A DNA stretch of 64,000 nucleotides, taken from positions 62,001-126,000 of the forward strand of contig NZ_BJDY01000002.1 of NCBI RefSeq assembly GCF_005405385.1, given 5' to 3'. Of this stretch, positions 1 through 64,000 are shown one piece after another. The position numbers and the translations under genes are program-made. Every line of letters starts with the position of its first letter. Position 1 is the first letter of the stretch. The notes under the pieces were generated by a model. It was not told the DNA's origin. It made no database searches and worked only from the letters and a program-made list of their open reading frames with translations. The stretch is from Lactiplantibacillus mudanjiangensis. Lineage in GTDB: Bacteria; Bacillota; Bacilli; Lactobacillales; Lactobacillaceae.

Positions 1-978
1 GCTGGTTTTACGTCCTTTAATATCGGGACTGAACCCGAATTCTTCTTATTCAAGATGAATGAAAAGGGCGAACCAACCACTGAATTAAACGATAAGGGGA
101 GTTACTTTGACTTAGCCCCAATGGACTTAGGTGAAAACTGCCGGCGTGATATCGCGTTGGAATTAGAACGCCTTGGGTTCAATGTGGAAGCCAGTCATCA
201 TGAAGTTGCCCCTGGCCAACATGAAATCGACTTTAAGTATGCAGACGCTTTAAGTGCCGCGGATCATATCCAAACGTTCAAACTCGTTGTCAAGACGATT
301 GCACGGAAGTACAACTTATGGGCAACCTTTATGCCAAAACCACTCAATGGGGTTAATGGCTCAGGGATGCACGTGAACATGTCCTTGTTCCATGATCAAG
401 GCAATGCGTTCTACGACGAAAGTGAACAAGATGAATTGAAATTATCAACGGATGCTTACCACTTCTTAGGTGGGTTAATGAAGCATGCCCGGAGTTACAC
501 GGCGGTTACCAACCCAACGGTTAACTCTTACAAACGGTTAGTGCCAGGTTACGAAGCCCCAGTTTATGTGGCTTGGTCAGGCTCAAACCGTTCACCAATG
601 ATCCGGGTCCCAAGTGCGCGTGGTTTGTCCACTCGTTTGGAACTACGGAGTGTCGATGCGTCAGCTAACCCATACTTGGCTTTTGCCACAGTCTTGGAAG
701 CTGGACTTGATGGGATTAAGAATGGGATTGAACCACCAAAGAGCGTCGACCGTAACATTTATGTGATGGATGAAGACGAACGTCAAAAGGCCGGGATTGC
801 GGACTTACCATCAACATTGCATAATGCGTTGAAGGAATTCCAAACTGACCCAACGATGAAAAAAGCGTTAGGACCACATATTTATCAAAGTTTCTTGGAA
901 GCCAAACGTCTCGAATGGGCGTCATACCGGCAACAAGTTAGTGAATGGGAACGCGAACAATACATGGAATTGTATTAA
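1..978 (+). CDS. glnA: Glutamine synthetase type I, 3' part (5' end outside window)
   Basis: Makes glutamine from glutamate, ammonia and ATP in the cytosol. The frame is open from base 1 (reads [17 protein letters not shown]) and gives about 325 C-terminal residues of a family usually near 447 long, so roughly the first quarter is missing. Visible family motifs are [11 protein letters not shown] (glutamate/ATP site) and the block [16 protein letters not shown], whose Asn-Arg-Ser and Arg residues belong to the active site. The gene ends in a strong terminator, so it is the last gene of its unit. In lactobacilli glnA normally follows glnR, which would lie just outside the window. Confidence 0.97.
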
Positions 979-989
979 TCCGTTTTTTC

Positions 990-1024
990 GACAAAAAGAA
1001 GTCCTGTGGGGCTTCTTTTTTGTC
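990..1024 (+). terminator. Rho-independent terminator after glnA
   Basis: Twelve-base arms, GACAAAAAGAAG and CTTCTTTTTTGTC, close a short G-rich loop. The 3' arm is itself a T-run. It starts 11 bases after the glnA stop. Confidence 0.85.
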
Positions 1025-1159
1025 ATCAAATGAAAAAAATTTATAAAATTGAAAAATTAGGCGCACAAACCTTTATTATTGAGCGGTTTTTCGGTAACAT
1101 TAACAACAGTAACGCAATTCAGCAATTTGCCAATTATCAATGATTGCAAGGAGATTATC

Positions 1160-2053
1160 ATGGAAAAACAAAGTCAGCCTGATCTTGAACAAAACGAACA
1201 AGATCAACCTACACGGGCGTTAACCGATAGTTTACAACAAAAGTTGGACTATTTATCAACGTTACGTCAAGCAATTACGGCTGGTGATGACCGATTGATC
1301 TACGAATTGATCGATGGTGATCACTATCATCAAGCCTTATTAAATGAAGAACCGAATGCGACGCGCAACACGCAAGTCGATTTGATTACGGATGTTCATC
1401 CAGCAATCAGTCATTACCTAAGTACCAAATTAATTGATTATTTGGCGCATGAATACCCATTCTTTTATTACGAAGAAACTCAACTCGGTGAATTCCAGAT
1501 TTACTTCGGTAACTGGTGGGATCGTCGCCAGTTTGGTAAGTTGAACGTCTTAAAAGTGGCGTTCGAATTTAGCCAAGCTGAATTTAATAAATTACAAAAA
1601 ACCTTTGAATTAGCCGCGGCCCATAAGCGGTTTAATACTGATGGCATACAACGGATTTCCGCAGCTAACGATCAATTACAAGCTTTAATTGACGCGCAAG
1701 ATGATCGTGATCGTCAAAAAGATGACTTACGGCAACAGCTCAAAGAAAATGGGCAACGTAATTCACTCTTTGATTCTGGTCGGATCAAGGAAGAACGGCA
1801 ACAAATTATTGACCAATTAACGAAGTTGGCCGATGAAGATGAACAAGCCAACAATGCCCATGCCACGATGAAAGATAATGAAGCTAAGATTTTGACATTG
1901 TCTAAAGAAGACACGATTTTAGCTTATGAAAAGCAAGCGATTGAAACCGCCTTTAAGAGTTTCGAAAACTTTAATGAGCGTAACCGTAGCCTCTATACCG
2001 ACTACTTGACCACGCTGATTGGAAAGGCCCAGGTCAGTGCTGATGGCGAATGA
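1160..2053 (+). CDS. Conserved hypothetical protein with coiled-coil C-terminal half (gene 1 of 3)
   Basis: Not recognised. Start set at the ATG at 1160 because AAGGAG sits 7-12 bases before it; the frame is open further upstream but without a ribosome site. The product is 297 residues with no signal peptide or membrane segment. Residues 1-30 are acidic and Gln-rich. The middle (about 90-150) is aromatic-rich (YPFFYYEE, FQIYFGNWWDRRQFG). From about 150 to 285 it is heptad-like and charged (DDRDRQKDDLRQQLKE and onward), typical of a coiled coil, so automatic pipelines may label it SbcC-like on composition alone. It overlaps the next gene by 11 bases and belongs to a compact three-gene unit ending at a terminator at 3559. 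Confidence 0.85.
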   Translation: MEKQSQPDLEQNEQDQPTRALTDSLQQKLDYLSTLRQAITAGDDRLIYELIDGDHYHQALLNEEPNATRNTQVDLITDVHPAISHYLSTKLIDYLAHEYPFFYYEETQLGEFQIYFGNWWDRRQFGKLNVLKVAFEFSQAEFNKLQKTFELAAAHKRFNTDGIQRISAANDQLQALIDAQDDRDRQKDDLRQQLKENGQRNSLFDSGRIKEERQQIIDQLTKLADEDEQANNAHATMKDNEAKILTLSKEDTILAYEKQAIETAFKSFENFNERNRSLYTDYLTTLIGKAQVSADGE

Positions 2054-2996
2054 TGAGACGACTAAAATTGATGCGGCGACCTTAAGTACCCATGGTAAAC
2101 TCTCAATGTTTAACCAAGGGTTGAAGAGTGGCTTAGCTAATGGTCAAAAGTTTACCGAATTGATGGATCAATTAATTGATACCACTGATGGTGAAACGTT
2201 GCTCCAAGCAGCGCGGACCTTATCTGACTTTAAGTTAGATTCAGCGTATGTCACGTTCCCACATCAATATCAGAATGCGGATTATTACTTGATCTTTATG
2301 AGTCGGTTATTGAGCATGCATGATGATGAACAAGCCATTTTAAATACGCGAGCCCATAGCGAATCGCTATACCACGTATTTGAAGGATTATCCGATGACT
2401 ATACGTTCTTGTATCAAGTCGTGGATAACGAAAATGGTGGCGCTTATTATCATGAACAAACGACGGGTGAAAACTTGTTCTATGTTCATCTAGAACGCCG
2501 TTTGTTGCGGTTTAACAGTCGTGCCTTTACTAACTTGTTTATTAATAAGCTGTTGCTTAAAGGCGTGGGTACCGACCAAATTAACACGGTTTTGGCAACG
2601 TTGATCAACTTCGGTCATTACTTGCGTGATGATTTTGGCTTTAATGTGGACTTCAATATTTTGGATGTCGACAATGCGGCGAAATACGAATTACGTGAAG
2701 CTAATTTGTCTGGTGAAGTCGTGGATAAACTCTTTGTCACGGCCGCTGAACATGACTATATGTTGCAAAACTCACCAGCAGGTCATGGGGCTGAAATTCA
2801 ATTGCCGGGGTCACTCGTCGTTGACGTCTTTGATGCTGGTCAATCACAAAAGGCGGATTGGGTGATTACGGTTCACGATCCAGAACAACGGGTATCATGG
2901 TTTGATGTCTTGTTGCACTTTGACTTCATGCGGGACTGGTATTTGGAAAATATCGATGCCTTAGAAATTAAAGCGGATCCATTAGTATTTGCTTAA
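2043..2996 (+). CDS. Conserved hypothetical protein (gene 2 of 3)
   Basis: Not recognised. The chosen start is the ATG at 2043 inside the end of the preceding gene (GTG at 2037 is an alternative; GGAAAGG at 2021-2027 is the nearest ribosome site). About 317 residues, acidic, cytosolic by appearance, no motif I can name. It has many aromatic and Asp residues, for example FPHQYQNADYYLIFMSRLL near residue 70 and WFDVLLHFDFMRDWYLENID near the C-terminus. Tight overlap upstream and an 17-base gap downstream point to translational coupling and a shared complex or task for the three proteins. Confidence 0.82.
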   Translation: MANDETTKIDAATLSTHGKLSMFNQGLKSGLANGQKFTELMDQLIDTTDGETLLQAARTLSDFKLDSAYVTFPHQYQNADYYLIFMSRLLSMHDDEQAILNTRAHSESLYHVFEGLSDDYTFLYQVVDNENGGAYYHEQTTGENLFYVHLERRLLRFNSRAFTNLFINKLLLKGVGTDQINTVLATLINFGHYLRDDFGFNVDFNILDVDNAAKYELREANLSGEVVDKLFVTAAEHDYMLQNSPAGHGAEIQLPGSLVVDVFDAGQSQKADWVITVHDPEQRVSWFDVLLHFDFMRDWYLENIDALEIKADPLVFA

Positions 2997-3013
2997 TTAA
3001 TGGGGGAGATTGC

Positions 3014-3553
3014 ATGTTAGATTTAACAAAATTACAACAACAATCGATTCGATTAGATGCCGATATCGCTGCTAAGCAAGGCTTGCATCGCCGACCACAA
3101 ACGCGGTTGCAAAACGCAATGGTCGCGCTGGATGTTGAACTAGCCGAAATGGCGAATACGTCCGAATGGTTTAAAGTTTGGAAGATTCATAAAGGCAAGG
3201 CCGATGCTGACAAAACGCCACATGAGACTTTGTTGAATGAATATGTTGATGCGATGGATTTCTTCTTCTTGGTCGCGGCGATCCAACAATGGACGCACTT
3301 AATGCCGATGACGGCGGAAGATTTGGCTGAAGTAGCATCTAAACCTAAGACAGATTTAGATAAGCAATATTTAGCTATTAAGCACTTATTGTATAATGCT
3401 TACTTTGATCATCGTCAGGAGAGTTATAAGCATGCTTGGCACGTGTTCTTGAAGATTGGTCTGGTTGAGTTTGGCTTTGATCAGGACGAGATTCAAGCGG
3501 CCTTTGTGGCGAAGAATCAAGTGAATGAAGCTCGGCAGGAAAACGATTATTAA
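3014..3553 (+). CDS. Conserved hypothetical protein (gene 3 of 3)
   Basis: Not recognised. 179 residues starting at an ATG preceded by GGGGGAGA. Predicted cytosolic and largely helical, with Trp-containing segments (SEWFKVWKIHKGK, IQQWTHLMP). The C-terminal half has a Tyr/His-rich helix (YFDHRQESYKHAWHVFLKIG). It closes the three-gene cluster downstream of glnA, and a terminator follows within 6 bases of the stop. Nothing nearby suggests a pathway. Confidence 0.82.
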   Translation: MLDLTKLQQQSIRLDADIAAKQGLHRRPQTRLQNAMVALDVELAEMANTSEWFKVWKIHKGKADADKTPHETLLNEYVDAMDFFFLVAAIQQWTHLMPMTAEDLAEVASKPKTDLDKQYLAIKHLLYNAYFDHRQESYKHAWHVFLKIGLVEFGFDQDEIQAAFVAKNQVNEARQENDY

Positions 3554-3558
3554 AAGGG

Positions 3559-3591
3559 AAGTGTAGCCTGGAAACGAGGTTACACTTTTTT
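3559..3591 (+). terminator. Terminator of the three-gene cluster
   Basis: Arms AAGTGTAGCC and GGTTACACTT (one G-T pair) around a 9-base loop, followed by T6. Confidence 0.85.
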
Positions 3592-3675
3592 GATGGCGTG
3601 GTAAAAATTAAATTGACAGGTATGGTCGAGTTATCTATAATTAACAATGTTGCGTGCTAAGCGTATGCGATTGTT

Positions 3676-3749
3676 GTCATGGTAGCTCAACTGGATAGAG
3701 CATCCGCCTTCTAAGCGGAGGGTTGTGAGTTCAAGTCTCACTCGTGACA
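3676..3749 (+). tRNA. tRNA-Arg (anticodon TCT)
   Basis: A complete cloverleaf of 74 bases can be folded. The acceptor is GTCATGG with TCGTGAC (two G-T pairs) plus discriminator A. The D stem is GCTC/GAGC. The anticodon stem TCCGC/GCGGA carries the loop CTTCTAA, whose positions 34-36 read TCT. The T stem is GTGAG/CTCAC with loop TTCAAGT. CCA is not encoded. It decodes AGA/AGG, rare codons in this genome. It is a single gene with its own terminator and sits at the edge of the accessory patch. Confidence 0.95.
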
Positions 3750-3761
3750 TAATTTATGATG

Positions 3762-3806
3762 AAAAGGAACCTTGCTAAACGTTTTGTTTAGTGGGGTTCC
3801 TTTTTT
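3762..3806 (+). terminator. Terminator after tRNA-Arg
   Basis: Arms AAAAGGAACC and GGTTCCTTTT enclose a second small hairpin (GCTAAAC/GTTTAGT); a T6 run ends it. Confidence 0.85.
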
Positions 3807-3822
3807 ATGCGTGTTATTTGAA

Positions 3823-3850
3823 TGTTCAACCCTACGTGCGTGGGGAATAC
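3823..3850 (-). repeat. Solitary degenerate type I-E-like CRISPR repeat
   Basis: Read on the minus strand this 28-base stretch begins GTATTCCCCACGCACGTAGG and ends TTGAACA. Its first half matches the repeat-like sequences at 4328-4405 almost perfectly, and the layout (GT-TTCCCC-hairpin-GGG-GAtC) is that of type I-E repeats as I recall them from lactobacilli. No second copy lies 61 bases away and no cas gene is in the window, so it is a remnant or a solo repeat. Confidence 0.6.
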
Positions 3851-3879
3851 AAAAAACACTCGCTATGGAGTGCTTTTTT
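3851..3879 (-). terminator. Terminator of the minus-strand small gene pair
   Basis: CACTC/GAGTG core flanked by A6 and T6 runs, so it could work in both directions. It lies 13 bases past the stop of the 78-aa gene and abuts the solitary CRISPR-like repeat. Confidence 0.6.
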
Positions 3880-3891
3880 GGTATTTAGTTT

Positions 3892-4128
3892 TTAAATCCA
3901 TGCAATGATTTTTAGTTTCATAAAGTTCCCATTTCTATACATATCAAACAGAGAGCGATTGATCCGGCCATAGTAGCTATCTGGATAAGCCAGTATCGTA
4001 TCGCCCACAAACTTGACAGCCTTACGTTTCTTACTAAAAATGACTTCTCCAATAGCAGAATCATCTTCAACTTGAAACTTATAGTGATACAAATCGTCGT
4101 CGTGCTCTGTCAACCACAGCCTAATCAT
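3892..4128 (-). CDS. Small hypothetical protein, possible immunity/antitoxin partner
   Basis: Not recognised. Start taken at the ATG at 4128: on the minus strand AAGGAGG stands 9 bases before it, while the TTG 6 bases further upstream is too close. The 78-residue product is mixed alpha/beta by eye, starts MIRLWLTEHDDDLYHYKF, has acidic patches followed by a KKRKAVKF basic stretch, and no membrane segment. It overlaps the upstream gene by 8 bases (ATGATTAG), a coupling seen in toxin-immunity and toxin-antitoxin pairs. An immunity role is an inference from size, order and coupling only. Confidence 0.6.
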   Translation of the reverse strand: MIRLWLTEHDDDLYHYKFQVEDDSAIGEVIFSKKRKAVKFVGDTILAYPDSYYGRINRSLFDMYRNGNFMKLKIIAWI

Positions 4129-4330
4129 GATCAATGCCCTCCTTCTTTAAAGCCTCACGATAATTATGTATCTTATCGGTCTCTGCGTGTGCTTTTTGAT
4201 AGGTCATATTATCTTTTTCCATTAAAATCGACTCAAAAAATTCATGTTCTAGCATTAAAAGGTCAGACTGTGCAATGCTTTTGCCACACTTGCTAATCAA
4301 ATGCTGCCATGCCAACGACATATGAATCAT
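4121..4330 (-). CDS. 69-aa ORF, possible orphan C-terminal toxin tip (5' truncated)
   Basis: Reads MIHMSLAWQHLIS, then LEHEFFESILMEK, then MTYQKAHAETDKIHNYREAL. The helical pattern HExxE...(M/L)xYxxAHxxTxKxYNYxEAL reminds me of the C-terminal ends of some phage head-associated and LXG-type polymorphic toxins, but this is memory, not a search. The start codon has no Shine-Dalgarno: the bases before it are CCCCACGC of a CRISPR-like repeat, and an in-frame stop lies 10 codons upstream with no other start. That suggests a 3' fragment of a longer gene whose front was lost, kept with its downstream partner. It may not be expressed. Confidence 0.45.
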   Translation of the reverse strand: MIHMSLAWQHLISKCGKSIAQSDLLMLEHEFFESILMEKDNMTYQKAHAETDKIHNYREALKKEGIDHD

Positions 4331-4405
4331 GCGTGGGGAATACGCAAATTTTCTCGATTAGACTAGAGGAGTGACAGGATCATCCCTACATGCGTGGGGG
4401 AACAC
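4315..4405 (-). CRISPR. Degenerate two-repeat type I-E-like CRISPR remnant with one 33-nt spacer
   Basis: On the minus strand 4405-4377 reads GTGTTCCCCCACGCATGTAG then GGATGATCC, a full 29-base I-E-like repeat. Exactly 33 bases later (spacer 4376-4344) a second GTATTCCCCACGCATG begins at 4343, but its second half has been replaced by the start of the 69-aa gene. Repeat plus spacer is 61-62 bases, the type I-E period. No further repeats are found at that period on either side and no cas genes are in the window. I call it a relic; confidence covers the identity of the repeats, not activity. Confidence 0.62.
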
Positions 4406-4623
4406 CCTAAATAAATCCCGGTGTAACAGCGTTTTGCTTTTACAAAAACACTAATTTACATGAGTTTGGAAAAGCTAAGAGTATAGACTAAATATATCAC
4501 AAAATTTCTAATTGCAGGTTAAGGCTAAGTTGTAATTAGAAATTAATGGGTATTTTTGAAAAAAGTCTGTCACAAATTCTTCTGTATAATTAAATTAATT
4601 TGGGATAACACCTATAATAGAAT

Positions 4624-4653
4624 GTGACTATACATAAAAAACGTTGATATAAT
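4624..4653 (+). promoter_or_regulatory. Candidate promoter of the secreted SH3-like gene
   Basis: A perfect TATAAT at 4648-4653 lies 18 bases after a weak GTGACT box. The whole 4406-4736 stretch is AT-rich and otherwise holds nothing I recognise; two more TATAAT hexamers (4585-4590, 4613-4618) could be alternative -10 boxes. Confidence 0.4.
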
Positions 4654-4736
4654 AGGAATTTTCGCCATTTCTGATAGCATTGAAACCACAAAAACAGCGT
4701 GCCATAATGAGGTATCAATGGATGGAGGAGTTTGTA

Positions 4737-5468
4737 ATGAAAAAATGGTTTAAAGCGGGTTTGATGATGGCCCTCGGGCTAGCCTTGGTGATTCCAAGTG
4801 CAACGACTTCTGCAAATGCAGCAAGTAAGAAAGTGACAATTGTTTCGACTAAAACGATTGCCCAAACGGCTTATCATGGTAAGAAAGGTTATATCTACAG
4901 TAGTGCGAAGTTAACTAAGAAGTCGCAGCACATGACGAATTATAAGTACACGACTTGGTATGGGACAAAGAAAGCTACGATCAAGAAGAGTGGCAAGAAG
5001 TCGTCTTTGACTTACATTACGTCTGGTAAAAAGCATGGCTGGATTTATAGTAAGTATTTGACGGTTGGTAAAGCACCAATTAACAAAGCTAAGTTACGTC
5101 AAAATGATATTGTTGCCTACAATCGTGCGGTTATGTTTGCTTCCAGTGGTGTTCAAGAAGTCGCAAAAGCCTCGCTAACAAGTACGTACAAATCAGTTGG
5201 TGATAATCTCAGTTATGCATGGGGTGGAGATTGGTATTCTTACTCTAGTAGCGTAGAAATCAGTACAACAAAAATGGATCAGGCGTCTCTTTTGAAAGTG
5301 TATAATATTTTTAAGGGACGGTTTACTACTTCTCAAAATGCAAATTTAGCCACGATGGCAGCTGATTTAGATAAACAACAAGTGACAACTGACAGTATCG
5401 ATTTAATTCGGTCTAAAATGGGAAATTTGGCTGGTACTTTAGGCGATCTTCTATCAAATTTGGATTAA
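4737..5468 (+). CDS. Secreted protein with SH3-like N-terminal repeats
   Basis: Start set at the ATG at 4737 (GGAGG 10 bases before), which places a clean signal peptide at residues 1-28 (MKKWFKAG, hydrophobic core, SATTSANA). Residues 35-125 are Lys/Tyr/Thr-rich with SH3-like pieces such as GYIYSSAKLTKKSQHM, YTTWYGTKKATIKKSGKKS and HGWIYSKYLTVGK, the pattern of lactobacillus cell-wall-associated exoproteins. Residues 130-243 are different, Ala/Ser-rich and helical, with no motif I know. Total 243 residues. It probably associates non-covalently with the wall; no LPXTG. It stands alone between its own promoter and terminator in the accessory patch. Confidence 0.8.
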   Translation: MKKWFKAGLMMALGLALVIPSATTSANAASKKVTIVSTKTIAQTAYHGKKGYIYSSAKLTKKSQHMTNYKYTTWYGTKKATIKKSGKKSSLTYITSGKKHGWIYSKYLTVGKAPINKAKLRQNDIVAYNRAVMFASSGVQEVAKASLTSTYKSVGDNLSYAWGGDWYSYSSSVEISTTKMDQASLLKVYNIFKGRFTTSQNANLATMAADLDKQQVTTDSIDLIRSKMGNLAGTLGDLLSNLD

Positions 5469-5574
5469 TTGTTTCTAGCTATTTATGCAATGGTGAATAA
5501 AAAAATAGAATTTTCTACATTTGAATGTTCTTAATTTTTTGAAAGACTAAAATGTAATACTTTTAGTATAAGTG

Positions 5575-5609
5575 AGATCTCTTTTGAATAAAAAGGGGGT
5601 CTTTTTTTA
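5575..5609 (+). terminator. Terminator after the secreted SH3-like gene
   Basis: Weak stem AGATCTCTTTT with AAAAGGGGGTCT (several G-T pairs) followed by T7, about 105 bases past the stop. Bases 5469-5574 show nothing else. Confidence 0.5.
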
Positions 5610-5710
5610 TTATTTAAAATTATAGAAATTAGCAACATCATCACGCCCCTTAACTAATATTAAGAAAAGTTAAAGAAAGTAATTAACGTGTAAAAATCAG
5701 AGCATTACGC

Positions 5711-5739
5711 TTGAAATATTTCTGTAACAAAACGATAAT
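5711..5739 (+). promoter_or_regulatory. Promoter of the 40-aa membrane microprotein
   Basis: TTGAAA at 5711-5716 and GATAAT at 5734-5739, separated by 17 bases, 30 bases upstream of the start codon. Confidence 0.6.
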
Positions 5740-5768
5740 GTAAATGTAACAGGGAAGGGGAAACAATT

Positions 5769-5891
5769 ATGGGTTCAGTTTTAGCAATTATTGGCATTTT
5801 AGCCGTTGCCGGCGGTGTCCAATACTATTCAAATTTCGTTGCCAAGGAAAACGCTGCTAGCAAACATTTTACTGCCCGTAGTGACCGTTAG
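5769..5891 (+). CDS. 40-residue single-pass membrane microprotein
   Basis: Function unknown. ATG at 5769 is preceded by a purine-rich ribosome site (AGGGAAGGGG). The peptide is MGSVLAIIGILAVAGGVQYY followed by SNFVAKENAA, then SKHFTARSDR and a stop. It is an N-terminal hydrophobic helix of about 17 residues and a polar, basic tail, so it would sit in the membrane with the tail probably in the cytosol. It has its own promoter and is followed by a bidirectional terminator. Codon use is ordinary for this genome. The dedicated promoter and ribosome site argue it is really made. Confidence 0.65.
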   Translation: MGSVLAIIGILAVAGGVQYYSNFVAKENAASKHFTARSDR

Positions 5892-5951
5892 GCAGACGGG
5901 TGTTTTCTATCAAGCAAGGCACTGCACACGGTGCAAATATTACAATCAATC

Positions 5952-5991
5952 AAAAAAAGAACTGACCAATTAAATGGTCAGTTCTTTTTTT
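5952..5991. terminator. Bidirectional terminator
   Basis: Near-perfect palindrome AAAAAAAGAACTGACCA / TGGTCAGTTCTTTTTTT with a 6-base loop, between the plus-strand microprotein and the minus-strand 51-aa gene. Confidence 0.9.
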
Positions 5992-5998
5992 ATAATGC

Positions 5999-6154
5999 TT
6001 ACTTAAGTTTTGGTGTTGCTTCAATGGTTTCAGTCTTACCAGCGGCAAAACGTTGGATAGCAGCGGTTTGCTTTTCGCGACGAATGCGCTTTTGCTTGTC
6101 AGCAACTGGACGACGTGATGCCCAAGTGTTATATGGCTTACGTACTTCAGTCAT
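5999..6154 (-). CDS. 51-residue basic protein of unknown function
   Basis: Read on the minus strand from an ATG at 6154 preceded by a perfect AAAGGAGGA. The product starts MTEVRKPYNTWASRRPVADK, continues QKRIRREKQTAAIQRFAAGK and ends TETIEATPKLK. It is strongly basic in the first 40 residues, without Cys or hydrophobic segments, so a nucleic-acid or ribosome-binding role is possible but not shown. A TATAAT (minus strand, 6207-6202) lies upstream. It ends at the shared bidirectional terminator. It is too short for most ORF cut-offs. Confidence 0.75.
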   Translation of the reverse strand: MTEVRKPYNTWASRRPVADKQKRIRREKQTAAIQRFAAGKTETIEATPKLK

Positions 6155-6354
6155 GAGAGAAATTCCTCCTTTATTAGTCCAATAACAAATATTGTAAAGC
6201 CATTATAACGTAAATTGCAACTAAAATCGCCTCTTTTTTGAAAAAAGGCATTTTTGATAAACGTTTTACATCATTTTGTCTTGCTGATGAATAGGTAATA
6301 GACACCTTTTCTGATTGATGTTATATTGAAATTATTAGAAAGTAGGGAAGCCCA

Positions 6355-6984
6355 ATGAGTCACGAAATTGATCCGCGAGTCGATAAAACACGTCGCCGGT
6401 TACGCCAAGCTTTAATAACATTACTACAAACACAAAAAGTCGAAAATATTTCGGTTCGACAACTGACGACGACAGCCGCTGTCACTCGGGGAACCTTTTA
6501 CTTACATTATAAAGACAAACCAGATTTTATCGATCAAGCACTTAATGATCTGGTCACCGAATTGTTCGCCGAAGCAATTGTGACCGTTTCCATTGAAGAA
6601 GTAATCACCAATCCTGCCGATCCATTACGCCGAGTCCAAGTTTTTTCGCTGACTAAAGCGTTATCTTACATCGATCAACACGCTGAGGCCTTTCGAACTT
6701 TGCTGTTAGACCAGAGCCAGTTAGCGGTAAGTCGCCGCCTGCAACAACAACTCACGCAATGGATGCAACGATTTTATTGCGATTTCGAAGATCAGTTCGC
6801 TGATTTGGAAGTGCCCGTCAGCATTCAAATTGCTTATTATGTGTCATCAACACTAGGCTTAGTCACCGACTGGCTCGCTAATGACATGATGTACACCCCG
6901 CGTTATTTAACGAAGTGTCTTAAAAAAATGCATCATCTAATGACCGTGGGCAATATTAGCTTCACGGATTTCTTCGTGCAATAA
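6355..6984 (+). CDS. TetR/AcrR-family transcriptional regulator
   Basis: 209 residues. The N-terminal helix-turn-helix is clear: VENISVRQLTTTAAVTRGTF followed by YLHYKDKPDFIDQAL (about residues 26-62), the TetR signature with the conserved FYxHYxxK. The C-terminal ligand-binding domain has the layout of the TetR_C family found in lactobacilli, with no identifiable ligand. It is monocistronic: its 5' side is a 200-base gap with a minus-strand neighbour, its 3' side the promoter of the L21 operon, so the target is probably elsewhere. No obvious palindrome directly in front of it was found. Confidence 0.9.
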   Translation: MSHEIDPRVDKTRRRLRQALITLLQTQKVENISVRQLTTTAAVTRGTFYLHYKDKPDFIDQALNDLVTELFAEAIVTVSIEEVITNPADPLRRVQVFSLTKALSYIDQHAEAFRTLLLDQSQLAVSRRLQQQLTQWMQRFYCDFEDQFADLEVPVSIQIAYYVSSTLGLVTDWLANDMMYTPRYLTKCLKKMHHLMTVGNISFTDFFVQ

Positions 6985-6993
6985 AAATATTAC

Positions 6994-7022
6994 TTGACTA
7001 GTGATGACTATTTTGATAGTAT
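6994..7022 (+). promoter_or_regulatory. Promoter of the rplU-prp-rpmA operon
   Basis: TTGACT at 6994-6999, 17 bases, TAGTAT at 7017-7022. Transcription would start near 7029 and leave a leader of about 110 bases. Confidence 0.75.
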
Positions 7023-7029
7023 TTTCTTG

Positions 7030-7124
7030 TTGTATTTGTGGACTTCTACAGCTACAACCGCTCATGTTAAGTATTAAGTTCAGCAATGACGCTTAATTTG
7101 GCGAGTCTAAGTGATTTATAATTT
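7030..7124 (+). promoter_or_regulatory. Candidate L21 leader (autoregulatory RNA)
   Basis: Firmicute rplU-prp-rpmA operons carry a structured L21 leader that is thought to sense ribosomal protein. The position and length here fit (between promoter and the AAGGAGGTG of rplU), but I did not verify the conserved stems. Confidence 0.4.
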
Positions 7125-7140
7125 AAGGAGGTGCACAAAC

Positions 7141-7449
7141 GTGTACGCAATTATTGTAACTGGTGGTAAACAATATAAAGTCGAAGCAGGCCAAGCTATC
7201 TATGTTGAAAAGCTAGATGCAGCTGCAGGTGACAAGATTACTTTTGATCAAGTTATCTTTGTCGGTGGCGACTCAACCAAGGTCGGCGCCCCTACGGTAG
7301 CCGGTGCTACGGTCGAAGGTACTGTTGAAAAACAAGGCCGCGAACGTAAAGTGGTTACTTTCAAGTATAAGGCCAAGAAGGGTCAACATACTAAGAAAGG
7401 TCATCGTCAACCATATACCAAGGTAACGATCGACTCAATCAACGCATAA
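7141..7449 (+). CDS. rplU: 50S ribosomal protein L21
   Basis: Start is the GTG at 7141, 8 bases after AAGGAGGTG; this gives the usual N-terminus (M)[17 protein letters not shown]. 102 residues, full length for L21, ending in the basic [12 protein letters not shown] segment that contacts 23S rRNA. First gene of rplU-prp-rpmA, 19 bases before prp. Confidence 0.98.
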
Positions 7450-7468
7450 ATAGAAAGTAGGCATTTGC

Positions 7469-7804
7469 ATGATTCAAGCAACGATTTCCCGAAATCCAAT
7501 TGGTCAAGTCACCGGTTTTAGATTGACGGGTCATGCTGATTCAGGTGCTTATGGACAAGACATCGTTTGTGCGGCGGTTTCGGTACTCGCAATTAGTACA
7601 ATCAATGGGATTGAACAAGTTGCGCATCTCGAGCCACTAATCCAAAGTGATGAAACCAACGGCGGGTTGTTGATTGCTGATTTCACTAAGCTTGACTTAG
7701 CGAATCAACAATTACAGACGCTCCTTGAAAGTTTCACACTCGGGTTGAACGATGTAGCCACGAACTATGCAGATTATATCCAAGTTCGTGAGCAAACACG
7801 ATAA
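7469..7804 (+). CDS. prp: Ribosomal-processing cysteine protease Prp
   Basis: Cleaves the N-terminal extension of ribosomal protein L27 before L27 joins the 50S subunit (established for the Staphylococcus aureus enzyme). The catalytic pair is visible: His22 in LTGHADSGAYGQD and Cys34 in DIVCAAVSVLA. 111 residues, full length. It lies between the genes of L21 and its substrate L27, the standard arrangement. The L27 encoded here carries the matching extension, so enzyme and substrate are consistent. Confidence 0.95.
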   Translation: MIQATISRNPIGQVTGFRLTGHADSGAYGQDIVCAAVSVLAISTINGIEQVAHLEPLIQSDETNGGLLIADFTKLDLANQQLQTLLESFTLGLNDVATNYADYIQVREQTR

Positions 7805-7828
7805 CCACATTTCGGAGGTGGACTTACT

Positions 7829-8107
7829 ATGAAAATGGACTTACAATTCTTCTCTCACCATAAAGGTGGCGGTTCTACTGCCAACGGTCGTGACTCAGCT
7901 GGTCGTCGTTTAGGCGCAAAGCGGGCTGATGGCCAAACTGTTAAGGGTGGTAACATCCTTTATCGTCAACGCGGTACGCATATTTACCCTGGCGTAAACG
8001 TTGGCCGTGGTGGTGACGATACATTATTTGCAAAGGTTGACGGTGTCGTTCGTTTCGAACGTAAAGGTCGCGACAAGCGCCAAGTTTCTGTTTACCCAGC
8101 AAAATAA
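7829..8107 (+). CDS. rpmA: 50S ribosomal protein L27 with cleavable N-terminal extension
   Basis: 92 residues. The N-terminus MKMDLQFFS is the Prp-dependent extension, with predicted cleavage after Ser9 to expose [14 protein letters not shown], the flexible arm that reaches the peptidyl-transferase centre. GGAGGTGG precedes the start. It ends the operon at a strong terminator. Confidence 0.98.
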
Positions 8108-8114
8108 TCTTTTG

Positions 8115-8143
8115 AAAGAGCCTCTGCGTGAGGCTCTTTTTTT
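8115..8143 (+). terminator. Terminator of rplU-prp-rpmA
   Basis: AAAGAGCCTC / GAGGCTCTTT with a 5-base loop and T-run. Confidence 0.93.
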
Positions 8144-8171
8144 AACGCATTAGTCGCACCCGTCAGATATT

Positions 8172-8180
8172 TGGTATAAT
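8172..8180 (+). promoter_or_regulatory. Extended -10 promoter of the M24 peptidase gene
   Basis: TGGTATAAT: a perfect -10 with the TGn extension; the -35 region is poor. It sits 30 bases before the start codon. Confidence 0.6.
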
Positions 8181-8210
8181 GGATGCTGAGTCCATGATGG
8201 GAGTGACAAT

Positions 8211-9275
8211 ATGTCAGAGCGAATTGCCCGGGTCCAACAGACGTTTGACCAGTTAAAGATTGATGCGTTACTAGTTTCTAGTGCGAGCGATTTACAATAT
8301 TTAACTGGAATGGCCGATATGGCTGGCGATGGGTATTTATTAGTTTTAAACGATAGCGTTTACTTAATTACGGATGCCCGTTATCAAACGGCGTTTGCAT
8401 CGCAATACGATGCCCAACACTTATTGATTACCCGTGATTATTTAGGGGCAGTGTGCGATGTCATCGCGCAAACCAACACGGGCGTTATGGGATTTGATGC
8501 CGAAATACCGTACGCAGCGTACAGTTATTTGGATGAAAATCTCACTAGCGATCTAGTGGCGTTACCTGAAGTCGTGGCGGATTTACGGATTGAAAAAAGC
8601 GAGGCGGAAATCGCCAAGCTACGAGCAACCGCTAAATTAGCCGATGCTGGCTTTGAGTATGTCACGAGTATCGTACGTCCCGGCATGCGTGAAATTGACG
8701 TCAGCAACTTGTTAGACGCCTTTATGCGGACGCATGGTGCCAGTGGGCCATCATTTACCACGATTGTGCTTGGTGGTGCCCGGGCAGCGTTGCCACATGG
8801 AACTGCGAGTGACGCGGTGTTACAAGCTGGTCAAATGGTGACGTTAGACTTCGGTTACTTCCTGAATGACTATACGTCAGATATGACGCGGACGTTTGCG
8901 TTAGGGGAACCGGATGCCAAATTAAAAGCCGCATATCAAGTGGTTCAAGATGCGCAACAAGCCGTGGTTGACCAAGTGAAACCCGGTGCAGTGAGTGCAG
9001 ACCTAGATCAAGTTGGTCGTGAGCTGATTACCCAAGCTGGGTATGGTGACGCGTTTAATCATGGGATGGGCCATGGAATCGGATTAGCGATTCATGAAGG
9101 TCCGCTCATTTCTAAGCGTGGGACTGAAACTTTAATTGCCAATAGTGTCGTCACCGTTGAACCAGGGGTTTATTTCCCAGGTTTAGGTGGGATGCGAATT
9201 GAAGATGACGTTTTGGTCACGGCCACGGGTCATGAACGCTTGACGATGGCAACGCGTAATTTATTAATTTTGTAG
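8211..9275 (+). CDS. Xaa-Pro aminopeptidase/dipeptidase, M24 family
   Basis: Removes residues next to proline from peptide N-termini. 354 residues: creatinase-like N-terminal domain (about 1-125) and pita-bread catalytic domain. Metal ligands are recognisable as Asp in TLDFGYF, Asp in SDMTRTFA, His in HGMGHGIGLAIHE, Glu in TVEPGVYF and Glu in RIEDD. Size and order match the YqhT/PepP-like enzyme that precedes efp in Bacillales and lactobacilli. Some annotations call it PapA or PepQ2. No signal peptide. Confidence 0.93.
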   Translation: MSERIARVQQTFDQLKIDALLVSSASDLQYLTGMADMAGDGYLLVLNDSVYLITDARYQTAFASQYDAQHLLITRDYLGAVCDVIAQTNTGVMGFDAEIPYAAYSYLDENLTSDLVALPEVVADLRIEKSEAEIAKLRATAKLADAGFEYVTSIVRPGMREIDVSNLLDAFMRTHGASGPSFTTIVLGGARAALPHGTASDAVLQAGQMVTLDFGYFLNDYTSDMTRTFALGEPDAKLKAAYQVVQDAQQAVVDQVKPGAVSADLDQVGRELITQAGYGDAFNHGMGHGIGLAIHEGPLISKRGTETLIANSVVTVEPGVYFPGLGGMRIEDDVLVTATGHERLTMATRNLLIL

Positions 9276-9284
9276 TTCAGACAG

Positions 9285-9313
9285 TTGCCACAACGGCGCT
9301 GGCTTGTTATAGT
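9285..9313 (+). promoter_or_regulatory. Promoter of efp
   Basis: TTGCCA at 9285-9290, 17 bases, TATAGT at 9308-9313. Confidence 0.7.
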
Positions 9314-9344
9314 AATAAAGATATCTTCATAGGAGGAACTTGCA

Positions 9345-9902
9345 ATGATTTCTACAGCAGATTTTAAAAACGGTTTAACAATTGAAGTGGACAATGCGAT
9401 TTGGCGGATTTTGGAATTCCAACACGTTAAGCCAGGTAAGGGTGGCGCGTTTGTTCGTTCAAAGCTTAAGAACTTACGGACTGGTGCCGTTCAAGATAAG
9501 ACTTTCCGTGCCGGTGCTAAGATGGAACAAGCTCAAATCGAAAAGAGTACGATGCAATACTTGTACGCTGATGGTGACAGCTATGTCTTCATGAATACGG
9601 ATACTTACGAACAAATTGAAATTCCTGGCGAAAACATTCAAAATGAATTGAAGTTTTTGAAGGAAAACATGGAAGTTCAAGTAACGTTATACAACAGTGA
9701 AGTATTAGGGATTGAATTACCTAACACGGTAACGTTGGAAGTTGCTGAAACTGAACCAGGTATCAAGGGTGATACAGCTTCAGGTGGTTCAAAACCAGCT
9801 ACCTTGGAAACTGGTGCGATTATTCAAGTGCCATTCTTCGTTAAAGCGGGCGAAAAATTAATCGTCAACACCGTTGATAGCACCTACGTTTCTCGGGCCT
9901 AA
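9345..9902 (+). CDS. efp: Translation elongation factor P
   Basis: Relieves ribosome stalling at consecutive prolines. 185 residues with the three-domain EF-P layout. The tip loop reads [10 protein letters not shown] with Lys32 as the residue that is modified in other Firmicutes. AGGAGGA precedes the ATG. A co-directional Asp23/Gls24-family gene and nusB follow, as in other Firmicutes. Confidence 0.98.
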
Positions 9903-9945
9903 ATTAATTTAGAACCGACAAACATGGAATTGGAGGAATGTCAAA

Positions 9946-10404
9946 ATGGCTGAAAGTAGCAATATTACGTTAAAAAGTAAAGAACCCAGCTTAGGACAAA
10001 TTCAAATTGCACCCGAAGTGCTTGAGATAATCGTTGGTATCGCGGTCAGCCAAATTGATGGCGTTAACCGGATGCGTGGCTCGATTTCTTCCAGTGTAAA
10101 TGAGTTGTTCGGTCGTAAAAAGAGCCTTGGTAAAGGGGTTAAGTTAACGATTGTCGATGATCAAATCAGTGTTGATGTCTATGCCTACCTAAACTACGGT
10201 GTTTCCGTACCTAAGGTGGCTTTAGCCATTCAAGATAAAGTTAAACAACAAATCTTGTTTATGACTGATTTGGCTTTGAATGAAGTTAACGTCCACATTA
10301 CCGGGATTGTAACCGAAAAGACGGAAAGCACGATTGATCCGAACAATCTTTTCGGTGATGAAGACCCTGAAGTAGATGAAAATGAAGATGGTGAAGAATC
10401 TTGA
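9946..10404 (+). CDS. Asp23/Gls24 family envelope stress protein (YqhY-type)
   Basis: 152 residues. The DUF322 core runs from about residue 18 (IQIAPEVLEIIVGIAVSQID) to 115, then a very acidic tail (DEDPEVDENEDGEES). Paralogue of the protein at 35614. In Bacillus subtilis YqhY is linked to acetyl-CoA carboxylase control; in S. aureus Asp23 is an envelope stress protein, so a precise role is open. Its stop overlaps the TTG start of nusB (TTGA). Confidence 0.9.
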   Translation: MAESSNITLKSKEPSLGQIQIAPEVLEIIVGIAVSQIDGVNRMRGSISSSVNELFGRKKSLGKGVKLTIVDDQISVDVYAYLNYGVSVPKVALAIQDKVKQQILFMTDLALNEVNVHITGIVTEKTESTIDPNNLFGDEDPEVDENEDGEES

Positions 10405-10820
10405 GTTTAACGCGTCATGAAATCCGTGAAAAAGCGTTTCAAGCTTTATTTGCCTTGAATGCGAATCCGGATGCTGATGAAGATCAGTTATTCCAACAGT
10501 TATTGAATCCTGATGATAACGCTGAAATTGAAATTCCAAGTTATCTAAGCACGTTGGTAACCGGCGTCTTAGAACATCAAGCGGAATTAGACGCTCAGAT
10601 TCAACCATATTTGAGCCAAGCATGGTCGTTAGATCGGTTAGCAAAAACCGATTTAATTATCTTGCGGCTTGCATTCTTTGAATTGACCTATGTGGATGAT
10701 GTGCCCGATAAAGTTGCGATTAATGAAGCCATCGAATTGACGAAGGCTTTTAGCGATGAACGGTCACGGAAGTTCGTGAGTGGTGTCTTAGGTAAGACAG
10801 TCGGTCGCGAATCCATTTAG
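10401..10820 (+). CDS. nusB: Transcription antitermination protein NusB
   Basis: Binds boxA RNA together with S10 in rRNA antitermination. 139 residues from a TTG start at 10401 overlapping the upstream stop; the N-terminus (M)SLTRHEIREKAFQALF and the DVPDKVAINEAIELTKAFSD segment are typical. The unusual start and the overlap suggest coupling to the Asp23 gene. Confidence 0.96.
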   Translation: MSLTRHEIREKAFQALFALNANPDADEDQLFQQLLNPDDNAEIEIPSYLSTLVTGVLEHQAELDAQIQPYLSQAWSLDRLAKTDLIILRLAFFELTYVDDVPDKVAINEAIELTKAFSDERSRKFVSGVLGKTVGRESI

Positions 10821-10852
10821 TCTAAAACCGAACAATAAACTGTTCAACGATG

Positions 10853-10881
10853 AAAGTCTGGCATTTTGCCAGACTTTTTTT
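10853..10881 (+). terminator. Terminator after nusB
   Basis: AAAGTCTGGC / GCCAGACTTT with a 5-base loop and T7. Confidence 0.93.
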
Positions 10882-10964
10882 ATAAACTTCTTAGGAAAAC
10901 GGCTATTTATCGCGGGTCGGATTATGCTAAAATGAAAAAAGACAAACGAAGGAGAGTGGCGCGT

Positions 10965-11825
10965 GTGACAACAATTATTGATGGTAAAGCAGTTGCGAAA
11001 AAAGTGAATGCAGCAACCCAAACCGCGGTTGCAGAACTCGAACAACAAGGTATTAAACCCGGTATTGCGGTAATCATTGTTGGTGAAGATCCTGCCAGTC
11101 AGATCTATGTGCGGAACAAGAATCGGAAAGCAACCAAGTTAGGGATGCATTCGGTGGTCCGTCAGTTGCCTGTCACCACGACGCAAGCCGAACTACTATC
11201 AATTATTGCTGAATATAATTCGGATGCCTCAATTCATGGTATTTTAGTCCAATCGCCATTGCCCAAGCAGATTAATGAACCGTTAATCACTATGGCTATT
11301 GATCCAAAAAAAGATGTTGATGGTTTCCATCCAACCAATATGGGAAAATTAATCACGAATTTTCCTGGCAACTATCCGGTAGCCAATACGCCTCGTGGGA
11401 TTATGACGTTATTAGCCGAATATGGGATTGATCCCGCCGGTAAACAAGCCGTGGTGATTGGCCGAAGCACGATTGTCGGCAAACCAATGGCGGCGTTATT
11501 AACGAATGCCAATGCCACGGTTACCGTTGCGCATAGTCGGACTAAAGACTTAAAGGCATTGGCTCGGACGGCCGATATCTTAGTGGTGGCGACGGGGATT
11601 GCCCATTTGATTACTGGTGCTGATATTAAACCTGGGGCCACGGTAATTGATGTTGGGATGGATCGTGATGCCGATGGTAAATTAGTGGGTGATGTTGATT
11701 TTGACTCAGCTCAGGGGGTAGCAGGCTTTATCACGCCTGTTCCTGGCGGTGTAGGGCCAATGACCATTGCCACATTAATGCAAACCACGGTGGAATTAGC
11801 AAAGTGGAGTGATTTAAGTGAGTGA
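10965..11825 (+). CDS. folD: Methylenetetrahydrofolate dehydrogenase / cyclohydrolase
   Basis: Interconverts 5,10-methylene- and 10-formyl-THF, feeding purine synthesis and the fMet-tRNA formyltransferase encoded at 26455. Start is the GTG at 10965 after CGAAGGAGAG; the frame is open upstream through the terminator but that part is not protein-like. 286 residues with VIGRSTIVGKPMAALL (NADP site), the Lys-containing YVRNKNRKATKLGM and PVPGGVGPMTIATLM. It overlaps xseA by 8 bases. Confidence 0.97.
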   Translation: MTTIIDGKAVAKKVNAATQTAVAELEQQGIKPGIAVIIVGEDPASQIYVRNKNRKATKLGMHSVVRQLPVTTTQAELLSIIAEYNSDASIHGILVQSPLPKQINEPLITMAIDPKKDVDGFHPTNMGKLITNFPGNYPVANTPRGIMTLLAEYGIDPAGKQAVVIGRSTIVGKPMAALLTNANATVTVAHSRTKDLKALARTADILVVATGIAHLITGADIKPGATVIDVGMDRDADGKLVGDVDFDSAQGVAGFITPVPGGVGPMTIATLMQTTVELAKWSDLSE

Positions 11826-13176
11826 CAGTCAAGATTATTTGACGGTTTCAGCGCTAACACAGTATATTAAACGTAAATTTGAAGTTGATCCGTATTTAGG
11901 CAAAGTTTATTTGACTGGCGAAATTTCTAACTTTCGGCCTCGGGCTAATGCCCATCAATACTTTAGTTTAAAAGATGATCATGCTAAGATTTCAGCGATT
12001 ATGTTTCGCTCGGCGTTTGCCAAAGTGAAATTTCAACCCGAAGAGGGGATGAAAGTCTTAGTCGTTGGTCGGATTGGATTATACGAACCTAGCGGCAGTT
12101 ACCAGATTTATGTGGAACGCATGGAACCAGATGGCGTGGGTGCTTTATACCAAGCCTATGAACAATTAAAGAAAAAATTAGCAACGGAAGGTTTGTTTAG
12201 TGCACCGAAAAAGGCCTTACCACGCTTTCCAAAACGAATTGCGGTGGTGACAAGTCCCAGTGGGGCCGTGATTCGAGATATTATCACGACCACACGGCGA
12301 CGTTTTCCAATCGCCCAAATCGTGCTGTACCCCGCTCAAGTTCAAGGGGATGCAGCGGCGGCTAATATTGCGCAACAAATTAGCCGGGCTAATCAAGCCG
12401 GAAATTTTGACACGCTGATTATTGGTCGGGGTGGTGGCTCGATTGAAGATTTGTGGCCATTTAATGAGGAAATTGTCGCCCGGGCAATTGCGGATAGCGC
12501 ATTGCCGGTGATTTCATCAGTAGGTCATGAAACGGATACGACGATCGCAGATTTAGTTGCCGACGTGCGCGCTGCGACCCCAACTGCGGCCGCAGAACTA
12601 GCCGTACCGGTGTATAACGAAGTGTTACTACAATTGAATCAAAATCGGACCCGGGTCTTTAATGCGTTTCAAAATATTGTCCAGCATGATCGGCAACAAT
12701 TAACCAAATTAATGGCGTCTTACGTCTTTACCCAGCCAAACCGATTATACGAAGGCTATTTACAAAAACTGGATTTCTTAATGGAACGGTTGAAACAAGC
12801 GGGTAGTCAAAACGTGCAACAGGCGACGCAGCAAAGCCAACGGTTGACCCAACGATTAGCCCAACAAACGCCGATTCATCGGGTTCGTCAAGCTGAGACG
12901 CAAGTTACCAATTTACAACAACGCTTGCAACGGGGAGCACAACAAGTCTTAACCGCTAAGCAGCAACAATTTGCTCGTGCCGCGCAATCGCTAGACTTAT
13001 TGAGTCCACTGAAGATTATGGGACGGGGTTATGCCTTTGTAACCACGCCGCCTGATGATAAAATTGTACGTTCGGCGCAACAATTGGCACCGGATGCAAC
13101 GGTACAGATTCACTTAGCGGATGGTCAAGCGACCGCTAAAATTACCAAGGTCGATGGAGGAAATCAAGATGGCTGA
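11818..13176 (+). CDS. xseA: Exodeoxyribonuclease VII large subunit
   Basis: Degrades single-stranded DNA in both directions with XseB. 452 residues from a GTG start. OB-fold domain at 1-110, catalytic domain containing [15 protein letters not shown] near residue 203, then a long Gln-rich helical region that would bind XseB. Overlaps of 8 bases with folD and xseB show tight coupling. Confidence 0.97.
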
Positions 13177-13408
13177 ACAACCAACATTTGAAGCAAATTT
13201 AACGAGTTTAGAAACAATCGTCAATCAACTAGAATCTGGCGATGTGCCATTGGAACAAGCTTTAGATCAATTTCAAAAAGGGGTCGCTTTGAGTAAGCAA
13301 TTACAAGCAACCTTGGAAGGGGCCGAAAAGACCTTAACGAAAATGATGGATGAAAATGGCAATGAAGTGCCATTTGAAGATGCGAAAGCTTCTGACGCCA
13401 ATGAGTAA
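13169..13408 (+). CDS. xseB: Exodeoxyribonuclease VII small subunit
   Basis: 79 residues from the ATG at 13169 (GGAGG 9 bases before), giving the family N-terminus with [19 protein letters not shown] and then [19 protein letters not shown]. Acidic C-terminal tail. Overlaps 8 bases with both neighbours. Confidence 0.96.
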
Positions 13409-14291
13409 GGCAACTTTAACGAGTTTTGAAGCGACCTGGGTGCCACGGATCAATACGTATTTAGACGAAAGCTTGCGGACGGTCAGTGATCGTGCCGATT
13501 TAACGGCGGCGATCCGTTATTCAGTGCTAGCCGGGGGCAAACGTTTACGGCCGCTCTTGAGTTTGGCCGTTTTGGCAACTTTTGACTGTCCAATTACGGC
13601 GGCCGAGTTACGAGCCAGTTCAGCGTTGGAATTGTTGCACACCTATTCGTTAATTCATGATGATCTACCTGCCATGGACAATGATCCGTTGCGGCGGGGT
13701 AAACCGACGAGTCATGTGAAATTTGGTGAAGATTTAGCGATCTTAGCAGGGGATGCCTTACAACCGCTGGCGTTTCAATGGTTGGCGGATAGCGGCCTAA
13801 CCGCTGACCAGATTGCCCAGTTAACGTTAGGATTAGCCTTAGCAGCTGGTCCGCAAGGGATGGTGGCTGGCCAGGTTGCGGATGTCAAGTCGACTGGTCA
13901 GACGTTAGCTTTACCCGAGTTGCAACACTTACATCGCCGCAAAACCGGTGCTTTAATCCATTACGCTGTTTTAGCGGGGGCGGTTCAAGCCAACGTCTCG
14001 GCGGCAACGCGGGCTGCTTTACTTGATTTTGGTGATGCGTTTGGTTTAGCCTTTCAGATTTATGATGATATTTTAGACGTTACCAGTACGCCAGCCGAAA
14101 TGGGCAAGGCCACGCATAAAGATGCGGACGAACACAAAAATACTTATCCTGGATTATTAGGCTTAGACGGTGCACAACAGGCGCTTAAGACGGCACTGAC
14201 GAGTGCCACAGCTGCTTTAGATCGCGCTGAAGCTGCCAGTCAAACGAAAATGGATCTATTAGCATCGTTTTTAACGTATTTTACGAATTAG
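13401..14291 (+). CDS. ispA: Polyprenyl (farnesyl) diphosphate synthase
   Basis: Condenses IPP with DMAPP/GPP to make FPP for undecaprenyl phosphate and other isoprenoids. Start is the ATG at 13401 (ATGAGTAA overlap with xseB). 296 residues. The first Asp-rich motif is DDLPAMDND near residue 93, the second YDDILD near 225; KRLRP and RRGKPTSH bind diphosphate. Confidence 0.95.
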
Positions 14292-14305
14292 AGGACATAT
14301 ATTAG

Positions 14306-15121
14306 ATGGAAAAAGAACGGATCGACGTATTATTAGTACAACAAGGGTTGTTTGATACCCGTGAAAAAGCCAAGCGGGCCGTCATGGCTGGTGAAATTTT
14401 GGGCGTCAATGAAGAACGTCTCGACAAGCCGGGCATGAAGATTCCAGTGACAACGGAATTGCATTTAAAGGGTAAACCAATGCCGTATGTCTCACGTGGT
14501 GGCTTAAAACTTGAAAAAGCCCTCAAAAGCTTTGATATTGATGTTACCGACCGTATCGTGTTAGACATTGGGTCATCAACCGGTGGCTTTACGGATGTCA
14601 TGTTACAAAATGGTGCGCAATTAAGTTATGCCCTGGATGTCGGCAGTAATCAACTTGTTTGGAAGTTACGCCAAGACCCCCGGGTGGAAGTCATGGAACA
14701 TACCAACTTCCGTTATAGCAAATTAGCAGATTTTCATCGTGGTCAACCAACGTTTGCCTCGATTGATGTATCGTTCATTTCGTTACACTTAATTTTGCCA
14801 CCCCTACATGGCATTATCGCCAATGGTGGGGAAGTCGTGGCGTTAATCAAACCACAATTCGAAGCGGGCCGTGAAAATGTTGGTAAACATGGGATTGTCC
14901 GTGATCATGCCGTGCATACGGCGGTCTTAGCTGATATTGTCGATTTTGCGCAAACCGCAGGATTCAATGTGTTGGGCTTAGATTATTCACCAATTAAGGG
15001 TGGCGAAGGCAATATTGAATTTTTAATTCATTTGCAAGCCACTGATGAAACGGCCACGATTGCGCCTAATGTGTCGATTGACGCAACGCAACAAGCGGCT
15101 TATGACCAATTAAATCAATAA
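14306..15121 (+). CDS. tlyA: TlyA-family rRNA methyltransferase (hemolysin-like)
   Basis: 271 residues. N-terminal S4 RNA-binding domain (RIDVLLVQQGLFDTREKAKR) followed by an FtsJ-like SAM domain with DIGSSTGGFTDVML. By family it 2'-O-methylates ribosomal RNA; the hemolysin name is historical. Follows ispA and precedes argR/recN in the conserved Firmicute order. Confidence 0.93.
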   Translation: MEKERIDVLLVQQGLFDTREKAKRAVMAGEILGVNEERLDKPGMKIPVTTELHLKGKPMPYVSRGGLKLEKALKSFDIDVTDRIVLDIGSSTGGFTDVMLQNGAQLSYALDVGSNQLVWKLRQDPRVEVMEHTNFRYSKLADFHRGQPTFASIDVSFISLHLILPPLHGIIANGGEVVALIKPQFEAGRENVGKHGIVRDHAVHTAVLADIVDFAQTAGFNVLGLDYSPIKGGEGNIEFLIHLQATDETATIAPNVSIDATQQAAYDQLNQ

Positions 15122-15211
15122 AATTTTACCGGTGAGTCTTTCATATTTATGCATAATAGCTTATTATATGAATATATAGAGCAATAACTAGACGACGCCG
15201 GGGGTGATCGG

Positions 15212-15670
15212 TTGAAAAAGCAGGAGCGCCAACGCTACATTAAACGATTATTGAGTTCAAACGAAATTGAACGACAAGAAGACTTTGTCCGCTTATTACA
15301 CGCCGAAAACATTGAAGTGACGCAAGCCACAATTTCGCGTGATATTAAAGAGATGCAGCTGGTCAAGGTCCCCTCGGTAACGGGTGGTTATCATTACAGC
15401 ATGCCGGTCCAAAAGCAAATGGACACTGAAAAGAAATTGCGGCGCACGTTAAAAGATGCCTATGTTTCGTATGCGACTCAGGATAAGTTTGTGTTGATTA
15501 AAGTGTTACCCGGCAACGGGCCCGCGTTAGCGACCTTAATTGAAGCGATGCATTACGAGACCGTCTTTGGGACGCTCGGCGATGATGCCACTGTTTTGAT
15601 TATTTGTAAGTCATTAGACGCCACTTTAGAGCTACAACAAACGATTCAACGACTACTAAGCGATAACTAA
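15212..15670 (+). CDS. argR: Arginine repressor ArgR/AhrC
   Basis: 152 residues from a TTG start behind GGGGGTGATCGG. N-terminal winged helix with TQATISRDIKEMQLVKVP, C-terminal hexamerisation/arginine domain with GTLGDDATVLIICKS. The 90-base gap before it is AT-rich and holds TGAATATATAGAGCA at 15169, a partial match to an ARG box, so autoregulation is possible. Lactobacilli usually have two ArgR paralogues; this is the one linked to recN. Confidence 0.94.
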   Translation: MKKQERQRYIKRLLSSNEIERQEDFVRLLHAENIEVTQATISRDIKEMQLVKVPSVTGGYHYSMPVQKQMDTEKKLRRTLKDAYVSYATQDKFVLIKVLPGNGPALATLIEAMHYETVFGTLGDDATVLIICKSLDATLELQQTIQRLLSDN

Positions 15671-15683
15671 AACATGTTATCAC

Positions 15684-15718
15684 CGACCTGCACACAGTTT
15701 TGGTGGCAGGTCGTTTTT
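15684..15718 (+). terminator. Hairpin terminator between argR and recN
   Basis: CGACCTGC / GCAGGTCG with a 14-base loop and T5. It lies only 17 bases before the recN start, so it could attenuate rather than fully separate the two genes. Confidence 0.75.
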
Positions 15719-15734
15719 ATTAGGAGGTTTTAGC

Positions 15735-17429
15735 GTGCTACAAGAACTTTCAATTACCAACTTTGCGATTATTGAACATTTGGATATTGCCTTTGAAACT
15801 GGCATGACGGTACTAACAGGGGAAACTGGGGCCGGAAAGTCGATCATTATTGATGCGGTCGGTCTCCTGGCTGGTGGTCGTGGCTCACAAGAGTTCATTC
15901 GAACGGGGGCTGATAAGGCCGTCTTACAAGGCATGTTTGTCTTACCAAAAGATGGCGTCACGGCCCAACTCTTGGATGAAGCCGGGATTGATCATGCCGA
16001 TAATACGGTGATTTTACAACGTGAAATTGCCAAAAGTGGTCGTAATACGTGTCGTATTAATGGCATGTTGGTAAATACGACCACGCTCAAACAAATCGGT
16101 GAAACGATCGTGGATATTCATGGTCAAAATGAGCATCAAGAGTTGATGCAACCAGAAAAGCATCTGGGATTACTGGATGAATTTGCGGCGGGAAAGATTC
16201 GTAAACTGAAAGCCCAATATAACGCTGAATATGACGCTTATCAGCAACTTAATCAAGAACTGCGACAAAAGAATGCCAACGAAAAAGAATGGGCTCAGCG
16301 GCTTGATATGTTGAATTTTCAAGTGGAAGAAATTGCAGGCGCGCAAGTCAAAGTTGGCGAGGAAGCTGACTTGACGGCTGAACGTGATCGTCTCGATAAC
16401 TATCAAACGATTAATCAAGCTTTACAACAAAGTTATACCTTATTAGCAGCTGGTGAAGAGACGACTGGAGCGGTTGATACAGTTGGGATGGCGATGCATG
16501 CGTTAGAACCCATTGCCAATTTGGACCCAGCTTTCAATGAAATTACGGTCAACGTCAAGAATGCGTTTTACGGCTTGCAAGATGCAGCTGGACAAATTTC
16601 AAATCAATTGGATTTACAGGAGTTTGATGAAGGGCGCTTAGATGAAATTGAACAACGCTTAGACGTGTTAAGCCAATTGAAACGTAAATATGGCGATTCA
16701 GAACAGCAGATTTTAGATTATTATCAAAAAATCTCGGATGAATTAGCCAAGATGACCGATTCTGAAGAAAACAGTGAAGGCCTGGCCCAACGTGTTAAGG
16801 AACATCAAGCGGCCCTACTGGAAATTGGCCACAAGCTTTCCGATCAACGGCGAACGTGTGCCAAAACGTTGCAACGACAAATTCATCAAGAATTGAAAGA
16901 TTTGTACATGGATAAGGCCGTCTTTGAAGTTCGCTTTAAGCCAACTAAAGGTCAAATTTATCGCAGTGGACTAGATAGTGTTGAATTTTATATTCAAACC
17001 AATCCGGGAGAACGGATGCGGCCATTAGCGAAAATTGCATCCGGTGGGGAATTGTCACGGATGATGTTAGCTTTGAAAACGATTTTCTCTGAATCGCAAG
17101 GCATTACGAGTATCATTTTTGATGAAGTGGATACCGGAGTGAGTGGGCGAGTGGCGCAAGCGATTGCCGAAAAAATTAGTGGGATTGCCCGTTTTTCTCA
17201 AGTGCTATGTATCACGCATTTGCCACAAGTCGCGGCGATGAGTGATCATCATTATTTCATCGCGAAAAAGATTACGGGTCAACGGACCAAAACCAGCATT
17301 ACGCACTTAGCGCATCCTGAACGAGTTCAAGAATTAGCGCGCATGTTAGCAGGGACTAAAGTAACGAAATTATCACTTGAACATGCCGAAGAACTGTTAC
17401 GGCTGGCTGGTGAAGAAAAAGCTGAATAA
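15735..17429 (+). CDS. recN: DNA repair protein RecN
   Basis: SMC-like ATPase for double-strand-break repair. 564 residues from a GTG start after TAGGAGG. Walker A TGETGAGKSIIIDAVGLL near residue 25, central coiled coil, ABC signature SGGELSRMMLALK, Walker B SIIFDEVDTGVSG. No LexA-type box was seen upstream, unlike the gene at 21240. Confidence 0.97.
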   Translation: MLQELSITNFAIIEHLDIAFETGMTVLTGETGAGKSIIIDAVGLLAGGRGSQEFIRTGADKAVLQGMFVLPKDGVTAQLLDEAGIDHADNTVILQREIAKSGRNTCRINGMLVNTTTLKQIGETIVDIHGQNEHQELMQPEKHLGLLDEFAAGKIRKLKAQYNAEYDAYQQLNQELRQKNANEKEWAQRLDMLNFQVEEIAGAQVKVGEEADLTAERDRLDNYQTINQALQQSYTLLAAGEETTGAVDTVGMAMHALEPIANLDPAFNEITVNVKNAFYGLQDAAGQISNQLDLQEFDEGRLDEIEQRLDVLSQLKRKYGDSEQQILDYYQKISDELAKMTDSEENSEGLAQRVKEHQAALLEIGHKLSDQRRTCAKTLQRQIHQELKDLYMDKAVFEVRFKPTKGQIYRSGLDSVEFYIQTNPGERMRPLAKIASGGELSRMMLALKTIFSESQGITSIIFDEVDTGVSGRVAQAIAEKISGIARFSQVLCITHLPQVAAMSDHHYFIAKKITGQRTKTSITHLAHPERVQELARMLAGTKVTKLSLEHAEELLRLAGEEKAE

Positions 17430-17444
17430 GTACGTTATAGAGTG

Positions 17445-17475
17445 AACGGCCGGAATTTTTTTTGATTTCGGCCGT
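17445..17475 (+). terminator. Hairpin after recN
   Basis: AACGGCCGGAA / TTTCGGCCGTT; the T8 run lies in the loop and the 3' T-tract is short, so strength is uncertain. Confidence 0.55.
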
Positions 17476-17543
17476 TTGTGCGTCCTCATGCCATTCGTGA
17501 GTGATTGTTTACCATCGTTTACCGGGTCGCCATTACGAGTTGT

Positions 17544-17573
17544 TTGCAATTGGGTTTCAATATAAGTTATGAT
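17544..17573 (+). promoter_or_regulatory. Candidate promoter of the opuC operon
   Basis: TTGCAA at 17544-17549 and TATGAT at 17568-17573, 18-base spacing. Confidence 0.5.
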
Positions 17574-17631
17574 TTAATGTGTACTGTTTAGAAAAAATAA
17601 TTATAATTTCAAAAAGATTGGAGTGATGAGG

Positions 17632-18849
17632 TTGTTTCTGACAATGGAACATTTGAATAAAACTTATCCTGGTGGCAAAGTTGCGGTGGAAGATTTCAAC
17701 ATGGAAATCGAGAAGGGTGAATTTGTTTGCTTCATCGGGACGTCGGGCTCCGGTAAAACGACCACGATGCGGATGATTAATCGGATGTTAAGTCAGACTT
17801 CGGGAACAATTAAGTTAAATGGGGAAGATATCAGTAAGATGGACGCTGTTAAACTACGGCGCCAAATCGGCTACGTGATTCAAAATATCGGCTTAATGCC
17901 CCATTTAACCATTCGCGATAACATTACCTTGGTCCCCAAACTATTAAAATGGCCCCAAGATAAAATGAATGAACGGGCTAAAGAAATGATCAAGTTAGTC
18001 GAATTACCAGAAGACTACTTGGATCGTTATCCATCAGAATTATCTGGTGGACAACAACAACGGATCGGGGTTGTGCGGGCGCTAGCGGCCAACCAAGATT
18101 TGGTTTTAATGGATGAACCATTTGGGGCGTTGGATCCCATTACCCGTGAAGCCTTACAAGATTTAGTCAAAGATTTGCAAGAACGGTTAGGCAAGACCTT
18201 CGTCTTTGTCACTCATGATATGGATGAAGCGTTGAAATTAGCTACGCGGATTGTCATCATGGATGGTGGCAAAATCATGCAAGTTGACACACCGGATGGC
18301 ATTTTACGTCACCCAGCCAACGAATTCGTTGAAAACTTGATCGGGAAAGATCGATTGATCCAAGCTCGTCCAAGTATTACGACGGTTGGCCAAGTGATGC
18401 TGAAGAACCCTATTGCCACAACGCCAGGTAAGTCATTAACAGATGCCTTGCGGTTGATGCATGACAAACGGGTCGATTCACTATTAGTTACGGATGAAGC
18501 TGGGATCTTAAAAGGCATGATTGGTATTGAAGATGTGGACTACAATTTCAATTCGGCAACGAGTGTTGATGACATTATGAATCGTGATATTTTCTATGTA
18601 CAATCTAATTCTTTGATTCGCGATACGGTTGAACGGATCTTGAAACGTGGATTTAAGAATATTCCGGTTGTTGATGATCAACATCGTTTAGTCGGGATTG
18701 TGACTCGGGCCACGTTAGTTGATATTGTCTACGATGCCCTCTGGGGTGACGAAGAAGAAGATGAAGAATCTAACAACATTCATCATGTCGATGAAACGCC
18801 GGCAACGGAGGTTGACCAAACCGGCGCTGAAGGCGGTGATCAGCAATGA
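17632..18849 (+). CDS. opuCA: Quaternary amine (glycine betaine/carnitine/choline) ABC transporter ATPase with CBS domains
   Basis: Energises uptake of compatible solutes. Start taken at the TTG at 17632, 8 bases after GGAG; GTG at 17623 is possible but too close. About 405 residues: Walker [18 protein letters not shown], signature [17 protein letters not shown], Walker [13 protein letters not shown], then two CBS domains (about 255-370) that in the related OpuA sense ionic strength, and a very acidic tail ([12 protein letters not shown]). It overlaps the permease gene by 4 bases (ATGA). Confidence 0.95.
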
Positions 18850-19475
18850 TCACGTTCTTACAAACTTATGGGATGCAATTATTGCTGAAAACTTGGCAAC
18901 ATCTTTACATTTCAGCGTTTTCACTGGCGTTAGGGATCATTGTCGCGGTGCCACTAGGCATTTTGCTCACACGAGTTAAATCCATTGCAAATGTGGTCAT
19001 GGCGATTGCCAGTATGCTCCAAACGATTCCTGCAATGGCCTTATTAGCGTTAATGATTCCGTTCTTTGGGATCGGGGCCATTCCCGCGATTATTGCGCTA
19101 TTTATTTACTCGCTGTTGCCAATTCTTCGCAATACGTATTTAGGGATGGAAGATGTGAATCCCGCATTAATCGATGCGGCTAAAGGCATGGGGATGACCG
19201 GCTGGCAGTCGATCATTAAAGTCGAAGTGCCGATGGCGGCGCCAGTCATTATGGCCGGGATTCGGTTATCTGCTACGTACGTGATTGCGTGGGCGGCGTT
19301 AGCGTCATATATTGGTGCCGGCGGTTTAGGGGATTTCATTTTCAACGGTTTGAATTTGTATCGGACTGATCTGATCTTAGGTGGGTCGATTCCCGTCATT
19401 ATTTTGGCGTTAATTGTTGATTGGTTATTGGGTAAACTCGAAGCCGTTGTTACCCCAAAGACGTCACACGCGTAA
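18846..19475 (+). CDS. opuCB: OpuC-type ABC transporter permease (first)
   Basis: 209 residues with about five membrane helices and the conserved EAA loop ([20 protein letters not shown]). Paired with the second permease at 20424 to form the channel of the solute importer. Confidence 0.93.
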
Positions 19476-19488
19476 GGAGGGCAACGAC

Positions 19489-20421
19489 ATGCGAAAAATT
19501 AAAAAATGGTTACTCGCCATCGTGGCAACGGCTGCGAGTGGGTTATTGTTAGCGGGCTGTGGTTTCCCGGGCTTAGCAGGGACGTCTTCGGATACGATTC
19601 GGATTGCCTCGCAAAATACCACTGAACAACAAGTGATGGCGTATATGATCCAGGATATGATTCAACATTATTCGAAATTAAATACGACGATCATTAATAA
19701 CTTAGGTTCTGGGACAGTTAGTTTCAATGCCTTAAAGAATAAACAAGCTGATATTTCAGCGATCCGTTATACTGGGACCGATTTAACCACGATCTTAGGT
19801 GAAAAAGCGGACCGTGGCAATGTTAAAGCGACTGATGCCAAAGTTAAACGTCAATTTAACTCTAAATATCACATGACGTATTTCCCATCTTATGGGTTTT
19901 CTGATACGTACGCGTTCATGGTGACCCAGGCGACTGCCAAAAAATATCATTTGAAGACGATTAGTGATATGAAGAAAATTTCTTCAAAGCTGACCGTTGG
20001 ACTTGATCAAATTTGGCTGGAACGGAAGGGCGATGGTTATACCGACTTTTCGAAGTTGTACGGCTTTAAATTTGGGAAGACTTATCCAATGCAAATTGGG
20101 TTAGTCTATGACGCCTTGGAATCTGGTAAGATGGATGCCATCTTAGGGTATTCAACTGATGGTCGAATTGGGAGTTACAACCTGAAGATTTTGAAAGACG
20201 ATAAAAACTTCTTCCCACCATACAATGCTAGTGCGGTGGCGACGAATAAAGTCTTAAAACAACATCCAGAATTGAAATCGATCTTATCACGTTTGAATGG
20301 CAAGATTAGTCTGAAGACGATGCAAAGTTTGAACTACCAAGTTGATAATAACCTAGTCGAACCAGAAGTGGTTGCTAAGCAATTTCTTGAGAAGCACAAC
20401 TATTTTGAAGGGAGTAAGTAA
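19489..20421 (+). CDS. opuCC: Glycine betaine/carnitine/choline-binding lipoprotein
   Basis: Start moved to the ATG at 19489 behind AAGGAGGG, which creates a lipoprotein signal: MRKIKKWLLAIVATAASG followed by LLLAGC, the Cys being lipidated. About 310 residues of the OpuAC substrate-binding fold (periplasmic-type class II). It captures the solute outside the membrane and hands it to the two permeases. Confidence 0.95.
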   Translation: MRKIKKWLLAIVATAASGLLLAGCGFPGLAGTSSDTIRIASQNTTEQQVMAYMIQDMIQHYSKLNTTIINNLGSGTVSFNALKNKQADISAIRYTGTDLTTILGEKADRGNVKATDAKVKRQFNSKYHMTYFPSYGFSDTYAFMVTQATAKKYHLKTISDMKKISSKLTVGLDQIWLERKGDGYTDFSKLYGFKFGKTYPMQIGLVYDALESGKMDAILGYSTDGRIGSYNLKILKDDKNFFPPYNASAVATNKVLKQHPELKSILSRLNGKISLKTMQSLNYQVDNNLVEPEVVAKQFLEKHNYFEGSK

Positions 20422-20423
20422 GC

Positions 20424-21077
20424 ATGGCTAATATGAATATGCTGCAACAATTAATCTATTACTACCAACAAAATGGGGTCTACGTCTTAAGCCAATTCAT
20501 GCGTCACTTCTTGATTTCCATCTATGGCGTGTTGTTTGCGGCAATTATCGGGATTCCAATTGGGATCTTCATTGCGCATCATCATAAATTGAGTGGGACG
20601 GTCATCGCGGCTGCCAACGTGATTCAAACGGTGCCATCGTTAGCGATGTTATCGATTATTATGATTGGCTTGGGTCTTGGTGTGAATACGGTCATTGTGA
20701 CGGTCTTCCTCTATGCGTTACTGCCAATTATCAAGAATACCTATACTGGGATGAAAAACGTTGATCCGAGTGTCTTGGATTCTGGTAAAGGGATGGGGAT
20801 GACCCGGATGCAAGTCCTCCGAATTGTGGAATTACCACTTTCATTATCGGTGATCATGGCCGGTATTCGAAATGCCTTGGTTTTGGCAATCGGGATTACC
20901 GCGATTGGGACCTTCGTTGGTGCTGGTGGTTTAGGGGATATCATCATTCGGGGAACCAATGCAACCGATGGTGGTGCCATTATCTTAGCGGGGGCTTTGC
21001 CAACCGCGTTGATGGCGATTATTTCTGATGCCGTGTTAGGTTGGATTGAAAAGAAAGCTGATCCAACGCAAAAATAA
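20424..21077 (+). CDS. opuCD: OpuC-type ABC transporter permease (second)
   Basis: 217 residues, multi-pass, EAA loop GMGMTRMQVLRIVELPLSLS. Starts 2 bases after the lipoprotein stop. Gene order ATPase-permease-lipoprotein-permease is that of Bacillus opuC. Confidence 0.94.
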   Translation: MANMNMLQQLIYYYQQNGVYVLSQFMRHFLISIYGVLFAAIIGIPIGIFIAHHHKLSGTVIAAANVIQTVPSLAMLSIIMIGLGLGVNTVIVTVFLYALLPIIKNTYTGMKNVDPSVLDSGKGMGMTRMQVLRIVELPLSLSVIMAGIRNALVLAIGITAIGTFVGAGGLGDIIIRGTNATDGGAIILAGALPTALMAIISDAVLGWIEKKADPTQK

Positions 21078-21082
21078 ACGAT

Positions 21083-21157
21083 AAAAAAAGATTGATTTAC
21101 AGGTGCCAACCAAACTCATTCAGGGAAGTTCGGTTGAACTGTAACATCAATCTTTTT
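21083..21157 (+). terminator. Large terminator of the opuC operon
   Basis: Long stem AAAAAAAGATTGAT-TTACAG against CTGTAA-CATCAATCTTTTT, with a further inner pairing CCAACC/GGTTGA-like; T5 at the end. Confidence 0.85.
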
Positions 21158-21239
21158 GTTTGCATCAAAAACACCAACTTAATAGGCAAGGTTTTATTAA
21201 GGCTGATCTCATCTTTCGATGCAATGTTAATTTTAACGT

Positions 21240-21578
21240 TTAGACCCGCTTTAAGTAGCGGATTTGATCGGGATCAATCAAGTGTGTCAAATGCTTGGCA
21301 CGATTGATCAAAACGAGTTGGCCAGAAGCAAGGGTTCGTAAGTGGCCGTGAATATTGTAGGGATGTGTTTGCGTCAACATTGGATTCATTTGTAACATCA
21401 CCGCGTAGTCGCGTGTTTGAGCTTGTGTTAAGAACAAAGTCCGTTGAAAAGCGGGCATTACGGGTAGTAACGGCACTTCCACTTCGGCGGCCGTGGTCAA
21501 TTCGGTTAGAAATTGACGATAAGAAGCATGGATATTTTGAGAAATATATTTGATACTACTAGTTTGCTTGTTTTGCAT
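21240..21578 (-). CDS. Hypothetical protein under LexA-like boxes
   Basis: Not recognised. On the minus strand GAGGTGG precedes the ATG at 21578 by 5-6 bases; an ATG 18 bases further up is less likely. 112 residues starting MQNKQTSSIKYISQNIHASY, hydrophilic, no signal peptide, no Cys cluster; the second half has TRDYAVMLQMNPMLTQTHPY and a Leu/Ile-rich end. Its promoter carries three boxes of the Gram-positive SOS type, so it may be damage-induced. Isolated between two plus-strand units; no obvious terminator of its own beyond the AT-rich 21160-21239 stretch. Confidence 0.78.
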   Translation of the reverse strand: MQNKQTSSIKYISQNIHASYRQFLTELTTAAEVEVPLLPVMPAFQRTLFLTQAQTRDYAVMLQMNPMLTQTHPYNIHGHLRTLASGQLVLINRAKHLTHLIDPDQIRYLKRV

Positions 21579-21589
21579 GATAGCCACCT

Positions 21590-21663
21590 CGAACATTTGT
21601 TTGTGTTTCTATTATACGAACGAACGTTCTAAAAAGCAAGCATTATTTTCGAACGTCTGTTTG
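21590..21663 (-). promoter_or_regulatory. Promoter with three LexA-like boxes
   Basis: Minus-strand promoter: TTGCTT (21639-21634), 17 bases, TATAAT (21616-21611). Three boxes match the Gram-positive LexA pattern CGAACnnnnGTTCG closely: CGAACGAACGTTCT (21617-21630, filling the spacer next to the -10), CGAACGTCTGTTTG (21650-21663, upstream of the -35) and CGAACATTTGTTTG (21590-21603, downstream of the -10). Each has 12-13 of 14 positions in agreement. Confidence 0.65.
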
Positions 21664-21779
21664 TTTTAATTGTTCAATTGCGTCGGAGACCAGGATTAGC
21701 GTGTAATAAAGCTTGCAATGTGACGCAAAAAAGTGCAAAATAATCTTTAAAACATATTTAATAAGGGGAATTTACGATC

Positions 21780-22400
21780 ATGGCGAAGCAAGGCATGTTA
21801 ATCGTCTTATCAGGTCCCTCTGGTGTCGGTAAAGGTACCGTCCGGAAGGAAATTTTTGACGCAGATGATAATGATTTTCAATATTCAGTCTCGATGACCA
21901 CCCGCCAAATGCGGCCAGGTGAAGTTAATGGTAAGGACTATTATTTTGTAACCAAAGACGAGTTCGAGGATGAAATCAAGAGTGGTGGCATGCTGGAATA
22001 TGCTAAGTATGTTGACAACTACTATGGCACGCCTTTAAAATATATTAAGCAGTCCTTAGCTGAAGGCAAAGACGTTTTCTTAGAAATTGAAGTAAACGGT
22101 GCGATGCAAGTTCGCGAAAAGATGCCCGATGGTGTCTTTATCTTTTTGACGCCGCCTGATTTAATGGAATTAAAGCATCGATTATTTGGTCGTGGGACCG
22201 ATAACATGGATGTCATTAATAAGCGGATGGCGAAGGCTGTTGATGAGATCAAAATGATGCGCAATTATGATTATGCGGTCGTCAACGATGAAGTACCGTT
22301 GGCAGCAGAACGCATTAAAGCCATTATTCACAGTGAACGTTTCAGTGTTAAACGTGTGATGCCAGAATATGAAGAAATGTTAGGAGATGCAGAATCTTGA
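21780..22400 (+). CDS. gmk: Guanylate kinase
   Basis: Phosphorylates GMP/dGMP. 206 residues with P-loop [14 protein letters not shown] and the GMP-binding YYFVTKDEF region. First gene of the gmk-rpoZ pair (TTGA overlap). Confidence 0.96.
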
Positions 22401-22609
22401 TTTTATACCCATCAGTTGATGATTTATTAAAGCAAGTTAATTCACGTTACTCATTAATCATGTTAGCCAGCAAACGGGCGCATGAATTGGATGCCGGTGC
22501 GGCCCCAATGTTGAGTGAATACAAATCAGTTAAAACAATCGGTCGGGCCATGGAAGAAATCGCGGCTGGCGATTTAATGATCGATCCCGATGAAAAAGAC
22601 GTCGACTAG
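22397..22609 (+). CDS. rpoZ: RNA polymerase omega subunit
   Basis: 70 residues from a TTG start overlapping the gmk stop. Motif [18 protein letters not shown] is the omega core. Helps assemble beta-prime and contributes to the (p)ppGpp site in other bacteria. Confidence 0.95.
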
Positions 22610-22626
22610 TCTTGAGTTGACACATG

Positions 22627-22659
22627 AGCGTTGAGGCAAATCGCCTGAACGCTTTTTTT
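22627..22659 (+). terminator. Terminator after rpoZ
   Basis: AGCGTTgAGGC / GCCTgAACGCT followed by T7. Confidence 0.88.
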
Positions 22660-22775
22660 GTGGTCACAGTCTTGGTGCTTCAACTCGGTGTCAATTCTTG
22701 ATACAATTAGACTATTCAAATGTAATTAATTCGTGTGGATCGGTTAGTCGATTCACCAAAGAAGGTGTAACGGTA

Positions 22776-23990
22776 GTGAGTATTTGGCAAGATCGACACG
22801 TTACCGTCGTAGTAAGTGGCGGCATCGCTAGTTATAAGGCAATTTATTTGATTCGGCAACTGATGAAACAGGGTGCCACCGTGCGTGTGGCGATGACGCC
22901 ACATGCGGCAGAATTTGTGACTCCATTGACGTTTCAAACGTTGACACAACAACCAGTGGTCTGTGATGAGTTTACGTTGCAAGATCCACAACACGTGGTT
23001 CACGTTGAACTCGCAGATTGGACCGATAGCTTAATCGTTGTTCCAGCAACGGCCAATATTATTGCTAAGATGGCAGTTGGGTTAGCGGATGACGCAGCCA
23101 CGACAACGATTTTGGCCACAACTGCGCCTAAATACGTGGTACCGGCGATGAATTCACATATGTATGCCAATCCGGCAACTCAACGGAATTTGGCGCAATT
23201 AACGGCTGATGGCATGCACGTGCTAACACCGGCAACTGGCATGTTGGCGGAAGGTTATGCCGGTCAAGGTCGGCTACCCGAACCTGATGTCATTTATGAT
23301 TGGTTGACGCAACAACACTTGTTACAAGCGACGGATTTACCGTTACATGGCAAACGAGTCTTGGTGACGGCTGGTGGAACACGTGAAATGTTGGACCCCG
23401 TTCGGTATATCTCGAATCGGTCATCCGGCAAAATGGGGTATGCGGTAGCCCGTGTGGCTCGTGAGCTTGGTGCCAAGGTCACCTTAATTAGTACGCCAAC
23501 TGCGTTAACCAGGCCAGCTGGTGTGACCTATACCGAAGTGATATCAGCTGCTGATCTGGCTAAGGCCGTTAAAGCTGACTTTGAGGAAACGGATCTATTA
23601 GTTATGGCCGCTGCTGTATCTGATTTTAAGCCTACGCATGCCGTTGACCAAAAGATTAAAAAACAACCTGGTCAGACCGGATTGACTTTAGAACTAGCCG
23701 AAACAGAAGATATTTTGAAAACGCTAGCGCCATTAAAAACGCATCAGTTCGTCGTCGGTTTTGCGGCGGAAACACAGCATTTAATTGAGAATGCTGAGAA
23801 GAAGTTGGCGGCTAAAAAACTGGATATGTTAGTGGCTAATGATGTGTCTAAACCGGGGGTTGGCTTCAATGGTGACACGAATCAGGTGACTTTATTGACC
23901 CCCAATAGCACGCCAATGACGACTAACTTATTATCTAAAACAGAAATTGCCCAAACGATTTTAAAAGCCGCAATTGAACGTGGTGTTTAA
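22776..23990 (+). CDS. coaBC: Phosphopantothenoylcysteine synthase/decarboxylase
   Basis: Two steps of coenzyme A synthesis in one protein. Start taken at the GTG at 22776, 10 bases after GAAGG, giving VSIWQDRHVTVVVSGGIASY. About 404 residues: flavin-dependent decarboxylase domain with the PAMNSHMYANPATQRN motif, then the CTP-dependent ligase domain from about residue 185 (VLVTAGGTREMLDPVRYISN, KKLDMLVANDVS). The frame is open 26 codons further upstream but those residues are not family-like. Confidence 0.94.
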   Translation: MSIWQDRHVTVVVSGGIASYKAIYLIRQLMKQGATVRVAMTPHAAEFVTPLTFQTLTQQPVVCDEFTLQDPQHVVHVELADWTDSLIVVPATANIIAKMAVGLADDAATTTILATTAPKYVVPAMNSHMYANPATQRNLAQLTADGMHVLTPATGMLAEGYAGQGRLPEPDVIYDWLTQQHLLQATDLPLHGKRVLVTAGGTREMLDPVRYISNRSSGKMGYAVARVARELGAKVTLISTPTALTRPAGVTYTEVISAADLAKAVKADFEETDLLVMAAAVSDFKPTHAVDQKIKKQPGQTGLTLELAETEDILKTLAPLKTHQFVVGFAAETQHLIENAEKKLAAKKLDMLVANDVSKPGVGFNGDTNQVTLLTPNSTPMTTNLLSKTEIAQTILKAAIERGV

Positions 23991-24027
23991 AACCGAAGTA
24001 TTTTAATGAAGAGAGAGGACGTTGAGG

Positions 24028-26445
24028 GTGGCTCAAATTGCACAAGTATTGGTAGATGTGCCGACGATGCAAACCGATCGGCCGTATAGTTATCAGATTC
24101 CAACGGCTTGGCAGTCGCAAGTTCAGCCAGGCATGCGAGTCGTGGTTCCCTTTGGCCGGGGCAAACGTCGCGTACAGGGGTTAGTCTTAAAGTGTGATGA
24201 TGTGACCACTTTTGATGGTGATTTGAAGGCCATCGATGCTGTTGTCGATCTGGCACCGGTGTTGAATCATGAAGGACTTGAGTTGTCAGCCTGGCTCGCA
24301 CAGTCGACGTTTGCTTTTCAAATTACTTGTGCTCAAACGATGTTACCGGCAGTCATGCGCGCGAAGTACGTGAAAATTTTACGACCAACGGCAACAACGT
24401 CGGCGCAAGTTCAACAAGACTTGTTTGCAACGGAGACGAGTGTTGTTTATGATCAAGTGGCAACAACGCCAGAAGCGGTTAGTCGTTTGCTACGTTTGCA
24501 AGCAGCCGGTGAAGTAGACGTTTATTATCAAGTTAAAAACCAAGCGCGTAAAAAAACGATTATGGGCATTAAAGCGACCTTGTCAGCGGCTGAATTTGAT
24601 CAAGCACTTGGCGACGTTCGTAAAGGTGCGGCGAAACAAGTTGCCTTATTGAATGGCCTGCAAACGTTAAATGGTGAGGTTTTACCTCAAAAAGATTTCG
24701 AACAACGATTTGACGTTAGCGATGCGGTTATTCGCACAGGGGTTCAAAAAGGTTGGCTAAAAAAGCAACCGTTAGAAGTGTATCGTGATCCTTACGCCAC
24801 GGCCGATATTCAGGCCACTAAACCGTTGACATTAAATGATGAACAACAAGTTGCCGTTGATCAGATTACGGCCGCAGTTAATCAGCCCGCAACAACGACG
24901 TTTTTATTAGAAGGTGTTACTGGGAGCGGCAAAACGGAAGTTTACTTACAATCGATCGCGGCCGTATTGGCGCAAGGTAAAACGGCGTTAATGCTCGTAC
25001 CAGAAATCTCACTGACGCCACAAATGGTCCAACGGGTGAAAGGTCGTTTCGGCAAGGCTGTGGCGGTTTTACACAGTGGCCTGTCTAGTGGTGAAAAGTA
25101 CGATGAATGGCGCCGAATCAAACGCCATGAAGCCCAAGTCGTGGTCGGGGCGCGTTCAGCGGTGTTTGCGCCGTTGGACAATATCGGCTTGATTATTATG
25201 GACGAAGAACATGAAAGTAGCTACAAACAAGACGATGCGCCGCGGTATCATGCTCGGCAAGTGGCGTTGTGGCGTAGTCAGTATCATCATTGTCCGGTCG
25301 TCCTAGGTTCGGCCACACCGTCATTAGAAAGCCGTGCTCGCGCTGAAAAGGGCGTCTACCAACGGCTAGTTTTAGCCGATCGGGTTAATAAACGGCCGTT
25401 GCCGAAGGTCTCGATTATTGATATGAAGAATGAATTACAAAAACATGCTGAAAGTAATTTTTCGCAGGCCCTGTTAGTGGCGTTACAAGATCGTTTAGAT
25501 CGACACGAACAAAGCGTGTTAATGCTCAACCGGCGTGGTTATTCATCCTTTGTGTTGTGTCGGGATTGTGGGTTTGTGTTGAAATGTCCAAATTGTGATA
25601 TTTCGCTGACCCTACACATGGATACGCATACAATGAAGTGTCATTACTGTGGTCATGAAGAAGCTATTCCCCGTGTTTGTCCAAACTGCCATAGTCGGCA
25701 GATTCGTTACTATGGCACTGGGACAGAAAAGGTCGAAGAAGAGCTTCGAGACTTGTTGCCCGATGCACGGATTATTCGAATGGACAATGATACAACTCGG
25801 AAAAAGGGCGCTCATGCAAAATTGCTGACGCGGTTTGGATCCGGAGAAGCCGACATCTTAATTGGGACGCAGATGATTGCCAAAGGGTTGGATTTTCCGA
25901 ATGTGACGCTAGTAGGCGTGTTGAATGCCGATACCGCGTTAGGATTGCCAGATTTTCGAGCCAGTGAACGAACCTTTCAACTGTTGACGCAGGTGAGTGG
26001 TCGGGCCGGTCGGGCTGAAAAAACCGGGCATGTCTACATTCAAACGTTTAATCCTGATCATTATGCGATTCGGTTTGCCCAACATCATGATTACGAAGGT
26101 TTCTTTAAATATGAAATGCGAATGCGCCATCAAGGTGGCTATCCGCCATACTATTTTACGGTGCAACTCACGGCTAGTGATTTAGATGAAGCGATCGCTG
26201 CCAAACGGATGTATCAACTGTTACAATGGTTAAAGCCGCGATTAACGCCGAATACAGTGATATTGGGACCGACACCTAAGCCGATTGCCCGCGTTAACCG
26301 CCGGTATTATTATCAAATCGTGATTAAATATAAACAAGATCCAAATTTAACGGCAACGCTGAGTACTTTATTGCAAGAGACTCAAGCCCAACAACGGCAA
26401 GGGTTACAAATTGCCATCGACGTTGAGCCGTTACACTTTATGTAG
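24028..26445 (+). CDS. priA: Primosomal replication protein N' (PriA helicase)
   Basis: Restarts stalled forks. GTG at 24028 is preferred (AGAGG 9 bases before); TTG at 24022 has too short a spacing. About 805 residues: DNA-binding N-terminal domain, Walker A EGVTGSGKTEVYLQ, helicase box MDEEHESSYKQDD, and two zinc sites from CRDCGFVLKCPNCDISL and CHYCGHEE...CPNCHS. It is followed by fmt after 9 bases. Confidence 0.96.
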   Translation: MAQIAQVLVDVPTMQTDRPYSYQIPTAWQSQVQPGMRVVVPFGRGKRRVQGLVLKCDDVTTFDGDLKAIDAVVDLAPVLNHEGLELSAWLAQSTFAFQITCAQTMLPAVMRAKYVKILRPTATTSAQVQQDLFATETSVVYDQVATTPEAVSRLLRLQAAGEVDVYYQVKNQARKKTIMGIKATLSAAEFDQALGDVRKGAAKQVALLNGLQTLNGEVLPQKDFEQRFDVSDAVIRTGVQKGWLKKQPLEVYRDPYATADIQATKPLTLNDEQQVAVDQITAAVNQPATTTFLLEGVTGSGKTEVYLQSIAAVLAQGKTALMLVPEISLTPQMVQRVKGRFGKAVAVLHSGLSSGEKYDEWRRIKRHEAQVVVGARSAVFAPLDNIGLIIMDEEHESSYKQDDAPRYHARQVALWRSQYHHCPVVLGSATPSLESRARAEKGVYQRLVLADRVNKRPLPKVSIIDMKNELQKHAESNFSQALLVALQDRLDRHEQSVLMLNRRGYSSFVLCRDCGFVLKCPNCDISLTLHMDTHTMKCHYCGHEEAIPRVCPNCHSRQIRYYGTGTEKVEEELRDLLPDARIIRMDNDTTRKKGAHAKLLTRFGSGEADILIGTQMIAKGLDFPNVTLVGVLNADTALGLPDFRASERTFQLLTQVSGRAGRAEKTGHVYIQTFNPDHYAIRFAQHHDYEGFFKYEMRMRHQGGYPPYYFTVQLTASDLDEAIAAKRMYQLLQWLKPRLTPNTVILGPTPKPIARVNRRYYYQIVIKYKQDPNLTATLSTLLQETQAQQRQGLQIAIDVEPLHFM

Positions 26446-26454
26446 TGGAGGAAT

Positions 26455-27414
26455 ATGAATTTGACATCAATCGTTTTTATGGGGACACCGCAGTTTGCGG
26501 CCCCAATTTTAGCTAGTTTAATTGAAAAACCAGAATACGACGTGCAAGCGGTTGTGACACAACCAGATCGTAAAGTTGGTCGGAAACATGTGTTAACGGC
26601 ATCACCAGTTAAACAAGTGGCCGTTGAGCATGAGATTCCCGTGTTACAACCAGAAAAGATCAGTGGTAGTCCAGAAATGCAACAAGTCATCGACTTACAG
26701 CCTGATTTAATTGTGACGGCCGCTTTTGGGCAATTTTTGCCAACCAAATTGTTGAAAGCCGCTCAAATCGGTGCTGTGAACGTTCACGGGTCCTTATTAC
26801 CTAAGTATCGTGGCGGTGCACCGGTTCAGTACGCCATTATGAATGGCGAACGTGAAACGGGGATCACAATTATTTATATGGTGAAGAAAATGGATGCTGG
26901 TGACATGTTGGCCCAACAAGCGCTTCCCATCGAAGCCAACGATGATACGGGCACAATGTTTGCCAAGTTAAGCGATGTTGGTCGGAACTTGTTATTAGCC
27001 ACATTGCCAAAACTCATTGCGGGTGAGATCACGGCGACCCCACAAGACGAAGACCAAGTCACTTTTTCACCAACCATTAAGCCCGAACAAGAAATGGTTG
27101 ATTTCTTTAGTCAAACTGCGGCTCAAATTGACTGTCAGGTACGGGCGATGCGGCCAGCGCCAATCGCTTATACGATTTTAGATGGGCAACGGACTAAGTT
27201 GTGGGATGTCACGCCGTTAACGGAAACCGTTGAACAGGCTGCTGGTCAAGTGGTACGTAAAACCAAGCATGAATTAGTGATTGCGGCGGCCGATCATACG
27301 GCGTTAGCGTTGAACACGATTCAACCTGCCGGCAAACCTAAACGATCAATTACAGACTTTTTAAACGGCGCAACAGATAAATTTACTATTGGAGAGCAGG
27401 TAATCACAAAATGA
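26455..27414 (+). CDS. fmt: Methionyl-tRNA formyltransferase
   Basis: Formylates initiator Met-tRNA using 10-formyl-THF. 319 residues with the VNVHGSLLPKYRGGAPVQ active-site block; C-terminal OB-like tRNA-binding domain. Overlaps rsmB by ATGA. Confidence 0.97.
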   Translation: MNLTSIVFMGTPQFAAPILASLIEKPEYDVQAVVTQPDRKVGRKHVLTASPVKQVAVEHEIPVLQPEKISGSPEMQQVIDLQPDLIVTAAFGQFLPTKLLKAAQIGAVNVHGSLLPKYRGGAPVQYAIMNGERETGITIIYMVKKMDAGDMLAQQALPIEANDDTGTMFAKLSDVGRNLLLATLPKLIAGEITATPQDEDQVTFSPTIKPEQEMVDFFSQTAAQIDCQVRAMRPAPIAYTILDGQRTKLWDVTPLTETVEQAAGQVVRKTKHELVIAAADHTALALNTIQPAGKPKRSITDFLNGATDKFTIGEQVITK

Positions 27415-28754
27415 GTGAAGTTGGCAATAGCCCCCGCTGGCTAGCGGTATCCGCGTTAGCAAAAATTAAAGATGGCGCGTATTCAAATCTACAATTAAAT
27501 CAATTAATCAATCAACATCACATGGATCGGCGTGATATTAACTTATTAACCAATATGGTCTATGGGGTCATCCAACATCGGTTAACCTTGGAATATTGGT
27601 TGGCACCGTTTGTGCGCCATCCCAATCAAATCGATCCATGGGTTCACGAACTCTTATTGAGTGCCGTGTATCAATGGCAATATTTGGACAAAATTCCTAA
27701 GCGGGCGGTCTTCAATGAAACGATTGAAATTGCGAAAGTCAAGGGTCATCCTGGAATTCGCCGGTTTGTGACCGGGGTCTTACATCAGATGGATCGAACG
27801 GGATTGCCAGCGTTTGAGGCGATCACTGACCCTGATGAACGGTTGAGCGTGACGTACAGTATGCCAATTTGGTTGATTAATGAATTACGTGATCAACTAG
27901 GGGCGGACAAGATGCAAGCAATTATTGCATCACTGAACCAACCAGCTAAACAATCTTTGCGTGTTAATACGGCGTTATCTACCGTTGAAGATGTCACGAC
28001 GGCGTTAACTAACGATGACTTAACGGTTGAACCAAGTGAGATTTCACCACTGGGGTTAGTCGTAACAGACGGTCAAGCGATCAATACCGAAGCGATGCAA
28101 TATGGGATGTTCACCGTTCAAGATGAAAGTGCCCAATTAGTTGTTCCAACAATGCAACTAAACCCTGGTGATCAAGTCTTAGATGCCTGTGCGGCGCCTG
28201 GTGGGAAAACAACGCAAATCGCAGCCGAATTAGATGCTGATCAAGGTGGTCAAGTGACGGCCTTAGATATTCATGCGCCTAAAGTTCGGTTGATTGGTCA
28301 AAATGCAGCGCGGATGCATGTGGCTGATCGCGTTAACGCAACGGAACTAGATGCTCGTAAAGCGGCTAGTGAATTTGGTGACGAGCGGTTTGATAAAGTT
28401 CTCGTTGATGCCCCTTGTTCTGGATTAGGCTTAATTCGTCGGAAACCAGAAATTCGTTACGAAAAATCCTTACAAGATAGTTTGAACTTGCAACGGGTTC
28501 AATTGTCGATTTTATCAGCCGTGGCCCCGACCTTGAAAAAAGGTGGTATCATGACGTATAGCACTTGTACGATTTTACAACAAGAAAACCAACAAGTGAT
28601 CCAAGCCTTTTTAGCTGAACATTCTGATTTTGAAGCGGTGCCGGTCACAACGGCCCGTGAGTTGAAAACTGATCGTGATACGGACAGTTTGTCAATCTAT
28701 CCGGATGACTATTTATCAGATGGCTTTTTCATCGCTTGTTTACGAAAAAAATAA
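27411..28754 (+). CDS. rsmB: 16S rRNA m5C967 methyltransferase
   Basis: 447 residues: N-terminal NusB-like RNA-binding domain (1-150), SAM domain with LDACAAPGGKTTQIA, and the two cysteines of m5C enzymes in VDAPCSGLGLIRRKPEI and YSTCTIL. Confidence 0.96.
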   Translation: MSEVGNSPRWLAVSALAKIKDGAYSNLQLNQLINQHHMDRRDINLLTNMVYGVIQHRLTLEYWLAPFVRHPNQIDPWVHELLLSAVYQWQYLDKIPKRAVFNETIEIAKVKGHPGIRRFVTGVLHQMDRTGLPAFEAITDPDERLSVTYSMPIWLINELRDQLGADKMQAIIASLNQPAKQSLRVNTALSTVEDVTTALTNDDLTVEPSEISPLGLVVTDGQAINTEAMQYGMFTVQDESAQLVVPTMQLNPGDQVLDACAAPGGKTTQIAAELDADQGGQVTALDIHAPKVRLIGQNAARMHVADRVNATELDARKAASEFGDERFDKVLVDAPCSGLGLIRRKPEIRYEKSLQDSLNLQRVQLSILSAVAPTLKKGGIMTYSTCTILQQENQQVIQAFLAEHSDFEAVPVTTARELKTDRDTDSLSIYPDDYLSDGFFIACLRKK

Positions 28755-28771
28755 CAGTGGAGTGATTGAGC

Positions 28772-29518
28772 GTGGATTTTGCATATCGGTCGGATATCGG
28801 CCAACAACGCCAAGAAAATGAAGATTATGTCGGGGTGTTCAAGAATACTGCGGGGATTAACTTTGCCGTCGTTGCGGACGGCATTGGTGGCCATCAAGGC
28901 GGCGATGTTGCTTCTGAAATGGCCGTTTCACACATGGGTTATCGGTTCGAAAATACCACGTTTAGTGAACCAACCGATGCCGTTAAATGGCTAGCAGCCG
29001 AAGTTCAAGATGAAAACCAACATATTATTGAAAAAGCCCGTGAATTCTCGGATTTAAAGGGTATGGGGACGACGATGGTTGCCGCCTTGATGTTTAATAA
29101 CGAGTTTTTGATGGCCAATATTGGTGACAGTCGGGGGTATTTATTCCGTGACGGTCATTTGCAACAATTGACCGAAGATCACTCATTAGTCAATGAGTTG
29201 GTTAAACGTGGTGAAATTTCGGCGGAACAGGCTCGGCAACATCCACAAAAAAATATCATTACGCGGACATTAGGTATTTCACCGGATGCCGACATTGATA
29301 CGAATTTGTATCAAATGCAGACCGGTGATCAGTTGTTGTTATGTTCAGATGGCCTAACCAATATGGTTACCGATGACCAGTTAACGGCTGTTTTGAAGAC
29401 GGATCAACCAGTGGCTGATAAGTGTGCAGCCCTGATCAAACTGGCTAATAATGCTGGCGGCTTTGATAACATCACGGCTTTAATCGTGGCCGTAGATGGT
29501 GAGGAGGCGCATCAATGA
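28772..29518 (+). CDS. stp: PP2C-type Ser/Thr protein phosphatase
   Basis: Reverses phosphorylation by the kinase in the next gene. GTG at 28772 is preferred over the TTG at 28766 because GGAG lies 9 bases before it. 248 residues with the metal-binding motifs ADGIGGHQGGDVASEMA, GDSRGYL, CSDGLTN and GGFDNITALIV. Overlaps prkC by ATGA. Often called PppL or PrpC. Confidence 0.95.
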   Translation: MDFAYRSDIGQQRQENEDYVGVFKNTAGINFAVVADGIGGHQGGDVASEMAVSHMGYRFENTTFSEPTDAVKWLAAEVQDENQHIIEKAREFSDLKGMGTTMVAALMFNNEFLMANIGDSRGYLFRDGHLQQLTEDHSLVNELVKRGEISAEQARQHPQKNIITRTLGISPDADIDTNLYQMQTGDQLLLCSDGLTNMVTDDQLTAVLKTDQPVADKCAALIKLANNAGGFDNITALIVAVDGEEAHQ

Positions 29519-31530
29519 CCCCCAACTACACCCTTAGTGGACGGTATCGTATCGTTCGGTCCTTAGGTGAAGGTGGGATGGCCAACGTTTACTTGGCGCA
29601 CGATTTAATATTGAATCGCGATGTCGCGGTTAAGTTGTTGCGGTTGGACTTACGGGATGACCCGAAGACCATCAAACGCTTCCAACGTGAAGCACTGGCG
29701 ACAACGGAATTAGTGCATCCACACATCGTCAGCTTATACGATGTGGGTGAAGAAAATGGGATGCAATATTTGGTCATGGAATATGTTAAAGGGATGGATC
29801 TCAAAAATTACATCAAAGAACATTTTCCATTACCGATGCCACAAATTGTCGACATCATGGAGCAAATATTAAGTGCAGTCGCCACGGCGCATGCGCACAA
29901 CATTATTCATCGGGACTTAAAACCCCAAAATATTTTAATTGACGAAAATGGAAATGCCAAAATTACAGACTTTGGGATTGCGGTGGCGTTATCTGAACAT
30001 ACGATGACCCAGACGAATACCATTTTAGGATCAGTGCATTATTTATCACCAGAACAGGCTCGCGGAAGTATGGCGACTAAACAATCTGACATTTATTCAT
30101 TAGGGATTATTCTCTATGAGTTGTTAACCGGATCGGTGCCATTTAAAGGCGAAACCGCGGTCTCGATTGCACTGAAACATTTCCAAAATGAAATGCCATC
30201 GGTCAGGGATTTTGATGAAGAGATTCCGCAAGCCTTGGAAAATGTGGTCTTGCAGGCTACGGCTAAAGACCCACGTGATCGTTATGCCACGGTTGAAGAT
30301 ATGGCCAATGATTTATTGACGACCTTATCGCCAACTCGTGTCGGTGAAAAACGGTTTGAACCGAATGATCTCGGTAATGACGAAACCAAAATTATGCCGA
30401 GTGCCCAAATTACGGCGGCCATTGAGGCCAAACGACAAGCGGATGCGGCTTCAGCTGCGCCAGAGTCGGCGGCACCGGCAGCGACTACGTCTGAAACAGC
30501 ACCGACCACGGATGACGATGAGCAACCATTGCCAAAGCGTTCGTGGTCAAAAAAACACCCGTTTCGACGAAAAGTGATTATTTGGTCGGCGATTGCTGTG
30601 CTCCTATTAGGAGCATTAGGTGTCGGTTTGGAGCTCAGCCGACCGAAACAAACGACGGTGCCGCGTGTGTCAGGCTTAACCCAATCGGCGGCCACTAAAT
30701 TGCTAGCGAAACATAATTTAGTAGTCGGAACTATCAAACGGGTTAAAAGTAATGCTGTCGCCAAAAATCATGTGATTAAGAGCTTACCAACTGCGCACCA
30801 ATCGGTTCAGGAACGCTCACGAATTGGATTGACCATTAGTAGCGGGACTAAAAAGATTAGCTTTGGCAATTACGTGAATGAAAATTACACAACGGTTCGT
30901 CAAAACTTGGTGGCCGATGGCTTCACAGTCAAGGAACAATTCAGTACGTCGAGCTTAGCGACTGGCCAAATTATTAGCCAAGACGTGGTGGCGAGTAGCA
31001 ACGTTTTACCTAGTAAAACGACCGTGACCTTTACGGTGAGTGCTGGGAGTCGTTATGTGAGTTTGAAAGATATGACTGGCGAAACGCGTAGCGATATTTT
31101 GGCCTATGCGCGGACAAATCGGTTAAATATCGATTTTAAGCGTGGTTATTCTGACGAACAAAAGAAAAACTATTCTTATAGTCAATCGCCTGATGGTGGT
31201 TCAGAGATTCGGTCTGGATCAACTGTCACGGTGAATATGTCTAAAGGCAGTCAACCGACGACGGTCACGACACCAAAGAGTTTTTATGTTAAAACGACGG
31301 TGCCGTATCAAACCACGTCGCTAACGCAATCAAATGATGTTAAAGTATATATTCAAGACGATACACATCTGATCAGTTCAGTGTATCGGGATTTAACCAT
31401 TACTCGAGATACCCGCTTGAGTCTGCCATTCCAGCTGACTGGCAAACAAGTTGGTCAGTATCGGATTGTCTGTAATGGTGTTGTGGTCGCTGAAAACTTA
31501 AAAGTAACGAGCCGCGATGCGACCAATTAA
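29515..31530 (+). CDS. prkC: PASTA-domain Ser/Thr protein kinase
   Basis: Membrane kinase that senses cell-wall fragments and controls wall synthesis and division. 671 residues: kinase domain about 10-270 (LGEGGMANVYLAHD, VAVKLLR, HRDLKPQNIL, TDFGIAV), Pro/Ala/Thr-rich juxtamembrane linker, one membrane helix at about 352-374, three PASTA repeats at about 380-447, 448-513 and 514-580, and an extra C-terminal beta-type domain of about 90 residues. Also called PknB/StkP. Confidence 0.96.
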   Translation: MTPNYTLSGRYRIVRSLGEGGMANVYLAHDLILNRDVAVKLLRLDLRDDPKTIKRFQREALATTELVHPHIVSLYDVGEENGMQYLVMEYVKGMDLKNYIKEHFPLPMPQIVDIMEQILSAVATAHAHNIIHRDLKPQNILIDENGNAKITDFGIAVALSEHTMTQTNTILGSVHYLSPEQARGSMATKQSDIYSLGIILYELLTGSVPFKGETAVSIALKHFQNEMPSVRDFDEEIPQALENVVLQATAKDPRDRYATVEDMANDLLTTLSPTRVGEKRFEPNDLGNDETKIMPSAQITAAIEAKRQADAASAAPESAAPAATTSETAPTTDDDEQPLPKRSWSKKHPFRRKVIIWSAIAVLLLGALGVGLELSRPKQTTVPRVSGLTQSAATKLLAKHNLVVGTIKRVKSNAVAKNHVIKSLPTAHQSVQERSRIGLTISSGTKKISFGNYVNENYTTVRQNLVADGFTVKEQFSTSSLATGQIISQDVVASSNVLPSKTTVTFTVSAGSRYVSLKDMTGETRSDILAYARTNRLNIDFKRGYSDEQKKNYSYSQSPDGGSEIRSGSTVTVNMSKGSQPTTVTTPKSFYVKTTVPYQTTSLTQSNDVKVYIQDDTHLISSVYRDLTITRDTRLSLPFQLTGKQVGQYRIVCNGVVVAENLKVTSRDATN

Positions 31531-31535
31531 AAATA

Positions 31536-31565
31536 AAAAAGTCATGCTGCGGCATGACTTTTTTT
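31536..31565 (+). terminator. Terminator after prkC
   Basis: AAAAAGTCATGC / GCATGACTTTTT with a 4-base loop and further T's. A TACAAT with a TGG extension (31575-31583) follows as probable promoter of rsgA. Confidence 0.92.
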
Positions 31566-31637
31566 AGTTAAGTTTGGTACAATGGAACCAATTACTAAAA
31601 GTGGACCGTACCAAATGAAAAATAAGGTGGTGCTAGT

Positions 31638-32534
31638 TTGAAAATTGGACAAATTCGACAATCCCTTAGTGGCTTTTATGATGTCTATGCGGATGGTCAA
31701 CTTTATCGGACCCGTGCACGGGGTAATTTCCGGAAACGGCGATTAACGCCCTTAGTCGGGGACCAAGTAGAATTTGATAGTACGACGCCCAAAGAGGGCT
31801 ACATTTTAAAATTATTGGCGCGGAAAACGGAATTAGTACGGCCGCCCGTTGCCAATGTTAATTTGGCAATTGTCGTGACGGCGACGACGTCTAAAGAATT
31901 CTCGACGAATTTATTGGATCGTCAGTTAGTCGCATTAGAGGTGGCGGGGATTGAACCCGTCGTTTATATGGCAAAGACCGATTTGTTAAGCGATGATGAG
32001 TATGCTGAACGGGCCGAGTTGGCCGCAGCTTATCAAAAGATTGGCTATCAGGTCATTATTGATCGTCAAGCGTTTAGTGAACCAGCTTTAGCTGCCGTTA
32101 AAACGGTGTTAGCCGGCCATTTAGCTGTAGTTATGGGTCAAACGGGGGCCGGTAAGTCAACGTTGCTGAACCATTTACAACCTGGTTTGGATTTGGCAAC
32201 GGGTGAAATTTCACAAGCATTAAACCGTGGGAAACATACGACTCGAAAAGTTAGCTTGATCGAAATTGCGGGTGGCTTAGTTGCGGATACGCCGGGATTT
32301 TCGTCTTATGAGGTCTTTGACATTCCAGCTAATGAGTTGACACATTATTTTCCTGAGTTTGTCCGGCTAGGCGTTGACTGTAAATATCGTGGTTGTGTGC
32401 ATATTAATGAACCTAAATGTGCGGTCAAAGCTGCTTTAGATGCCGGCGATGTTTTGGCGAGTCGGTACGACAACTATTTACAATTTTATGAAACGATTAA
32501 AAATAAAAAGATTATCTATAATAAGAAAAAGTGA
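31638..32534 (+). CDS. rsgA: Ribosome small-subunit-dependent GTPase A
   Basis: Late 30S maturation factor. 298 residues from a TTG start. OB fold first, then a circularly permuted GTPase (MAKTDLL as G4 before GQTGAGKSTLLNHL as G1 and DTPGFSS as G3), then a zinc site CKYRGCVHINEPKC. Confidence 0.96.
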   Translation: MKIGQIRQSLSGFYDVYADGQLYRTRARGNFRKRRLTPLVGDQVEFDSTTPKEGYILKLLARKTELVRPPVANVNLAIVVTATTSKEFSTNLLDRQLVALEVAGIEPVVYMAKTDLLSDDEYAERAELAAAYQKIGYQVIIDRQAFSEPALAAVKTVLAGHLAVVMGQTGAGKSTLLNHLQPGLDLATGEISQALNRGKHTTRKVSLIEIAGGLVADTPGFSSYEVFDIPANELTHYFPEFVRLGVDCKYRGCVHINEPKCAVKAALDAGDVLASRYDNYLQFYETIKNKKIIYNKKK

Positions 32535-32544
32535 GTGAGTGCTG

Positions 32545-33198
32545 ATGATTAAGATTGCGCCTTCGATTTTAAGTGCGGATTTCGCAAATTTACAACGGGA
32601 TGTTGAGTTAGTTGATCGTGCTGGGGTGGATGCCTTGCACATTGATATTATGGACGGACAGTTTGTACCGAATTTATCCTTTGGCATGAGCATGGTGGCG
32701 GCCTTACGCCCCGTGACCTCATTATCATTGGATTGTCATTTGATGATGGTTGAACCGGAACGTTTTGTGGCCCAATTTGCCCAAGCGGGGGCCGACTTGA
32801 TTGGGGTGCATATCGAAAGTACACGCCATATTTATCACGTTTTACAATTGATTAAAGAAGCGGGAGCCAAGGCTGAAGTGGTCATTAACCCAGGCACGCC
32901 AATTAGTGCAATTGTGGATTTACTACCGATTGTCGACCAAGTATTGGTCATGACGGTTAATCCTGGATTTGGTGGTCAACATTTCTTACACCCAATGTTG
33001 GCAAAAATACAAGAGTTGGATCAAATTAAACGTCAATCTGGCGCAACCTTTGACATTGAAGTCGATGGTGGAATCAACGCCGAAACGGTGAAGTTATGTT
33101 ACGATGTTGGCGCCACTGTAGCGGTAGCGGGATCTTATATTTATGATAGCCCGGAACCAGAACAACGGATTCAAGACTTGAAGGTGGCGACGAACTAA
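32545..33198 (+). CDS. rpe: Ribulose-phosphate 3-epimerase
   Basis: Pentose phosphate epimerase. ATG at 32545 gives the usual MIKIAPSILSADF start (a GTG two codons up is possible). 217 residues, TIM barrel with HIDIMDGQFVPN, CHLMM and EVDGGIN active-site blocks. Overlaps thiN by one base (TAATG). Confidence 0.96.
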   Translation: MIKIAPSILSADFANLQRDVELVDRAGVDALHIDIMDGQFVPNLSFGMSMVAALRPVTSLSLDCHLMMVEPERFVAQFAQAGADLIGVHIESTRHIYHVLQLIKEAGAKAEVVINPGTPISAIVDLLPIVDQVLVMTVNPGFGGQHFLHPMLAKIQELDQIKRQSGATFDIEVDGGINAETVKLCYDVGATVAVAGSYIYDSPEPEQRIQDLKVATN

Positions 33199-33845
33199 TG
33201 ACGGCAACGGTACGGTTGTTAGTCGGTGGTCCAACAACGAGTTGGCCGGACAAGCTTGCCCAATTACCGGGACCGTGGGTTGGGGCTGATCGTGGCGCGT
33301 TGCGGTTGGTCAAATTAGGCATCCAACCGGCAATTGCGGTCGGTGATTTTGATTCCATCGATGCGACGGAATTACAAACGGTCAAACAGGCGTTGACAGG
33401 AACAGTAGTTGTGAAGCCCGATCAAGATCAAACGGATACGCAATTGGCCGTTAAAACGATCTTTCAACGTTTGGCTCCCGATGAGCTCTGTATTTATGGG
33501 GCAACCGGTGGACGGTTAGATCACTTGCTGGCGAACTTGTGGCTGGTGTTAGACCCACAGTTTCGACCTTGGGCACCTCAGATCAAATTAATTGATCGGC
33601 AAAATAGTGTTCGTTTCTTTTTGCCCGGGGAGTACCAGATCCAAAAAGAAGCCGATAAACGTTATTTGGCATTCGTGCCATTAATGCCGACACATTTAAC
33701 GTTGTATGATGCGAAATATCAATTGCATGATGCCGTCAACGATTATCCGATTTCGTGGGCGAGCAATGAATTTGTCGGTGAGACCAGTCATTTTAGTTTT
33801 GATCAAGGGGTCGTGGCGGTGATTCAAAGTCGCGATGAAAAATAA
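33198..33845 (+). CDS. thiN: Thiamine pyrophosphokinase
   Basis: Makes TPP from thiamine and ATP. 215 residues with GADRGALRLV, VGDFDSID, PDQDQTDTQLA and GATGGRLDHLLANLW. Last gene of the run, followed by repeat element copy A. Confidence 0.95.
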   Translation: MTATVRLLVGGPTTSWPDKLAQLPGPWVGADRGALRLVKLGIQPAIAVGDFDSIDATELQTVKQALTGTVVVKPDQDQTDTQLAVKTIFQRLAPDELCIYGATGGRLDHLLANLWLVLDPQFRPWAPQIKLIDRQNSVRFFLPGEYQIQKEADKRYLAFVPLMPTHLTLYDAKYQLHDAVNDYPISWASNEFVGETSHFSFDQGVVAVIQSRDEK

Positions 33846-33865
33846 TGATTGCCACTAGAAAGTTA

Positions 33866-34358
33866 ACTAAGATCAAAACTAGTCATACTTGCCACCTGCC
33901 GTTCGCCCACATTGAGCCGGAACGCTGTGGGCGGACCGGTTCAGCCAAAAAGCGGTCTGAACCGTCGTTTTGAACCACTAAACCCGTGTTTCAAAAACGC
34001 CAGGCTCTAAGCGATAAATCGCTAAGAGCCTCCCACGGCTGGGCTCAATGTGAGCTCACTCTCGGTTATGATAGTGATTGCTAATTAACTAGCATCCGCA
34101 TGATAACCGGAGTCAGCCAGTGATGGCGCCGGCCGTGAAAATATCGTTAGTCTGGGTGTTTTCCCCGGACTTTACGATATGGACGACTTTTAAGACTAGC
34201 GATTTAGGCTAGGCTTAAAAGCGAGGTGGAAGCCCGTATTTTGGCTGAAACCGGTCCCCACAGCCGGTAAAATCACTGGCTGGCGTAGGTGACAAATTTA
34301 ATCCAACTTAAGTCAATGTTGGTAAGGCTTCGACCAATACATTTAGCTTTCAACCTTT
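33866..34358 (-). mobile_element. Long structured intergenic repeat element, copy A (inverted, two-arm)
   Basis: About 490 non-coding bases that are the reverse complement of copies C and D. In minus orientation it begins AAAGGTTGAAAGC and contains two arms whose cores face each other (33925-33957 and 34232-34263), plus the palindrome TTAGCGATTTATCGCTTAG. A perfect 9-base direct repeat AGAAAGTTA flanks it (33857-33865 and 34359-34367). It lacks about 33 bases near its minus-strand 3' end compared with D, so the exact right border is ambiguous. No reading frame with a ribosome site was seen. Confidence 0.8.
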
Positions 34359-34372
34359 AGAAAGTTACACTA

Positions 34373-34417
34373 AAATAGGGCCTTTCAAGATTGAGTTAGT
34401 CTTGAAAGGCCCTATTT
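34373..34417. terminator. Strong bidirectional hairpin
   Basis: Perfect 18-base arms AAATAGGGCCTTTCAAGA / TCTTGAAAGGCCCTATTT with a 9-base loop; serves the minus-strand HAD gene and possibly plus-strand readthrough from thiN. Confidence 0.85.
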
Positions 34418-34425
34418 GTGAACAC

Positions 34426-35064
34426 TTAAATGGTTAATAAATCAGCGGGAGTTACTAAGATATAGGTGGGGGATTCGGCTTTTACCGAGTCTGGATCGGC
34501 CGCACCCCACATGGCACCAGCTGTGGCAATGCCGGCATTCGTGCCCATTTGGATATCATATTTGGCGTCACCAATCATGAGACTCGTTTTGGGGTCAAGG
34601 TCGAAACGAGTTAGCAAATCAAGAATTCCATCAGGTGCCGGCTTATAATGGTCCACAAGATCAGAACCACTAACGGCTTCGAAAAATGACCCTAATTCAA
34701 GTTGATCAAGATTGCGTTTTAGCGCCACCGAATGTTTACTAGACACCACAAAGAGGCGATTGCCACGTGTTTTCAATTGTGCAAGAGTGGTCGCCATTCC
34801 GTTAAACGGGGCCATGCCTTGTTGTTCGGCTTGCTGATATTGAGCACGGAAGACAGTATATAAGGTTTCTAAGGCTGATTCATCCAAAGGTTCTTGTGCC
34901 ATTTTAGCAAAGGAAACTTCAATTGGAATACCCATATAACTAATGACAGCTTCAGGAGTTGGCACAGTTAGTCCTTGAAGCTTGTAAGCTTGTTGGGTTG
35001 CGATGACAGCGACATGGCGCGTGTCAGCTAGGGTACTGTCAAAATCAAAGAGAAAATTCTGCAT
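34426..35064 (-). CDS. HAD-superfamily hydrolase (phosphoglycolate phosphatase/PpaX-like)
   Basis: 212 residues. Nucleophile motif FDFDSTLADT at the N-terminus, Ser/Thr motif VVSSKHS, Lys in DHYKPAPDGI, and MIGDAKYDIQMGTNAG as the acidic motif IV; helical cap between residues 20 and 85. Substrate cannot be read from sequence: phosphoglycolate, pyrophosphate or a sugar phosphate are all possible. Own promoter and terminator. Confidence 0.9.
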   Translation of the reverse strand: MQNFLFDFDSTLADTRHVAVIATQQAYKLQGLTVPTPEAVISYMGIPIEVSFAKMAQEPLDESALETLYTVFRAQYQQAEQQGMAPFNGMATTLAQLKTRGNRLFVVSSKHSVALKRNLDQLELGSFFEAVSGSDLVDHYKPAPDGILDLLTRFDLDPKTSLMIGDAKYDIQMGTNAGIATAGAMWGAADPDSVKAESPTYILVTPADLLTI

Positions 35065-35096
35065 GTGTTCACCTCGGGTTAGATTAAATGGGTATT

Positions 35097-35126
35097 TTTA
35101 TAAAGATTATAAAAAAGTGTTGTCAA
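35097..35126 (-). promoter_or_regulatory. Promoter of the HAD gene
   Basis: Minus strand: perfect TTGACA (35126-35121), 18 bases, TATAAA (35102-35097). Confidence 0.7.
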
Positions 35127-35146
35127 AAACTGATTTTTGGGTAACA

Positions 35147-35185
35147 AAAAACGTCACTCGCAAAAAAAATTGCGGTGGCGTTTTG
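35147..35185 (-). terminator. Terminator after rpmB
   Basis: ACGCCACCGCAA pairs with TTGCGAGTGACGT (one bulge) followed by T6 on the minus strand. Confidence 0.8.
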
Positions 35186-35190
35186 TTGCG

Positions 35191-35376
35191 CTAAACGCGC
35201 GTTACTTTACCTGATTTCAAAGTCCGAGCTGAAACCCAAACCTTTTTTGGTTTACCATCAACTAAAATGCGAACTTTTTGCAAGTTAGCTTTCCAGCTGC
35301 GGCGGCTGTGGTTTAAGGCGTGAGAACGCGTGTTACCAAAATGCGTCCGCTTGCCTGTAACGAAGTCTTTTGCCAT
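35191..35376 (-). CDS. rpmB: 50S ribosomal protein L28
   Basis: 61 residues from the ATG at 35376 behind GAAGGAGG, N-terminus [20 protein letters not shown]. Standard short bacterial L28. It is divergently placed from the Asp23-fakA unit, as in other Firmicutes. Confidence 0.97.
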
Positions 35377-35613
35377 GTTGATCTGCCTCCTTCGGTAATC
35401 ATTGATAAAAGGTCGTTGCTTTATCATTCACTAGAATAATTTATCATAGTTTAATACAGGTTGCAATACATTTCTATCAAGTAATTTTACTTTACTGCTA
35501 AATTCCGCTAGTTCAGGCTTTCAAACGGGCGGTCGCTTAATTTTTCTTTCGCTAGACGTTGTGCTATGATAAACTATCGTAAATGAACGCGTTAAAATAA
35601 GGAGGCTATTTTC

Positions 35614-35976
35614 ATGGCTGTCAAAATCAAAACGCAATTTGGAACCATTGATATTGATAATGATGTCATTGCTACGGTCGTTGGTGGCGCGGCAACTGAT
35701 AATTATGGGGTTGTCGGCATGGCTAGTCGGAATCAAATTCGCGATAATTTAAATGAAATTTTACGCCGCGAAAACTTTGCACGGGGCGTGGTCGTACGTC
35801 AAGAAGATAATGGCGTTTCTATTGAAGTTAACATTATCGTGAGCTACGGCACTAAAGTATCAGAAGTTTCCCGCAACGTGCAGGCGAAGGTTAAATACAA
35901 CTTACAAAATATGCTTGGCGTTACGGCCAATGCAGTCAATGTCATTGTCCAAGGTGTTCGGGTAATGGCTGACTAA
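35614..35976 (+). CDS. Asp23/Gls24 family protein (YloU-type)
   Basis: 120 residues of the DUF322 family with little beyond the core; no acidic tail, unlike its paralogue at 9946. It always precedes fakA in Firmicutes, and a role in lipid or envelope homeostasis is inferred from that. Start ATG behind AAGGAGG; an extended -10 (TGCTATGAT near 35562-35570) lies upstream. Confidence 0.92.
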   Translation: MAVKIKTQFGTIDIDNDVIATVVGGAATDNYGVVGMASRNQIRDNLNEILRRENFARGVVVRQEDNGVSIEVNIIVSYGTKVSEVSRNVQAKVKYNLQNMLGVTANAVNVIVQGVRVMAD

Positions 35977-36005
35977 GCAAAATTGGTGTGAGCCAAGGAG
36001 GAATT

Positions 36006-37721
36006 TTGAAATTGAAAATCACCAAAATAACGAATCTTGAATTCGGTAAGATGGTCCAAGCGGCTTCCCAAAAGCTCAATCAACGGGCCGAATTTATTAA
36101 TTCTTTGAATGTTTTCCCAGTTCCCGATGGTGACACAGGGACTAATATGAGTTTATCAATGGCCAGTGGGGCCAAGTATGAACGTGAAGCAACGAGCACG
36201 CAAGTTGGCGACTTAGCCTCTGCATTAGCTAAAGGGTTGTTGATGGGCGCGCGGGGTAATTCCGGCGTTATTTTATCGCAAATTTTTCGGGGCTTTTCGA
36301 AAAACGTTGCGGGTAAAGAAAGCTTAGATGCAAACGATTTAGCTGAAGCTTTAGCTGCTGGGGCTCAGACAGCCTATAAGGCGGTTATGAAGCCAACTGA
36401 AGGAACTATCCTAACGGTCATTCGAAAAGCCGCTGGTGCGGGTAAGGAAGCCGTTAAAACGACTGATGACATTTGTGAAGTCATGGATGCCGTCGTTGTC
36501 GCTGCTGAAGCTGCTTTGAAATCAACCCCTGACTTGTTACCAGTTTTGAAGCAAGTTGGTGTTGTTGATTCTGGTGGTCAAGGGTTAACTTTCGTCTTAG
36601 AAGCGTTTAGTGACTCATTGAGTGGCAAAATTGATGAATCAGAAGACTACAAACCAGACGATGCTGAAATGGATTCAATGATCGATGCTGCACATCATCA
36701 AAGTGTCCAAGGTAAGCTTGATCCAAATGATATCAAGTATGGTTACTGTACTGAAATCATGGTTCGGATCGGTGACGGTAAGTTAGTCGATCAAGACTTT
36801 GACTATGATACGTTCTATAATTATTTGGCTGGACTCGGTGATTCGCTCTTAGTCATCAATGATGATGAAATCGTGAAAGTCCATGTTCATACGGAACATC
36901 CTGGTGATGTCATGACTTGGGGCCAACGTTTCGGGGCTTTAATTAAGGTTAAAGTGGATAATATGCGTCTTCAACAAGAAACGATCATGGAACATGATCA
37001 AGCTGAAGATACACCATTAGCACCTGCTGTCCCAGAAGTTGCCAATGGACCAAAACCAGATATGCACGGTTATGCGATTATTTCCGTGGCTTCTGGTGAT
37101 GGAATTGCGACGTTGTTCAAGGGTTTGGGTGTCACTGACATGATTGCCGGTGGTCAAACCATGAACCCAAGTACGGCTGATATTGTCAAAGCCGTTAATG
37201 CTAGTGGCGCTAAGCAAGCCTTAGTTTTACCAAATAACAAGAATATCTTCTTGGCCGCTGAACAAGCTGCCGAAGTGGCCGATATTCCTGTTAAGATCAT
37301 TCACAGCAAGACGATTTCACAAGGGATGACGGCCATGCTAGCCTTCAATCCGGAAGCTGATCTTGATGAAAATCAATCTGAAATGGAAGACGTTTTAGAT
37401 ACGGTCATTAGTGGTCAAGTGACCCATGCCGTTCGTGACACGACCATTGATGGGATGGAAATTCATAAAGATGATTACATGGGCTTAGTTGACGGTAAGA
37501 TTGTCGTGACCGATGTTGATCGGCAAACGGCGACTGTCGAGATGGTTAAGCGCATGCTTGATGAAGACAGCGAACTCGTCACTATTTTCTATGGCGCCGA
37601 TGCGACTAAAGCTGATGCTGATCAGTTAGCAGACGCTGTCAGTGCTTTAGATGATGAACTCGAAATTGAAATTCATGAAGGGGACCAACCAGTCTACCCA
37701 TTCTTGATTTCAGTTGAATAG
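36006..37721 (+). CDS. fakA: Fatty acid kinase ATP-binding subunit (DhaL/DegV-like)
   Basis: With a FakB protein it phosphorylates exogenous fatty acids, feeding PlsX/PlsY. TTG at 36006 lies 4 bases after AAGGAGGA and matches family N-termini (KITNLEFGKMVQAASQ); GTG at 35988 would lie before the ribosome site. About 571 residues: DhaL kinase domain 1-200 with PDGDTGTNMSLSM and ARGNSGVILSQIFRG, linker, then the DAK-like C-terminal domain. Confidence 0.95.
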   Translation: MKLKITKITNLEFGKMVQAASQKLNQRAEFINSLNVFPVPDGDTGTNMSLSMASGAKYEREATSTQVGDLASALAKGLLMGARGNSGVILSQIFRGFSKNVAGKESLDANDLAEALAAGAQTAYKAVMKPTEGTILTVIRKAAGAGKEAVKTTDDICEVMDAVVVAAEAALKSTPDLLPVLKQVGVVDSGGQGLTFVLEAFSDSLSGKIDESEDYKPDDAEMDSMIDAAHHQSVQGKLDPNDIKYGYCTEIMVRIGDGKLVDQDFDYDTFYNYLAGLGDSLLVINDDEIVKVHVHTEHPGDVMTWGQRFGALIKVKVDNMRLQQETIMEHDQAEDTPLAPAVPEVANGPKPDMHGYAIISVASGDGIATLFKGLGVTDMIAGGQTMNPSTADIVKAVNASGAKQALVLPNNKNIFLAAEQAAEVADIPVKIIHSKTISQGMTAMLAFNPEADLDENQSEMEDVLDTVISGQVTHAVRDTTIDGMEIHKDDYMGLVDGKIVVTDVDRQTATVEMVKRMLDEDSELVTIFYGADATKADADQLADAVSALDDELEIEIHEGDQPVYPFLISVE

Positions 37722-37740
37722 GCTGATAATAGCTCTTACT

Positions 37741-37774
37741 AAAGGGATTGACGTTGATTGGCGTTAATCCCTTT
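37741..37774 (+). terminator. Hairpin after fakA
   Basis: AAAGGGATTGACG / CGTTAATCCCTTT, 8-base loop, but only a weak T-tract follows. Confidence 0.55.
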
Positions 37775-37833
37775 AATGTTAGCTAAAGGCGCGGTTAACA
37801 TCCCATATATGGGCGGCTTTTGGTATAATAACT

Positions 37834-38170
37834 AAAGGTTGACAGATAATAATGGCGATAGAAATATTGGCTGGCGTAGGTTAGTTCGTGGATGCTGATT
37901 AAGTTTGTGATCACTAATATAACCGAGAGTGCCTCCACATTGGGCCCAGCCGTAGGAATCTCTTAGCGATTTATCGCTTAGAGATTGGTGCTTTTGAAAC
38001 ACGGGTTTAGTGGTTCAAAACGACGGTCCAGACCGCTTTTTGGCTGGACCGGTCCGCCCACCGCGTTCCGGCTCAAGGTGGGCGAACGGCAGGTGGCAAG
38101 TCGCGCTATTTTTAATCAGTAGATGCCCGTCATATTAGCGATTGTTGCGAAAAAGTAACGGTCAACCTTT
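37834..38170 (+). mobile_element. Long structured intergenic repeat element, copy B (single-arm)
   Basis: About 337 bases, same family as the copies at 33866, 50230 and 59766 but carrying only the right-hand arm; some 200 bases of the left arm are absent. Termini are AAAGGTTGAC (37834-37843) and GTCAACCTTT (38161-38170), a perfect 10-base inverted repeat. Flanks (TTTGGTATAATAA, CTTTGGCAATATAA) look like a decayed duplication. It separates fakA from recG. Confidence 0.8.
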
Positions 38171-38230
38171 GGCAATATAAATAGATAATGGCAACACTAG
38201 CAAATAAATGAGGAAAGGGGTTGTTGGCAA

Positions 38231-40270
38231 ATGGAAACCAGTTTAACGGCACCAGTTGGCACCATGACTGGTGTGGGTCCCGCCCGACAAAAAGCGCTCG
38301 CGGAACTAGGTATTAATACGATTGCGGATTTGTTGACCTATTACCCCTTTCGGTATGATGATTTACAAGTCAAAGATGTTAACGAGATTGCTGATCAGGA
38401 AAAAGTCACGTTAAAAGGTACTGTGGCGTCAGAACCGGTCTTAGCGCGATTTGGTCGCAAAAAGAATCGGTTAAACTTTCGATTATTGATTGATCATGAT
38501 GTCTATATGGTGACATTCTTCAATCAACCTTATTTGATGAAACAACTAGAAACTGGTCAAGCGCTGGCTGTTTATGGGAAGTGGGATGCTAAGCGGAGTA
38601 GCCTCACTGGTATGAAAATTATCAATCCAAATAACGCGGAGCAGGCGTTTGGGTCGATCTATCCAGCTAGTAAATCGATTCGACAAGGGACGATTCAAAA
38701 GTTGATTAAACAGGCTTTTGAGACGTATGGTGATCAGTTAGTCGATATAGTTCCGGCACCCTTAGCCGAAAAATATCGCTTACTGCCACGTCGGCAAATG
38801 ATTCATGATATGCATTTTCCAGCCAGTCAAGACGCGTCAACTGCCGCTCGTCGATCCGCGACATATGAAGAATTCTTGCTGTTTCAAATGCAGATGCAGA
38901 CGTTGAAACAAGCCGATCGCACGACTGATGGGATTACAATTCATTACGACAATGCTAAGCTTAAAGCGTTTATTAAAACTTTGCCATTTGAATTAACCGG
39001 CGCGCAAAAACGAGTGGTTAATGAAATTTGTTTGGATTTGAAGGCCCCTCAACATATGAATCGGTTATTGCAAGGGGATGTTGGTTCCGGGAAGACGATC
39101 GTGGCAGCCATTGTGATGTACGCGGCGATCACCGCGGGCTATCAAGCAGCACTAATGGCGCCGACCGAAATTTTAGCGGAACAACATGCCAATAATTTGG
39201 CTCAAGTTTTTGCGGATACCGATGTTAATGTTGCCTTATTAACTGGGTCAACGAAACCAGCGGCTCGCAAAGCGTTATTGGCGGCATTAGCGGCTGGTGA
39301 GATCGACTTATTAATTGGGACGCATGCACTCATCCAAGACGGAGTTGAGTACGCAAATTTGGGATTAGTGATTACCGATGAACAACATCGTTTTGGGGTG
39401 AATCAGCGGGCTGAATTCCGGCAAAAAGGCCATCAACCCGATGCTTTGGCGATGACGGCAACGCCAATTCCACGAACACTGGCAATCACGGCTTATGGTG
39501 AAATGGACGTCTCAGAAATCGATGAACTGCCAGCTGGTCGTCAGCCGATTCAAACGACGTGGGTTCGTAGTAATCAAGCCAACTCGGCGTTGAGTTTTGT
39601 CCGCAAACGGTTGGCAGCTGGGGAACAGACCTATGTCGTGACCCCTTTGATTGAAGAGTCAGAAACATTGGATGTTAAAAATGCTGAAGCATTGTCGGCT
39701 AACTTACAAGATTACTTTGCGCCAGATTATAAAGTTGGCCTATTACATGGCCGGATGAAACCTGACGAAAAAGAAGCTGTGATGGCGGCCTTTAAAGCCA
39801 ATGAAATTCAATTGTTAGTCTCCACGACGGTTATTGAAGTGGGGGTCGACGTGAAGAATGCGACCGTCATGATGATCTATGATGCTGATCGCTTCGGCTT
39901 GGCTCAGCTGCATCAATTGCGAGGCCGGGTTGGTCGAGGCTCACAAGCGTCTTATTGTATTCTCGTTGCTGATCCTAAGAACGAACAAGGGGTCCAGCGA
40001 ATGCAAATTATGACAGAAACGACTAATGGTTTTGTTTTAGCCCAAAAAGATTTAGAATTACGAGGGTCCGGCGAAGTGCTGGGCGTCAAACAATCAGGGC
40101 TACCATCGTTTAAAGTTGGGGATCCAATTGCGGATCTAAACGTCTTACAAGTGGCCCAACAAGATGCGCACGCGATTGTGGCGCAACCAGATTGGCAACA
40201 GCAACCGGCTAACCGCGCGTTAGCCCAAATCTTAAAAACGAAATTAGCAGCGGTCGGCACGCTCGACTAA
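38231..40270 (+). CDS. recG: ATP-dependent DNA helicase RecG
   Basis: Branch-migration helicase for fork reversal and recombination. 679 residues: wedge/OB domain (about 50-150), Walker A GDVGSGKTIVAAIVMY, ITDEQHRFGV box, QLRGRVGRGSQASYC motif VI. Starts an operon with plsX and acpP. Confidence 0.97.
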   Translation: METSLTAPVGTMTGVGPARQKALAELGINTIADLLTYYPFRYDDLQVKDVNEIADQEKVTLKGTVASEPVLARFGRKKNRLNFRLLIDHDVYMVTFFNQPYLMKQLETGQALAVYGKWDAKRSSLTGMKIINPNNAEQAFGSIYPASKSIRQGTIQKLIKQAFETYGDQLVDIVPAPLAEKYRLLPRRQMIHDMHFPASQDASTAARRSATYEEFLLFQMQMQTLKQADRTTDGITIHYDNAKLKAFIKTLPFELTGAQKRVVNEICLDLKAPQHMNRLLQGDVGSGKTIVAAIVMYAAITAGYQAALMAPTEILAEQHANNLAQVFADTDVNVALLTGSTKPAARKALLAALAAGEIDLLIGTHALIQDGVEYANLGLVITDEQHRFGVNQRAEFRQKGHQPDALAMTATPIPRTLAITAYGEMDVSEIDELPAGRQPIQTTWVRSNQANSALSFVRKRLAAGEQTYVVTPLIEESETLDVKNAEALSANLQDYFAPDYKVGLLHGRMKPDEKEAVMAAFKANEIQLLVSTTVIEVGVDVKNATVMMIYDADRFGLAQLHQLRGRVGRGSQASYCILVADPKNEQGVQRMQIMTETTNGFVLAQKDLELRGSGEVLGVKQSGLPSFKVGDPIADLNVLQVAQQDAHAIVAQPDWQQQPANRALAQILKTKLAAVGTLD

Positions 40271-40301
40271 CGCTGTCAGTGAGAGGAAATGGTGAACAAC
40301 A

Positions 40302-41348
40302 ATGGTTAAAATTGCAATTGATGCCATGGGTGGCGACTATGCGCCAGCCGCAGTCATTGAAGGGGTCGAACAAGCCCGGGATTTATTTGAAGATACGATC
40401 TTTTTACTATATGGACAACGTGAGGTGATTAATCAGTACTTGAAAAAACGTGATCGGATTCAAGTGATTAACGCGGACGAAGTCATCACGATGGAAGATG
40501 AACCGGTTCGGGCCGTTCGTCGTAAGAAGCACTCATCAATCGTCATGGCTGCTCAAGCCGTTAAAGATGGCCAGGCCGATGCGTTCTTCTCAGCTGGAAA
40601 TTCCGGTGCCGTGTTAGCTGCGGGGCTATTCATCGTTGGCCGAATCAAAGGGATTGATCGTCCCGGTTTGGTCACGGCTTTACCAGTCGTTCGTAATGAA
40701 AATCAATCTAACTTTGTCATGATGGACATCGGTGCCAATGCCGATAGTAAACCGTTAAATCTGCAACAATATGCCGTTTTGGGGACGTATTATGCTGAAC
40801 GGATGATGTACGCTAAGCAACCACGTGTTGCCTTACTCAATAATGGGACTGAAGATGATAAAGGGAACAAGGTTCACAAGGCTGCCTTTGAACTCTTACA
40901 ACAAACGAGTGGGATTAATTTTATTGGGAACGTGGAATCACGCGACTTGCTCAAAGGCGTGGCTGATGTGGTCGTTACCGATGGTTTCACCGGGAACGCG
41001 GTATTGAAGAGTATTGAAGGAACGGCTCGTGCGATGCTTGGGCTGGTCAAAGATGCTGTTTATAATACCGGTGTTGGTGGCAAATTGGGGGGCTTGTTAC
41101 TCAAAAATGGGTTCAACCAAATCCGCTCACAAATGGATTACTCTCAATATGGTGGTGCCGTCTTACTCGGCTTAAAAGCTCCAGTTGTCAAGACTCACGG
41201 CTCCAGTAAAGCCCCAACCATTGTGAATACGATTCGGCAAATTCGTCAAATGGTTAATACGGATATTGTTCCCGGTGTTGAAGATTACTTCGCTAACCAA
41301 CAAGCTAATCAGGCGGCAAGTGTAGACAAGCCGACCGAAAACGATTAG
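40302..41348 (+). CDS. plsX: Phosphate acyltransferase PlsX
   Basis: Converts acyl-ACP to acyl-phosphate for the first step of phospholipid synthesis. 348 residues with MGGDYAPAAVIEGV and FSAGNSGAVLAAGLFIVGR. The fapR repressor gene that stands between recG and plsX in Bacillus is absent. Confidence 0.97.
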   Translation: MVKIAIDAMGGDYAPAAVIEGVEQARDLFEDTIFLLYGQREVINQYLKKRDRIQVINADEVITMEDEPVRAVRRKKHSSIVMAAQAVKDGQADAFFSAGNSGAVLAAGLFIVGRIKGIDRPGLVTALPVVRNENQSNFVMMDIGANADSKPLNLQQYAVLGTYYAERMMYAKQPRVALLNNGTEDDKGNKVHKAAFELLQQTSGINFIGNVESRDLLKGVADVVVTDGFTGNAVLKSIEGTARAMLGLVKDAVYNTGVGGKLGGLLLKNGFNQIRSQMDYSQYGGAVLLGLKAPVVKTHGSSKAPTIVNTIRQIRQMVNTDIVPGVEDYFANQQANQAASVDKPTEND

Positions 41349-41386
41349 AATACTCTAGTGAATTTAAGTTAGCGAGGGATAAGTTA

Positions 41387-41632
41387 ATGACTAAAGAAGA
41401 AATATTTAATAAAATTGCGGCTATCATCGCCGATCGTTTTGAAGTGGAACAAAGCACGGTTACTAACGAAATGAATCTTCAAAAGGATTTAGATGCTGAT
41501 TCGATTGACTTTGTTGAATTTGTCTTGGAATTGGAAGATACTTTTGGCAGTGAAATTTCAGATGAAGACGCTGAAAAATTGAACACTGTTGGCGAAGTTG
41601 TGGACTATATCGCAGCACACCAAACTAAATAA
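41387..41632 (+). CDS. acpP: Acyl carrier protein
   Basis: 81 residues; Ser39 in the DADSIDFVEF motif carries phosphopantetheine. Placed directly after plsX. L. plantarum carries another acp with the fab cluster, so this one is probably the phospholipid-linked copy. Confidence 0.95.
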   Translation: MTKEEIFNKIAAIIADRFEVEQSTVTNEMNLQKDLDADSIDFVEFVLELEDTFGSEISDEDAEKLNTVGEVVDYIAAHQTK

Positions 41633-41652
41633 TTAGGATTTAGTCCTAAATC

Positions 41653-41689
41653 AAAGGCAGTCTGTGGTTAATTAATCACGCTGCTTTTT
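41653..41689 (+). terminator. Terminator after acpP
   Basis: AAAGGCAG / CTGCTTTTT enclosing GTG/CAC pairing and TTAATTAA; T5. Confidence 0.75.
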
Positions 41690-41787
41690 GTTTACGCATT
41701 TTTTTGCGAATGAAAATTGTTATTAAGCTAGCAAGCATAGTATAATAGTTTAATGTATCGGTATTTGACTATGAAAGGATGCACAAT

Positions 41788-42489
41788 ATGATAACTGAAT
41801 TAGCAGCGATGCTCCAAAGTCGCTTTGGCATTACGTTTAGAAACCAAGATTTACTGGCAGAAGCTTTTACCCAAGCGTCGTACGTGAATGAACATCAAGA
41901 TCAAAAATTGAAATTTTACGAACGGGTCGAATTTTTGGGAGATGCCGTCTTGGAATTAATTGTTTCCGAGTATTTATACAAACGGTATAAAGACATGCCC
42001 CAAGGTAAGTTGACTCGCTTACGGGCAGCAATGGTTTGTGAAGATAGCTTTGCTAGCTTTGCCCGCGAGTGCGACTTTCCCCAATATATCCGTCTCGGTA
42101 AGGGTGAACAAAAAGCCCGTGCTTGGGAACGTGATTCATTACTATGTGATATTTTTGAATCATTTGTGGGGGCCTTGTATTTAGATCAAGGTCGCGCCCC
42201 AGTACAAAAATTTGTGGAAACGGTCATTTTTCCGAAATTGGATGAAGGCCGTTTTGATGGCGTCTTTGATTACAAGACCACGTTACAAGAATTCTTGCAA
42301 CAAGATGGTGATGTCGAAATCGACTATCAACTTGTTGAACAAGATGGTCCCGCTAACGAACGGTCTTACGAAATTTCGGTGGCCGCTAATGGCAAGAAGA
42401 TTGGTTCCGGCTGGGGTCATTCGAAAAAAGAAGCTGAACAAAGTGCGGCGCGGCAAGCGTACTCACAATTGCAACAACAAAACGATTAA
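41788..42489 (+). CDS. rnc: Ribonuclease III
   Basis: Cuts double-stranded RNA in rRNA maturation and decay. ATG at 41788 (AAAGG 9 bases before) preferred to the ATG three codons earlier. 233 residues: catalytic domain with ERVEFLGDAVLELIVSEY, C-terminal dsRNA-binding domain (TTLQEFLQQ ... SAARQAYSQL). Upstream of smc, as usual. Confidence 0.96.
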   Translation: MITELAAMLQSRFGITFRNQDLLAEAFTQASYVNEHQDQKLKFYERVEFLGDAVLELIVSEYLYKRYKDMPQGKLTRLRAAMVCEDSFASFARECDFPQYIRLGKGEQKARAWERDSLLCDIFESFVGALYLDQGRAPVQKFVETVIFPKLDEGRFDGVFDYKTTLQEFLQQDGDVEIDYQLVEQDGPANERSYEISVAANGKKIGSGWGHSKKEAEQSAARQAYSQLQQQND

Positions 42490-42512
42490 TACTTACAGGA
42501 AGTTTGTGTCGA

Positions 42513-45500
42513 ATGCAACTTAAATCATTAACCATCAGCGGATTCAAGTCCTTTGCTGATAAAACCAAAATTGATTTTCAATCTGGCATGACTGGCATTG
42601 TCGGCCCAAACGGTAGCGGTAAAAGTAACATCATTGAAGCGATTCGCTGGGTGTTAGGTGAGCAGGCCGTCAAAAGTTTACGTGGTACTAAGATGACCGA
42701 TGTCATTTTTGCGGGTTCAGCGAATCGCAAACCGCTAAATATGGCTAAAGTCACGATTGTTTTTGACAATAGTGATCACTTTTTACCGCTCGACTATGCC
42801 GAAGTCAGTATCACGCGGAAGCTCTTTCGCAATGGCGACAGTGAATATTTGATTAATAATCAAGCATGTCGTTTAAAAGATATTATGAATTTAATGGTGG
42901 ATACTGGTCTTGGAAAAGAGTCATTTTCCATCATTTCACAGGGCCGCGTTGAAGCAGTTTTTAATGCTAAACCAGAAGATCGTCGTAGCATTATTGAAGA
43001 TGTGGCGGGGGTCTTGAAATACAAGAAAGACAAACAGACGACGGAAACCAAATTGGCCGAAACGACTGATTATTTGGACCGAGTCAATGATATTATCGCT
43101 GAACTGACGCAACAAAAAGAACCACTTGCTGAACAGGCCAGTTTGGCGCGTGATTATCAAGATCAGAAACAAAAATATGATTATTTAGATCGGTCGCGGT
43201 TGGTGAAAAAGCTGACGGTGGCGCATGACCAATTGGTTGGGGTGAACGAAAAGTTAGCCCAAGCTAAGGCGTTGATGCAAGACTATCGGCGGCAAAGTGA
43301 AGCCGGCGCAACGAAACTGGCAACTTTAAAGTTGCAGCAATCTGCCCAACTTAAAGCCAAGGATGTTTTAGCCGCCAAAAATTTGGAACTCACTAAGACC
43401 ATTGAAAACACACAAGGGCAGCAAGGTGTCGATGCCGAACGTCGGCAAAATCAACAAGCCACGCAAACGCGGCTGGAAGCTGATTTAGCAACCGCCAAAG
43501 CCCAAGTGGCTAATTTGACAGCACAACAAACTCAGCTGGACCAACAGTTAGCTGATCAGCAAGCGCAAGTTAAAAGCTTACAAGCAGAGGTTACAGCATT
43601 AACCACGGCGACCAGTGAAGCCGGTCGTCAACAGTTAGCCGATCAATTGACCAGTTTGCGGAATGCCTATATTGACGAAAAACAAGTTCAAGCCGAACTG
43701 AATAACGAAGCGAAAAACTTAACGAAACAACATCAACAAACTGGGAGCCAAACCGATGCCTTAGCGCAACGGATTGTGCAAGCTCAGGCTCAATTGAAGC
43801 AAGCTGAAACAACGGTGAATGTTCAAAATCGCGATCAAAGTCAATTAGCCAATCAAGTTGCCATGCAACAACAAACGTTGCAACAACAACGTGAGCAGTT
43901 AAAAGCTACACAACTCAAGATTGACGATCAGCAACAACGCTGGTTGTCAGCGGCCGGTTTGAAAGAAAAGGCCAAGTCACAGTTGGAAGCGTTGCAAGCA
44001 CTACAGGATCGTTATACCAATTACTACGCAGGCGTTCGAGCAGTATTGCAACATCGGCAGTCATTTCCTGGAATCGCGGGGGCCGTATCAGAACTCTTAA
44101 CGGTTCCCGCTGACTATGCTAAGGCGATTGAATTGGCTTTGGGTGGGCAATTGCAAAATGTGGTCTGTGATACGCAAGCGACCGTTAAGCAAGTTGTGGC
44201 CTTTTTGAACCAGAATCAAGCTGGCCGGGCAACCTTCTTACCTTTAGAACGGATGCAGGCTCGACAATTACCCGTTGCTACTGAACGGGCTTTAGCTAGT
44301 CAACCAGGTGTCATTGGGGTTGCTAGTGAGTTAGTGAGTGCGGATCCACAATTTACCGCGATTAAACGGTATTTGTTAGGCACCACAGTGATTGTGGATA
44401 CATTGACTCATGCGCAAGCAATTTCACAAACGCGCCAGTTTCGTTGTAAATTAGTAACGTTAAATGGCGAAGTGGTTGCGAGTGGTGGGGCTGTTACTGG
44501 TGGTCGTAATCGTCATGATAACCAAGGCCCACTGCAACAACAGGCGCAAGCTGAACAATTGGCTAAAGACATTGATCAAATGCAGGCCAGCTTAGTGACC
44601 TATGAACAAGCCTTAGCCAAGTCGAAACAAGCGGCGCAAGATTTAACCGCGCAAGTCGAAACGACTCAGCAACGCTTAACGGACTTGAAGGATCAATTGA
44701 GTCAAGTTCAAGCCCAATTGCAAGCGGCACAAGCGAGCCAGCAACAATTGGCACGCCAAGTCAAAGCATTGGTTTACGAGCAAGAACAACGGGCGGGCGA
44801 AGCTGATAGTTATGATGATCAAGTGGCCAAAAATCAGGCGGCGATTGAAGCAAACACCCGTAAATTGGCCGATTATCAACAACAAATGACCACGGTTGAA
44901 CAACAACAAAATGATTACGACCAGTATCAAAAAGACCAAGCTGGTAAACTGCAAGCTAAACGAGAAACGTTGGTCACACTAAAAGAACGGTGTAAACAAA
45001 CCCAACAACAGGTTAGCCAATGTGCTGAACAGTTGCGTGACCAACAAGCGGCTCAAAGTCAGGCAGAAGCGGCTTTAACGACGGTGCAAGACGCCTTAAA
45101 TACGCAACAACTCTCCGTTAAAGAACGCGATGCCCTGTTAACCAAAGCTAAAGCAGAACAAGTCAAGGTTGTGGCTGAACAAGAACAAGTTCAAACGAGC
45201 TTGACGCAACTAAATGATGAGGTCGCCACTTTAACTGATCAGCAAACTCGGACACAGCAATTAGCCGCTGCGGCGACTGATGATTATCGCCGCTTAGAAT
45301 TAAGTCAAACCAAATTAACGGGTGAGATTGAGCATGCGACGGCTGATCTGAATGAGAAGTATCAGTTAACAGTGGAGGCTGCTCAAGCTGACGTTAGTGA
45401 TCTTGAACTATCAGCAATCGCGGAACAGTTGAAGCTCTTGAAACGAGGGTTAGATGAGATCGGCACGGTCAATTTAGGTGCGATTGATGAATATGATCGG

Positions 45501-46079
45501 GTGAGTCAACGATTCGATTTCTTAAACGATCAAGCGGTTGATTTGAAAGCCTCAAAAGAGCACCTACTTCAAACGATGGCTGATCTAGATGAAACCGTGG
45601 TTACCCGCTTTAAGACCGCATTTGATCAAGTGGCTCGTGAATTCAGCCAAATTTTTGGTCAAATGTTTGGCGGTGGGAAAGCCGAATTGATTTTAACCGA
45701 CCCCGATAATTTATTAACGAGTGGGGTCGATATTATGGCACAGCCACCTGGTAAGAAGTTCCAACGGTTGAGTTTATTATCCGGTGGTGAGCGGGCGTTA
45801 ACGGCCATTACGTTGTTATTTGCGATTTTGGCAGTTCGACCAGTGCCATTTAGTATTTTGGATGAAGCCGAAGCGGCGTTAGATGATGCCAACGTCGATC
45901 GCTTTAGTCAATATTTGAATGATTTTCAAAATGAGACCCAATTTGTCATCATTACCCACCGTAAGGGAACGATGGTACATGCTAACGTCTTATATGGGGT
46001 CACGATGGAAGAGTCTGGGGTCTCGAAGATGGTTTCTGTTTCATTGGATGAGTTAAAAGATCAAACCACCACCTCATAA
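42513..46079 (+). CDS. smc: Chromosome partition protein SMC
   Basis: Chromosome condensation ATPase. ATG at 42513, 10 bases after AGGAAG, gives MQLKSLTISGFKSFADKT. About 1188 residues: Walker A GPNGSGKSNIIEAIRWVLGE, two long coiled coils extremely rich in Gln and Ala, hinge around residues 505-660, signature LSGGERALTAITLLF, Walker B FSILDEAEAALDD. Confidence 0.97.
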   Translation: MQLKSLTISGFKSFADKTKIDFQSGMTGIVGPNGSGKSNIIEAIRWVLGEQAVKSLRGTKMTDVIFAGSANRKPLNMAKVTIVFDNSDHFLPLDYAEVSITRKLFRNGDSEYLINNQACRLKDIMNLMVDTGLGKESFSIISQGRVEAVFNAKPEDRRSIIEDVAGVLKYKKDKQTTETKLAETTDYLDRVNDIIAELTQQKEPLAEQASLARDYQDQKQKYDYLDRSRLVKKLTVAHDQLVGVNEKLAQAKALMQDYRRQSEAGATKLATLKLQQSAQLKAKDVLAAKNLELTKTIENTQGQQGVDAERRQNQQATQTRLEADLATAKAQVANLTAQQTQLDQQLADQQAQVKSLQAEVTALTTATSEAGRQQLADQLTSLRNAYIDEKQVQAELNNEAKNLTKQHQQTGSQTDALAQRIVQAQAQLKQAETTVNVQNRDQSQLANQVAMQQQTLQQQREQLKATQLKIDDQQQRWLSAAGLKEKAKSQLEALQALQDRYTNYYAGVRAVLQHRQSFPGIAGAVSELLTVPADYAKAIELALGGQLQNVVCDTQATVKQVVAFLNQNQAGRATFLPLERMQARQLPVATERALASQPGVIGVASELVSADPQFTAIKRYLLGTTVIVDTLTHAQAISQTRQFRCKLVTLNGEVVASGGAVTGGRNRHDNQGPLQQQAQAEQLAKDIDQMQASLVTYEQALAKSKQAAQDLTAQVETTQQRLTDLKDQLSQVQAQLQAAQASQQQLARQVKALVYEQEQRAGEADSYDDQVAKNQAAIEANTRKLADYQQQMTTVEQQQNDYDQYQKDQAGKLQAKRETLVTLKERCKQTQQQVSQCAEQLRDQQAAQSQAEAALTTVQDALNTQQLSVKERDALLTKAKAEQVKVVAEQEQVQTSLTQLNDEVATLTDQQTRTQQLAAAATDDYRRLELSQTKLTGEIEHATADLNEKYQLTVEAAQADVSDLELSAIAEQLKLLKRGLDEIGTVNLGAIDEYDRVSQRFDFLNDQAVDLKASKEHLLQTMADLDETVVTRFKTAFDQVAREFSQIFGQMFGGGKAELILTDPDNLLTSGVDIMAQPPGKKFQRLSLLSGGERALTAITLLFAILAVRPVPFSILDEAEAALDDANVDRFSQYLNDFQNETQFVIITHRKGTMVHANVLYGVTMEESGVSKMVSVSLDELKDQTTTS

Positions 46080-46098
46080 CAAAGGAGTGTATTAATAT

Positions 46099-47574
46099 AT
46101 GGGATTATTTAGCCGCTTAAAAGAAGCTTTTAGCCAACCAGAATCGGCTGCTGAGTCACAAACTAGCCAAGCTAATAGTGAAGCTGTTGTTAGTGAATCG
46201 GTTGCCAGTCAAGCTGTTGAAAGTGCCACTAGTACGGCACCCGTTGCCAGTGAAACGGTCGTTGCCGAATCCGAGGCAGCACCAGTTAGTGCGCAGTCAG
46301 AAGCGACGAGTTCAGTACCAACGAGTGCCGAGAGCTCAGCCGCACCAATGAGTGCCGAAAGCACGGCACCAGTAACGAGTACCGAAAGTGAAGCACCAAG
46401 TATTGCTAGTGAAGCGACCAGTCATGAATTAACCGCAACGGAAAGTATGGCGGCACGGATTAAGAGCGCTCAAGCTAGCGTTGCCGCAGCCAATGCCAGT
46501 CTTGCTGCTGGCCCAATTTCTGCTGAAACAGCTTCCGCAACGCCTGCTTCTAGTGCACCAGCGAGTGCGACTGAAGCTGCTGTTTCGACCGCACCAGTAG
46601 TTGACTCCGCTGAAGTGGCAGAAAGCACGCCAGAACCAACGGAAGCCCAACGTTATGACGAAGGCTTGAAGAAATCACGGCAAACATTTGGGGCACGAAT
46701 TAACGCCTTTTTAGCCAATTTCCGACATGTTGATGAAGCGTTCTTTGACGATTTGGAAGATACGTTAATCGAATCTGATGTGGGTTACGAAACTGCCATG
46801 CGGATCAGCGAAGAATTACGTGATGAAGTGAAGCTACAAAATGCCAAGAGCAAAAAAGATATTTCTAGCGTTATTGTTGAGAAACTAGTCGATATGTATG
46901 GCGAAGCCGGTGAGGGTGAAGACAATTCCATTCACATGGCGACATCTGGTCCAACCGTCATTTTGTTTGTCGGCGTCAATGGGGCCGGTAAAACGACGAC
47001 CATTGGGAAAATGGCGAACATGTACAAGCAACAAGGTAAGAAAGTCTTGTTAGCAGCCTGTGATACGTTTAGAGCCGGCGCTATTCAACAATTACAAGTC
47101 TGGGGACAACGTGACGGTGTTGACGTCGTCGCGGGTCCTGAAAAGAGTGACCCAGCTTCAGTTTGTTTTGATGCGGTTAAGAAAGCCAAAGCCGAAGATT
47201 ACGACATCTTATTTGTTGATACTGCCGGTCGGTTGCAAAATAAGGTTAACTTGATGAATGAACTGGAAAAGATCAAACGGGTCATTACGCGGGAACTACC
47301 AGAAGCACCACACGAAGTCTTGTTGGTCTTAGACGCAACGACTGGACAAAATGCCTTGAACCAAGCCAAGTTGTTTAAACAATCAACTGATGTGACCGGG
47401 ATTGTCTTAACGAAGCTTGATGGAACGGCTCGTGGGGGGATTGTGTTAGCGATCCGTAATGAACTCCATCTGGTGGTCAAATACGTTGGATTAGGTGAAA
47501 AGGTCACCGATTTACGACCATTCAATGCCAACGACTTTGTCTACGGGTTATTTAAAGACGTCATTACGGCATAA
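46099..47574 (+). CDS. ftsY: SRP receptor FtsY with long acidic Ala/Ser/Glu-rich N-terminal region
   Basis: Docks SRP-ribosome complexes at the membrane. 491 residues. Residues about 10-185 are low-complexity, almost only A, S, E, T, V and P, with recurring SAES/ASEA-type units; this A domain is much longer than in Bacillus. The N domain begins near 190 and the G domain shows GVNGAGKTTTIGKM, DTAGRLQNK and TKLDGTARGG. Ends in a terminator before ylxM. Confidence 0.96.
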   Translation: MGLFSRLKEAFSQPESAAESQTSQANSEAVVSESVASQAVESATSTAPVASETVVAESEAAPVSAQSEATSSVPTSAESSAAPMSAESTAPVTSTESEAPSIASEATSHELTATESMAARIKSAQASVAAANASLAAGPISAETASATPASSAPASATEAAVSTAPVVDSAEVAESTPEPTEAQRYDEGLKKSRQTFGARINAFLANFRHVDEAFFDDLEDTLIESDVGYETAMRISEELRDEVKLQNAKSKKDISSVIVEKLVDMYGEAGEGEDNSIHMATSGPTVILFVGVNGAGKTTTIGKMANMYKQQGKKVLLAACDTFRAGAIQQLQVWGQRDGVDVVAGPEKSDPASVCFDAVKKAKAEDYDILFVDTAGRLQNKVNLMNELEKIKRVITRELPEAPHEVLLVLDATTGQNALNQAKLFKQSTDVTGIVLTKLDGTARGGIVLAIRNELHLVVKYVGLGEKVTDLRPFNANDFVYGLFKDVITA

Positions 47575-47582
47575 TTAGTGAT

Positions 47583-47623
47583 GAAACGGTTTTTCGGTTA
47601 ACGGAAGACCGTTTTCATTTTTT
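47583..47623 (+). terminator. Terminator after ftsY
   Basis: GAAACGGT / ACCGTTTTC outer stem with an inner TTCGG..CGGAA stem, then T6. Confidence 0.82.
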
Positions 47624-47645
47624 ATGGCGAAATCGCGTTAGTTGG

Positions 47646-47674
47646 TTGACGTGACGGGGAAAAATCGGTACTCT
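47646..47674 (+). promoter_or_regulatory. Promoter of ylxM-ffh
   Basis: TTGACG at 47646-47651, 17 bases, TACTCT at 47669-47674. Confidence 0.6.
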
Positions 47675-47717
47675 AAGTTAGTATGCAGTCACGCAATCGT
47701 GACCGAAGGAGCAAGCG

Positions 47718-48065
47718 ATGGAAATTGAAAAAAATTATCGAATCAACTCCCTATTTGAATTTTATGAACCACTACTAACGAATAAACAAAAAGTTTATAT
47801 TCAGTTATACTATGGTGATGATTATTCTTTAGGCGAGATTGCCGCCGAGTTTTCGGTGTCACGGCAAGCGGTTTACGATAATATCAAGCGAACCGAAAAG
47901 ATTTTAGAAGGTTACGAAGCCAAACTCCATTTGTATCAGGCGTTTGTGGAACGTAACGAACAAGTCGATGCGATTTCGGCGTACATTCAGCAACACTATC
48001 ATGGTGATGCGGATTTAATGAAAATGATTCAACAACTAGTCAACTTAGAAGCTGACTCAGAATAA
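47718..48065 (+). CDS. ylxM: SRP accessory DNA-binding-like protein YlxM
   Basis: 115 residues with a sigma-70 region-4-like helix-turn-helix ([20 protein letters not shown]). In streptococci YlxM binds Ffh and 4.5S RNA and modulates the SRP GTPase cycle. Directly precedes ffh. Confidence 0.93.
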
Positions 48066-48088
48066 AAAGTAAAGGTTAGGTGACTCTG

Positions 48089-49540
48089 ATGGCATTTGAA
48101 GGCCTAACAGAGCGTTTACAAAACGCAATGACCAATCTCCGTCGGAAGGGGAAGGTCTCAGAAAGTGACTTACGGCAAACCATGCGGGAAATCCGTTTAG
48201 CTTTGCTGGAAGCCGATGTTAACTTTACCGTGGTTAAGGATTTCGTGAAAACGGTCCGCGAACGCGCGTTGGGGGCGAAAGTCCTCGAAGGGTTAAATCC
48301 AGCCCAACAAATCGTCAAGATTGTTGACGAAGAATTAACGAAGACGATGGGGGAAACGGCAGTGCCGTTGAACCAATCTGACAAGATTCCAACGATCATT
48401 ATGATGGCTGGGCTCCAAGGGGCCGGTAAAACGACCACCGTTGGGAAGCTCGCTTTAAAGCTGAAAAATGAACAAAATGCGCGACCAATGATGATTGCGG
48501 CCGATATTTACCGGCCAGCCGCCATTGAACAGTTACAACAAGTTGGGTCACAAATTGACGTGCCTGTTTTCCAATTAGGCACCGATGTTGATCCGGTTGA
48601 AATTGTGCGGCAAGGGTTAGCGCAAGCCAAAGAAAATCACAATGACTATGTCTTCATTGATACCGCTGGTCGTTTGCAAATTGACGAACAGTTGATGGAA
48701 GAATTGGCCAATATTAAAGCTCTGGCTCATCCTGATGAAATCCTCTTGGTAATCGATGCCATGACCGGTCAAAATGCCGTCAACACCGCCCAAGGGTTTG
48801 ATGACAAGCTTGATGTGACTGGGGTTGTCTTAACCAAGTTAGATGGGGATACCCGTGGTGGGGCCGCCTTATCAATTCGTGCTGTGACTGGGAAACCAAT
48901 CAAGTTCGTTGGTCAAGGTGAAAAAATGACTGATTTGGATGTCTTCCATCCAGATCGAATGGCTAACCGGATCTTGGGCATGGGTGACATGATGACCTTG
49001 ATCGAAAAGGCCCAACAACAGTTCGATGAAAAACAAGCTGAAGAAATGAACATGAAGATTCAAGAAAACAGCTTTGATTTTAATGATTTCATCGATCAAC
49101 TCGATCAAGTTGAAAAAATGGGTAGCATGGAAGACATCATGAAGATGATTCCTGGGATGGCCAACAATCCAGCCATGAAGAATATGAACATGGACCCCAA
49201 AGATATGGGGCACGTGCGGGCCATTATTTACTCTATGACTGCGCAAGAACGGGTTGATCCTGATTTGTTGAACCCTTCGCGTCGTCGTCGGATTGCGGCT
49301 GGTTCTGGTCGACCAATTCATGAAGTGAACCGGATGATCAAGCAATTTAATCAGACGAAGAAAATGATGAACCAAATGTCCAAAGGTAACTTTGCTGGCA
49401 TGGAAGGCCTGATGGGCGGCGCTGGTGGTGGCGGTATCGGTGGCAAGATGCAACAAATGGCCATGAAGCGGATGGTTCGTCAGACCAAGAAGAAAAAACA
49501 AAAGCGTTTAGCCAAGGCCATGCGCCGTCGGAAGCGTTAA
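48089..49540 (+). CDS. ffh: Signal recognition particle protein Ffh
   Basis: ATG at 48089 gives MAFEGLTERLQNAMTNLR; a GTG three codons earlier overlaps the ribosome site. 483 residues: N domain, G domain (GLQGAGKTTTVGKL, DTAGRLQI, TKLDGDTRGG), then the Met-rich M domain that binds signal peptides and 4.5S RNA, with the SGRPIHEVNRMIKQFNQ helix and a basic tail. Confidence 0.97.
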   Translation: MAFEGLTERLQNAMTNLRRKGKVSESDLRQTMREIRLALLEADVNFTVVKDFVKTVRERALGAKVLEGLNPAQQIVKIVDEELTKTMGETAVPLNQSDKIPTIIMMAGLQGAGKTTTVGKLALKLKNEQNARPMMIAADIYRPAAIEQLQQVGSQIDVPVFQLGTDVDPVEIVRQGLAQAKENHNDYVFIDTAGRLQIDEQLMEELANIKALAHPDEILLVIDAMTGQNAVNTAQGFDDKLDVTGVVLTKLDGDTRGGAALSIRAVTGKPIKFVGQGEKMTDLDVFHPDRMANRILGMGDMMTLIEKAQQQFDEKQAEEMNMKIQENSFDFNDFIDQLDQVEKMGSMEDIMKMIPGMANNPAMKNMNMDPKDMGHVRAIIYSMTAQERVDPDLLNPSRRRRIAAGSGRPIHEVNRMIKQFNQTKKMMNQMSKGNFAGMEGLMGGAGGGGIGGKMQQMAMKRMVRQTKKKKQKRLAKAMRRRKR

Positions 49541-49575
49541 TTTAAAACATTTTTTAGCCTGTCAAGAAAAAGTCC

Positions 49576-49604
49576 TTTACAAGCTATTGATTTACTGGTA
49601 TATT
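49576..49604 (+). promoter_or_regulatory. Promoter of rpsP-khpA
   Basis: TTTACA at 49576-49581, 17 bases, TATATT at 49599-49604. Confidence 0.65.
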
Positions 49605-49636
49605 ATTACCTGTTAAAGAATTCGGGAGGTGTTTAA

Positions 49637-49909
49637 ATGTCAGTCAAGATTCGTTTAAAGCGGATGGGTTCTAAGAAAAATCCATTTTACCGGATTGTTG
49701 TCGCTGATTCACGTTCACCACGTGATGGTCGTTTTATCGCCCAAGTCGGCACATACAACCCACTTACAGAACCAGCCCAAGTTAAACTTGAAGAGGAAGA
49801 TATCCTCGGTTGGTTAAACAATGGTGCCCAACCTTCAGATACGGTTAAGAATATCTTATCTAAAGCCGGTGTCATGAAGAAGTACCACGAAGCTAAGTTC
49901 ACTAAATAA
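49637..49909 (+). CDS. rpsP: 30S ribosomal protein S16
   Basis: 90 residues with the [21 protein letters not shown]-terminal block. Start behind GGGAGGTG. Confidence 0.98.
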
Positions 49910-49926
49910 TAAAGCGGTAATAGATC

Positions 49927-50184
49927 ATGGCAGATATTAAAGCTTTAATCATTACAGTCGTGACACCATTGGTTCAATATCCAGCTGATATTGCGGTTAG
50001 TTTCAAAGAAACCAATCGTTACTTAGAATATAACTTAACGGTTAATCCTGAGGATATCGGTCGGGTGATTGGTCGCCAAGGTCGAGTTGCTTCGGCAATT
50101 CGCACGATTGTGTATAGTGTCCGAGTTTCAGGACCTAAACGTGTTCGTCTTACGATCGAAGATGGACAGAAAAAAAACTCTTGA
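49927..50184 (+). CDS. khpA: KH-domain RNA-binding protein KhpA
   Basis: 85 residues; KH motif with the GxxG loop in GRVIGRQGRVASAIRTIV. Forms a dimer with KhpB in streptococci and lactobacilli and affects cell division and RNA. In most Firmicutes rimM-trmD-rplS follow directly; here a terminator and repeat copy C intervene. Confidence 0.94.
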   Translation: MADIKALIITVVTPLVQYPADIAVSFKETNRYLEYNLTVNPEDIGRVIGRQGRVASAIRTIVYSVRVSGPKRVRLTIEDGQKKNS

Positions 50185-50218
50185 GCGAAGCAGCGATGTT
50201 TTGTTTAAGAGCTTTTTT
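50171..50218 (+). terminator. Terminator overlapping the khpA 3' end
   Basis: AAAAAACTCTT pairs with AAGAGCTTTTTT (one bulge) around a 20-base loop; the khpA stop codon lies in the 5' half. Confidence 0.7.
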
Positions 50219-50229
50219 ATTACCATAAC

Positions 50230-50771
50230 TAAAGGTTGAAAATAATTATGGCGATAGAAGCCTTACTGGTATTGGTCTGAGTGATGCTAAATTGGTCACC
50301 TACGTCAGTCAGCGATTCTGCCGGCGGTGGGGACCGGTTCCAGCCAAAGGACGGGCTTCCACCTCGCTTTTGAGCCTAGCCAAAACCACTAGTCTCAAAA
50401 GTCGTCTACATCGTAAAGTCCGGCAAAAGCACCCGGACTAACGGTGTCGTCACGGCCAGCGCCATCACTGGCTGACTTCGGTTATATCGCAGATGTTAAA
50501 TAGTTTTGTGATCACGAAGATAACCGAGAGTGAGCGCACATTGAGCCCAGCCATGGGAGTCTCTTAGCGATTTATCGCTTAGAGCGTGGCGTTTTTGAAA
50601 CGCGGGTTAGGCGGTTCAAAACGATGGTTCAGACCGCACTTTGGCTGAACCGGTCCACCCACAGGGTTCCGGCTCAATGTGGGCGAACGGTAGGTGGCAA
50701 GTATGACTAGTCTTGGCCGTTAAATACTTGTCATATCAACGATTATTGTTAAAAAGTATCTTTCAACCTTT
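50230..50771 (+). mobile_element. Long structured intergenic repeat element, copy C (two-arm)
   Basis: About 542 non-coding bases. Ends are TAAAGGTTGAAAA and TTTCAACCTTT. The two inverted arms have cores at 50325-50356 and 50631-50674. The palindrome TTAGCGATTTATCGCTTAG is at about 50563-50581. Perfect direct repeats ATTACCATAAC flank it at 50219-50229 and 50772-50782, the clearest target-site duplication of the family. The element sits between khpA and rimM and thus splits a conserved operon. Confidence 0.88.
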
Positions 50772-50811
50772 ATTACCATAACAATTTATCAATTTTTGAG
50801 GAGGCTAATAT

Positions 50812-51336
50812 ATGGATTACTATCGCGTTGGGACATTAGTGAATACTCACGGGATTCGGGGTGAAGTTAAAGTTGTCGTCATCACCGATTTTCCTGAAAA
50901 ACGGTTTGCTAAGGGTCAAAAAGTCACGTTATTTAAAGATGTTGATGCCACAACAGGTGGCGTTTCGATGACGATTTCAAAGTCACGCGAACAAAAAGGA
51001 CTCTTTTTCCTGACATTTAAAGGGTTCGACAACATTAATGACGTTGAAAAATATAAAGGCTGGACCATTAAAGTGGCCGCTGAAACCTTGCATGATTTAC
51101 CAGAAGGTGAATACTATTATCACGAAATTGTCGGCTTAAAAGTTGTCACGACTGATGGTGAGACGTTGGGTAAGATTAAAGAAATCTTGTCTCCAGGCGC
51201 TAATGATGTCTGGGTCGTACAACGCGACCATGGTCAAAGTGATGTTTTATTGCCAAAGATCCCGCAAGTGATTAAAAATGTCGATATCGAGGCTGGCCAA
51301 GTGACGGTAGAACTCATGGAAGGGTTGATCGATTAA
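50812..51336 (+). CDS. rimM: 16S rRNA processing protein RimM
   Basis: 30S maturation factor binding S19. 174 residues, two barrels; N-terminal [18 protein letters not shown] and C-terminal PRC-barrel with [16 protein letters not shown] overlap with trmD. Its promoter must lie in or after repeat copy C. Confidence 0.96.
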
Positions 51337-52076
51337 TGCGGATTGATATTTTAAGCTTATTCCCGCAGATGTTCGATGGTCCGTTGCACACATCAATGAT
51401 CGGAAACGCCGTCAATGACCAGAAAATCGACATTGGCGTGACCGACTTCCGCGATTACACCACGGATAAACATAATCATGTTGATGATTATCCTTATGGT
51501 GGTGGTGCCGGAATGTTACTTCAACCACAACCGATCTTTGATGCTCTAGCGAATGTACAAACGAAGCATCCTGAAAAGGGTCGCGTTATTTTGCTTGATC
51601 CGGCTGGGTATCAATTTAACCAAAGTGTGGCTGAAGACTTTGCTAAAGAAGATCATTTAACGTTTATCTGTGGTCACTATGAAGGCTACGATGAACGGAT
51701 TCGCTCGCTCGTGACTGACGAAGTTTCGTTAGGGGACTATGTCCTAACTGGTGGCGAACTTGGTGCGATGGTGATGATTGACGCGACGGTGCGTTTGATT
51801 CCTGGTGTTTTAGGTAATGCCGAATCAGCGCCCGGTGACTCATTCTCATCTGGTTTATTGGAATACCCTCAATATACGCGACCAGCTGATTTTCGTGGGA
51901 TGAAAGTGCCAGATATCTTGTTAAGCGGTGACCATGGTAAGATTGATGACTGGCGGCTGGAACAAGCCTTAAAACGGACGTATGAACGGCGACCAGACAT
52001 GTTAACTGGATTAGATTTATCAGTTAAAGCACGACAAATGTTGGCGGATATTAAAGCCGATGCCGACGAAGCTTAA
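51336..52076 (+). CDS. trmD: tRNA m1G37 methyltransferase
   Basis: 246 residues; SPOUT trefoil-knot blocks [13 protein letters not shown] and [20 protein letters not shown]. Prevents frameshifting at G37-containing tRNAs. Confidence 0.97.
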
Positions 52077-52083
52077 AGAAGGC

Positions 52084-52112
52084 TTGCACTGATAATTAGG
52101 ATATGGTATTCT
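52084..52112 (+). promoter_or_regulatory. Promoter of rplS
   Basis: TTGCAC at 52084-52089, 17 bases, TATTCT at 52107-52112, just after the trmD stop. Confidence 0.65.
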
Positions 52113-52117
52113 ATTTA

Positions 52118-52185
52118 TTGGCTGTTAATGCCCATAAACGACATTCCGCTGACCAAAGCTGTCACGAATATCGGCGAAAGGAAGA
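52118..52185 (+). promoter_or_regulatory. Candidate L19 leader
   Basis: A transcribed leader of about 70 bases precedes rplS, where Firmicutes often have an L19-type autoregulatory leader. Fold not verified. Confidence 0.3.
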
Positions 52186-52191
52186 TATATT

Positions 52192-52548
52192 ATGCGTCAA
52201 AATCAATTAATCGAAAAACTTACTTCAGAACAACTACGGACTGATATTCCTGATTTCCGTCCTGGTGACACTGTTCGGGTTCATGCCCGCGTTGTCGAAG
52301 GTACCCGCGAACGTATCCAATTGTTCGAAGGTGTTGTTATCAAGCGTCATGGTTCAGGTATCAGCGAAACCTATACTGTTCGTAAGATCAGTAACGGTGT
52401 CGGTGTTGAACGTACTTTCCCATTACACACCCCACGGGTTGCTTCAATTGATGTTATCCGCGAAGGTCGTGTCCGTCGTGCTAAGTTATACTACTTACGT
52501 GACTTACATGGTAAGGCCGCTCGTATCCCAGAACGTCGCCGTAACTAA
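52192..52548 (+). CDS. rplS: 50S ribosomal protein L19
   Basis: 118 residues, [20 protein letters not shown] and [16 protein letters not shown] blocks, basic C-terminus. End of the ribosomal cluster. Confidence 0.98.
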
Positions 52549-52599
52549 TTTAGATCATTTAAGCTTAATTGCGTAACTGTCGTTGCGAATTAGGTTAGG

Positions 52600-52635
52600 C
52601 CGTCTTAACTGTTTAACAGTTAGGGCGGTTTTTTT
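52600..52635 (+). terminator. Terminator after rplS
   Basis: CCGTCTTAACTG / CAGTTAGGGCGG with a 5-base loop and T7. Confidence 0.9.
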
Positions 52636-52766
52636 GTTAGTTAATAACCAGGTTTAATGGAACATTGCCTAAATAGCACTAAACGTTACACGCGTATAAT
52701 GATGGCGTTGAAGATCGTGTTCAATGGTTAAATCAGGTATACTTACTAGGTAAAGGGGGATTTACT

Positions 52767-53633
52767 ATGCAAGAAAAATCAGTGTTTCATATTAATGGCT
52801 ACGTCGGCTTAGTATTGGCCGTATTGTTCGTGCTAGGTGGTGGTTGGTTAATCTGGTCAGGCGCGACTGATGATCATATTGTTAGTGTGTTCTTAGGGGC
52901 GTTATTGATTGTGATTGCAGCGTTTGGGGCCAGTTCACTGACGATTGTTGGGCCGAACCAAGCTAAGGTTTTAACGTTTTTTGGGAAGTACATTGGGACC
53001 ATTCGTGACTCGGGATTGTTTATGACCGTGCCGCTAACGTATAAATTTGCGATTTCATTGCGTGTTCGGAACTTTAATAGTGCGATTTTAAAGGTCAATG
53101 ATTTACGTGGAAATCCGATTGAAATTGCGGCCGTAATTGTGTTTAAAGTGGTCGATACGAGTACAGCTTTATTTGCAGTCGATGACTATGAACAATTTGT
53201 GGAGATTCAAAGTGAGTCGGCGGTTCGTCACGTGGCTTCTGAATATCCGTATGACACGTTTGATGATGCAAAGAAGATTACCCTCCGGAGTAATCCAACG
53301 GAAGTCTCCGACCGTTTAACCGCCGAATTACAAGAACGGTTGAATGTGGCCGGCGTTGAAATTGTGGAAACGCGCTTGACCCACTTGGCTTACGCGACTG
53401 AAATTGCTAGTGCGATGTTACAGCGGCAACAATCATCGGCCATTTTATCGGCACGGAAAGTGATCGTTGAAGGGGCGGTTTCTATTACCGAAGAGACGTT
53501 GAAACGGTTAGAGAAAGATACCAATATGCAGATTTCGGATGATCAGAAGGTCCAATTGATGAATAATCTCATGGTCACCATTATTTCAGAACGTGGGACG
53601 CAGCCGATGATTAATACATCTAATGTGAAGTAA
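52767..53633 (+). CDS. SPFH/band-7 (slipin/prohibitin-like) membrane protein
   Basis: 288 residues. Two hydrophobic segments at about 9-33 and 40-58, then the SPFH domain (GPNQAKVLTFFGKYIGTIRD through about residue 230) ending in a helical region. Members form large oligomers on the inner membrane and often organise membrane proteases or microdomains; the specific partner is unknown here. Monocistronic between two terminators. Confidence 0.9.
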   Translation: MQEKSVFHINGYVGLVLAVLFVLGGGWLIWSGATDDHIVSVFLGALLIVIAAFGASSLTIVGPNQAKVLTFFGKYIGTIRDSGLFMTVPLTYKFAISLRVRNFNSAILKVNDLRGNPIEIAAVIVFKVVDTSTALFAVDDYEQFVEIQSESAVRHVASEYPYDTFDDAKKITLRSNPTEVSDRLTAELQERLNVAGVEIVETRLTHLAYATEIASAMLQRQQSSAILSARKVIVEGAVSITEETLKRLEKDTNMQISDDQKVQLMNNLMVTIISERGTQPMINTSNVK

Positions 53634-53652
53634 GCATATTAAGATAAAACGA

Positions 53653-53690
53653 TAGAGAACCGATGCTTTGAGGCATGTGGTTCTTTTTTT
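53653..53690 (+). terminator. Terminator after the SPFH gene
   Basis: AGAACC..GATGC / GCATGTGGTTCT and T7. Confidence 0.85.
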
Positions 53691-53708
53691 GATAGTTATT
53701 AGTCCCAC

Positions 53709-53727
53709 TGTGTTACAATGTAACACA
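53709..53727 (+). promoter_or_regulatory. Operator/-10 of the toxin-antitoxin operon
   Basis: Perfect inverted repeat TGTGTTACA-A-TGTAACACA. A TACAAT hexamer (53714-53719) lies inside, so a bound antitoxin would cover the -10. AAGGAGG follows immediately. Confidence 0.75.
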
Positions 53728-53741
53728 AGGAGGCGGTACTG

Positions 53742-53975
53742 ATGGCAACGATTACGGTACGTGTTAATGATGACGAAAAAGCTTGGCTACAATATATGGC
53801 CGAGTTTTATGGCATTTCACTCTCAGCTTTATTGGTAAAATATTCGATTAAAGACTTAGAAGATGAGTACGATCGGCAAACGGCACAAGTTGCGCATAAG
53901 AAGTGGCTTGATGACAATCAGCGGACTGTCTCAATGGGCGAAATCATGCGTGAATTTAGCAGTGGAGACGACTGA
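53742..53975 (+). CDS. RelB/DinJ-like antitoxin (ribbon-helix-helix, DUF6290-type)
   Basis: 77 residues. N-terminal ribbon ATITVRVNDDEKAWLQYMAE and helix with GISLSALLVKYSIKDLEDEY give the RHH DNA-binding dimer. The rest is charged and likely wraps the toxin (QRTVSMGEIMREFSSGDD). One-base overlap with the toxin gene and a palindromic operator at the promoter are typical of autoregulated type II systems. Confidence 0.88.
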   Translation: MATITVRVNDDEKAWLQYMAEFYGISLSALLVKYSIKDLEDEYDRQTAQVAHKKWLDDNQRTVSMGEIMREFSSGDD

Positions 53976-54250
53976 TGGTTAAGCATTATCGTTTAGTTTT
54001 TACGCGACTAGCACAAAAACAATTAAGAAAATTAGATAAATATCAGGCACGGTTAATCGTTGAGTGGTTATATGCTAATATTGACGGTACAGATGATCCT
54101 TATCAAAGTGGTAAAGGGTTGACTGCCAATCGCAGTGGCCAATGGCGTTATCGGATTGGCCAATATCGTGTCATTTGTGAAATTAACGATGAACAGTTGG
54201 TTATTACTGCCATTAATAGTGGGCATCGTCGTCGAATTTATGATGAATAA
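53975..54250 (+). CDS. RelE/ParE-family toxin
   Basis: 91 residues. Core features of the fold: FTRLAQKQLRKLDKYQARLI, then KGLTANRSGQWRYRIGQYRV, then ITAINSGHRRRIYDE with conserved basic and aromatic residues. Such proteins cut mRNA at the ribosome; ParE-type gyrase poisoning cannot be excluded. Follows the antitoxin with a TGATG junction. Confidence 0.9.
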   Translation: MVKHYRLVFTRLAQKQLRKLDKYQARLIVEWLYANIDGTDDPYQSGKGLTANRSGQWRYRIGQYRVICEINDEQLVITAINSGHRRRIYDE

Positions 54251-54298
54251 ACCAATATTTTTGATTGTATTTGATTTAATGACAATTTAGGCATACAA

Positions 54299-54330
54299 AT
54301 AGGGAGTCGCTCATGATGGCGACTCCCTAT
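54299..54330. terminator. Hairpin between convergent units
   Basis: Perfect ATAGGGAGTCGC / GCGACTCCCTAT with an 8-base loop; the T-tracts on both sides are weak. Confidence 0.7.
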
Positions 54331-54348
54331 TGCTGTATTAATGATAAA

Positions 54349-54957
54349 TTAAAATTTGCATGTTGAAACTAAAACCCATTCGCCATATTTGTACTTATAG
54401 GTATACATTTTAGTTTCAGTCATTTTGTCCCATTCGTGGTGAGTAGGGTAGACGTGTGAGCCGTAATCAAAGATAATTTTTGATGTTTGATTAGGTGAAT
54501 AGTCTGACAAGGTACAGTGTGTCTCCGTATCGTAGAAAGTATTGCCATTGCCTAAGTTTTTATTTTCAACGCGATAGCCGTGAAAACTCTTGTAAAGTGG
54601 TGTCTGGACCTTATAGATACCCATTTTGAACCAACTGGCATCGTTATATTTTTTGTTGACCATGTAGGTATAATGGCCACCATTGGTATTATACTTTCCT
54701 GATTGCAGTACCCAGCTGTAGTTAACGTCCCAATGGCTTAATTTATAGTGAGAGCCTGCTTTTACTTTATAGGTGGCAACTTTTTTGTCCCATGGCTTAT
54801 TACTAAGTTTATAAACAGTGACATCCTTTTTCAATGTTACCCAATGGCTTGTTTTCCAGTAGGATGCGAGTGCATGAGCTGGTTGTGGTTTTTGAAATGC
54901 AATAAATAATGACAGTGTTGTGATAATAATCGTTGCGAAGTTAATCATCTTTTTCAT
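54349..54957 (-). CDS. Small secreted protein
   Basis: 202 residues. Signal peptide MKKMINFATIIITTLSLFIA with cleavage near PQPAHA. The mature part is Tyr/Lys/Trp-rich (SYWKTSHWVTLKKDVTVYKL, then HYKLSHWDVNYSWVLQSGKY), a beta-rich pattern like lactobacillus SH3-type exoproteins but without clear repeats. Two Cys are in the last 60 residues. No function known. AGGGGA precedes the ATG. Confidence 0.8.
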   Translation of the reverse strand: MKKMINFATIIITTLSLFIAFQKPQPAHALASYWKTSHWVTLKKDVTVYKLSNKPWDKKVATYKVKAGSHYKLSHWDVNYSWVLQSGKYNTNGGHYTYMVNKKYNDASWFKMGIYKVQTPLYKSFHGYRVENKNLGNGNTFYDTETHCTLSDYSPNQTSKIIFDYGSHVYPTHHEWDKMTETKMYTYKYKYGEWVLVSTCKF

Positions 54958-55040
54958 TTAATAGATTCCCCTAAAATAGTTTGTTATATAACAATCCCCG
55001 TAACGTATTCCTTTTATATTAAAACGGCCTCCATTTATAG

Positions 55041-55100
55041 TGTCAATATTCATTATATCGATGATAAATTCAAGCGTCTATAATATTAGTAATATTGACA
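55041..55100 (-). promoter_or_regulatory. Promoter region with separated inverted repeat
   Basis: Perfect arms TGTCAATATT (55041-55050) and AATATTGACA (55091-55100) 40 bases apart. Read on the minus strand the first contains TTGACA, 17 bases from TTTAAT (55023-55018), the likely promoter of the secreted-protein gene. Confidence 0.45.
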
Positions 55101-55113
55101 TTAGCAATCACAA

Positions 55114-55155
55114 ACAAAAAAGCGAGCCCAGAAGGTTTCACTTCCAAGCTCGCTT
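55114..55155 (-). terminator. Terminator of pepD
   Basis: AAGCGAGC / GCTCGCTT with extended inner pairing (GGAAG/CTTCT) and T6 on the minus strand. Confidence 0.88.
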
Positions 55156-55161
55156 GATGAG

Positions 55162-56601
55162 TTAAAGATTCAAATCCGTATTATAGTTCAAGGGTGACAA
55201 ATCCGTACTAGTCGTAATCAATTCAGCGGTCAATTGTTGCATCGCCGTCAACGCAATCTCAGCGGCCTTAGCGTTAGCTTCAGTTAACGTGGTGGTCAAC
55301 TGGTCACCAGTCATCTTAGCCACGGCTGCATCGGTTTCAATCAAATGGTGTCCCAATTGAATGGCCAACTCTTTTTGCACATCGGCTAAGCGACCATGTA
55401 GTTGATGATAGTGGGCATCGACCAAAACGCCGACCAATTTAAAGATCCAGTAGGCCGATGTTGGATCGTACTTCTCAGTGGCAACTTGATAGGCGGCCGG
55501 GGTATCATCTACGTTGGCAAAGAAAGGCACGTAAACACTTTCGGCGGAAACGCCCATCGCTAACCAGTGAATCCCTTGTCGTCCGACGGGCATGTCTGGA
55601 CGAAGTTGCAAGACATGTGATTCTTGCGTCTTTGCCAAACTGATCGGTCGGTAACGATGCTTGTCAGCATCACTGCCACTGCCAACGGGATCAAATGGTG
55701 TGCCTTCATAATGGGATGCCAAGTAATGTTGAACTTCATCCACATGAATCAAACGGTTTGCACGTTGGATAAACGGCAAGTCGAATGATTCAGGATCTTG
55801 GTCGACTTCTGGCGTAAAGTAACGTTGGCCGTCCCAAACACGGGGTGTGTTGTAATGTTGATCGGATAGATCACGTGTGCCAAAGACATCTCGGAAATTA
55901 AAGCCGTTTGAGGTATCAGCTAAATCATGGTCCACGACAAAGTCCCGAATGCCACTGGCAAACAAGTAATTTTCGTGATCGGCGATGTCAATTTCTTGAA
56001 TCGCGAGTTGATTGGCAACAACGGCGTAAGCATCATCAGGAATCCGTTGTGCGACCCAGTAATGGCCGGCACCAGTTTCCATGTACCAAACTTCATCATC
56101 GTCGCTAAAAAGAATCCCATTCGTTTCGTAAGTCCCTTTAGTCTCAACGATCTGGCCTAACCGTTCAACGCCTTCACGGGCTGAACGAATGTAGGGGAGC
56201 ACGACAGTAACCATTGCTTCTTCACCGATCCCATCTTGTACATAAGGATCAGCGGCGAGGACCCGGGCGTTGCAATAAGCACTTTCAGTCGCACTCATGG
56301 CAACGCCATATTCGTTAATGCCATCTTCTTCAAACAGCCCATATTTGGCAGTCCATTCAGGGGTGGCGGTATATTTGGCGCGAATCTTAGGTAAAGTCAT
56401 GGTAAATGGGTGATCAGCGTCTGATGAAGTAAATAGTTGTGGTTCGTCGAATTCTTGATGCGGATGGACCACAAATTTCTTGGCCCACGCCGCTCGCGAA
56501 TCTTCATTACGACCAATCAGGGTCGAACCATCGGCCGTGGCGTTTTTACCGACTAAAATACTGGTACAAGCAGAGTAAGGATTAAATTGATGCGTGAGCA
56601 T
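55162..56601 (-). CDS. pepD: C69-family dipeptidase
   Basis: Cleaves broad-specificity dipeptides in the cytosol. ATG at 56601 chosen (AGAAGG 7-12 bases before), giving MLTHQFNPYSACTSILVGKN; the frame is open 9 codons further. 479 residues. The N-terminal-nucleophile-type Cys is Cys12, followed by GSTLIGRNED. Lactobacilli carry several PepD paralogues. Divergent from yitT, with a shared operator-like palindrome between. Confidence 0.93.
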   Translation of the reverse strand: MLTHQFNPYSACTSILVGKNATADGSTLIGRNEDSRAAWAKKFVVHPHQEFDEPQLFTSSDADHPFTMTLPKIRAKYTATPEWTAKYGLFEEDGINEYGVAMSATESAYCNARVLAADPYVQDGIGEEAMVTVVLPYIRSAREGVERLGQIVETKGTYETNGILFSDDDEVWYMETGAGHYWVAQRIPDDAYAVVANQLAIQEIDIADHENYLFASGIRDFVVDHDLADTSNGFNFRDVFGTRDLSDQHYNTPRVWDGQRYFTPEVDQDPESFDLPFIQRANRLIHVDEVQHYLASHYEGTPFDPVGSGSDADKHRYRPISLAKTQESHVLQLRPDMPVGRQGIHWLAMGVSAESVYVPFFANVDDTPAAYQVATEKYDPTSAYWIFKLVGVLVDAHYHQLHGRLADVQKELAIQLGHHLIETDAAVAKMTGDQLTTTLTEANAKAAEIALTAMQQLTAELITTSTDLSPLNYNTDLNL

Positions 56602-56654
56602 AGGGTGCCTTCTTTCTATAAAAATCACTTTCTTGCTTTAATTTTAGCATTTTG

Positions 56655-56671
56655 TCACCTAAAAAAGGTGA
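56655..56671. promoter_or_regulatory. Palindrome in the divergent pepD/yitT promoter region
   Basis: TCACCT-AAAAA-AGGTGA, between a plus-strand TATAAT (56680-56685) and a minus-strand TAAAAT (56646-56641). Possible shared operator. Confidence 0.5.
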
Positions 56672-56716
56672 TTTTCGCTTATAATAATAGCATTCTGACT
56701 ATATGGAGGTCGCAAA

Positions 56717-57607
56717 ATGCATCTTTCAAATCCGCGCCTTATTTTTTTGTGGCAATTATTAATTATGTTATTATCCGCGGTCATTTCGGCAGTTGCTTTA
56801 AATGAATTCTTGATTCCGGCGAATACGTTTAGTGGTGGAGTTAATGGGATTGCTCAGCTGCTTTATACCGCGGGGAAACCGTTGGGCTTATCGATTAATA
56901 CCGGTTATTATATTTTGCTATTCAATATTCCGATTGCGTTACTCGGCTGGTTTAAACTCGGTCATTGGTTTACCATCATGAGTTTTATCACAGCGTTTTT
57001 AACGTCATTTGCGATGGTTGTCATTCCGGTCGTCAATGTGGCGCATAACCCATTATTAGGGGCGTTATTTGGCGGAATTTTAACCGGGGTTGGTATCGGG
57101 ATTACTATGCGGTACGGCTTTTCAACGGGTGGCTTTGATATTATTGTCTTGGTACTAGAACGGATGACTGGTCGTACGGTGGGCAGTTGGATGTTTTTAA
57201 TCAACTTTATTATTATTGCGATGTCTGGGTTGTTATTTAGCTGGGAAAACGCCTTGTTTACGATTATTTCCATCTACGCGTCGACACGGATGATTGATGT
57301 CATTCATACACGTCATCAAAAACTCACGGCAATTATTGTGACATCCCAAGCCGAATTCGTGGCTAAAGCGATTCAACAAGCAATTTTGCGAGGTGTGACG
57401 GTTATTCCGTCACACGGTGCCTATTCTGGGCAAGCTAACTCCACGTTGATGGTCGTTTTGAGTCGTTACGAGTTGTATACGTTACAAACCACGGTAAATC
57501 AAACGGATGAACACGCGTTTATTAATATTTTAAATACAGTTGATACATCAGGCTTATTTATGAATGAGCAGGAACAGGATCAACAGCGACAAAAGTTACG
57601 GGGATAA
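56717..57607 (+). CDS. YitT-family membrane protein
   Basis: 296 residues: five to six predicted membrane helices in 1-200 (DUF161 type, with the FLIPANTFSGGVNGIAQLL loop), then a C-terminal DUF2179 domain (about 205-285) with RGVTVIPSHGAYSG. Family function is unsettled. TGGAGG stands before the ATG. The next gene follows after 22 bases. Confidence 0.93.
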   Translation: MHLSNPRLIFLWQLLIMLLSAVISAVALNEFLIPANTFSGGVNGIAQLLYTAGKPLGLSINTGYYILLFNIPIALLGWFKLGHWFTIMSFITAFLTSFAMVVIPVVNVAHNPLLGALFGGILTGVGIGITMRYGFSTGGFDIIVLVLERMTGRTVGSWMFLINFIIIAMSGLLFSWENALFTIISIYASTRMIDVIHTRHQKLTAIIVTSQAEFVAKAIQQAILRGVTVIPSHGAYSGQANSTLMVVLSRYELYTLQTTVNQTDEHAFINILNTVDTSGLFMNEQEQDQQRQKLRG

Positions 57608-57629
57608 TAACTTAAAAGGGGAACAGATA

Positions 57630-58055
57630 ATGAAAAAAGTGGGACAGCAATTATTAGCAGCAAGTTTAGTTTTAGTAGGGGGCATCGCTTGGGGACAGCA
57701 GGCCGTTCAAGCACGTACAAGTTATACATCGCCAAAGTCTTTCCGGCATACTTGGTATCACTATGTTGGACATGGTAAGTATGACAAAATGACATTTAGT
57801 AAACATGCCTATAGTTCCGATGAGTATGCTGGTGGCGAACATTATCACGAGCATCGCAAGTTTAAGTTATTTGGGCCAAGTAAAAGCGGCTACTGGAGTT
57901 TGTATGGGATTGATCAGACCGCTGGGGCCGGTAATAACTTTAAAGTGACGACTAGAACGTTTGGTGGTAAACGACATGCCATTTTGAATAATTATTATGG
58001 CTACTATACGTCAGATATTACCCACTACTATCGCTTCAAGACGCATCACCAATAA
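57630..58055 (+). CDS. Small secreted protein downstream of yitT
   Basis: Start at the ATG at 57630. 141 residues: signal peptide MKKVGQQLLAASLVLVGGIA then WGQQAVQA; mature part rich in Tyr, His and Gly (HTWYHYVGHGKYDKMTF, EYAGGEHYHEHRKF). No function known; probably co-transcribed with yitT. Confidence 0.78.
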   Translation: MKKVGQQLLAASLVLVGGIAWGQQAVQARTSYTSPKSFRHTWYHYVGHGKYDKMTFSKHAYSSDEYAGGEHYHEHRKFKLFGPSKSGYWSLYGIDQTAGAGNNFKVTTRTFGGKRHAILNNYYGYYTSDITHYYRFKTHHQ

Positions 58056-58088
58056 ACCGATTTCATTCACAATCGTAAGCACAAGTAG

Positions 58089-58117
58089 TTGTCGAATTAG
58101 ATAAATTAAGGTATCAT
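58089..58117 (+). promoter_or_regulatory. Promoter of the tautomerase gene
   Basis: TTGTCG at 58089-58094, 17 bases, TATCAT at 58112-58117. Confidence 0.6.
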
Positions 58118-58155
58118 TAGATTCTACGAAGATAAACTAGACAGGAGTGACAACG

Positions 58156-58350
58156 ATGCCAATCGTACACATTGAATTAATCGAAGGCCGTTCACAAGCC
58201 CAATTAAAGGACTTAGTTAAAGACGTGACTGACGCCGTTAGCAAAAATACCGGTGCGCCAGCAGAACATATTCACGTGATTTTAAGTGAAATGCAAAAAA
58301 ACCGTTACAGTGTTGGCGGTGTGTTAAAGAGCGACGAAGAAGCTAAGTAA
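58156..58350 (+). CDS. 4-oxalocrotonate tautomerase family protein
   Basis: The ATG at 58156 is chosen because the family needs Pro as residue 2 (catalytic Pro1 after Met removal): [20 protein letters not shown]. 64 residues. AGGAG is 9 bases upstream. Substrate unknown. Own promoter and terminator. Confidence 0.92.
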
Positions 58351-58365
58351 TTAGTAATCGTTGTG

Positions 58366-58395
58366 AACCGGCCGTTATTGTGGCCGGTTTTTTTG
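58366..58395 (+). terminator. Terminator after the tautomerase gene
   Basis: AACCGGCC / GGCCGGTT, 8-base loop, T7. Confidence 0.92.
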
Positions 58396-58432
58396 CAAGA
58401 TGGCACGTTGTCAAAAAAAGTGAGGTTAGATT

Positions 58433-59758
58433 GTGAACGAACAACTTACAGCGGCTGATTTAAATGCCCAACATCATCTCACCGTGGGTGGGGTCGATAC
58501 GTTGGCGTTAGCCCAAAAATATCAAACACCATTATATGTCTATGATACTGGTGCGATTCGGCAAGAAATTCACGCGTTTAAGGCGGTTTTCGAGGCCAAT
58601 GACGTTAATTATCAAATTAGTTATGCCAGCAAAGCTTTTGCGGCAGTCGCGATGTATCAATTGGCCGCCCAAGAAGGCATTCATTGCGATGTCGTGTCTG
58701 GCGGGGAAATGTATACCGCAAAACAGGCTGGCTTTCCAATGGAAAAGTTGTCCTTTCATGGGAACAACAAATCATTAGCTGAATTAACCGAGGCGCTTGA
58801 TTATGGCGTGGGCTGTATCATGGTGGATAATTTTTATGAACTACAGCAATTAGCCAACTTGACGGCCCAACGGGAACAACACGTGACGGTCATGTTACGA
58901 ATTGCCCCCGGAATTTCAGCGCATACCCATGATTACATCTCAACCGGACAAGAAGACTCCAAGTTTGGTTTTGATTTGAATAGTGGTCAAGCCGATGAAG
59001 CTGTCAAATTAGCACAAGCGGCACCTTATTTAGATTTAGTCGGCATTCATTGCCATATTGGCTCACAGATTTTTGAACTCGATGGATTTAAAATGATCGT
59101 GGATAAGCTAGTGACGTTATTTGCCCGTTGGCAGACGGAACTTGATTTTTATCCAAAAATCATCAATGTTGGTGGCGGCTTTGGCGTGAAGTATACGTCT
59201 GAAGATCAACCGTTATTACCGACTGAATTTGTCGATGCGATTGTTAAAGAAACCATTGCGCAGACGCAAGCTCATCACGTGCCAATGCTTGAGATTTGGA
59301 TTGAACCGGGGCGCTCATTAGTGGCGACTGCTGGGATGACGCTCTATACCTTAGGGGCCTCCAAAGATATTCCGGGTATTCGGAAATATTTAGCGGTTGA
59401 CGGTGGGATGGGTGATAACATTCGTCCGGCACTATATGAAGCTAAGTATGAAGCGGTACTCGCTAAAGATCCCTCGCAACCAAGTGATGAAGTGGTCTCC
59501 ATTGCCGGAAAATACTGTGAATCCGGAGATATGCTGATTTGGGATCAAGCCTTGCCAGCAACCCAACCAGGTGATGTGTTGGCGGTGTTGGATACGGGAG
59601 CCTATGGGTATTCGATGGCGAATAATTATAACCGTAATCCGCGGCCAGCAGTCGTTTTTTGCGAAAATGGTCACGATCAATTAGTTGTCCAACGTGAAAC
59701 CTTTGCCGATTTAACGCGGTTAGATGTGCCATTAACGGCGACTGAACCAATTAAATAA
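58433..59758 (+). CDS. lysA: Diaminopimelate decarboxylase
   Basis: Final step to L-lysine. 441 residues from a GTG. PLP Lys in SYASKAFAAVAMYQLA; GIHCHIGSQIFE, NVGGGFGVKY, EPGRSLVATAGM and CESGD motifs. Monocistronic; its stop codon lies inside the direct repeat that flanks repeat copy D. Confidence 0.96.
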   Translation: MNEQLTAADLNAQHHLTVGGVDTLALAQKYQTPLYVYDTGAIRQEIHAFKAVFEANDVNYQISYASKAFAAVAMYQLAAQEGIHCDVVSGGEMYTAKQAGFPMEKLSFHGNNKSLAELTEALDYGVGCIMVDNFYELQQLANLTAQREQHVTVMLRIAPGISAHTHDYISTGQEDSKFGFDLNSGQADEAVKLAQAAPYLDLVGIHCHIGSQIFELDGFKMIVDKLVTLFARWQTELDFYPKIINVGGGFGVKYTSEDQPLLPTEFVDAIVKETIAQTQAHHVPMLEIWIEPGRSLVATAGMTLYTLGASKDIPGIRKYLAVDGGMGDNIRPALYEAKYEAVLAKDPSQPSDEVVSIAGKYCESGDMLIWDQALPATQPGDVLAVLDTGAYGYSMANNYNRNPRPAVVFCENGHDQLVVQRETFADLTRLDVPLTATEPIK

Positions 59759-59765
59759 ACGTTAA

Positions 59766-60284
59766 GGTCAAGATTGAAAGATCATTATGGTGATAAAAAA
59801 CATATCATTACTGGCTTGAGCTGTGCTAAATTGGTCACCTACGCCAACCAGCGATTCTGCCGGCTGTGGGGACCGGTTCCAGCCAAAAAGCGGGCTTCCA
59901 CCTCGCTTTTAAGCCTAGCCTAAACCGCTAGTCTCAAAAGTCGTCCATATCGTAAAGTCCGGGGAAAACACCCAGACTAACGATATTTTCACGGCCGGCG
60001 CCATCACTGGCTGACTCCGGTTAGTTCGCTATGTCAATTTGGTAATCACTAATATAATCAAGAGTGAGTTCAGCCGTGGAAGGCTTTTAGCGATTTATCG
60101 CTTAGAGCCTGGCGCTTTTGAAACGCGAGTTGGGCGGCTCAAAACGACGGTTCAGACCGCTTTTTGGCTGGAACGGTCTGCCCACAGTGTTCCGGCTCAG
60201 GGTGGGCGAACGACAAGTGACAAGTATGACTAGTTTTGATCGGTGAAGACTTGCCATATCGGCGAAAAAGTAATAGTCAACTTT
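59766..60284 (+). mobile_element. Long structured intergenic repeat element, copy D (two-arm)
   Basis: About 519 non-coding bases with inverted arms (cores 59865-59899 and 60155-60186, near-identical over about 30 bases when one is reverse-complemented) and the common palindrome. Perfect 10-base direct repeats TAAACGTTAA flank it at 59756-59765 and 60285-60294; the left one includes the lysA stop. A 64-codon frame inside (60039-60233) has no ribosome site and is not conserved in the other copies. Confidence 0.87.
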
Positions 60285-60298
60285 TAAACGTTAAAATA

Positions 60299-60337
60299 AA
60301 GGACGCTCCACTGGTTAATAGCCAATGGAGCGTCCTT
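60299..60337. terminator. Bidirectional hairpin
   Basis: AAGGACGCTCCACTGG / CCAATGGAGCGTCCTT; serves the minus-strand ABM gene. Confidence 0.85.
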
Positions 60338-60340
60338 CTT

Positions 60341-60649
60341 TTATTGTGGTTGATATTCTGTCACGATTTCTGAGTTTGAGACTGGGAATAAAAGCGTCTT
60401 TTGAGCCATGAAGGTCTGCATATAATCACTAGCACCATGTTTTTTAACTGCGTCGATCGAGTGCCACTGTTCAATGAGCGTGAATTGTAACTGGTTGTTC
60501 GTATCTTGTAGGACACGAAATTCGTCACAGTCAGGATTGGCGCGGGTTGGTTTAATTAAGTCAGCTAGAACTTTGGTAGCGGCCGTTAAATGGTCGGTAG
60601 TTGTTTGTAAGCGAACAACGACGGTTAGTGATTGAGTTGATTGTGTCAT
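60341..60649 (-). CDS. Antibiotic biosynthesis monooxygenase (ABM)-domain protein
   Basis: 102 residues, one ferredoxin-like ABM domain (TVVVRLQTTTDHLTAATKVL ... FTLIEQWHSIDAVKKHGASD). YgiN/LsrG-type members act as quinol monooxygenases or isomerases; the substrate cannot be told. Behind a strong promoter with several palindromic sites, so probably induced by a small molecule. Confidence 0.9.
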   Translation of the reverse strand: MTQSTQSLTVVVRLQTTTDHLTAATKVLADLIKPTRANPDCDEFRVLQDTNNQLQFTLIEQWHSIDAVKKHGASDYMQTFMAQKTLLFPVSNSEIVTEYQPQ

Positions 60650-60671
60650 AATGAAGCCTCGTTTTTTGTAA

Positions 60672-60736
60672 TTTAGTTAGTTTTCTAATAAAAAAGCTAA
60701 CTAAATCAATATAACTAAATAGTTAGCTTTTGTCAA
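60672..60736 (-). promoter_or_regulatory. Operator-loaded promoter of the ABM gene
   Basis: Minus strand: TTGACA (60736-60731), exactly 17 bases, TATATT (60713-60708). The perfect palindrome TAACTAAATAGTTA (60712-60725) fills the spacer. A second pair of inverted half-sites, CTAACTAAAT (60697-60706) and TTTAGTTAG (60672-60680), lies downstream, and AACTAACC (60741-60748) upstream. No matching regulator gene is adjacent. Confidence 0.72.
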
Positions 60737-60784
60737 TAAAAACTAACCATTTTTAAGCGATGTCAGTTGAAAAGGGCTTACTAA

Positions 60785-60856
60785 AAAAACACTTGCAATA
60801 ATTTAGCGACGTTAACAGCATCGGGCTGTTATTGTCCTAAGTATTACAAGTGTTTT
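60785..60856 (-). terminator. Terminator of the GntR gene
   Basis: Long-loop hairpin with AAAACACTTG / CAAGTGTTTT arms and T7 on the minus strand. Confidence 0.75.
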
Positions 60857-60859
60857 CGT

Positions 60860-61576
60860 TTACCAGATGTCATTACGATGAACATCTAAGACAAATTTTG
60901 AGTGATCTTCCACAAAGCGTGATGTTGAGTATTCAAATGCGCTACCCTTTTGATCATAAGCGATTTGTTCGATGACCAATAGTGGGGTGCCAGGTTTAAC
61001 GGCTAATGCTGAGCCACTCTCGCTATCGGCGCCTTCTGCGTAGACCACTCGACGGGCATCTGTCATAAAGACGTTTTTTTCACCGAGATGATCATAAATG
61101 GAGCCAGCTAGGATTTCTTCGTCTAATGGCAGAATACGCGTTGGCATAATCGTATGTTCATAACTATAATTCTTGCCATTGCGGTAGCGGGCGCGCTTGA
61201 TTTCATAGACGGGTTCATTAGCCTCGATGCGTAAGTTTTTTTGTTCGGTCTCGTTAGGGAGACGCGCACCGAAAAATAGGACCTTACTGGTGATGGCTTG
61301 ATCGCGATGTGTGTAAGTTGTCCCGATCGGCAAGTCCAATGGTAGTAATTCGCCGAGATGATCAGCCATCTGTGAACGGACAATCGTACCAGAACCTTGT
61401 TGGCTGTGAATCAGGCCTTCGTCACTGAGCATTTTGAGCGATTTTCGCAGTGTTAGTCGGCTTACTTTATACTTGTCTGCTAATGCTTCTTGCGTGGGCA
61501 TCGGTGTTCCTGCACGATAATGATTCCGTAAAATATCTCGTTTAATATCTGAATAAATTTCTTTGTATCTATACAA
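60860..61576 (-). CDS. GntR-family regulator with UTRA domain
   Basis: 238 residues from a TTG at 61576 (AGAGGTG before it). Winged helix 1-65 (MPTQEALADKYKVSRLTLRK), UTRA effector domain about 90-235, the HutC subfamily that usually senses a phosphorylated sugar. Divergent from the PTS EIIC gene it probably controls. Its own start codon lies inside a TTTGTAT-CT-ATACAAA palindrome, so it likely represses itself. Confidence 0.92.
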   Translation of the reverse strand: MYRYKEIYSDIKRDILRNHYRAGTPMPTQEALADKYKVSRLTLRKSLKMLSDEGLIHSQQGSGTIVRSQMADHLGELLPLDLPIGTTYTHRDQAITSKVLFFGARLPNETEQKNLRIEANEPVYEIKRARYRNGKNYSYEHTIMPTRILPLDEEILAGSIYDHLGEKNVFMTDARRVVYAEGADSESGSALAVKPGTPLLVIEQIAYDQKGSAFEYSTSRFVEDHSKFVLDVHRNDIW

Positions 61577-61577
61577 A
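61562..61577. promoter_or_regulatory. GntR operator overlapping the regulator's start codon
   Basis: Perfect arms TTTGTAT / ATACAAA. Two related sites stand in the intergenic region: TGTATACA (61634-61641, itself a perfect palindrome) and AATTTGTATAG (61663-61673). Confidence 0.65.
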
Positions 61578-61692
61578 TTTTTTCACCTCTATACCGTGTT
61601 CTTATAATAATATTTTAACATATATTTTTAATATGTATACAAATTAGGGCGCTAATTCCAATAATTTGTATAGCCAAATACATAAAATTCTC

Positions 61693-61746
61693 TTTACAAA
61701 TGTCGACAACTTGCTATAATTGGCCTTGTTAGAAAGCGTTTTCTAA
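61693..61746 (+). promoter_or_regulatory. Promoter and cre site of the PTS/mannosidase operon
   Basis: TTTACA (61693-61698), 16 bases, TATAAT (61715-61720) with TGC extension. Directly behind the start point lies TTAGAAAGCGTTTTCTAA (61729-61746), a near-palindromic catabolite-responsive element for CcpA; bound there it would block elongation. Confidence 0.78.
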
Positions 61747-61773
61747 AAATAAATCTTTTTAAGGAGCATCAAA

Positions 61774-63126
61774 ATGAAGGTTAATGTTGAGAAACTTCAA
61801 GAACCGTTACTCAAAGCATCCGGTTGGGTCCAACAGAATAGTATTTTGCAAGCGATTAAGAACGCCTTTATCATGACGATCCCATTCTCAATCATTGGGT
61901 CTTTTTCGAACTTAATCAAAATGCAATTAGATGCATGGATTAAGAGTGCACACATCAACAATGTCTGGCTAACGAATACGAGCGACTTATTTGGTTATAT
62001 CAATACGGCAACGTTAGGTATTATTGGGATTATCGTTGTGCTTTGTTCGTCTTATTCTTATGCCCGTGAATTGCAGAAGAAATATCAAACGGTTAACGTC
62101 TTCTTAGCTGTGATCTTAGCACTGGCGGCCTACTTCGTGATGGTTCCCAAGAACATCAACTTTGCCGATCCTAAAGCAAAAATCATCGAAGGGTTTGCGA
62201 CAAGTTTCTTTGATTACTCTGGCATGTTTACCGGACTAATTGTTGGGATGATTTCGGTTTATATTTATGCCCGCTTAAGTAAAAGTAAGATCAAAATTAA
62301 GATGCCAGATAGTGTCCCACAAAATATTTTTGATTCATTTGCCTCATTGATTCCGATTACAGGGGCCTTATTCATCTTTGGTATTGTTCGAATTATCATT
62401 CAAAGTCTCGGTTTTGTTTCACTGATCGAATTAATTTCAGAAGTTTTAATCAAGCCATTATTAACGGTCGGGACTGGATTACCAGCGATTATTGTCGTCA
62501 TTCTGGTCGAACAAATCCTTTGGTTCTTAGGTCTTCATGGGGTCAATATTGTTTGGGGTGTCATGTCGGCGTTCTGGTTACCATTATTTTTACAAGACGT
62601 TGCCAAATATGCCGCAACTCAAAGTTTTGCTGGTATTTCAATTGCGCCGAATACGATGACGAACGTTTATGCCATGATCGGTGGTTCTGGGGCGACATTT
62701 GGTCTACTGATTGCGATGTTAATCTTTACCCGCAAAGGTGAAAAAGAACGTGAAATTGCGAAATTAGGGTTCATTCCAGGATGTTTTGGGATTAACGAAC
62801 CAATTATTTTCGGGTTACCAATCGTATTGAATCCAATTATGTTTATTCCTTGGATCGTCGCACCGTTAATGAACGCTATTATTGCCTACGTCGTGACCAA
62901 GATTGGTTGGGTTGTTCCGCTAGTGGTCTTGAATTCCGGTAACGAACCCATTTTCTTGAGTACTTGGATTTTAGGGGCATTCCATACAAGTCCAGTTGTC
63001 TTGACTTTAGTCTTGGTCATTTTAGATGTGCTGGTTTATGCACCATTTGTTATTTTGAATCAACGTAGTGAACGGGCCCAATTTGCTAAAGAAGCAAAGT
63101 TGGCTGCCGCTGCTAGTGAGTCTTAG
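61774..63126 (+). CDS. PTS system EIIC component, lactose/cellobiose family
   Basis: 450 residues, about ten membrane helices, with the conserved GCFGINEPIIFGLPIVLNP loop. Moves a beta-glycoside or oligosaccharide across the membrane during phosphorylation. No EIIA or EIIB gene is adjacent in the window, so these are either further downstream or supplied from another locus. Regulated by the GntR and CcpA sites in front of it. Confidence 0.94.
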   Translation: MKVNVEKLQEPLLKASGWVQQNSILQAIKNAFIMTIPFSIIGSFSNLIKMQLDAWIKSAHINNVWLTNTSDLFGYINTATLGIIGIIVVLCSSYSYARELQKKYQTVNVFLAVILALAAYFVMVPKNINFADPKAKIIEGFATSFFDYSGMFTGLIVGMISVYIYARLSKSKIKIKMPDSVPQNIFDSFASLIPITGALFIFGIVRIIIQSLGFVSLIELISEVLIKPLLTVGTGLPAIIVVILVEQILWFLGLHGVNIVWGVMSAFWLPLFLQDVAKYAATQSFAGISIAPNTMTNVYAMIGGSGATFGLLIAMLIFTRKGEKEREIAKLGFIPGCFGINEPIIFGLPIVLNPIMFIPWIVAPLMNAIIAYVVTKIGWVVPLVVLNSGNEPIFLSTWILGAFHTSPVVLTLVLVILDVLVYAPFVILNQRSERAQFAKEAKLAAAASES

Positions 63127-63152
63127 GGATAAGAGGAAGGTAGAGTTGTCTT

Positions 63153-64000
63153 ATGAAGAATGTCGCAGTCGTGGCACATACGCATTGGGATTTTGAATGG
63201 TACTTCACCCGTCAAGAGGCACGCGTGCAATTTGCCTATCATATGGATGAAGTTCTTGAAGCGTTGGAAACGAATGCCCTAGATTATTACTTATTAGATG
63301 GTCAAATGGCGATTGTTGATGATTATTTACAAGCTGATCCAGAACAATTGCCGATTATGAAAAAATGGGTCAAAGCGGGGCGGTTGTTTGTTGGCCCGTG
63401 GTATACCCAAATTGATGAACTAGTGACAACTGGTGAATCGATTGTCCGAAACTTACAGCAGGGCTTGAAATTAGCTAATGAATTAGGTGGCGCCATGCCA
63501 ATTGGGTACTTGCCAGATTCATTTGGCCAAGGCCAAGATATGCCCAAGATCTACAATGGTTTTGGCATTGATAAAGCCATTTTCTGGCGTGGAATGCCAG
63601 CTGAGCAATCTGCTCGGTATTTTTATTGGACTAGCGATGATGATTCAAAGTTATTAGTCGCTAATCTACGTAATGGTTATCCGGTGGGCACCGAGCTGAT
63701 GGAATCTGAAGATTATCCGTCATTATTGCAAAAGATTAGTTCAGATACTGATGCGACGAATTTGGTTTTACCGGTCGGTGGTGATCAACGACCAGTTGAC
63801 TTTAAGTTAAAAGATCGCATTAAAGCGGCTAACGCGAGTCAAGCTGACTATCAGCTGTATGAGAGTAATTATCCGGAATATTTTGAAAAGCTAGCTCAGG
63901 AACCAAATTTACCAACATATACGGGTGAGTTTGTTGATCCTAGTACGTCTAAGATTCATCGGGGCATCTTTTCGTCACGCGCAGATTTAAAACAGTTATA
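63153..64000 (+). CDS. Glycoside hydrolase family 38 alpha-mannosidase, 5' part (3' end outside window)
   Basis: ATG at 63153; the frame is open to the window end (282 codons seen). N-terminus MKNVAVVAHTHWDFEWYFTR has the GH38 zinc site (HTHWD), and GYLPDSFGQGQDMPKI matches the conserved nucleophile-loop region. Cytosolic, no signal peptide, so it probably acts on imported, perhaps phosphorylated, mannosides such as those brought in by the preceding EIIC. Similar to MngB. Starts 27 bases after the EIIC stop. Confidence 0.92.
   Translation, partial: MKNVAVVAHTHWDFEWYFTRQEARVQFAYHMDEVLEALETNALDYYLLDGQMAIVDDYLQADPEQLPIMKKWVKAGRLFVGPWYTQIDELVTTGESIVRNLQQGLKLANELGGAMPIGYLPDSFGQGQDMPKIYNGFGIDKAIFWRGMPAEQSARYFYWTSDDDSKLLVANLRNGYPVGTELMESEDYPSLLQKISSDTDATNLVLPVGGDQRPVDFKLKDRIKAANASQADYQLYESNYPEYFEKLAQEPNLPTYTGEFVDPSTSKIHRGIFSSRADLKQL

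Follow-up and report, generated by a model that had tools for sequence, protein, structure and literature searches.

The window, a 64,000-nucleotide stretch of Lactiplantibacillus mudanjiangensis contig NZ_BJDY01000002.1, holds four related repeats, here called copies A to D. Copy B lies upstream of a recG-like gene, copy C between a khpA-like gene and rimM (all three genes named by eye), and copy D between convergent genes. The original prediction had described a family of four structured, non-coding elements. Homology among the copies was borne out: in pairwise alignments of 228-507 bp they are 74-87% identical. No ORF of at least 80 aa was found inside any of the four window copies, and the coordinates first proposed proved correct to within a few bases when judged by the ends of terminal inverted repeats (TIRs) and target-site duplications (TSDs). 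The features are as follows.

33867..34360, minus strand: copy A, inverted (TIR/TSD ends; modules by cmsearch)
33859..33866, no strand: putative target duplication of A, left, AAAGTTAA (read off the sequence; 7/8 identical to the right one)
34361..34368, no strand: putative target duplication of A, right, AAAGTTAC (read off the sequence)
34347..34360, minus strand: TIR of A, CTAAAGGTTGAAAG on the minus strand (TIR pattern match)
34130..34267, minus strand: module core 1 of A (cmsearch R1, 109.6 bits, E 8.2e-29)
33923..34039, plus strand: module core 2 of A, convergent to core 1 (cmsearch R1, 76.8 bits, E 1.4e-19)
37832..38172, plus strand: copy B, internal-deletion derivative (one module found, first module absent)
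37947..38065, minus strand: module core 2 of B (cmsearch R1, 67.7 bits, E 4.8e-17)
50229..50773, plus strand: copy C, full length, 545 bp (TIRs 13/14 and 13/14, locus L111)
50221..50228, no strand: TSD of C, left, TACCATAA (8/8 identical to right)
50774..50781, no strand: TSD of C, right, TACCATAA (8/8 identical to left)
50321..50458, plus strand: module core 1 of C (cmsearch R1, 104.8 bits, E 1.8e-27)
50550..50666, minus strand: module core 2 of C (cmsearch R1, 59.2 bits, E 1.2e-14)
59766..60285, plus strand: copy D, between convergent genes (TIR/TSD ends)
59757..59765, no strand: TSD of D, left, AAACGTTAA (read off the sequence)
60286..60294, no strand: TSD of D, right, AAACGTTAA (read off the sequence)
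59860..59997, plus strand: module core 1 of D (cmsearch R1, 110.7 bits, E 4e-29)
60073..60189, minus strand: module core 2 of D (cmsearch R1, 54.8 bits, E 2.1e-13)

The ends are preserved to different degrees. Copy A carries a 14/14 TIR at its high-coordinate end, and its low end has decayed to CTAA, where none was matched (locus L002). Copy B keeps the right-hand module only and shows no clear TSD. In copy D the left TIR is degenerate (11/14) and the right end has none at 11/14 or better (locus L001).

A high-copy transposon family

The four repeats are supported as members of a MITE-like non-autonomous transposon family with 14-bp TIRs, CTAAAGGTTGAAAG, and TSDs of 7-9 bp. Among 71 own-genome loci, 42 distinct elements had paired TIRs (at least 10/14 each) together with a direct repeat of at least 7 bp with at most one mismatch, and 18 of these had perfect 8-9 bp duplications. 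The reversed-TIR control on the same loci yielded 2 elements, none perfect. Paired elements span 193-556 bp and lack a transposase gene, as expected for MITEs. At site C, named Lactiplantibacillus relatives show a short uninterrupted gap in 7 of 13 cases, and other elements fill the site in 4 of 13. Empty sites thus exist at this site, the only one so shown, where fixed positions throughout would have spoken against mobility; at site D, the 13 relatives show either a different gene order or a contig end. Together with an autonomous IS of matching TIR, described below, these observations bear out the non-autonomous transposon among the options originally listed.

A BLASTN search with copy D extended the family far beyond four: it gave at least 40 long copies including D (40 of 221 candidates scored), and the other 39 were 80-87% identical to copy D. 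The TIR pattern (at most one mismatch) gave 183 matches in the own genome against 24 for the reversed control, and all 150 scored candidates matched the covariance model, so the genome holds at least 150 modules. From TIR and covariance-model counts we estimate that the 3.29-Mb genome carries about 80 elements, which would make up roughly 1% of the chromosome. The mean spacing would then be about 40 kb, and the four window copies, within 26 kb, form an apparent local cluster. The family looks old in its own genome because the 39 scored copies are 80-87% identical to copy D and the sole transposase trace found is a relic.

Elements lie mostly just past gene ends. The context of 51 elements was convergent in 23, tandem in 23, divergent in 5 and intragenic in none, and adjoining gene ends were 3' in 69 cases against 5' in 33. 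We found no description of the family in full-text literature searches that covered few subscription journals and no bioRxiv preprints. Recognition as an already named family would have argued against novelty, and no such match appeared for the window copies. At the Rfam gathering score neither the window element nor loci L034, L043 and L039 matched, at weaker scores nothing credible appeared in copy C or loci L120, L117, L236, L138, L033 and L001, and copy C had no match in plasmid and phage collections searched in distant mode.

A probable IS4-type partner

In a congener, locus L179 carries an IS4-type element of 1565 bp (about 1.56 kb) with both TIRs at 14/14 and a transposase of about 450 aa that scores 481.6 bits for NCBIfam NF049925, whose annotated plasmid homologues include ISTeha4. 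The TIR was present at both ends in 5 of 6 IS copies examined; two had a 7-bp TSD, and no clear TSD was seen at L179, L202 and L203. The window's genome yielded only two transposase fragments, a relic beside a TIR, and no intact transposase of an NF049925-type IS4. Judged from the shared termini, an IS4-type transposase apparently moves the element.

When the four copies were compared with the IS by blastn, plausible alignment was confined to terminal bases, with interior matches at chance E-values. Since the element interior lacks similarity to the IS, a simple origin by internal deletion of the IS is not supported.

A conserved folding module

Full elements hold two convergent modules of about 190 nt. 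Each folds into five helices: the long closing stem, one in each of three hairpin arms, and a small fifth one. In the training set, 33 of 40 pairs showed changes on both sides, a value reached in 0 of 500 shuffles, and the count was again 33 of 40 (0/500) among 19 units taken from four other genera. The fifth helix reached 4 bp or more in 98 of 112 units, with a shuffle maximum of 87. Its mean length exceeded every shuffle in the own-genome set but not in the non-own set (4.03, shuffle maximum 4.09). Of 236 unit matches, 28 were excluded before alignment on account of score, length or N, and another 19, being identical, were dropped after it; 131 of 189 units passed the end pattern, and from them 20 training rows were chosen by eye, with 20 hand-placed. 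Alignments A2-A4 were fitted to the covariance model and therefore lean towards its structure.

Several sequence features recur. A C·T mismatch is found in P2 in 108 and in P3 in 102 of 112 non-own units, and in 57 and 87 of 116 own-genome units, respectively. The linker TCG is retained in 90 of 112. The left P2 stays imperfect in the left-hand modules listed for the own species. In many units a CGTC, part of a helix, comes after the third hairpin; others have GCCCC in its place. Neighboring units were convergent in 32 of 35 cases in the compiled list; in genome G420, read by eye, they share orientation.

Distribution across Lactobacillales

With the covariance model, 36 of 161 family genomes gave module matches, as did 19 of the 21 from the genus (12 strongly), six of which had at least 150 each. 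Beyond the family, a second family of Lactobacillales has a related high-copy repeat, and a third has isolated matches. The exact TIR was present in 12 of 21 genus and 44 of 301 family genomes, with at least two copies in 31 of those 44; the reversed control was found in 0 of 21 and 9 of 301, once each.

Carriers of the module and carriers of the TIR overlap only in part. L. fabifermentans (G005) and four g25 genomes have many modules and no exact TIR, and none of 13 G005 module pairs had a TIR-like end within 220 bp. IS4-driven mobility thus does not cover all carriers. A generic TIR/TSD search over 20 congener loci and four rimM loci returned chance pairs only. Across 21 module pairs, a mixed set of 13 from G005 (L224 without right flank) and 8 from the TIR-bearing G001, G002, G003 and G007, duplications averaged 6.6 bp, with no signal above the shuffled control at 6.1 bp; duplications of at least 9 bp occurred in 2 of 21 pairs against 3% in that control. 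On rechecking the 8 pairs, L134 had a complete TIR pair and an 8-bp duplication, L130 and L131 had weak or mixed ends on both sides, and L129 on one side.

In relatives from two other families, positions 145-210 of the 281 of SSRC8_2 (Rfam RF02616) match the two central hairpins at 35.8-38.1 bits (best in L294), on the strand opposite to the module. SSRC8_2 gave no match in the window at its gathering score and none in copy C at E values up to 5. With a best score of 38.1 bits below the gathering score of 72, and the opposite strand, we rejected the module as a member of SSRC8_2. The overlap points to a dispersed repeat that includes a piece of the named streptococcal sRNA SSRC8.

RNA, selfish DNA or mutational pairing

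The module could be a functional RNA, a read-through 3' UTR or an independent sRNA acting in stability, RNase III processing or regulation, with mobility just spreading it; many mRNAs would then share a 3' structure. Strong covariation, the position at gene 3' ends and the partial SSRC8_2 match in relatives speak for such a role, as does the convergent layout, by which a transcript from either side would meet a module first in the same orientation. The strand of the SSRC8_2 match speaks against it, and so do the mismatches. Outside the own genome, paired columns held 138 G·T against 163 A·C among 4339, and inside it 176 against 147 among 4373 (identical rows removed, 1/112 and 1/116), whereas own-genome tRNA stems at fixed positions gave 16 against 3 among 348 (1 of 30 tRNAs removed by a sanity filter). 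ARAGORN brackets on own tRNAs gave 59 against 0 among 904. This program may bracket allowed pairs only, so the fixed-position count was used instead; it found no tRNA in the RimM loci, and the yardstick comes from own-genome tRNAs. Of what a structured RNA should show, covarying pairs are thus present (33/40), but tolerance of G·U over A·C is not. As G·T and A·C are about equally frequent, a dedicated one-strand RNA is not favored. The word structured in the original prediction is supported by the covariation; its structured RNA, at least as a simple one-strand RNA, is less favored, with protein-bound DNA as the other candidate. On this one statistic, with its small tRNA yardstick, a DNA-level or orientation-independent fold fits better, and we regard the functional RNA as somewhat unlikely.

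We also think it unlikely that the module is a selfish REP-like unit with an enzyme of its own (HUH/Y1 or other), merely captured by IS4 TIR elements. Such a unit would account for the many carriers without the exact TIR, including the 13 of 13 G005 pairs without TIR-like ends, and for habits reminiscent of REPs, namely opposite-orientation dimers, gene 3' ends and high copy number. Those TIR-less pairs, however, lack a duplication signal, and no obvious mobile gene adjoins two non-family loci (translations judged by eye). Further, in the 21 genomes a Y1 (HUH) transposase and the module do not go together: G018 and G019 have 3 and 7 Y1_Tnp matches and no module, whereas G001, G004, G007, G009, G011 and G020 have 68 to at least 150 module matches and zero Y1_Tnp. 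A REP/RAYT mechanism was rejected on this ground. REP identity was also rejected, the unit being about 190 nt and not a GTAG/CGTC-tagged palindrome of 20-40 bp.

Template-switch correction during replication is a known process for quasi-palindromes, and covariation might arise by this mutational route in imperfect DNA palindromes without any function, in line with mismatches free of strand bias and with a whole element that is one large inverted repeat of nested hairpins; this is improbable, as the C·T mismatch that correction should erase persists outside the own genome, the TCG linker is retained and the left P2 stays imperfect.

Proposed explanation

We consider it probable that the repeats form an old, high-copy MITE-like family, moved in trans by an IS4 transposase and carrying a two-module folding cargo. 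The transposase would recognize the 14-bp TIR and direct insertion to AT-rich sites that roughly resemble TTANNTAA, with about 8 bp duplicated and the element landing mostly just past gene ends. The cargo is two convergent, conserved and covarying multi-arm modules rather than a shrunken IS. A module may fold or extrude when single-stranded and be recognized by a protein, or it may work at gene 3' ends as an array of hairpins that acts in either orientation. Quite possibly, and more likely than by any other mode, the module acts at the DNA level, which would let the element be tolerated and retained; in that case some protein should recognize it.

More tentatively, the module might be an order-wide folded DNA element of five helices with two conserved mismatch hairpins, selected as a DNA structure and riding on different transposon chassis, its copies exceeding 100 in many lactobacilli, with relatives in other Lactobacillales families and one fragment annotated in Rfam as a streptococcal sRNA. 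The module combines very strong covariation with the lack of an Rfam entry of its own, and a repeat absent from the searched literature sits at gene ends across a food-used genus. This raises the question of why transposon cargo stays paired without a strand difference.

Comparison with known systems

SSRC8_2, Streptococcus sRNA 8, is Northern-positive in Streptococcus pyogenes and is described (PMC3675131) as an sRNA and not as a mobile repeat, unlike the module family. REPs (PMC3733652) are single hairpins of 20-40 bp, tagged by GTAG or CGTC and associated with RAYT. REP/BIME systems with RAYT share with the module its palindromic nature, opposite-orientation dimers, a location mostly at gene 3' ends and conserved unpaired bases, but the units here are multi-arm structures of about 190 nt, many of them within TIRs and TSDs. 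Closest are MITEs of IS4-family transposases (NF049925, transpos_IS4_4), with which the family has in common the shared TIR, a TSD of 7-9 bp, the lack of an ORF, an intergenic location and high copy number. Unlike these, its interior is not IS-derived and consists of two convergent, strongly covarying multi-arm modules, and module matches number at least 150 in six genus genomes.

Repeat copies in the window and in the genome

Reading and pairwise comparison of the four window repeats bore out the original prediction of four homologous copies, at essentially the positions claimed.

33867-34360, inverted: copy A, two modules
37832-38172: copy B, a deletion derivative, one module
50229-50773: copy C, two modules
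59766-60285: copy D, two modules

Here, a module is a covarying multi-arm folding unit, and modules were counted by searching with its covariance model. The copies were also said to lack a plausible coding frame, and an ORF of at least 80 aa is indeed absent from all four. An Rfam scan of the four copies returned zero families at gathering score, so that the match to a named repeat family which would have argued against novelty was not found. The sole Rfam matches at gathering score in the window are the ribosomal protein L21 leader (RF00559, 7046-7118) and a tRNA (3676-3749). Gene names used here were assigned by eye except where a search backs them. RimM of the window has its nearest named relatives in L. 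dongliensis and L. songbeiensis (89% protein identity), which places the host in Lactiplantibacillus.

The family is larger than originally reported. The genome comprises 3.29 Mb in 13 contigs, with the window at 62001-126000 of contig G000:C2, and its copy numbers are lower bounds or estimates. Blast with copy D yielded at least 40 long copies including D itself (40 of 221 candidates scored), and the covariance model matched 150/150 candidates scored out of 765, giving at least 150 modules. The terminal inverted repeat (TIR) pattern AAAGGTTGAAAG, with up to one mismatch, occurs 183 times vs 24 times for the reversed control, corresponding to roughly 160 ends or 80 elements.

Ends, target duplications and insertion sites

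The common 14-bp TIR was exposed by alignment of 30 copies, of mixed orientation, with their flanks. We searched 71 own-genome loci (30 blast loci, locus L111 and 40 stretches around TIR matches) and found 42 distinct elements with a TIR-like sequence at both ends (10/14 or better) plus a direct repeat of at least 7 bp with at most one mismatch. Duplications were perfect at 8-9 bp in 18 and at 7 bp in 12 of these elements, whereas the reversed TIR gave two elements and no perfect duplication. Duplication composition is close to TTANNTAA, based on 23 listed eight-base duplications, five of them from other genomes and some trimmed from 9 bp. Element length ranges from 193 to 556 bp with a full length of ca. 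535-550 bp.

Fixed positions in all related species, without empty sites, would have argued against mobility. At the khpA-rimM gap, the site of copy C, the gene spacing in 7/13 named Lactiplantibacillus loci is instead short and uninterrupted (62-91 bp), while four contain a different element.

State of the khpA-rimM gap in named Lactiplantibacillus loci (classified by eye; L035 and L042 by eye and model matches)
L031, L032, L033, L036, L037, L040, L041: short gap
L034: filled, same TIR type with other interior
L038, L039: filled, one element common to both
L043: filled, different element from copy C
L035, L042: 131 and 186 bp, respectively, no recognisable module

As different elements occupy the gap across relatives, the site was hit several times independently. 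This insertion hot spot (window 50185-50811), with at least three different elements besides copy C, follows a terminator-like hairpin. Further, an rnc-like and an smc-like gene of L. daoliensis (L033) flank an element that has TIRs and a duplication of AAAGTAA. The sides of this site, as located by blast, lie within ca. 65 bp of each other in the window and in L031, L032, L034, L035, L036, L039, L040, L041 and L043; L042 holds ca. 250 bp of other sequence there, and L037 and L038 hold part of an element similar to that of L033.

Using a simple ORF finder, both neighbours were called for 51 elements, of which 23 lie between convergent, 23 between tandem and 5 between divergent genes, with none being intragenic. 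The flanking gene ends are, as raw counts, 69 3' and 33 5' ends, and 30/69 3' distances are at most 14 bp while 28/69 are 49-79 bp. Both target choice and purifying selection can contribute to this 3'-end placement.

A candidate mover

The exact 14-mer TIR is present in 12/21 genomes of the genus (reversed control 0/21) and in 44/301 genomes of the Lactobacillaceae, 31 with two or more copies and 13 with one. The reversed control also matches once each in 9/301 family genomes, so single TIR matches mean little. Genome G004 contains a 1565-bp element (L179) with an exact TIR at either end. It encodes a protein of ca. 450 aa, which scores 481.6 bits for the IS4-family transposase model NF049925 (NCBIfam, cut-off 250) and also matches Pfam DDE_5 and DDE_Tnp_1. 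TIRs (13-14 of 14) were found at both ends of 5/6 IS copies read in congeners, the sixth being more diverged and without a TIR at both ends. Two of the five TIR-bounded copies show 7-bp duplications, and at least two have a broken reading frame. Homologues of the transposase occur on lactobacillus plasmids, with up to 97% identity (L. plantarum NZ_CP035114).

Based on the shared ends, we infer that an IS4-type transposase would move the elements. The proposed non-autonomous transposon is supported by paired TIRs with duplications, short gaps at site C and a TIR-matched IS. A Y1 transposase was rejected as mover, since its presence does not track the module across genus genomes.

The own genome holds only two NF049925-type transposase fragments, adjoining a TIR. 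This decayed relic beside an exact TIR (G000:C2:537758-538063; L142, L204, L210) is the sole trace of the putative mover found there. Genomes G004, G007 and G072 have many exact TIRs near contig ends, at distances of 13-77 bases. Near-identical recent copies breaking assemblies would produce this pattern, and the system may be active in these genomes.

The folded module

No similarity was found between element interior and IS. The interior shares a conserved block of ca. 75 nt with elements of eight other genus genomes. As read from congener elements, the module spans ca. 190 nt and consists of a long closing stem P1, hairpins P2 and P3, and stem P4. In the training alignment (40 sequences, MAFFT), 83.4% of cells pair, 33/40 pairs show changes on both sides, the pairing score was reached by 0/500 shuffles, and sliding partners by one or more reduced pairing to at most 48%. 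Because the structure was hand-written from these same sequences, the model was tested on units from other genera (19 units, 13 loci, four genera; one unit, from L181, also used for training). In this set, 89.8% of the cells are paired (at most 43% when slid) and 33/40 pairs covary, in an alignment fitted to the model and therefore favouring it.

A fifth helix changes from GGAC:GTCC to GGCG:CGCC, GGGG:CCCC or CGAC:GTCG. It reaches at least 4 bp in 98/112 units from other genomes (shuffle maximum 87) and 91/116 own-genome units (shuffle maximum 80). Its mean run length of 3.71 in the own set compares with a shuffle maximum of 3.64, while 4.03 in the other units is below some shuffle (maximum 4.09). 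A C·T mismatch, placed one or two model pairs beneath the loop, is kept in P2 in 108/112 and in P3 in 102/112 units from other genomes; in the own genome, where the count comes from an alignment with another layout, P2 divides into 57 CT and 55 CG, and P3 shows the mismatch in 87/116. First-module P2 at window 50321-50458, 59860-59997 and 34130-34267 has three consecutive non-pairing positions, as in other listed left-hand copies of the species. A tandem expansion in the third hairpin occurs at L043:9569-9736 (CCAATGACCAATGACCAATGACCAA).

Full elements contain a pair of modules that point towards one another. A hand-compiled list of model matches has 35 cases of neighbouring units separated by less than 800 bp, 32 of them convergent and 3 direct; in G420, a genome of another family, neighbouring units are direct by eye.

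The original prediction of structured elements is supported by strong covariation, but its structured-RNA reading is not favoured in the form of an RNA read from one strand. G·U should be tolerated in a dedicated RNA of this kind, and in 29 tRNAs of the own genome the acceptor and T stems show 16 G·T vs 3 A·C of 348. Paired module columns show 138 G·T vs 163 A·C of 4339 in other genomes and 176 vs 147 of 4373 in the own genome. Pairing is therefore kept without distinguishing strands. This would be expected if the fold formed in DNA, if the module served in both orientations, or if pairing were corrected by template switching; the conserved mismatches speak against correction alone.

Distribution and relatives

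The module is found in 19/21 genus genomes (E ≤0.001), six of them with at least 150 matches. Best E values are below 1e-25 in 12 and 1.6e-10 to 5.6e-7 in the other seven, which may hold degenerate or distant forms. Scoring up to 21 candidates per genome, we detected it in 36/161 family genomes and 10/40 genera (E ≤1e-5), with best values below 1e-20 in 15 genomes of five genera. Many modules are present in L. fabifermentans (G005) and in four genomes from another genus (g25); no exact TIR was found in these five, nor a TIR-like end at any of 13 G005 module pairs. Such carriers either use other movers or have decayed ends.

In an order-wide draw, 5/148 genomes match the model, two of them outside the family (G420 and G330, once each). 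Blast with the G420 unit matched 39 times in G420 itself, so module relatives are high-copy outside the family too; G330 has one 38-bp blast match elsewhere. By eye, G420:C1:48300-58500 (L295), next to a peptide-transporter-like operon, contains two full units and a partial unit of a related repeat, close together and all pointing the same way.

Rfam SSRC8_2 (streptococcal sRNA 8) matches parts of the loci in G330 and G420, on the opposite strand and at 35.8-38.1 bits, below the curated cut-off of 72. SSRC8 is an S. pyogenes RNA with a positive Northern blot; its homology as listed for S. dysgalactiae covers only positions 149-210 (PMC3675131), the stretch that the G330 and G420 loci also match. 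We found no description of this family of structured, mobile repeats, which extends to the scale of the order. Its mobilisation looks like ordinary MITE biology; what is unusual about the element is its covarying double module.
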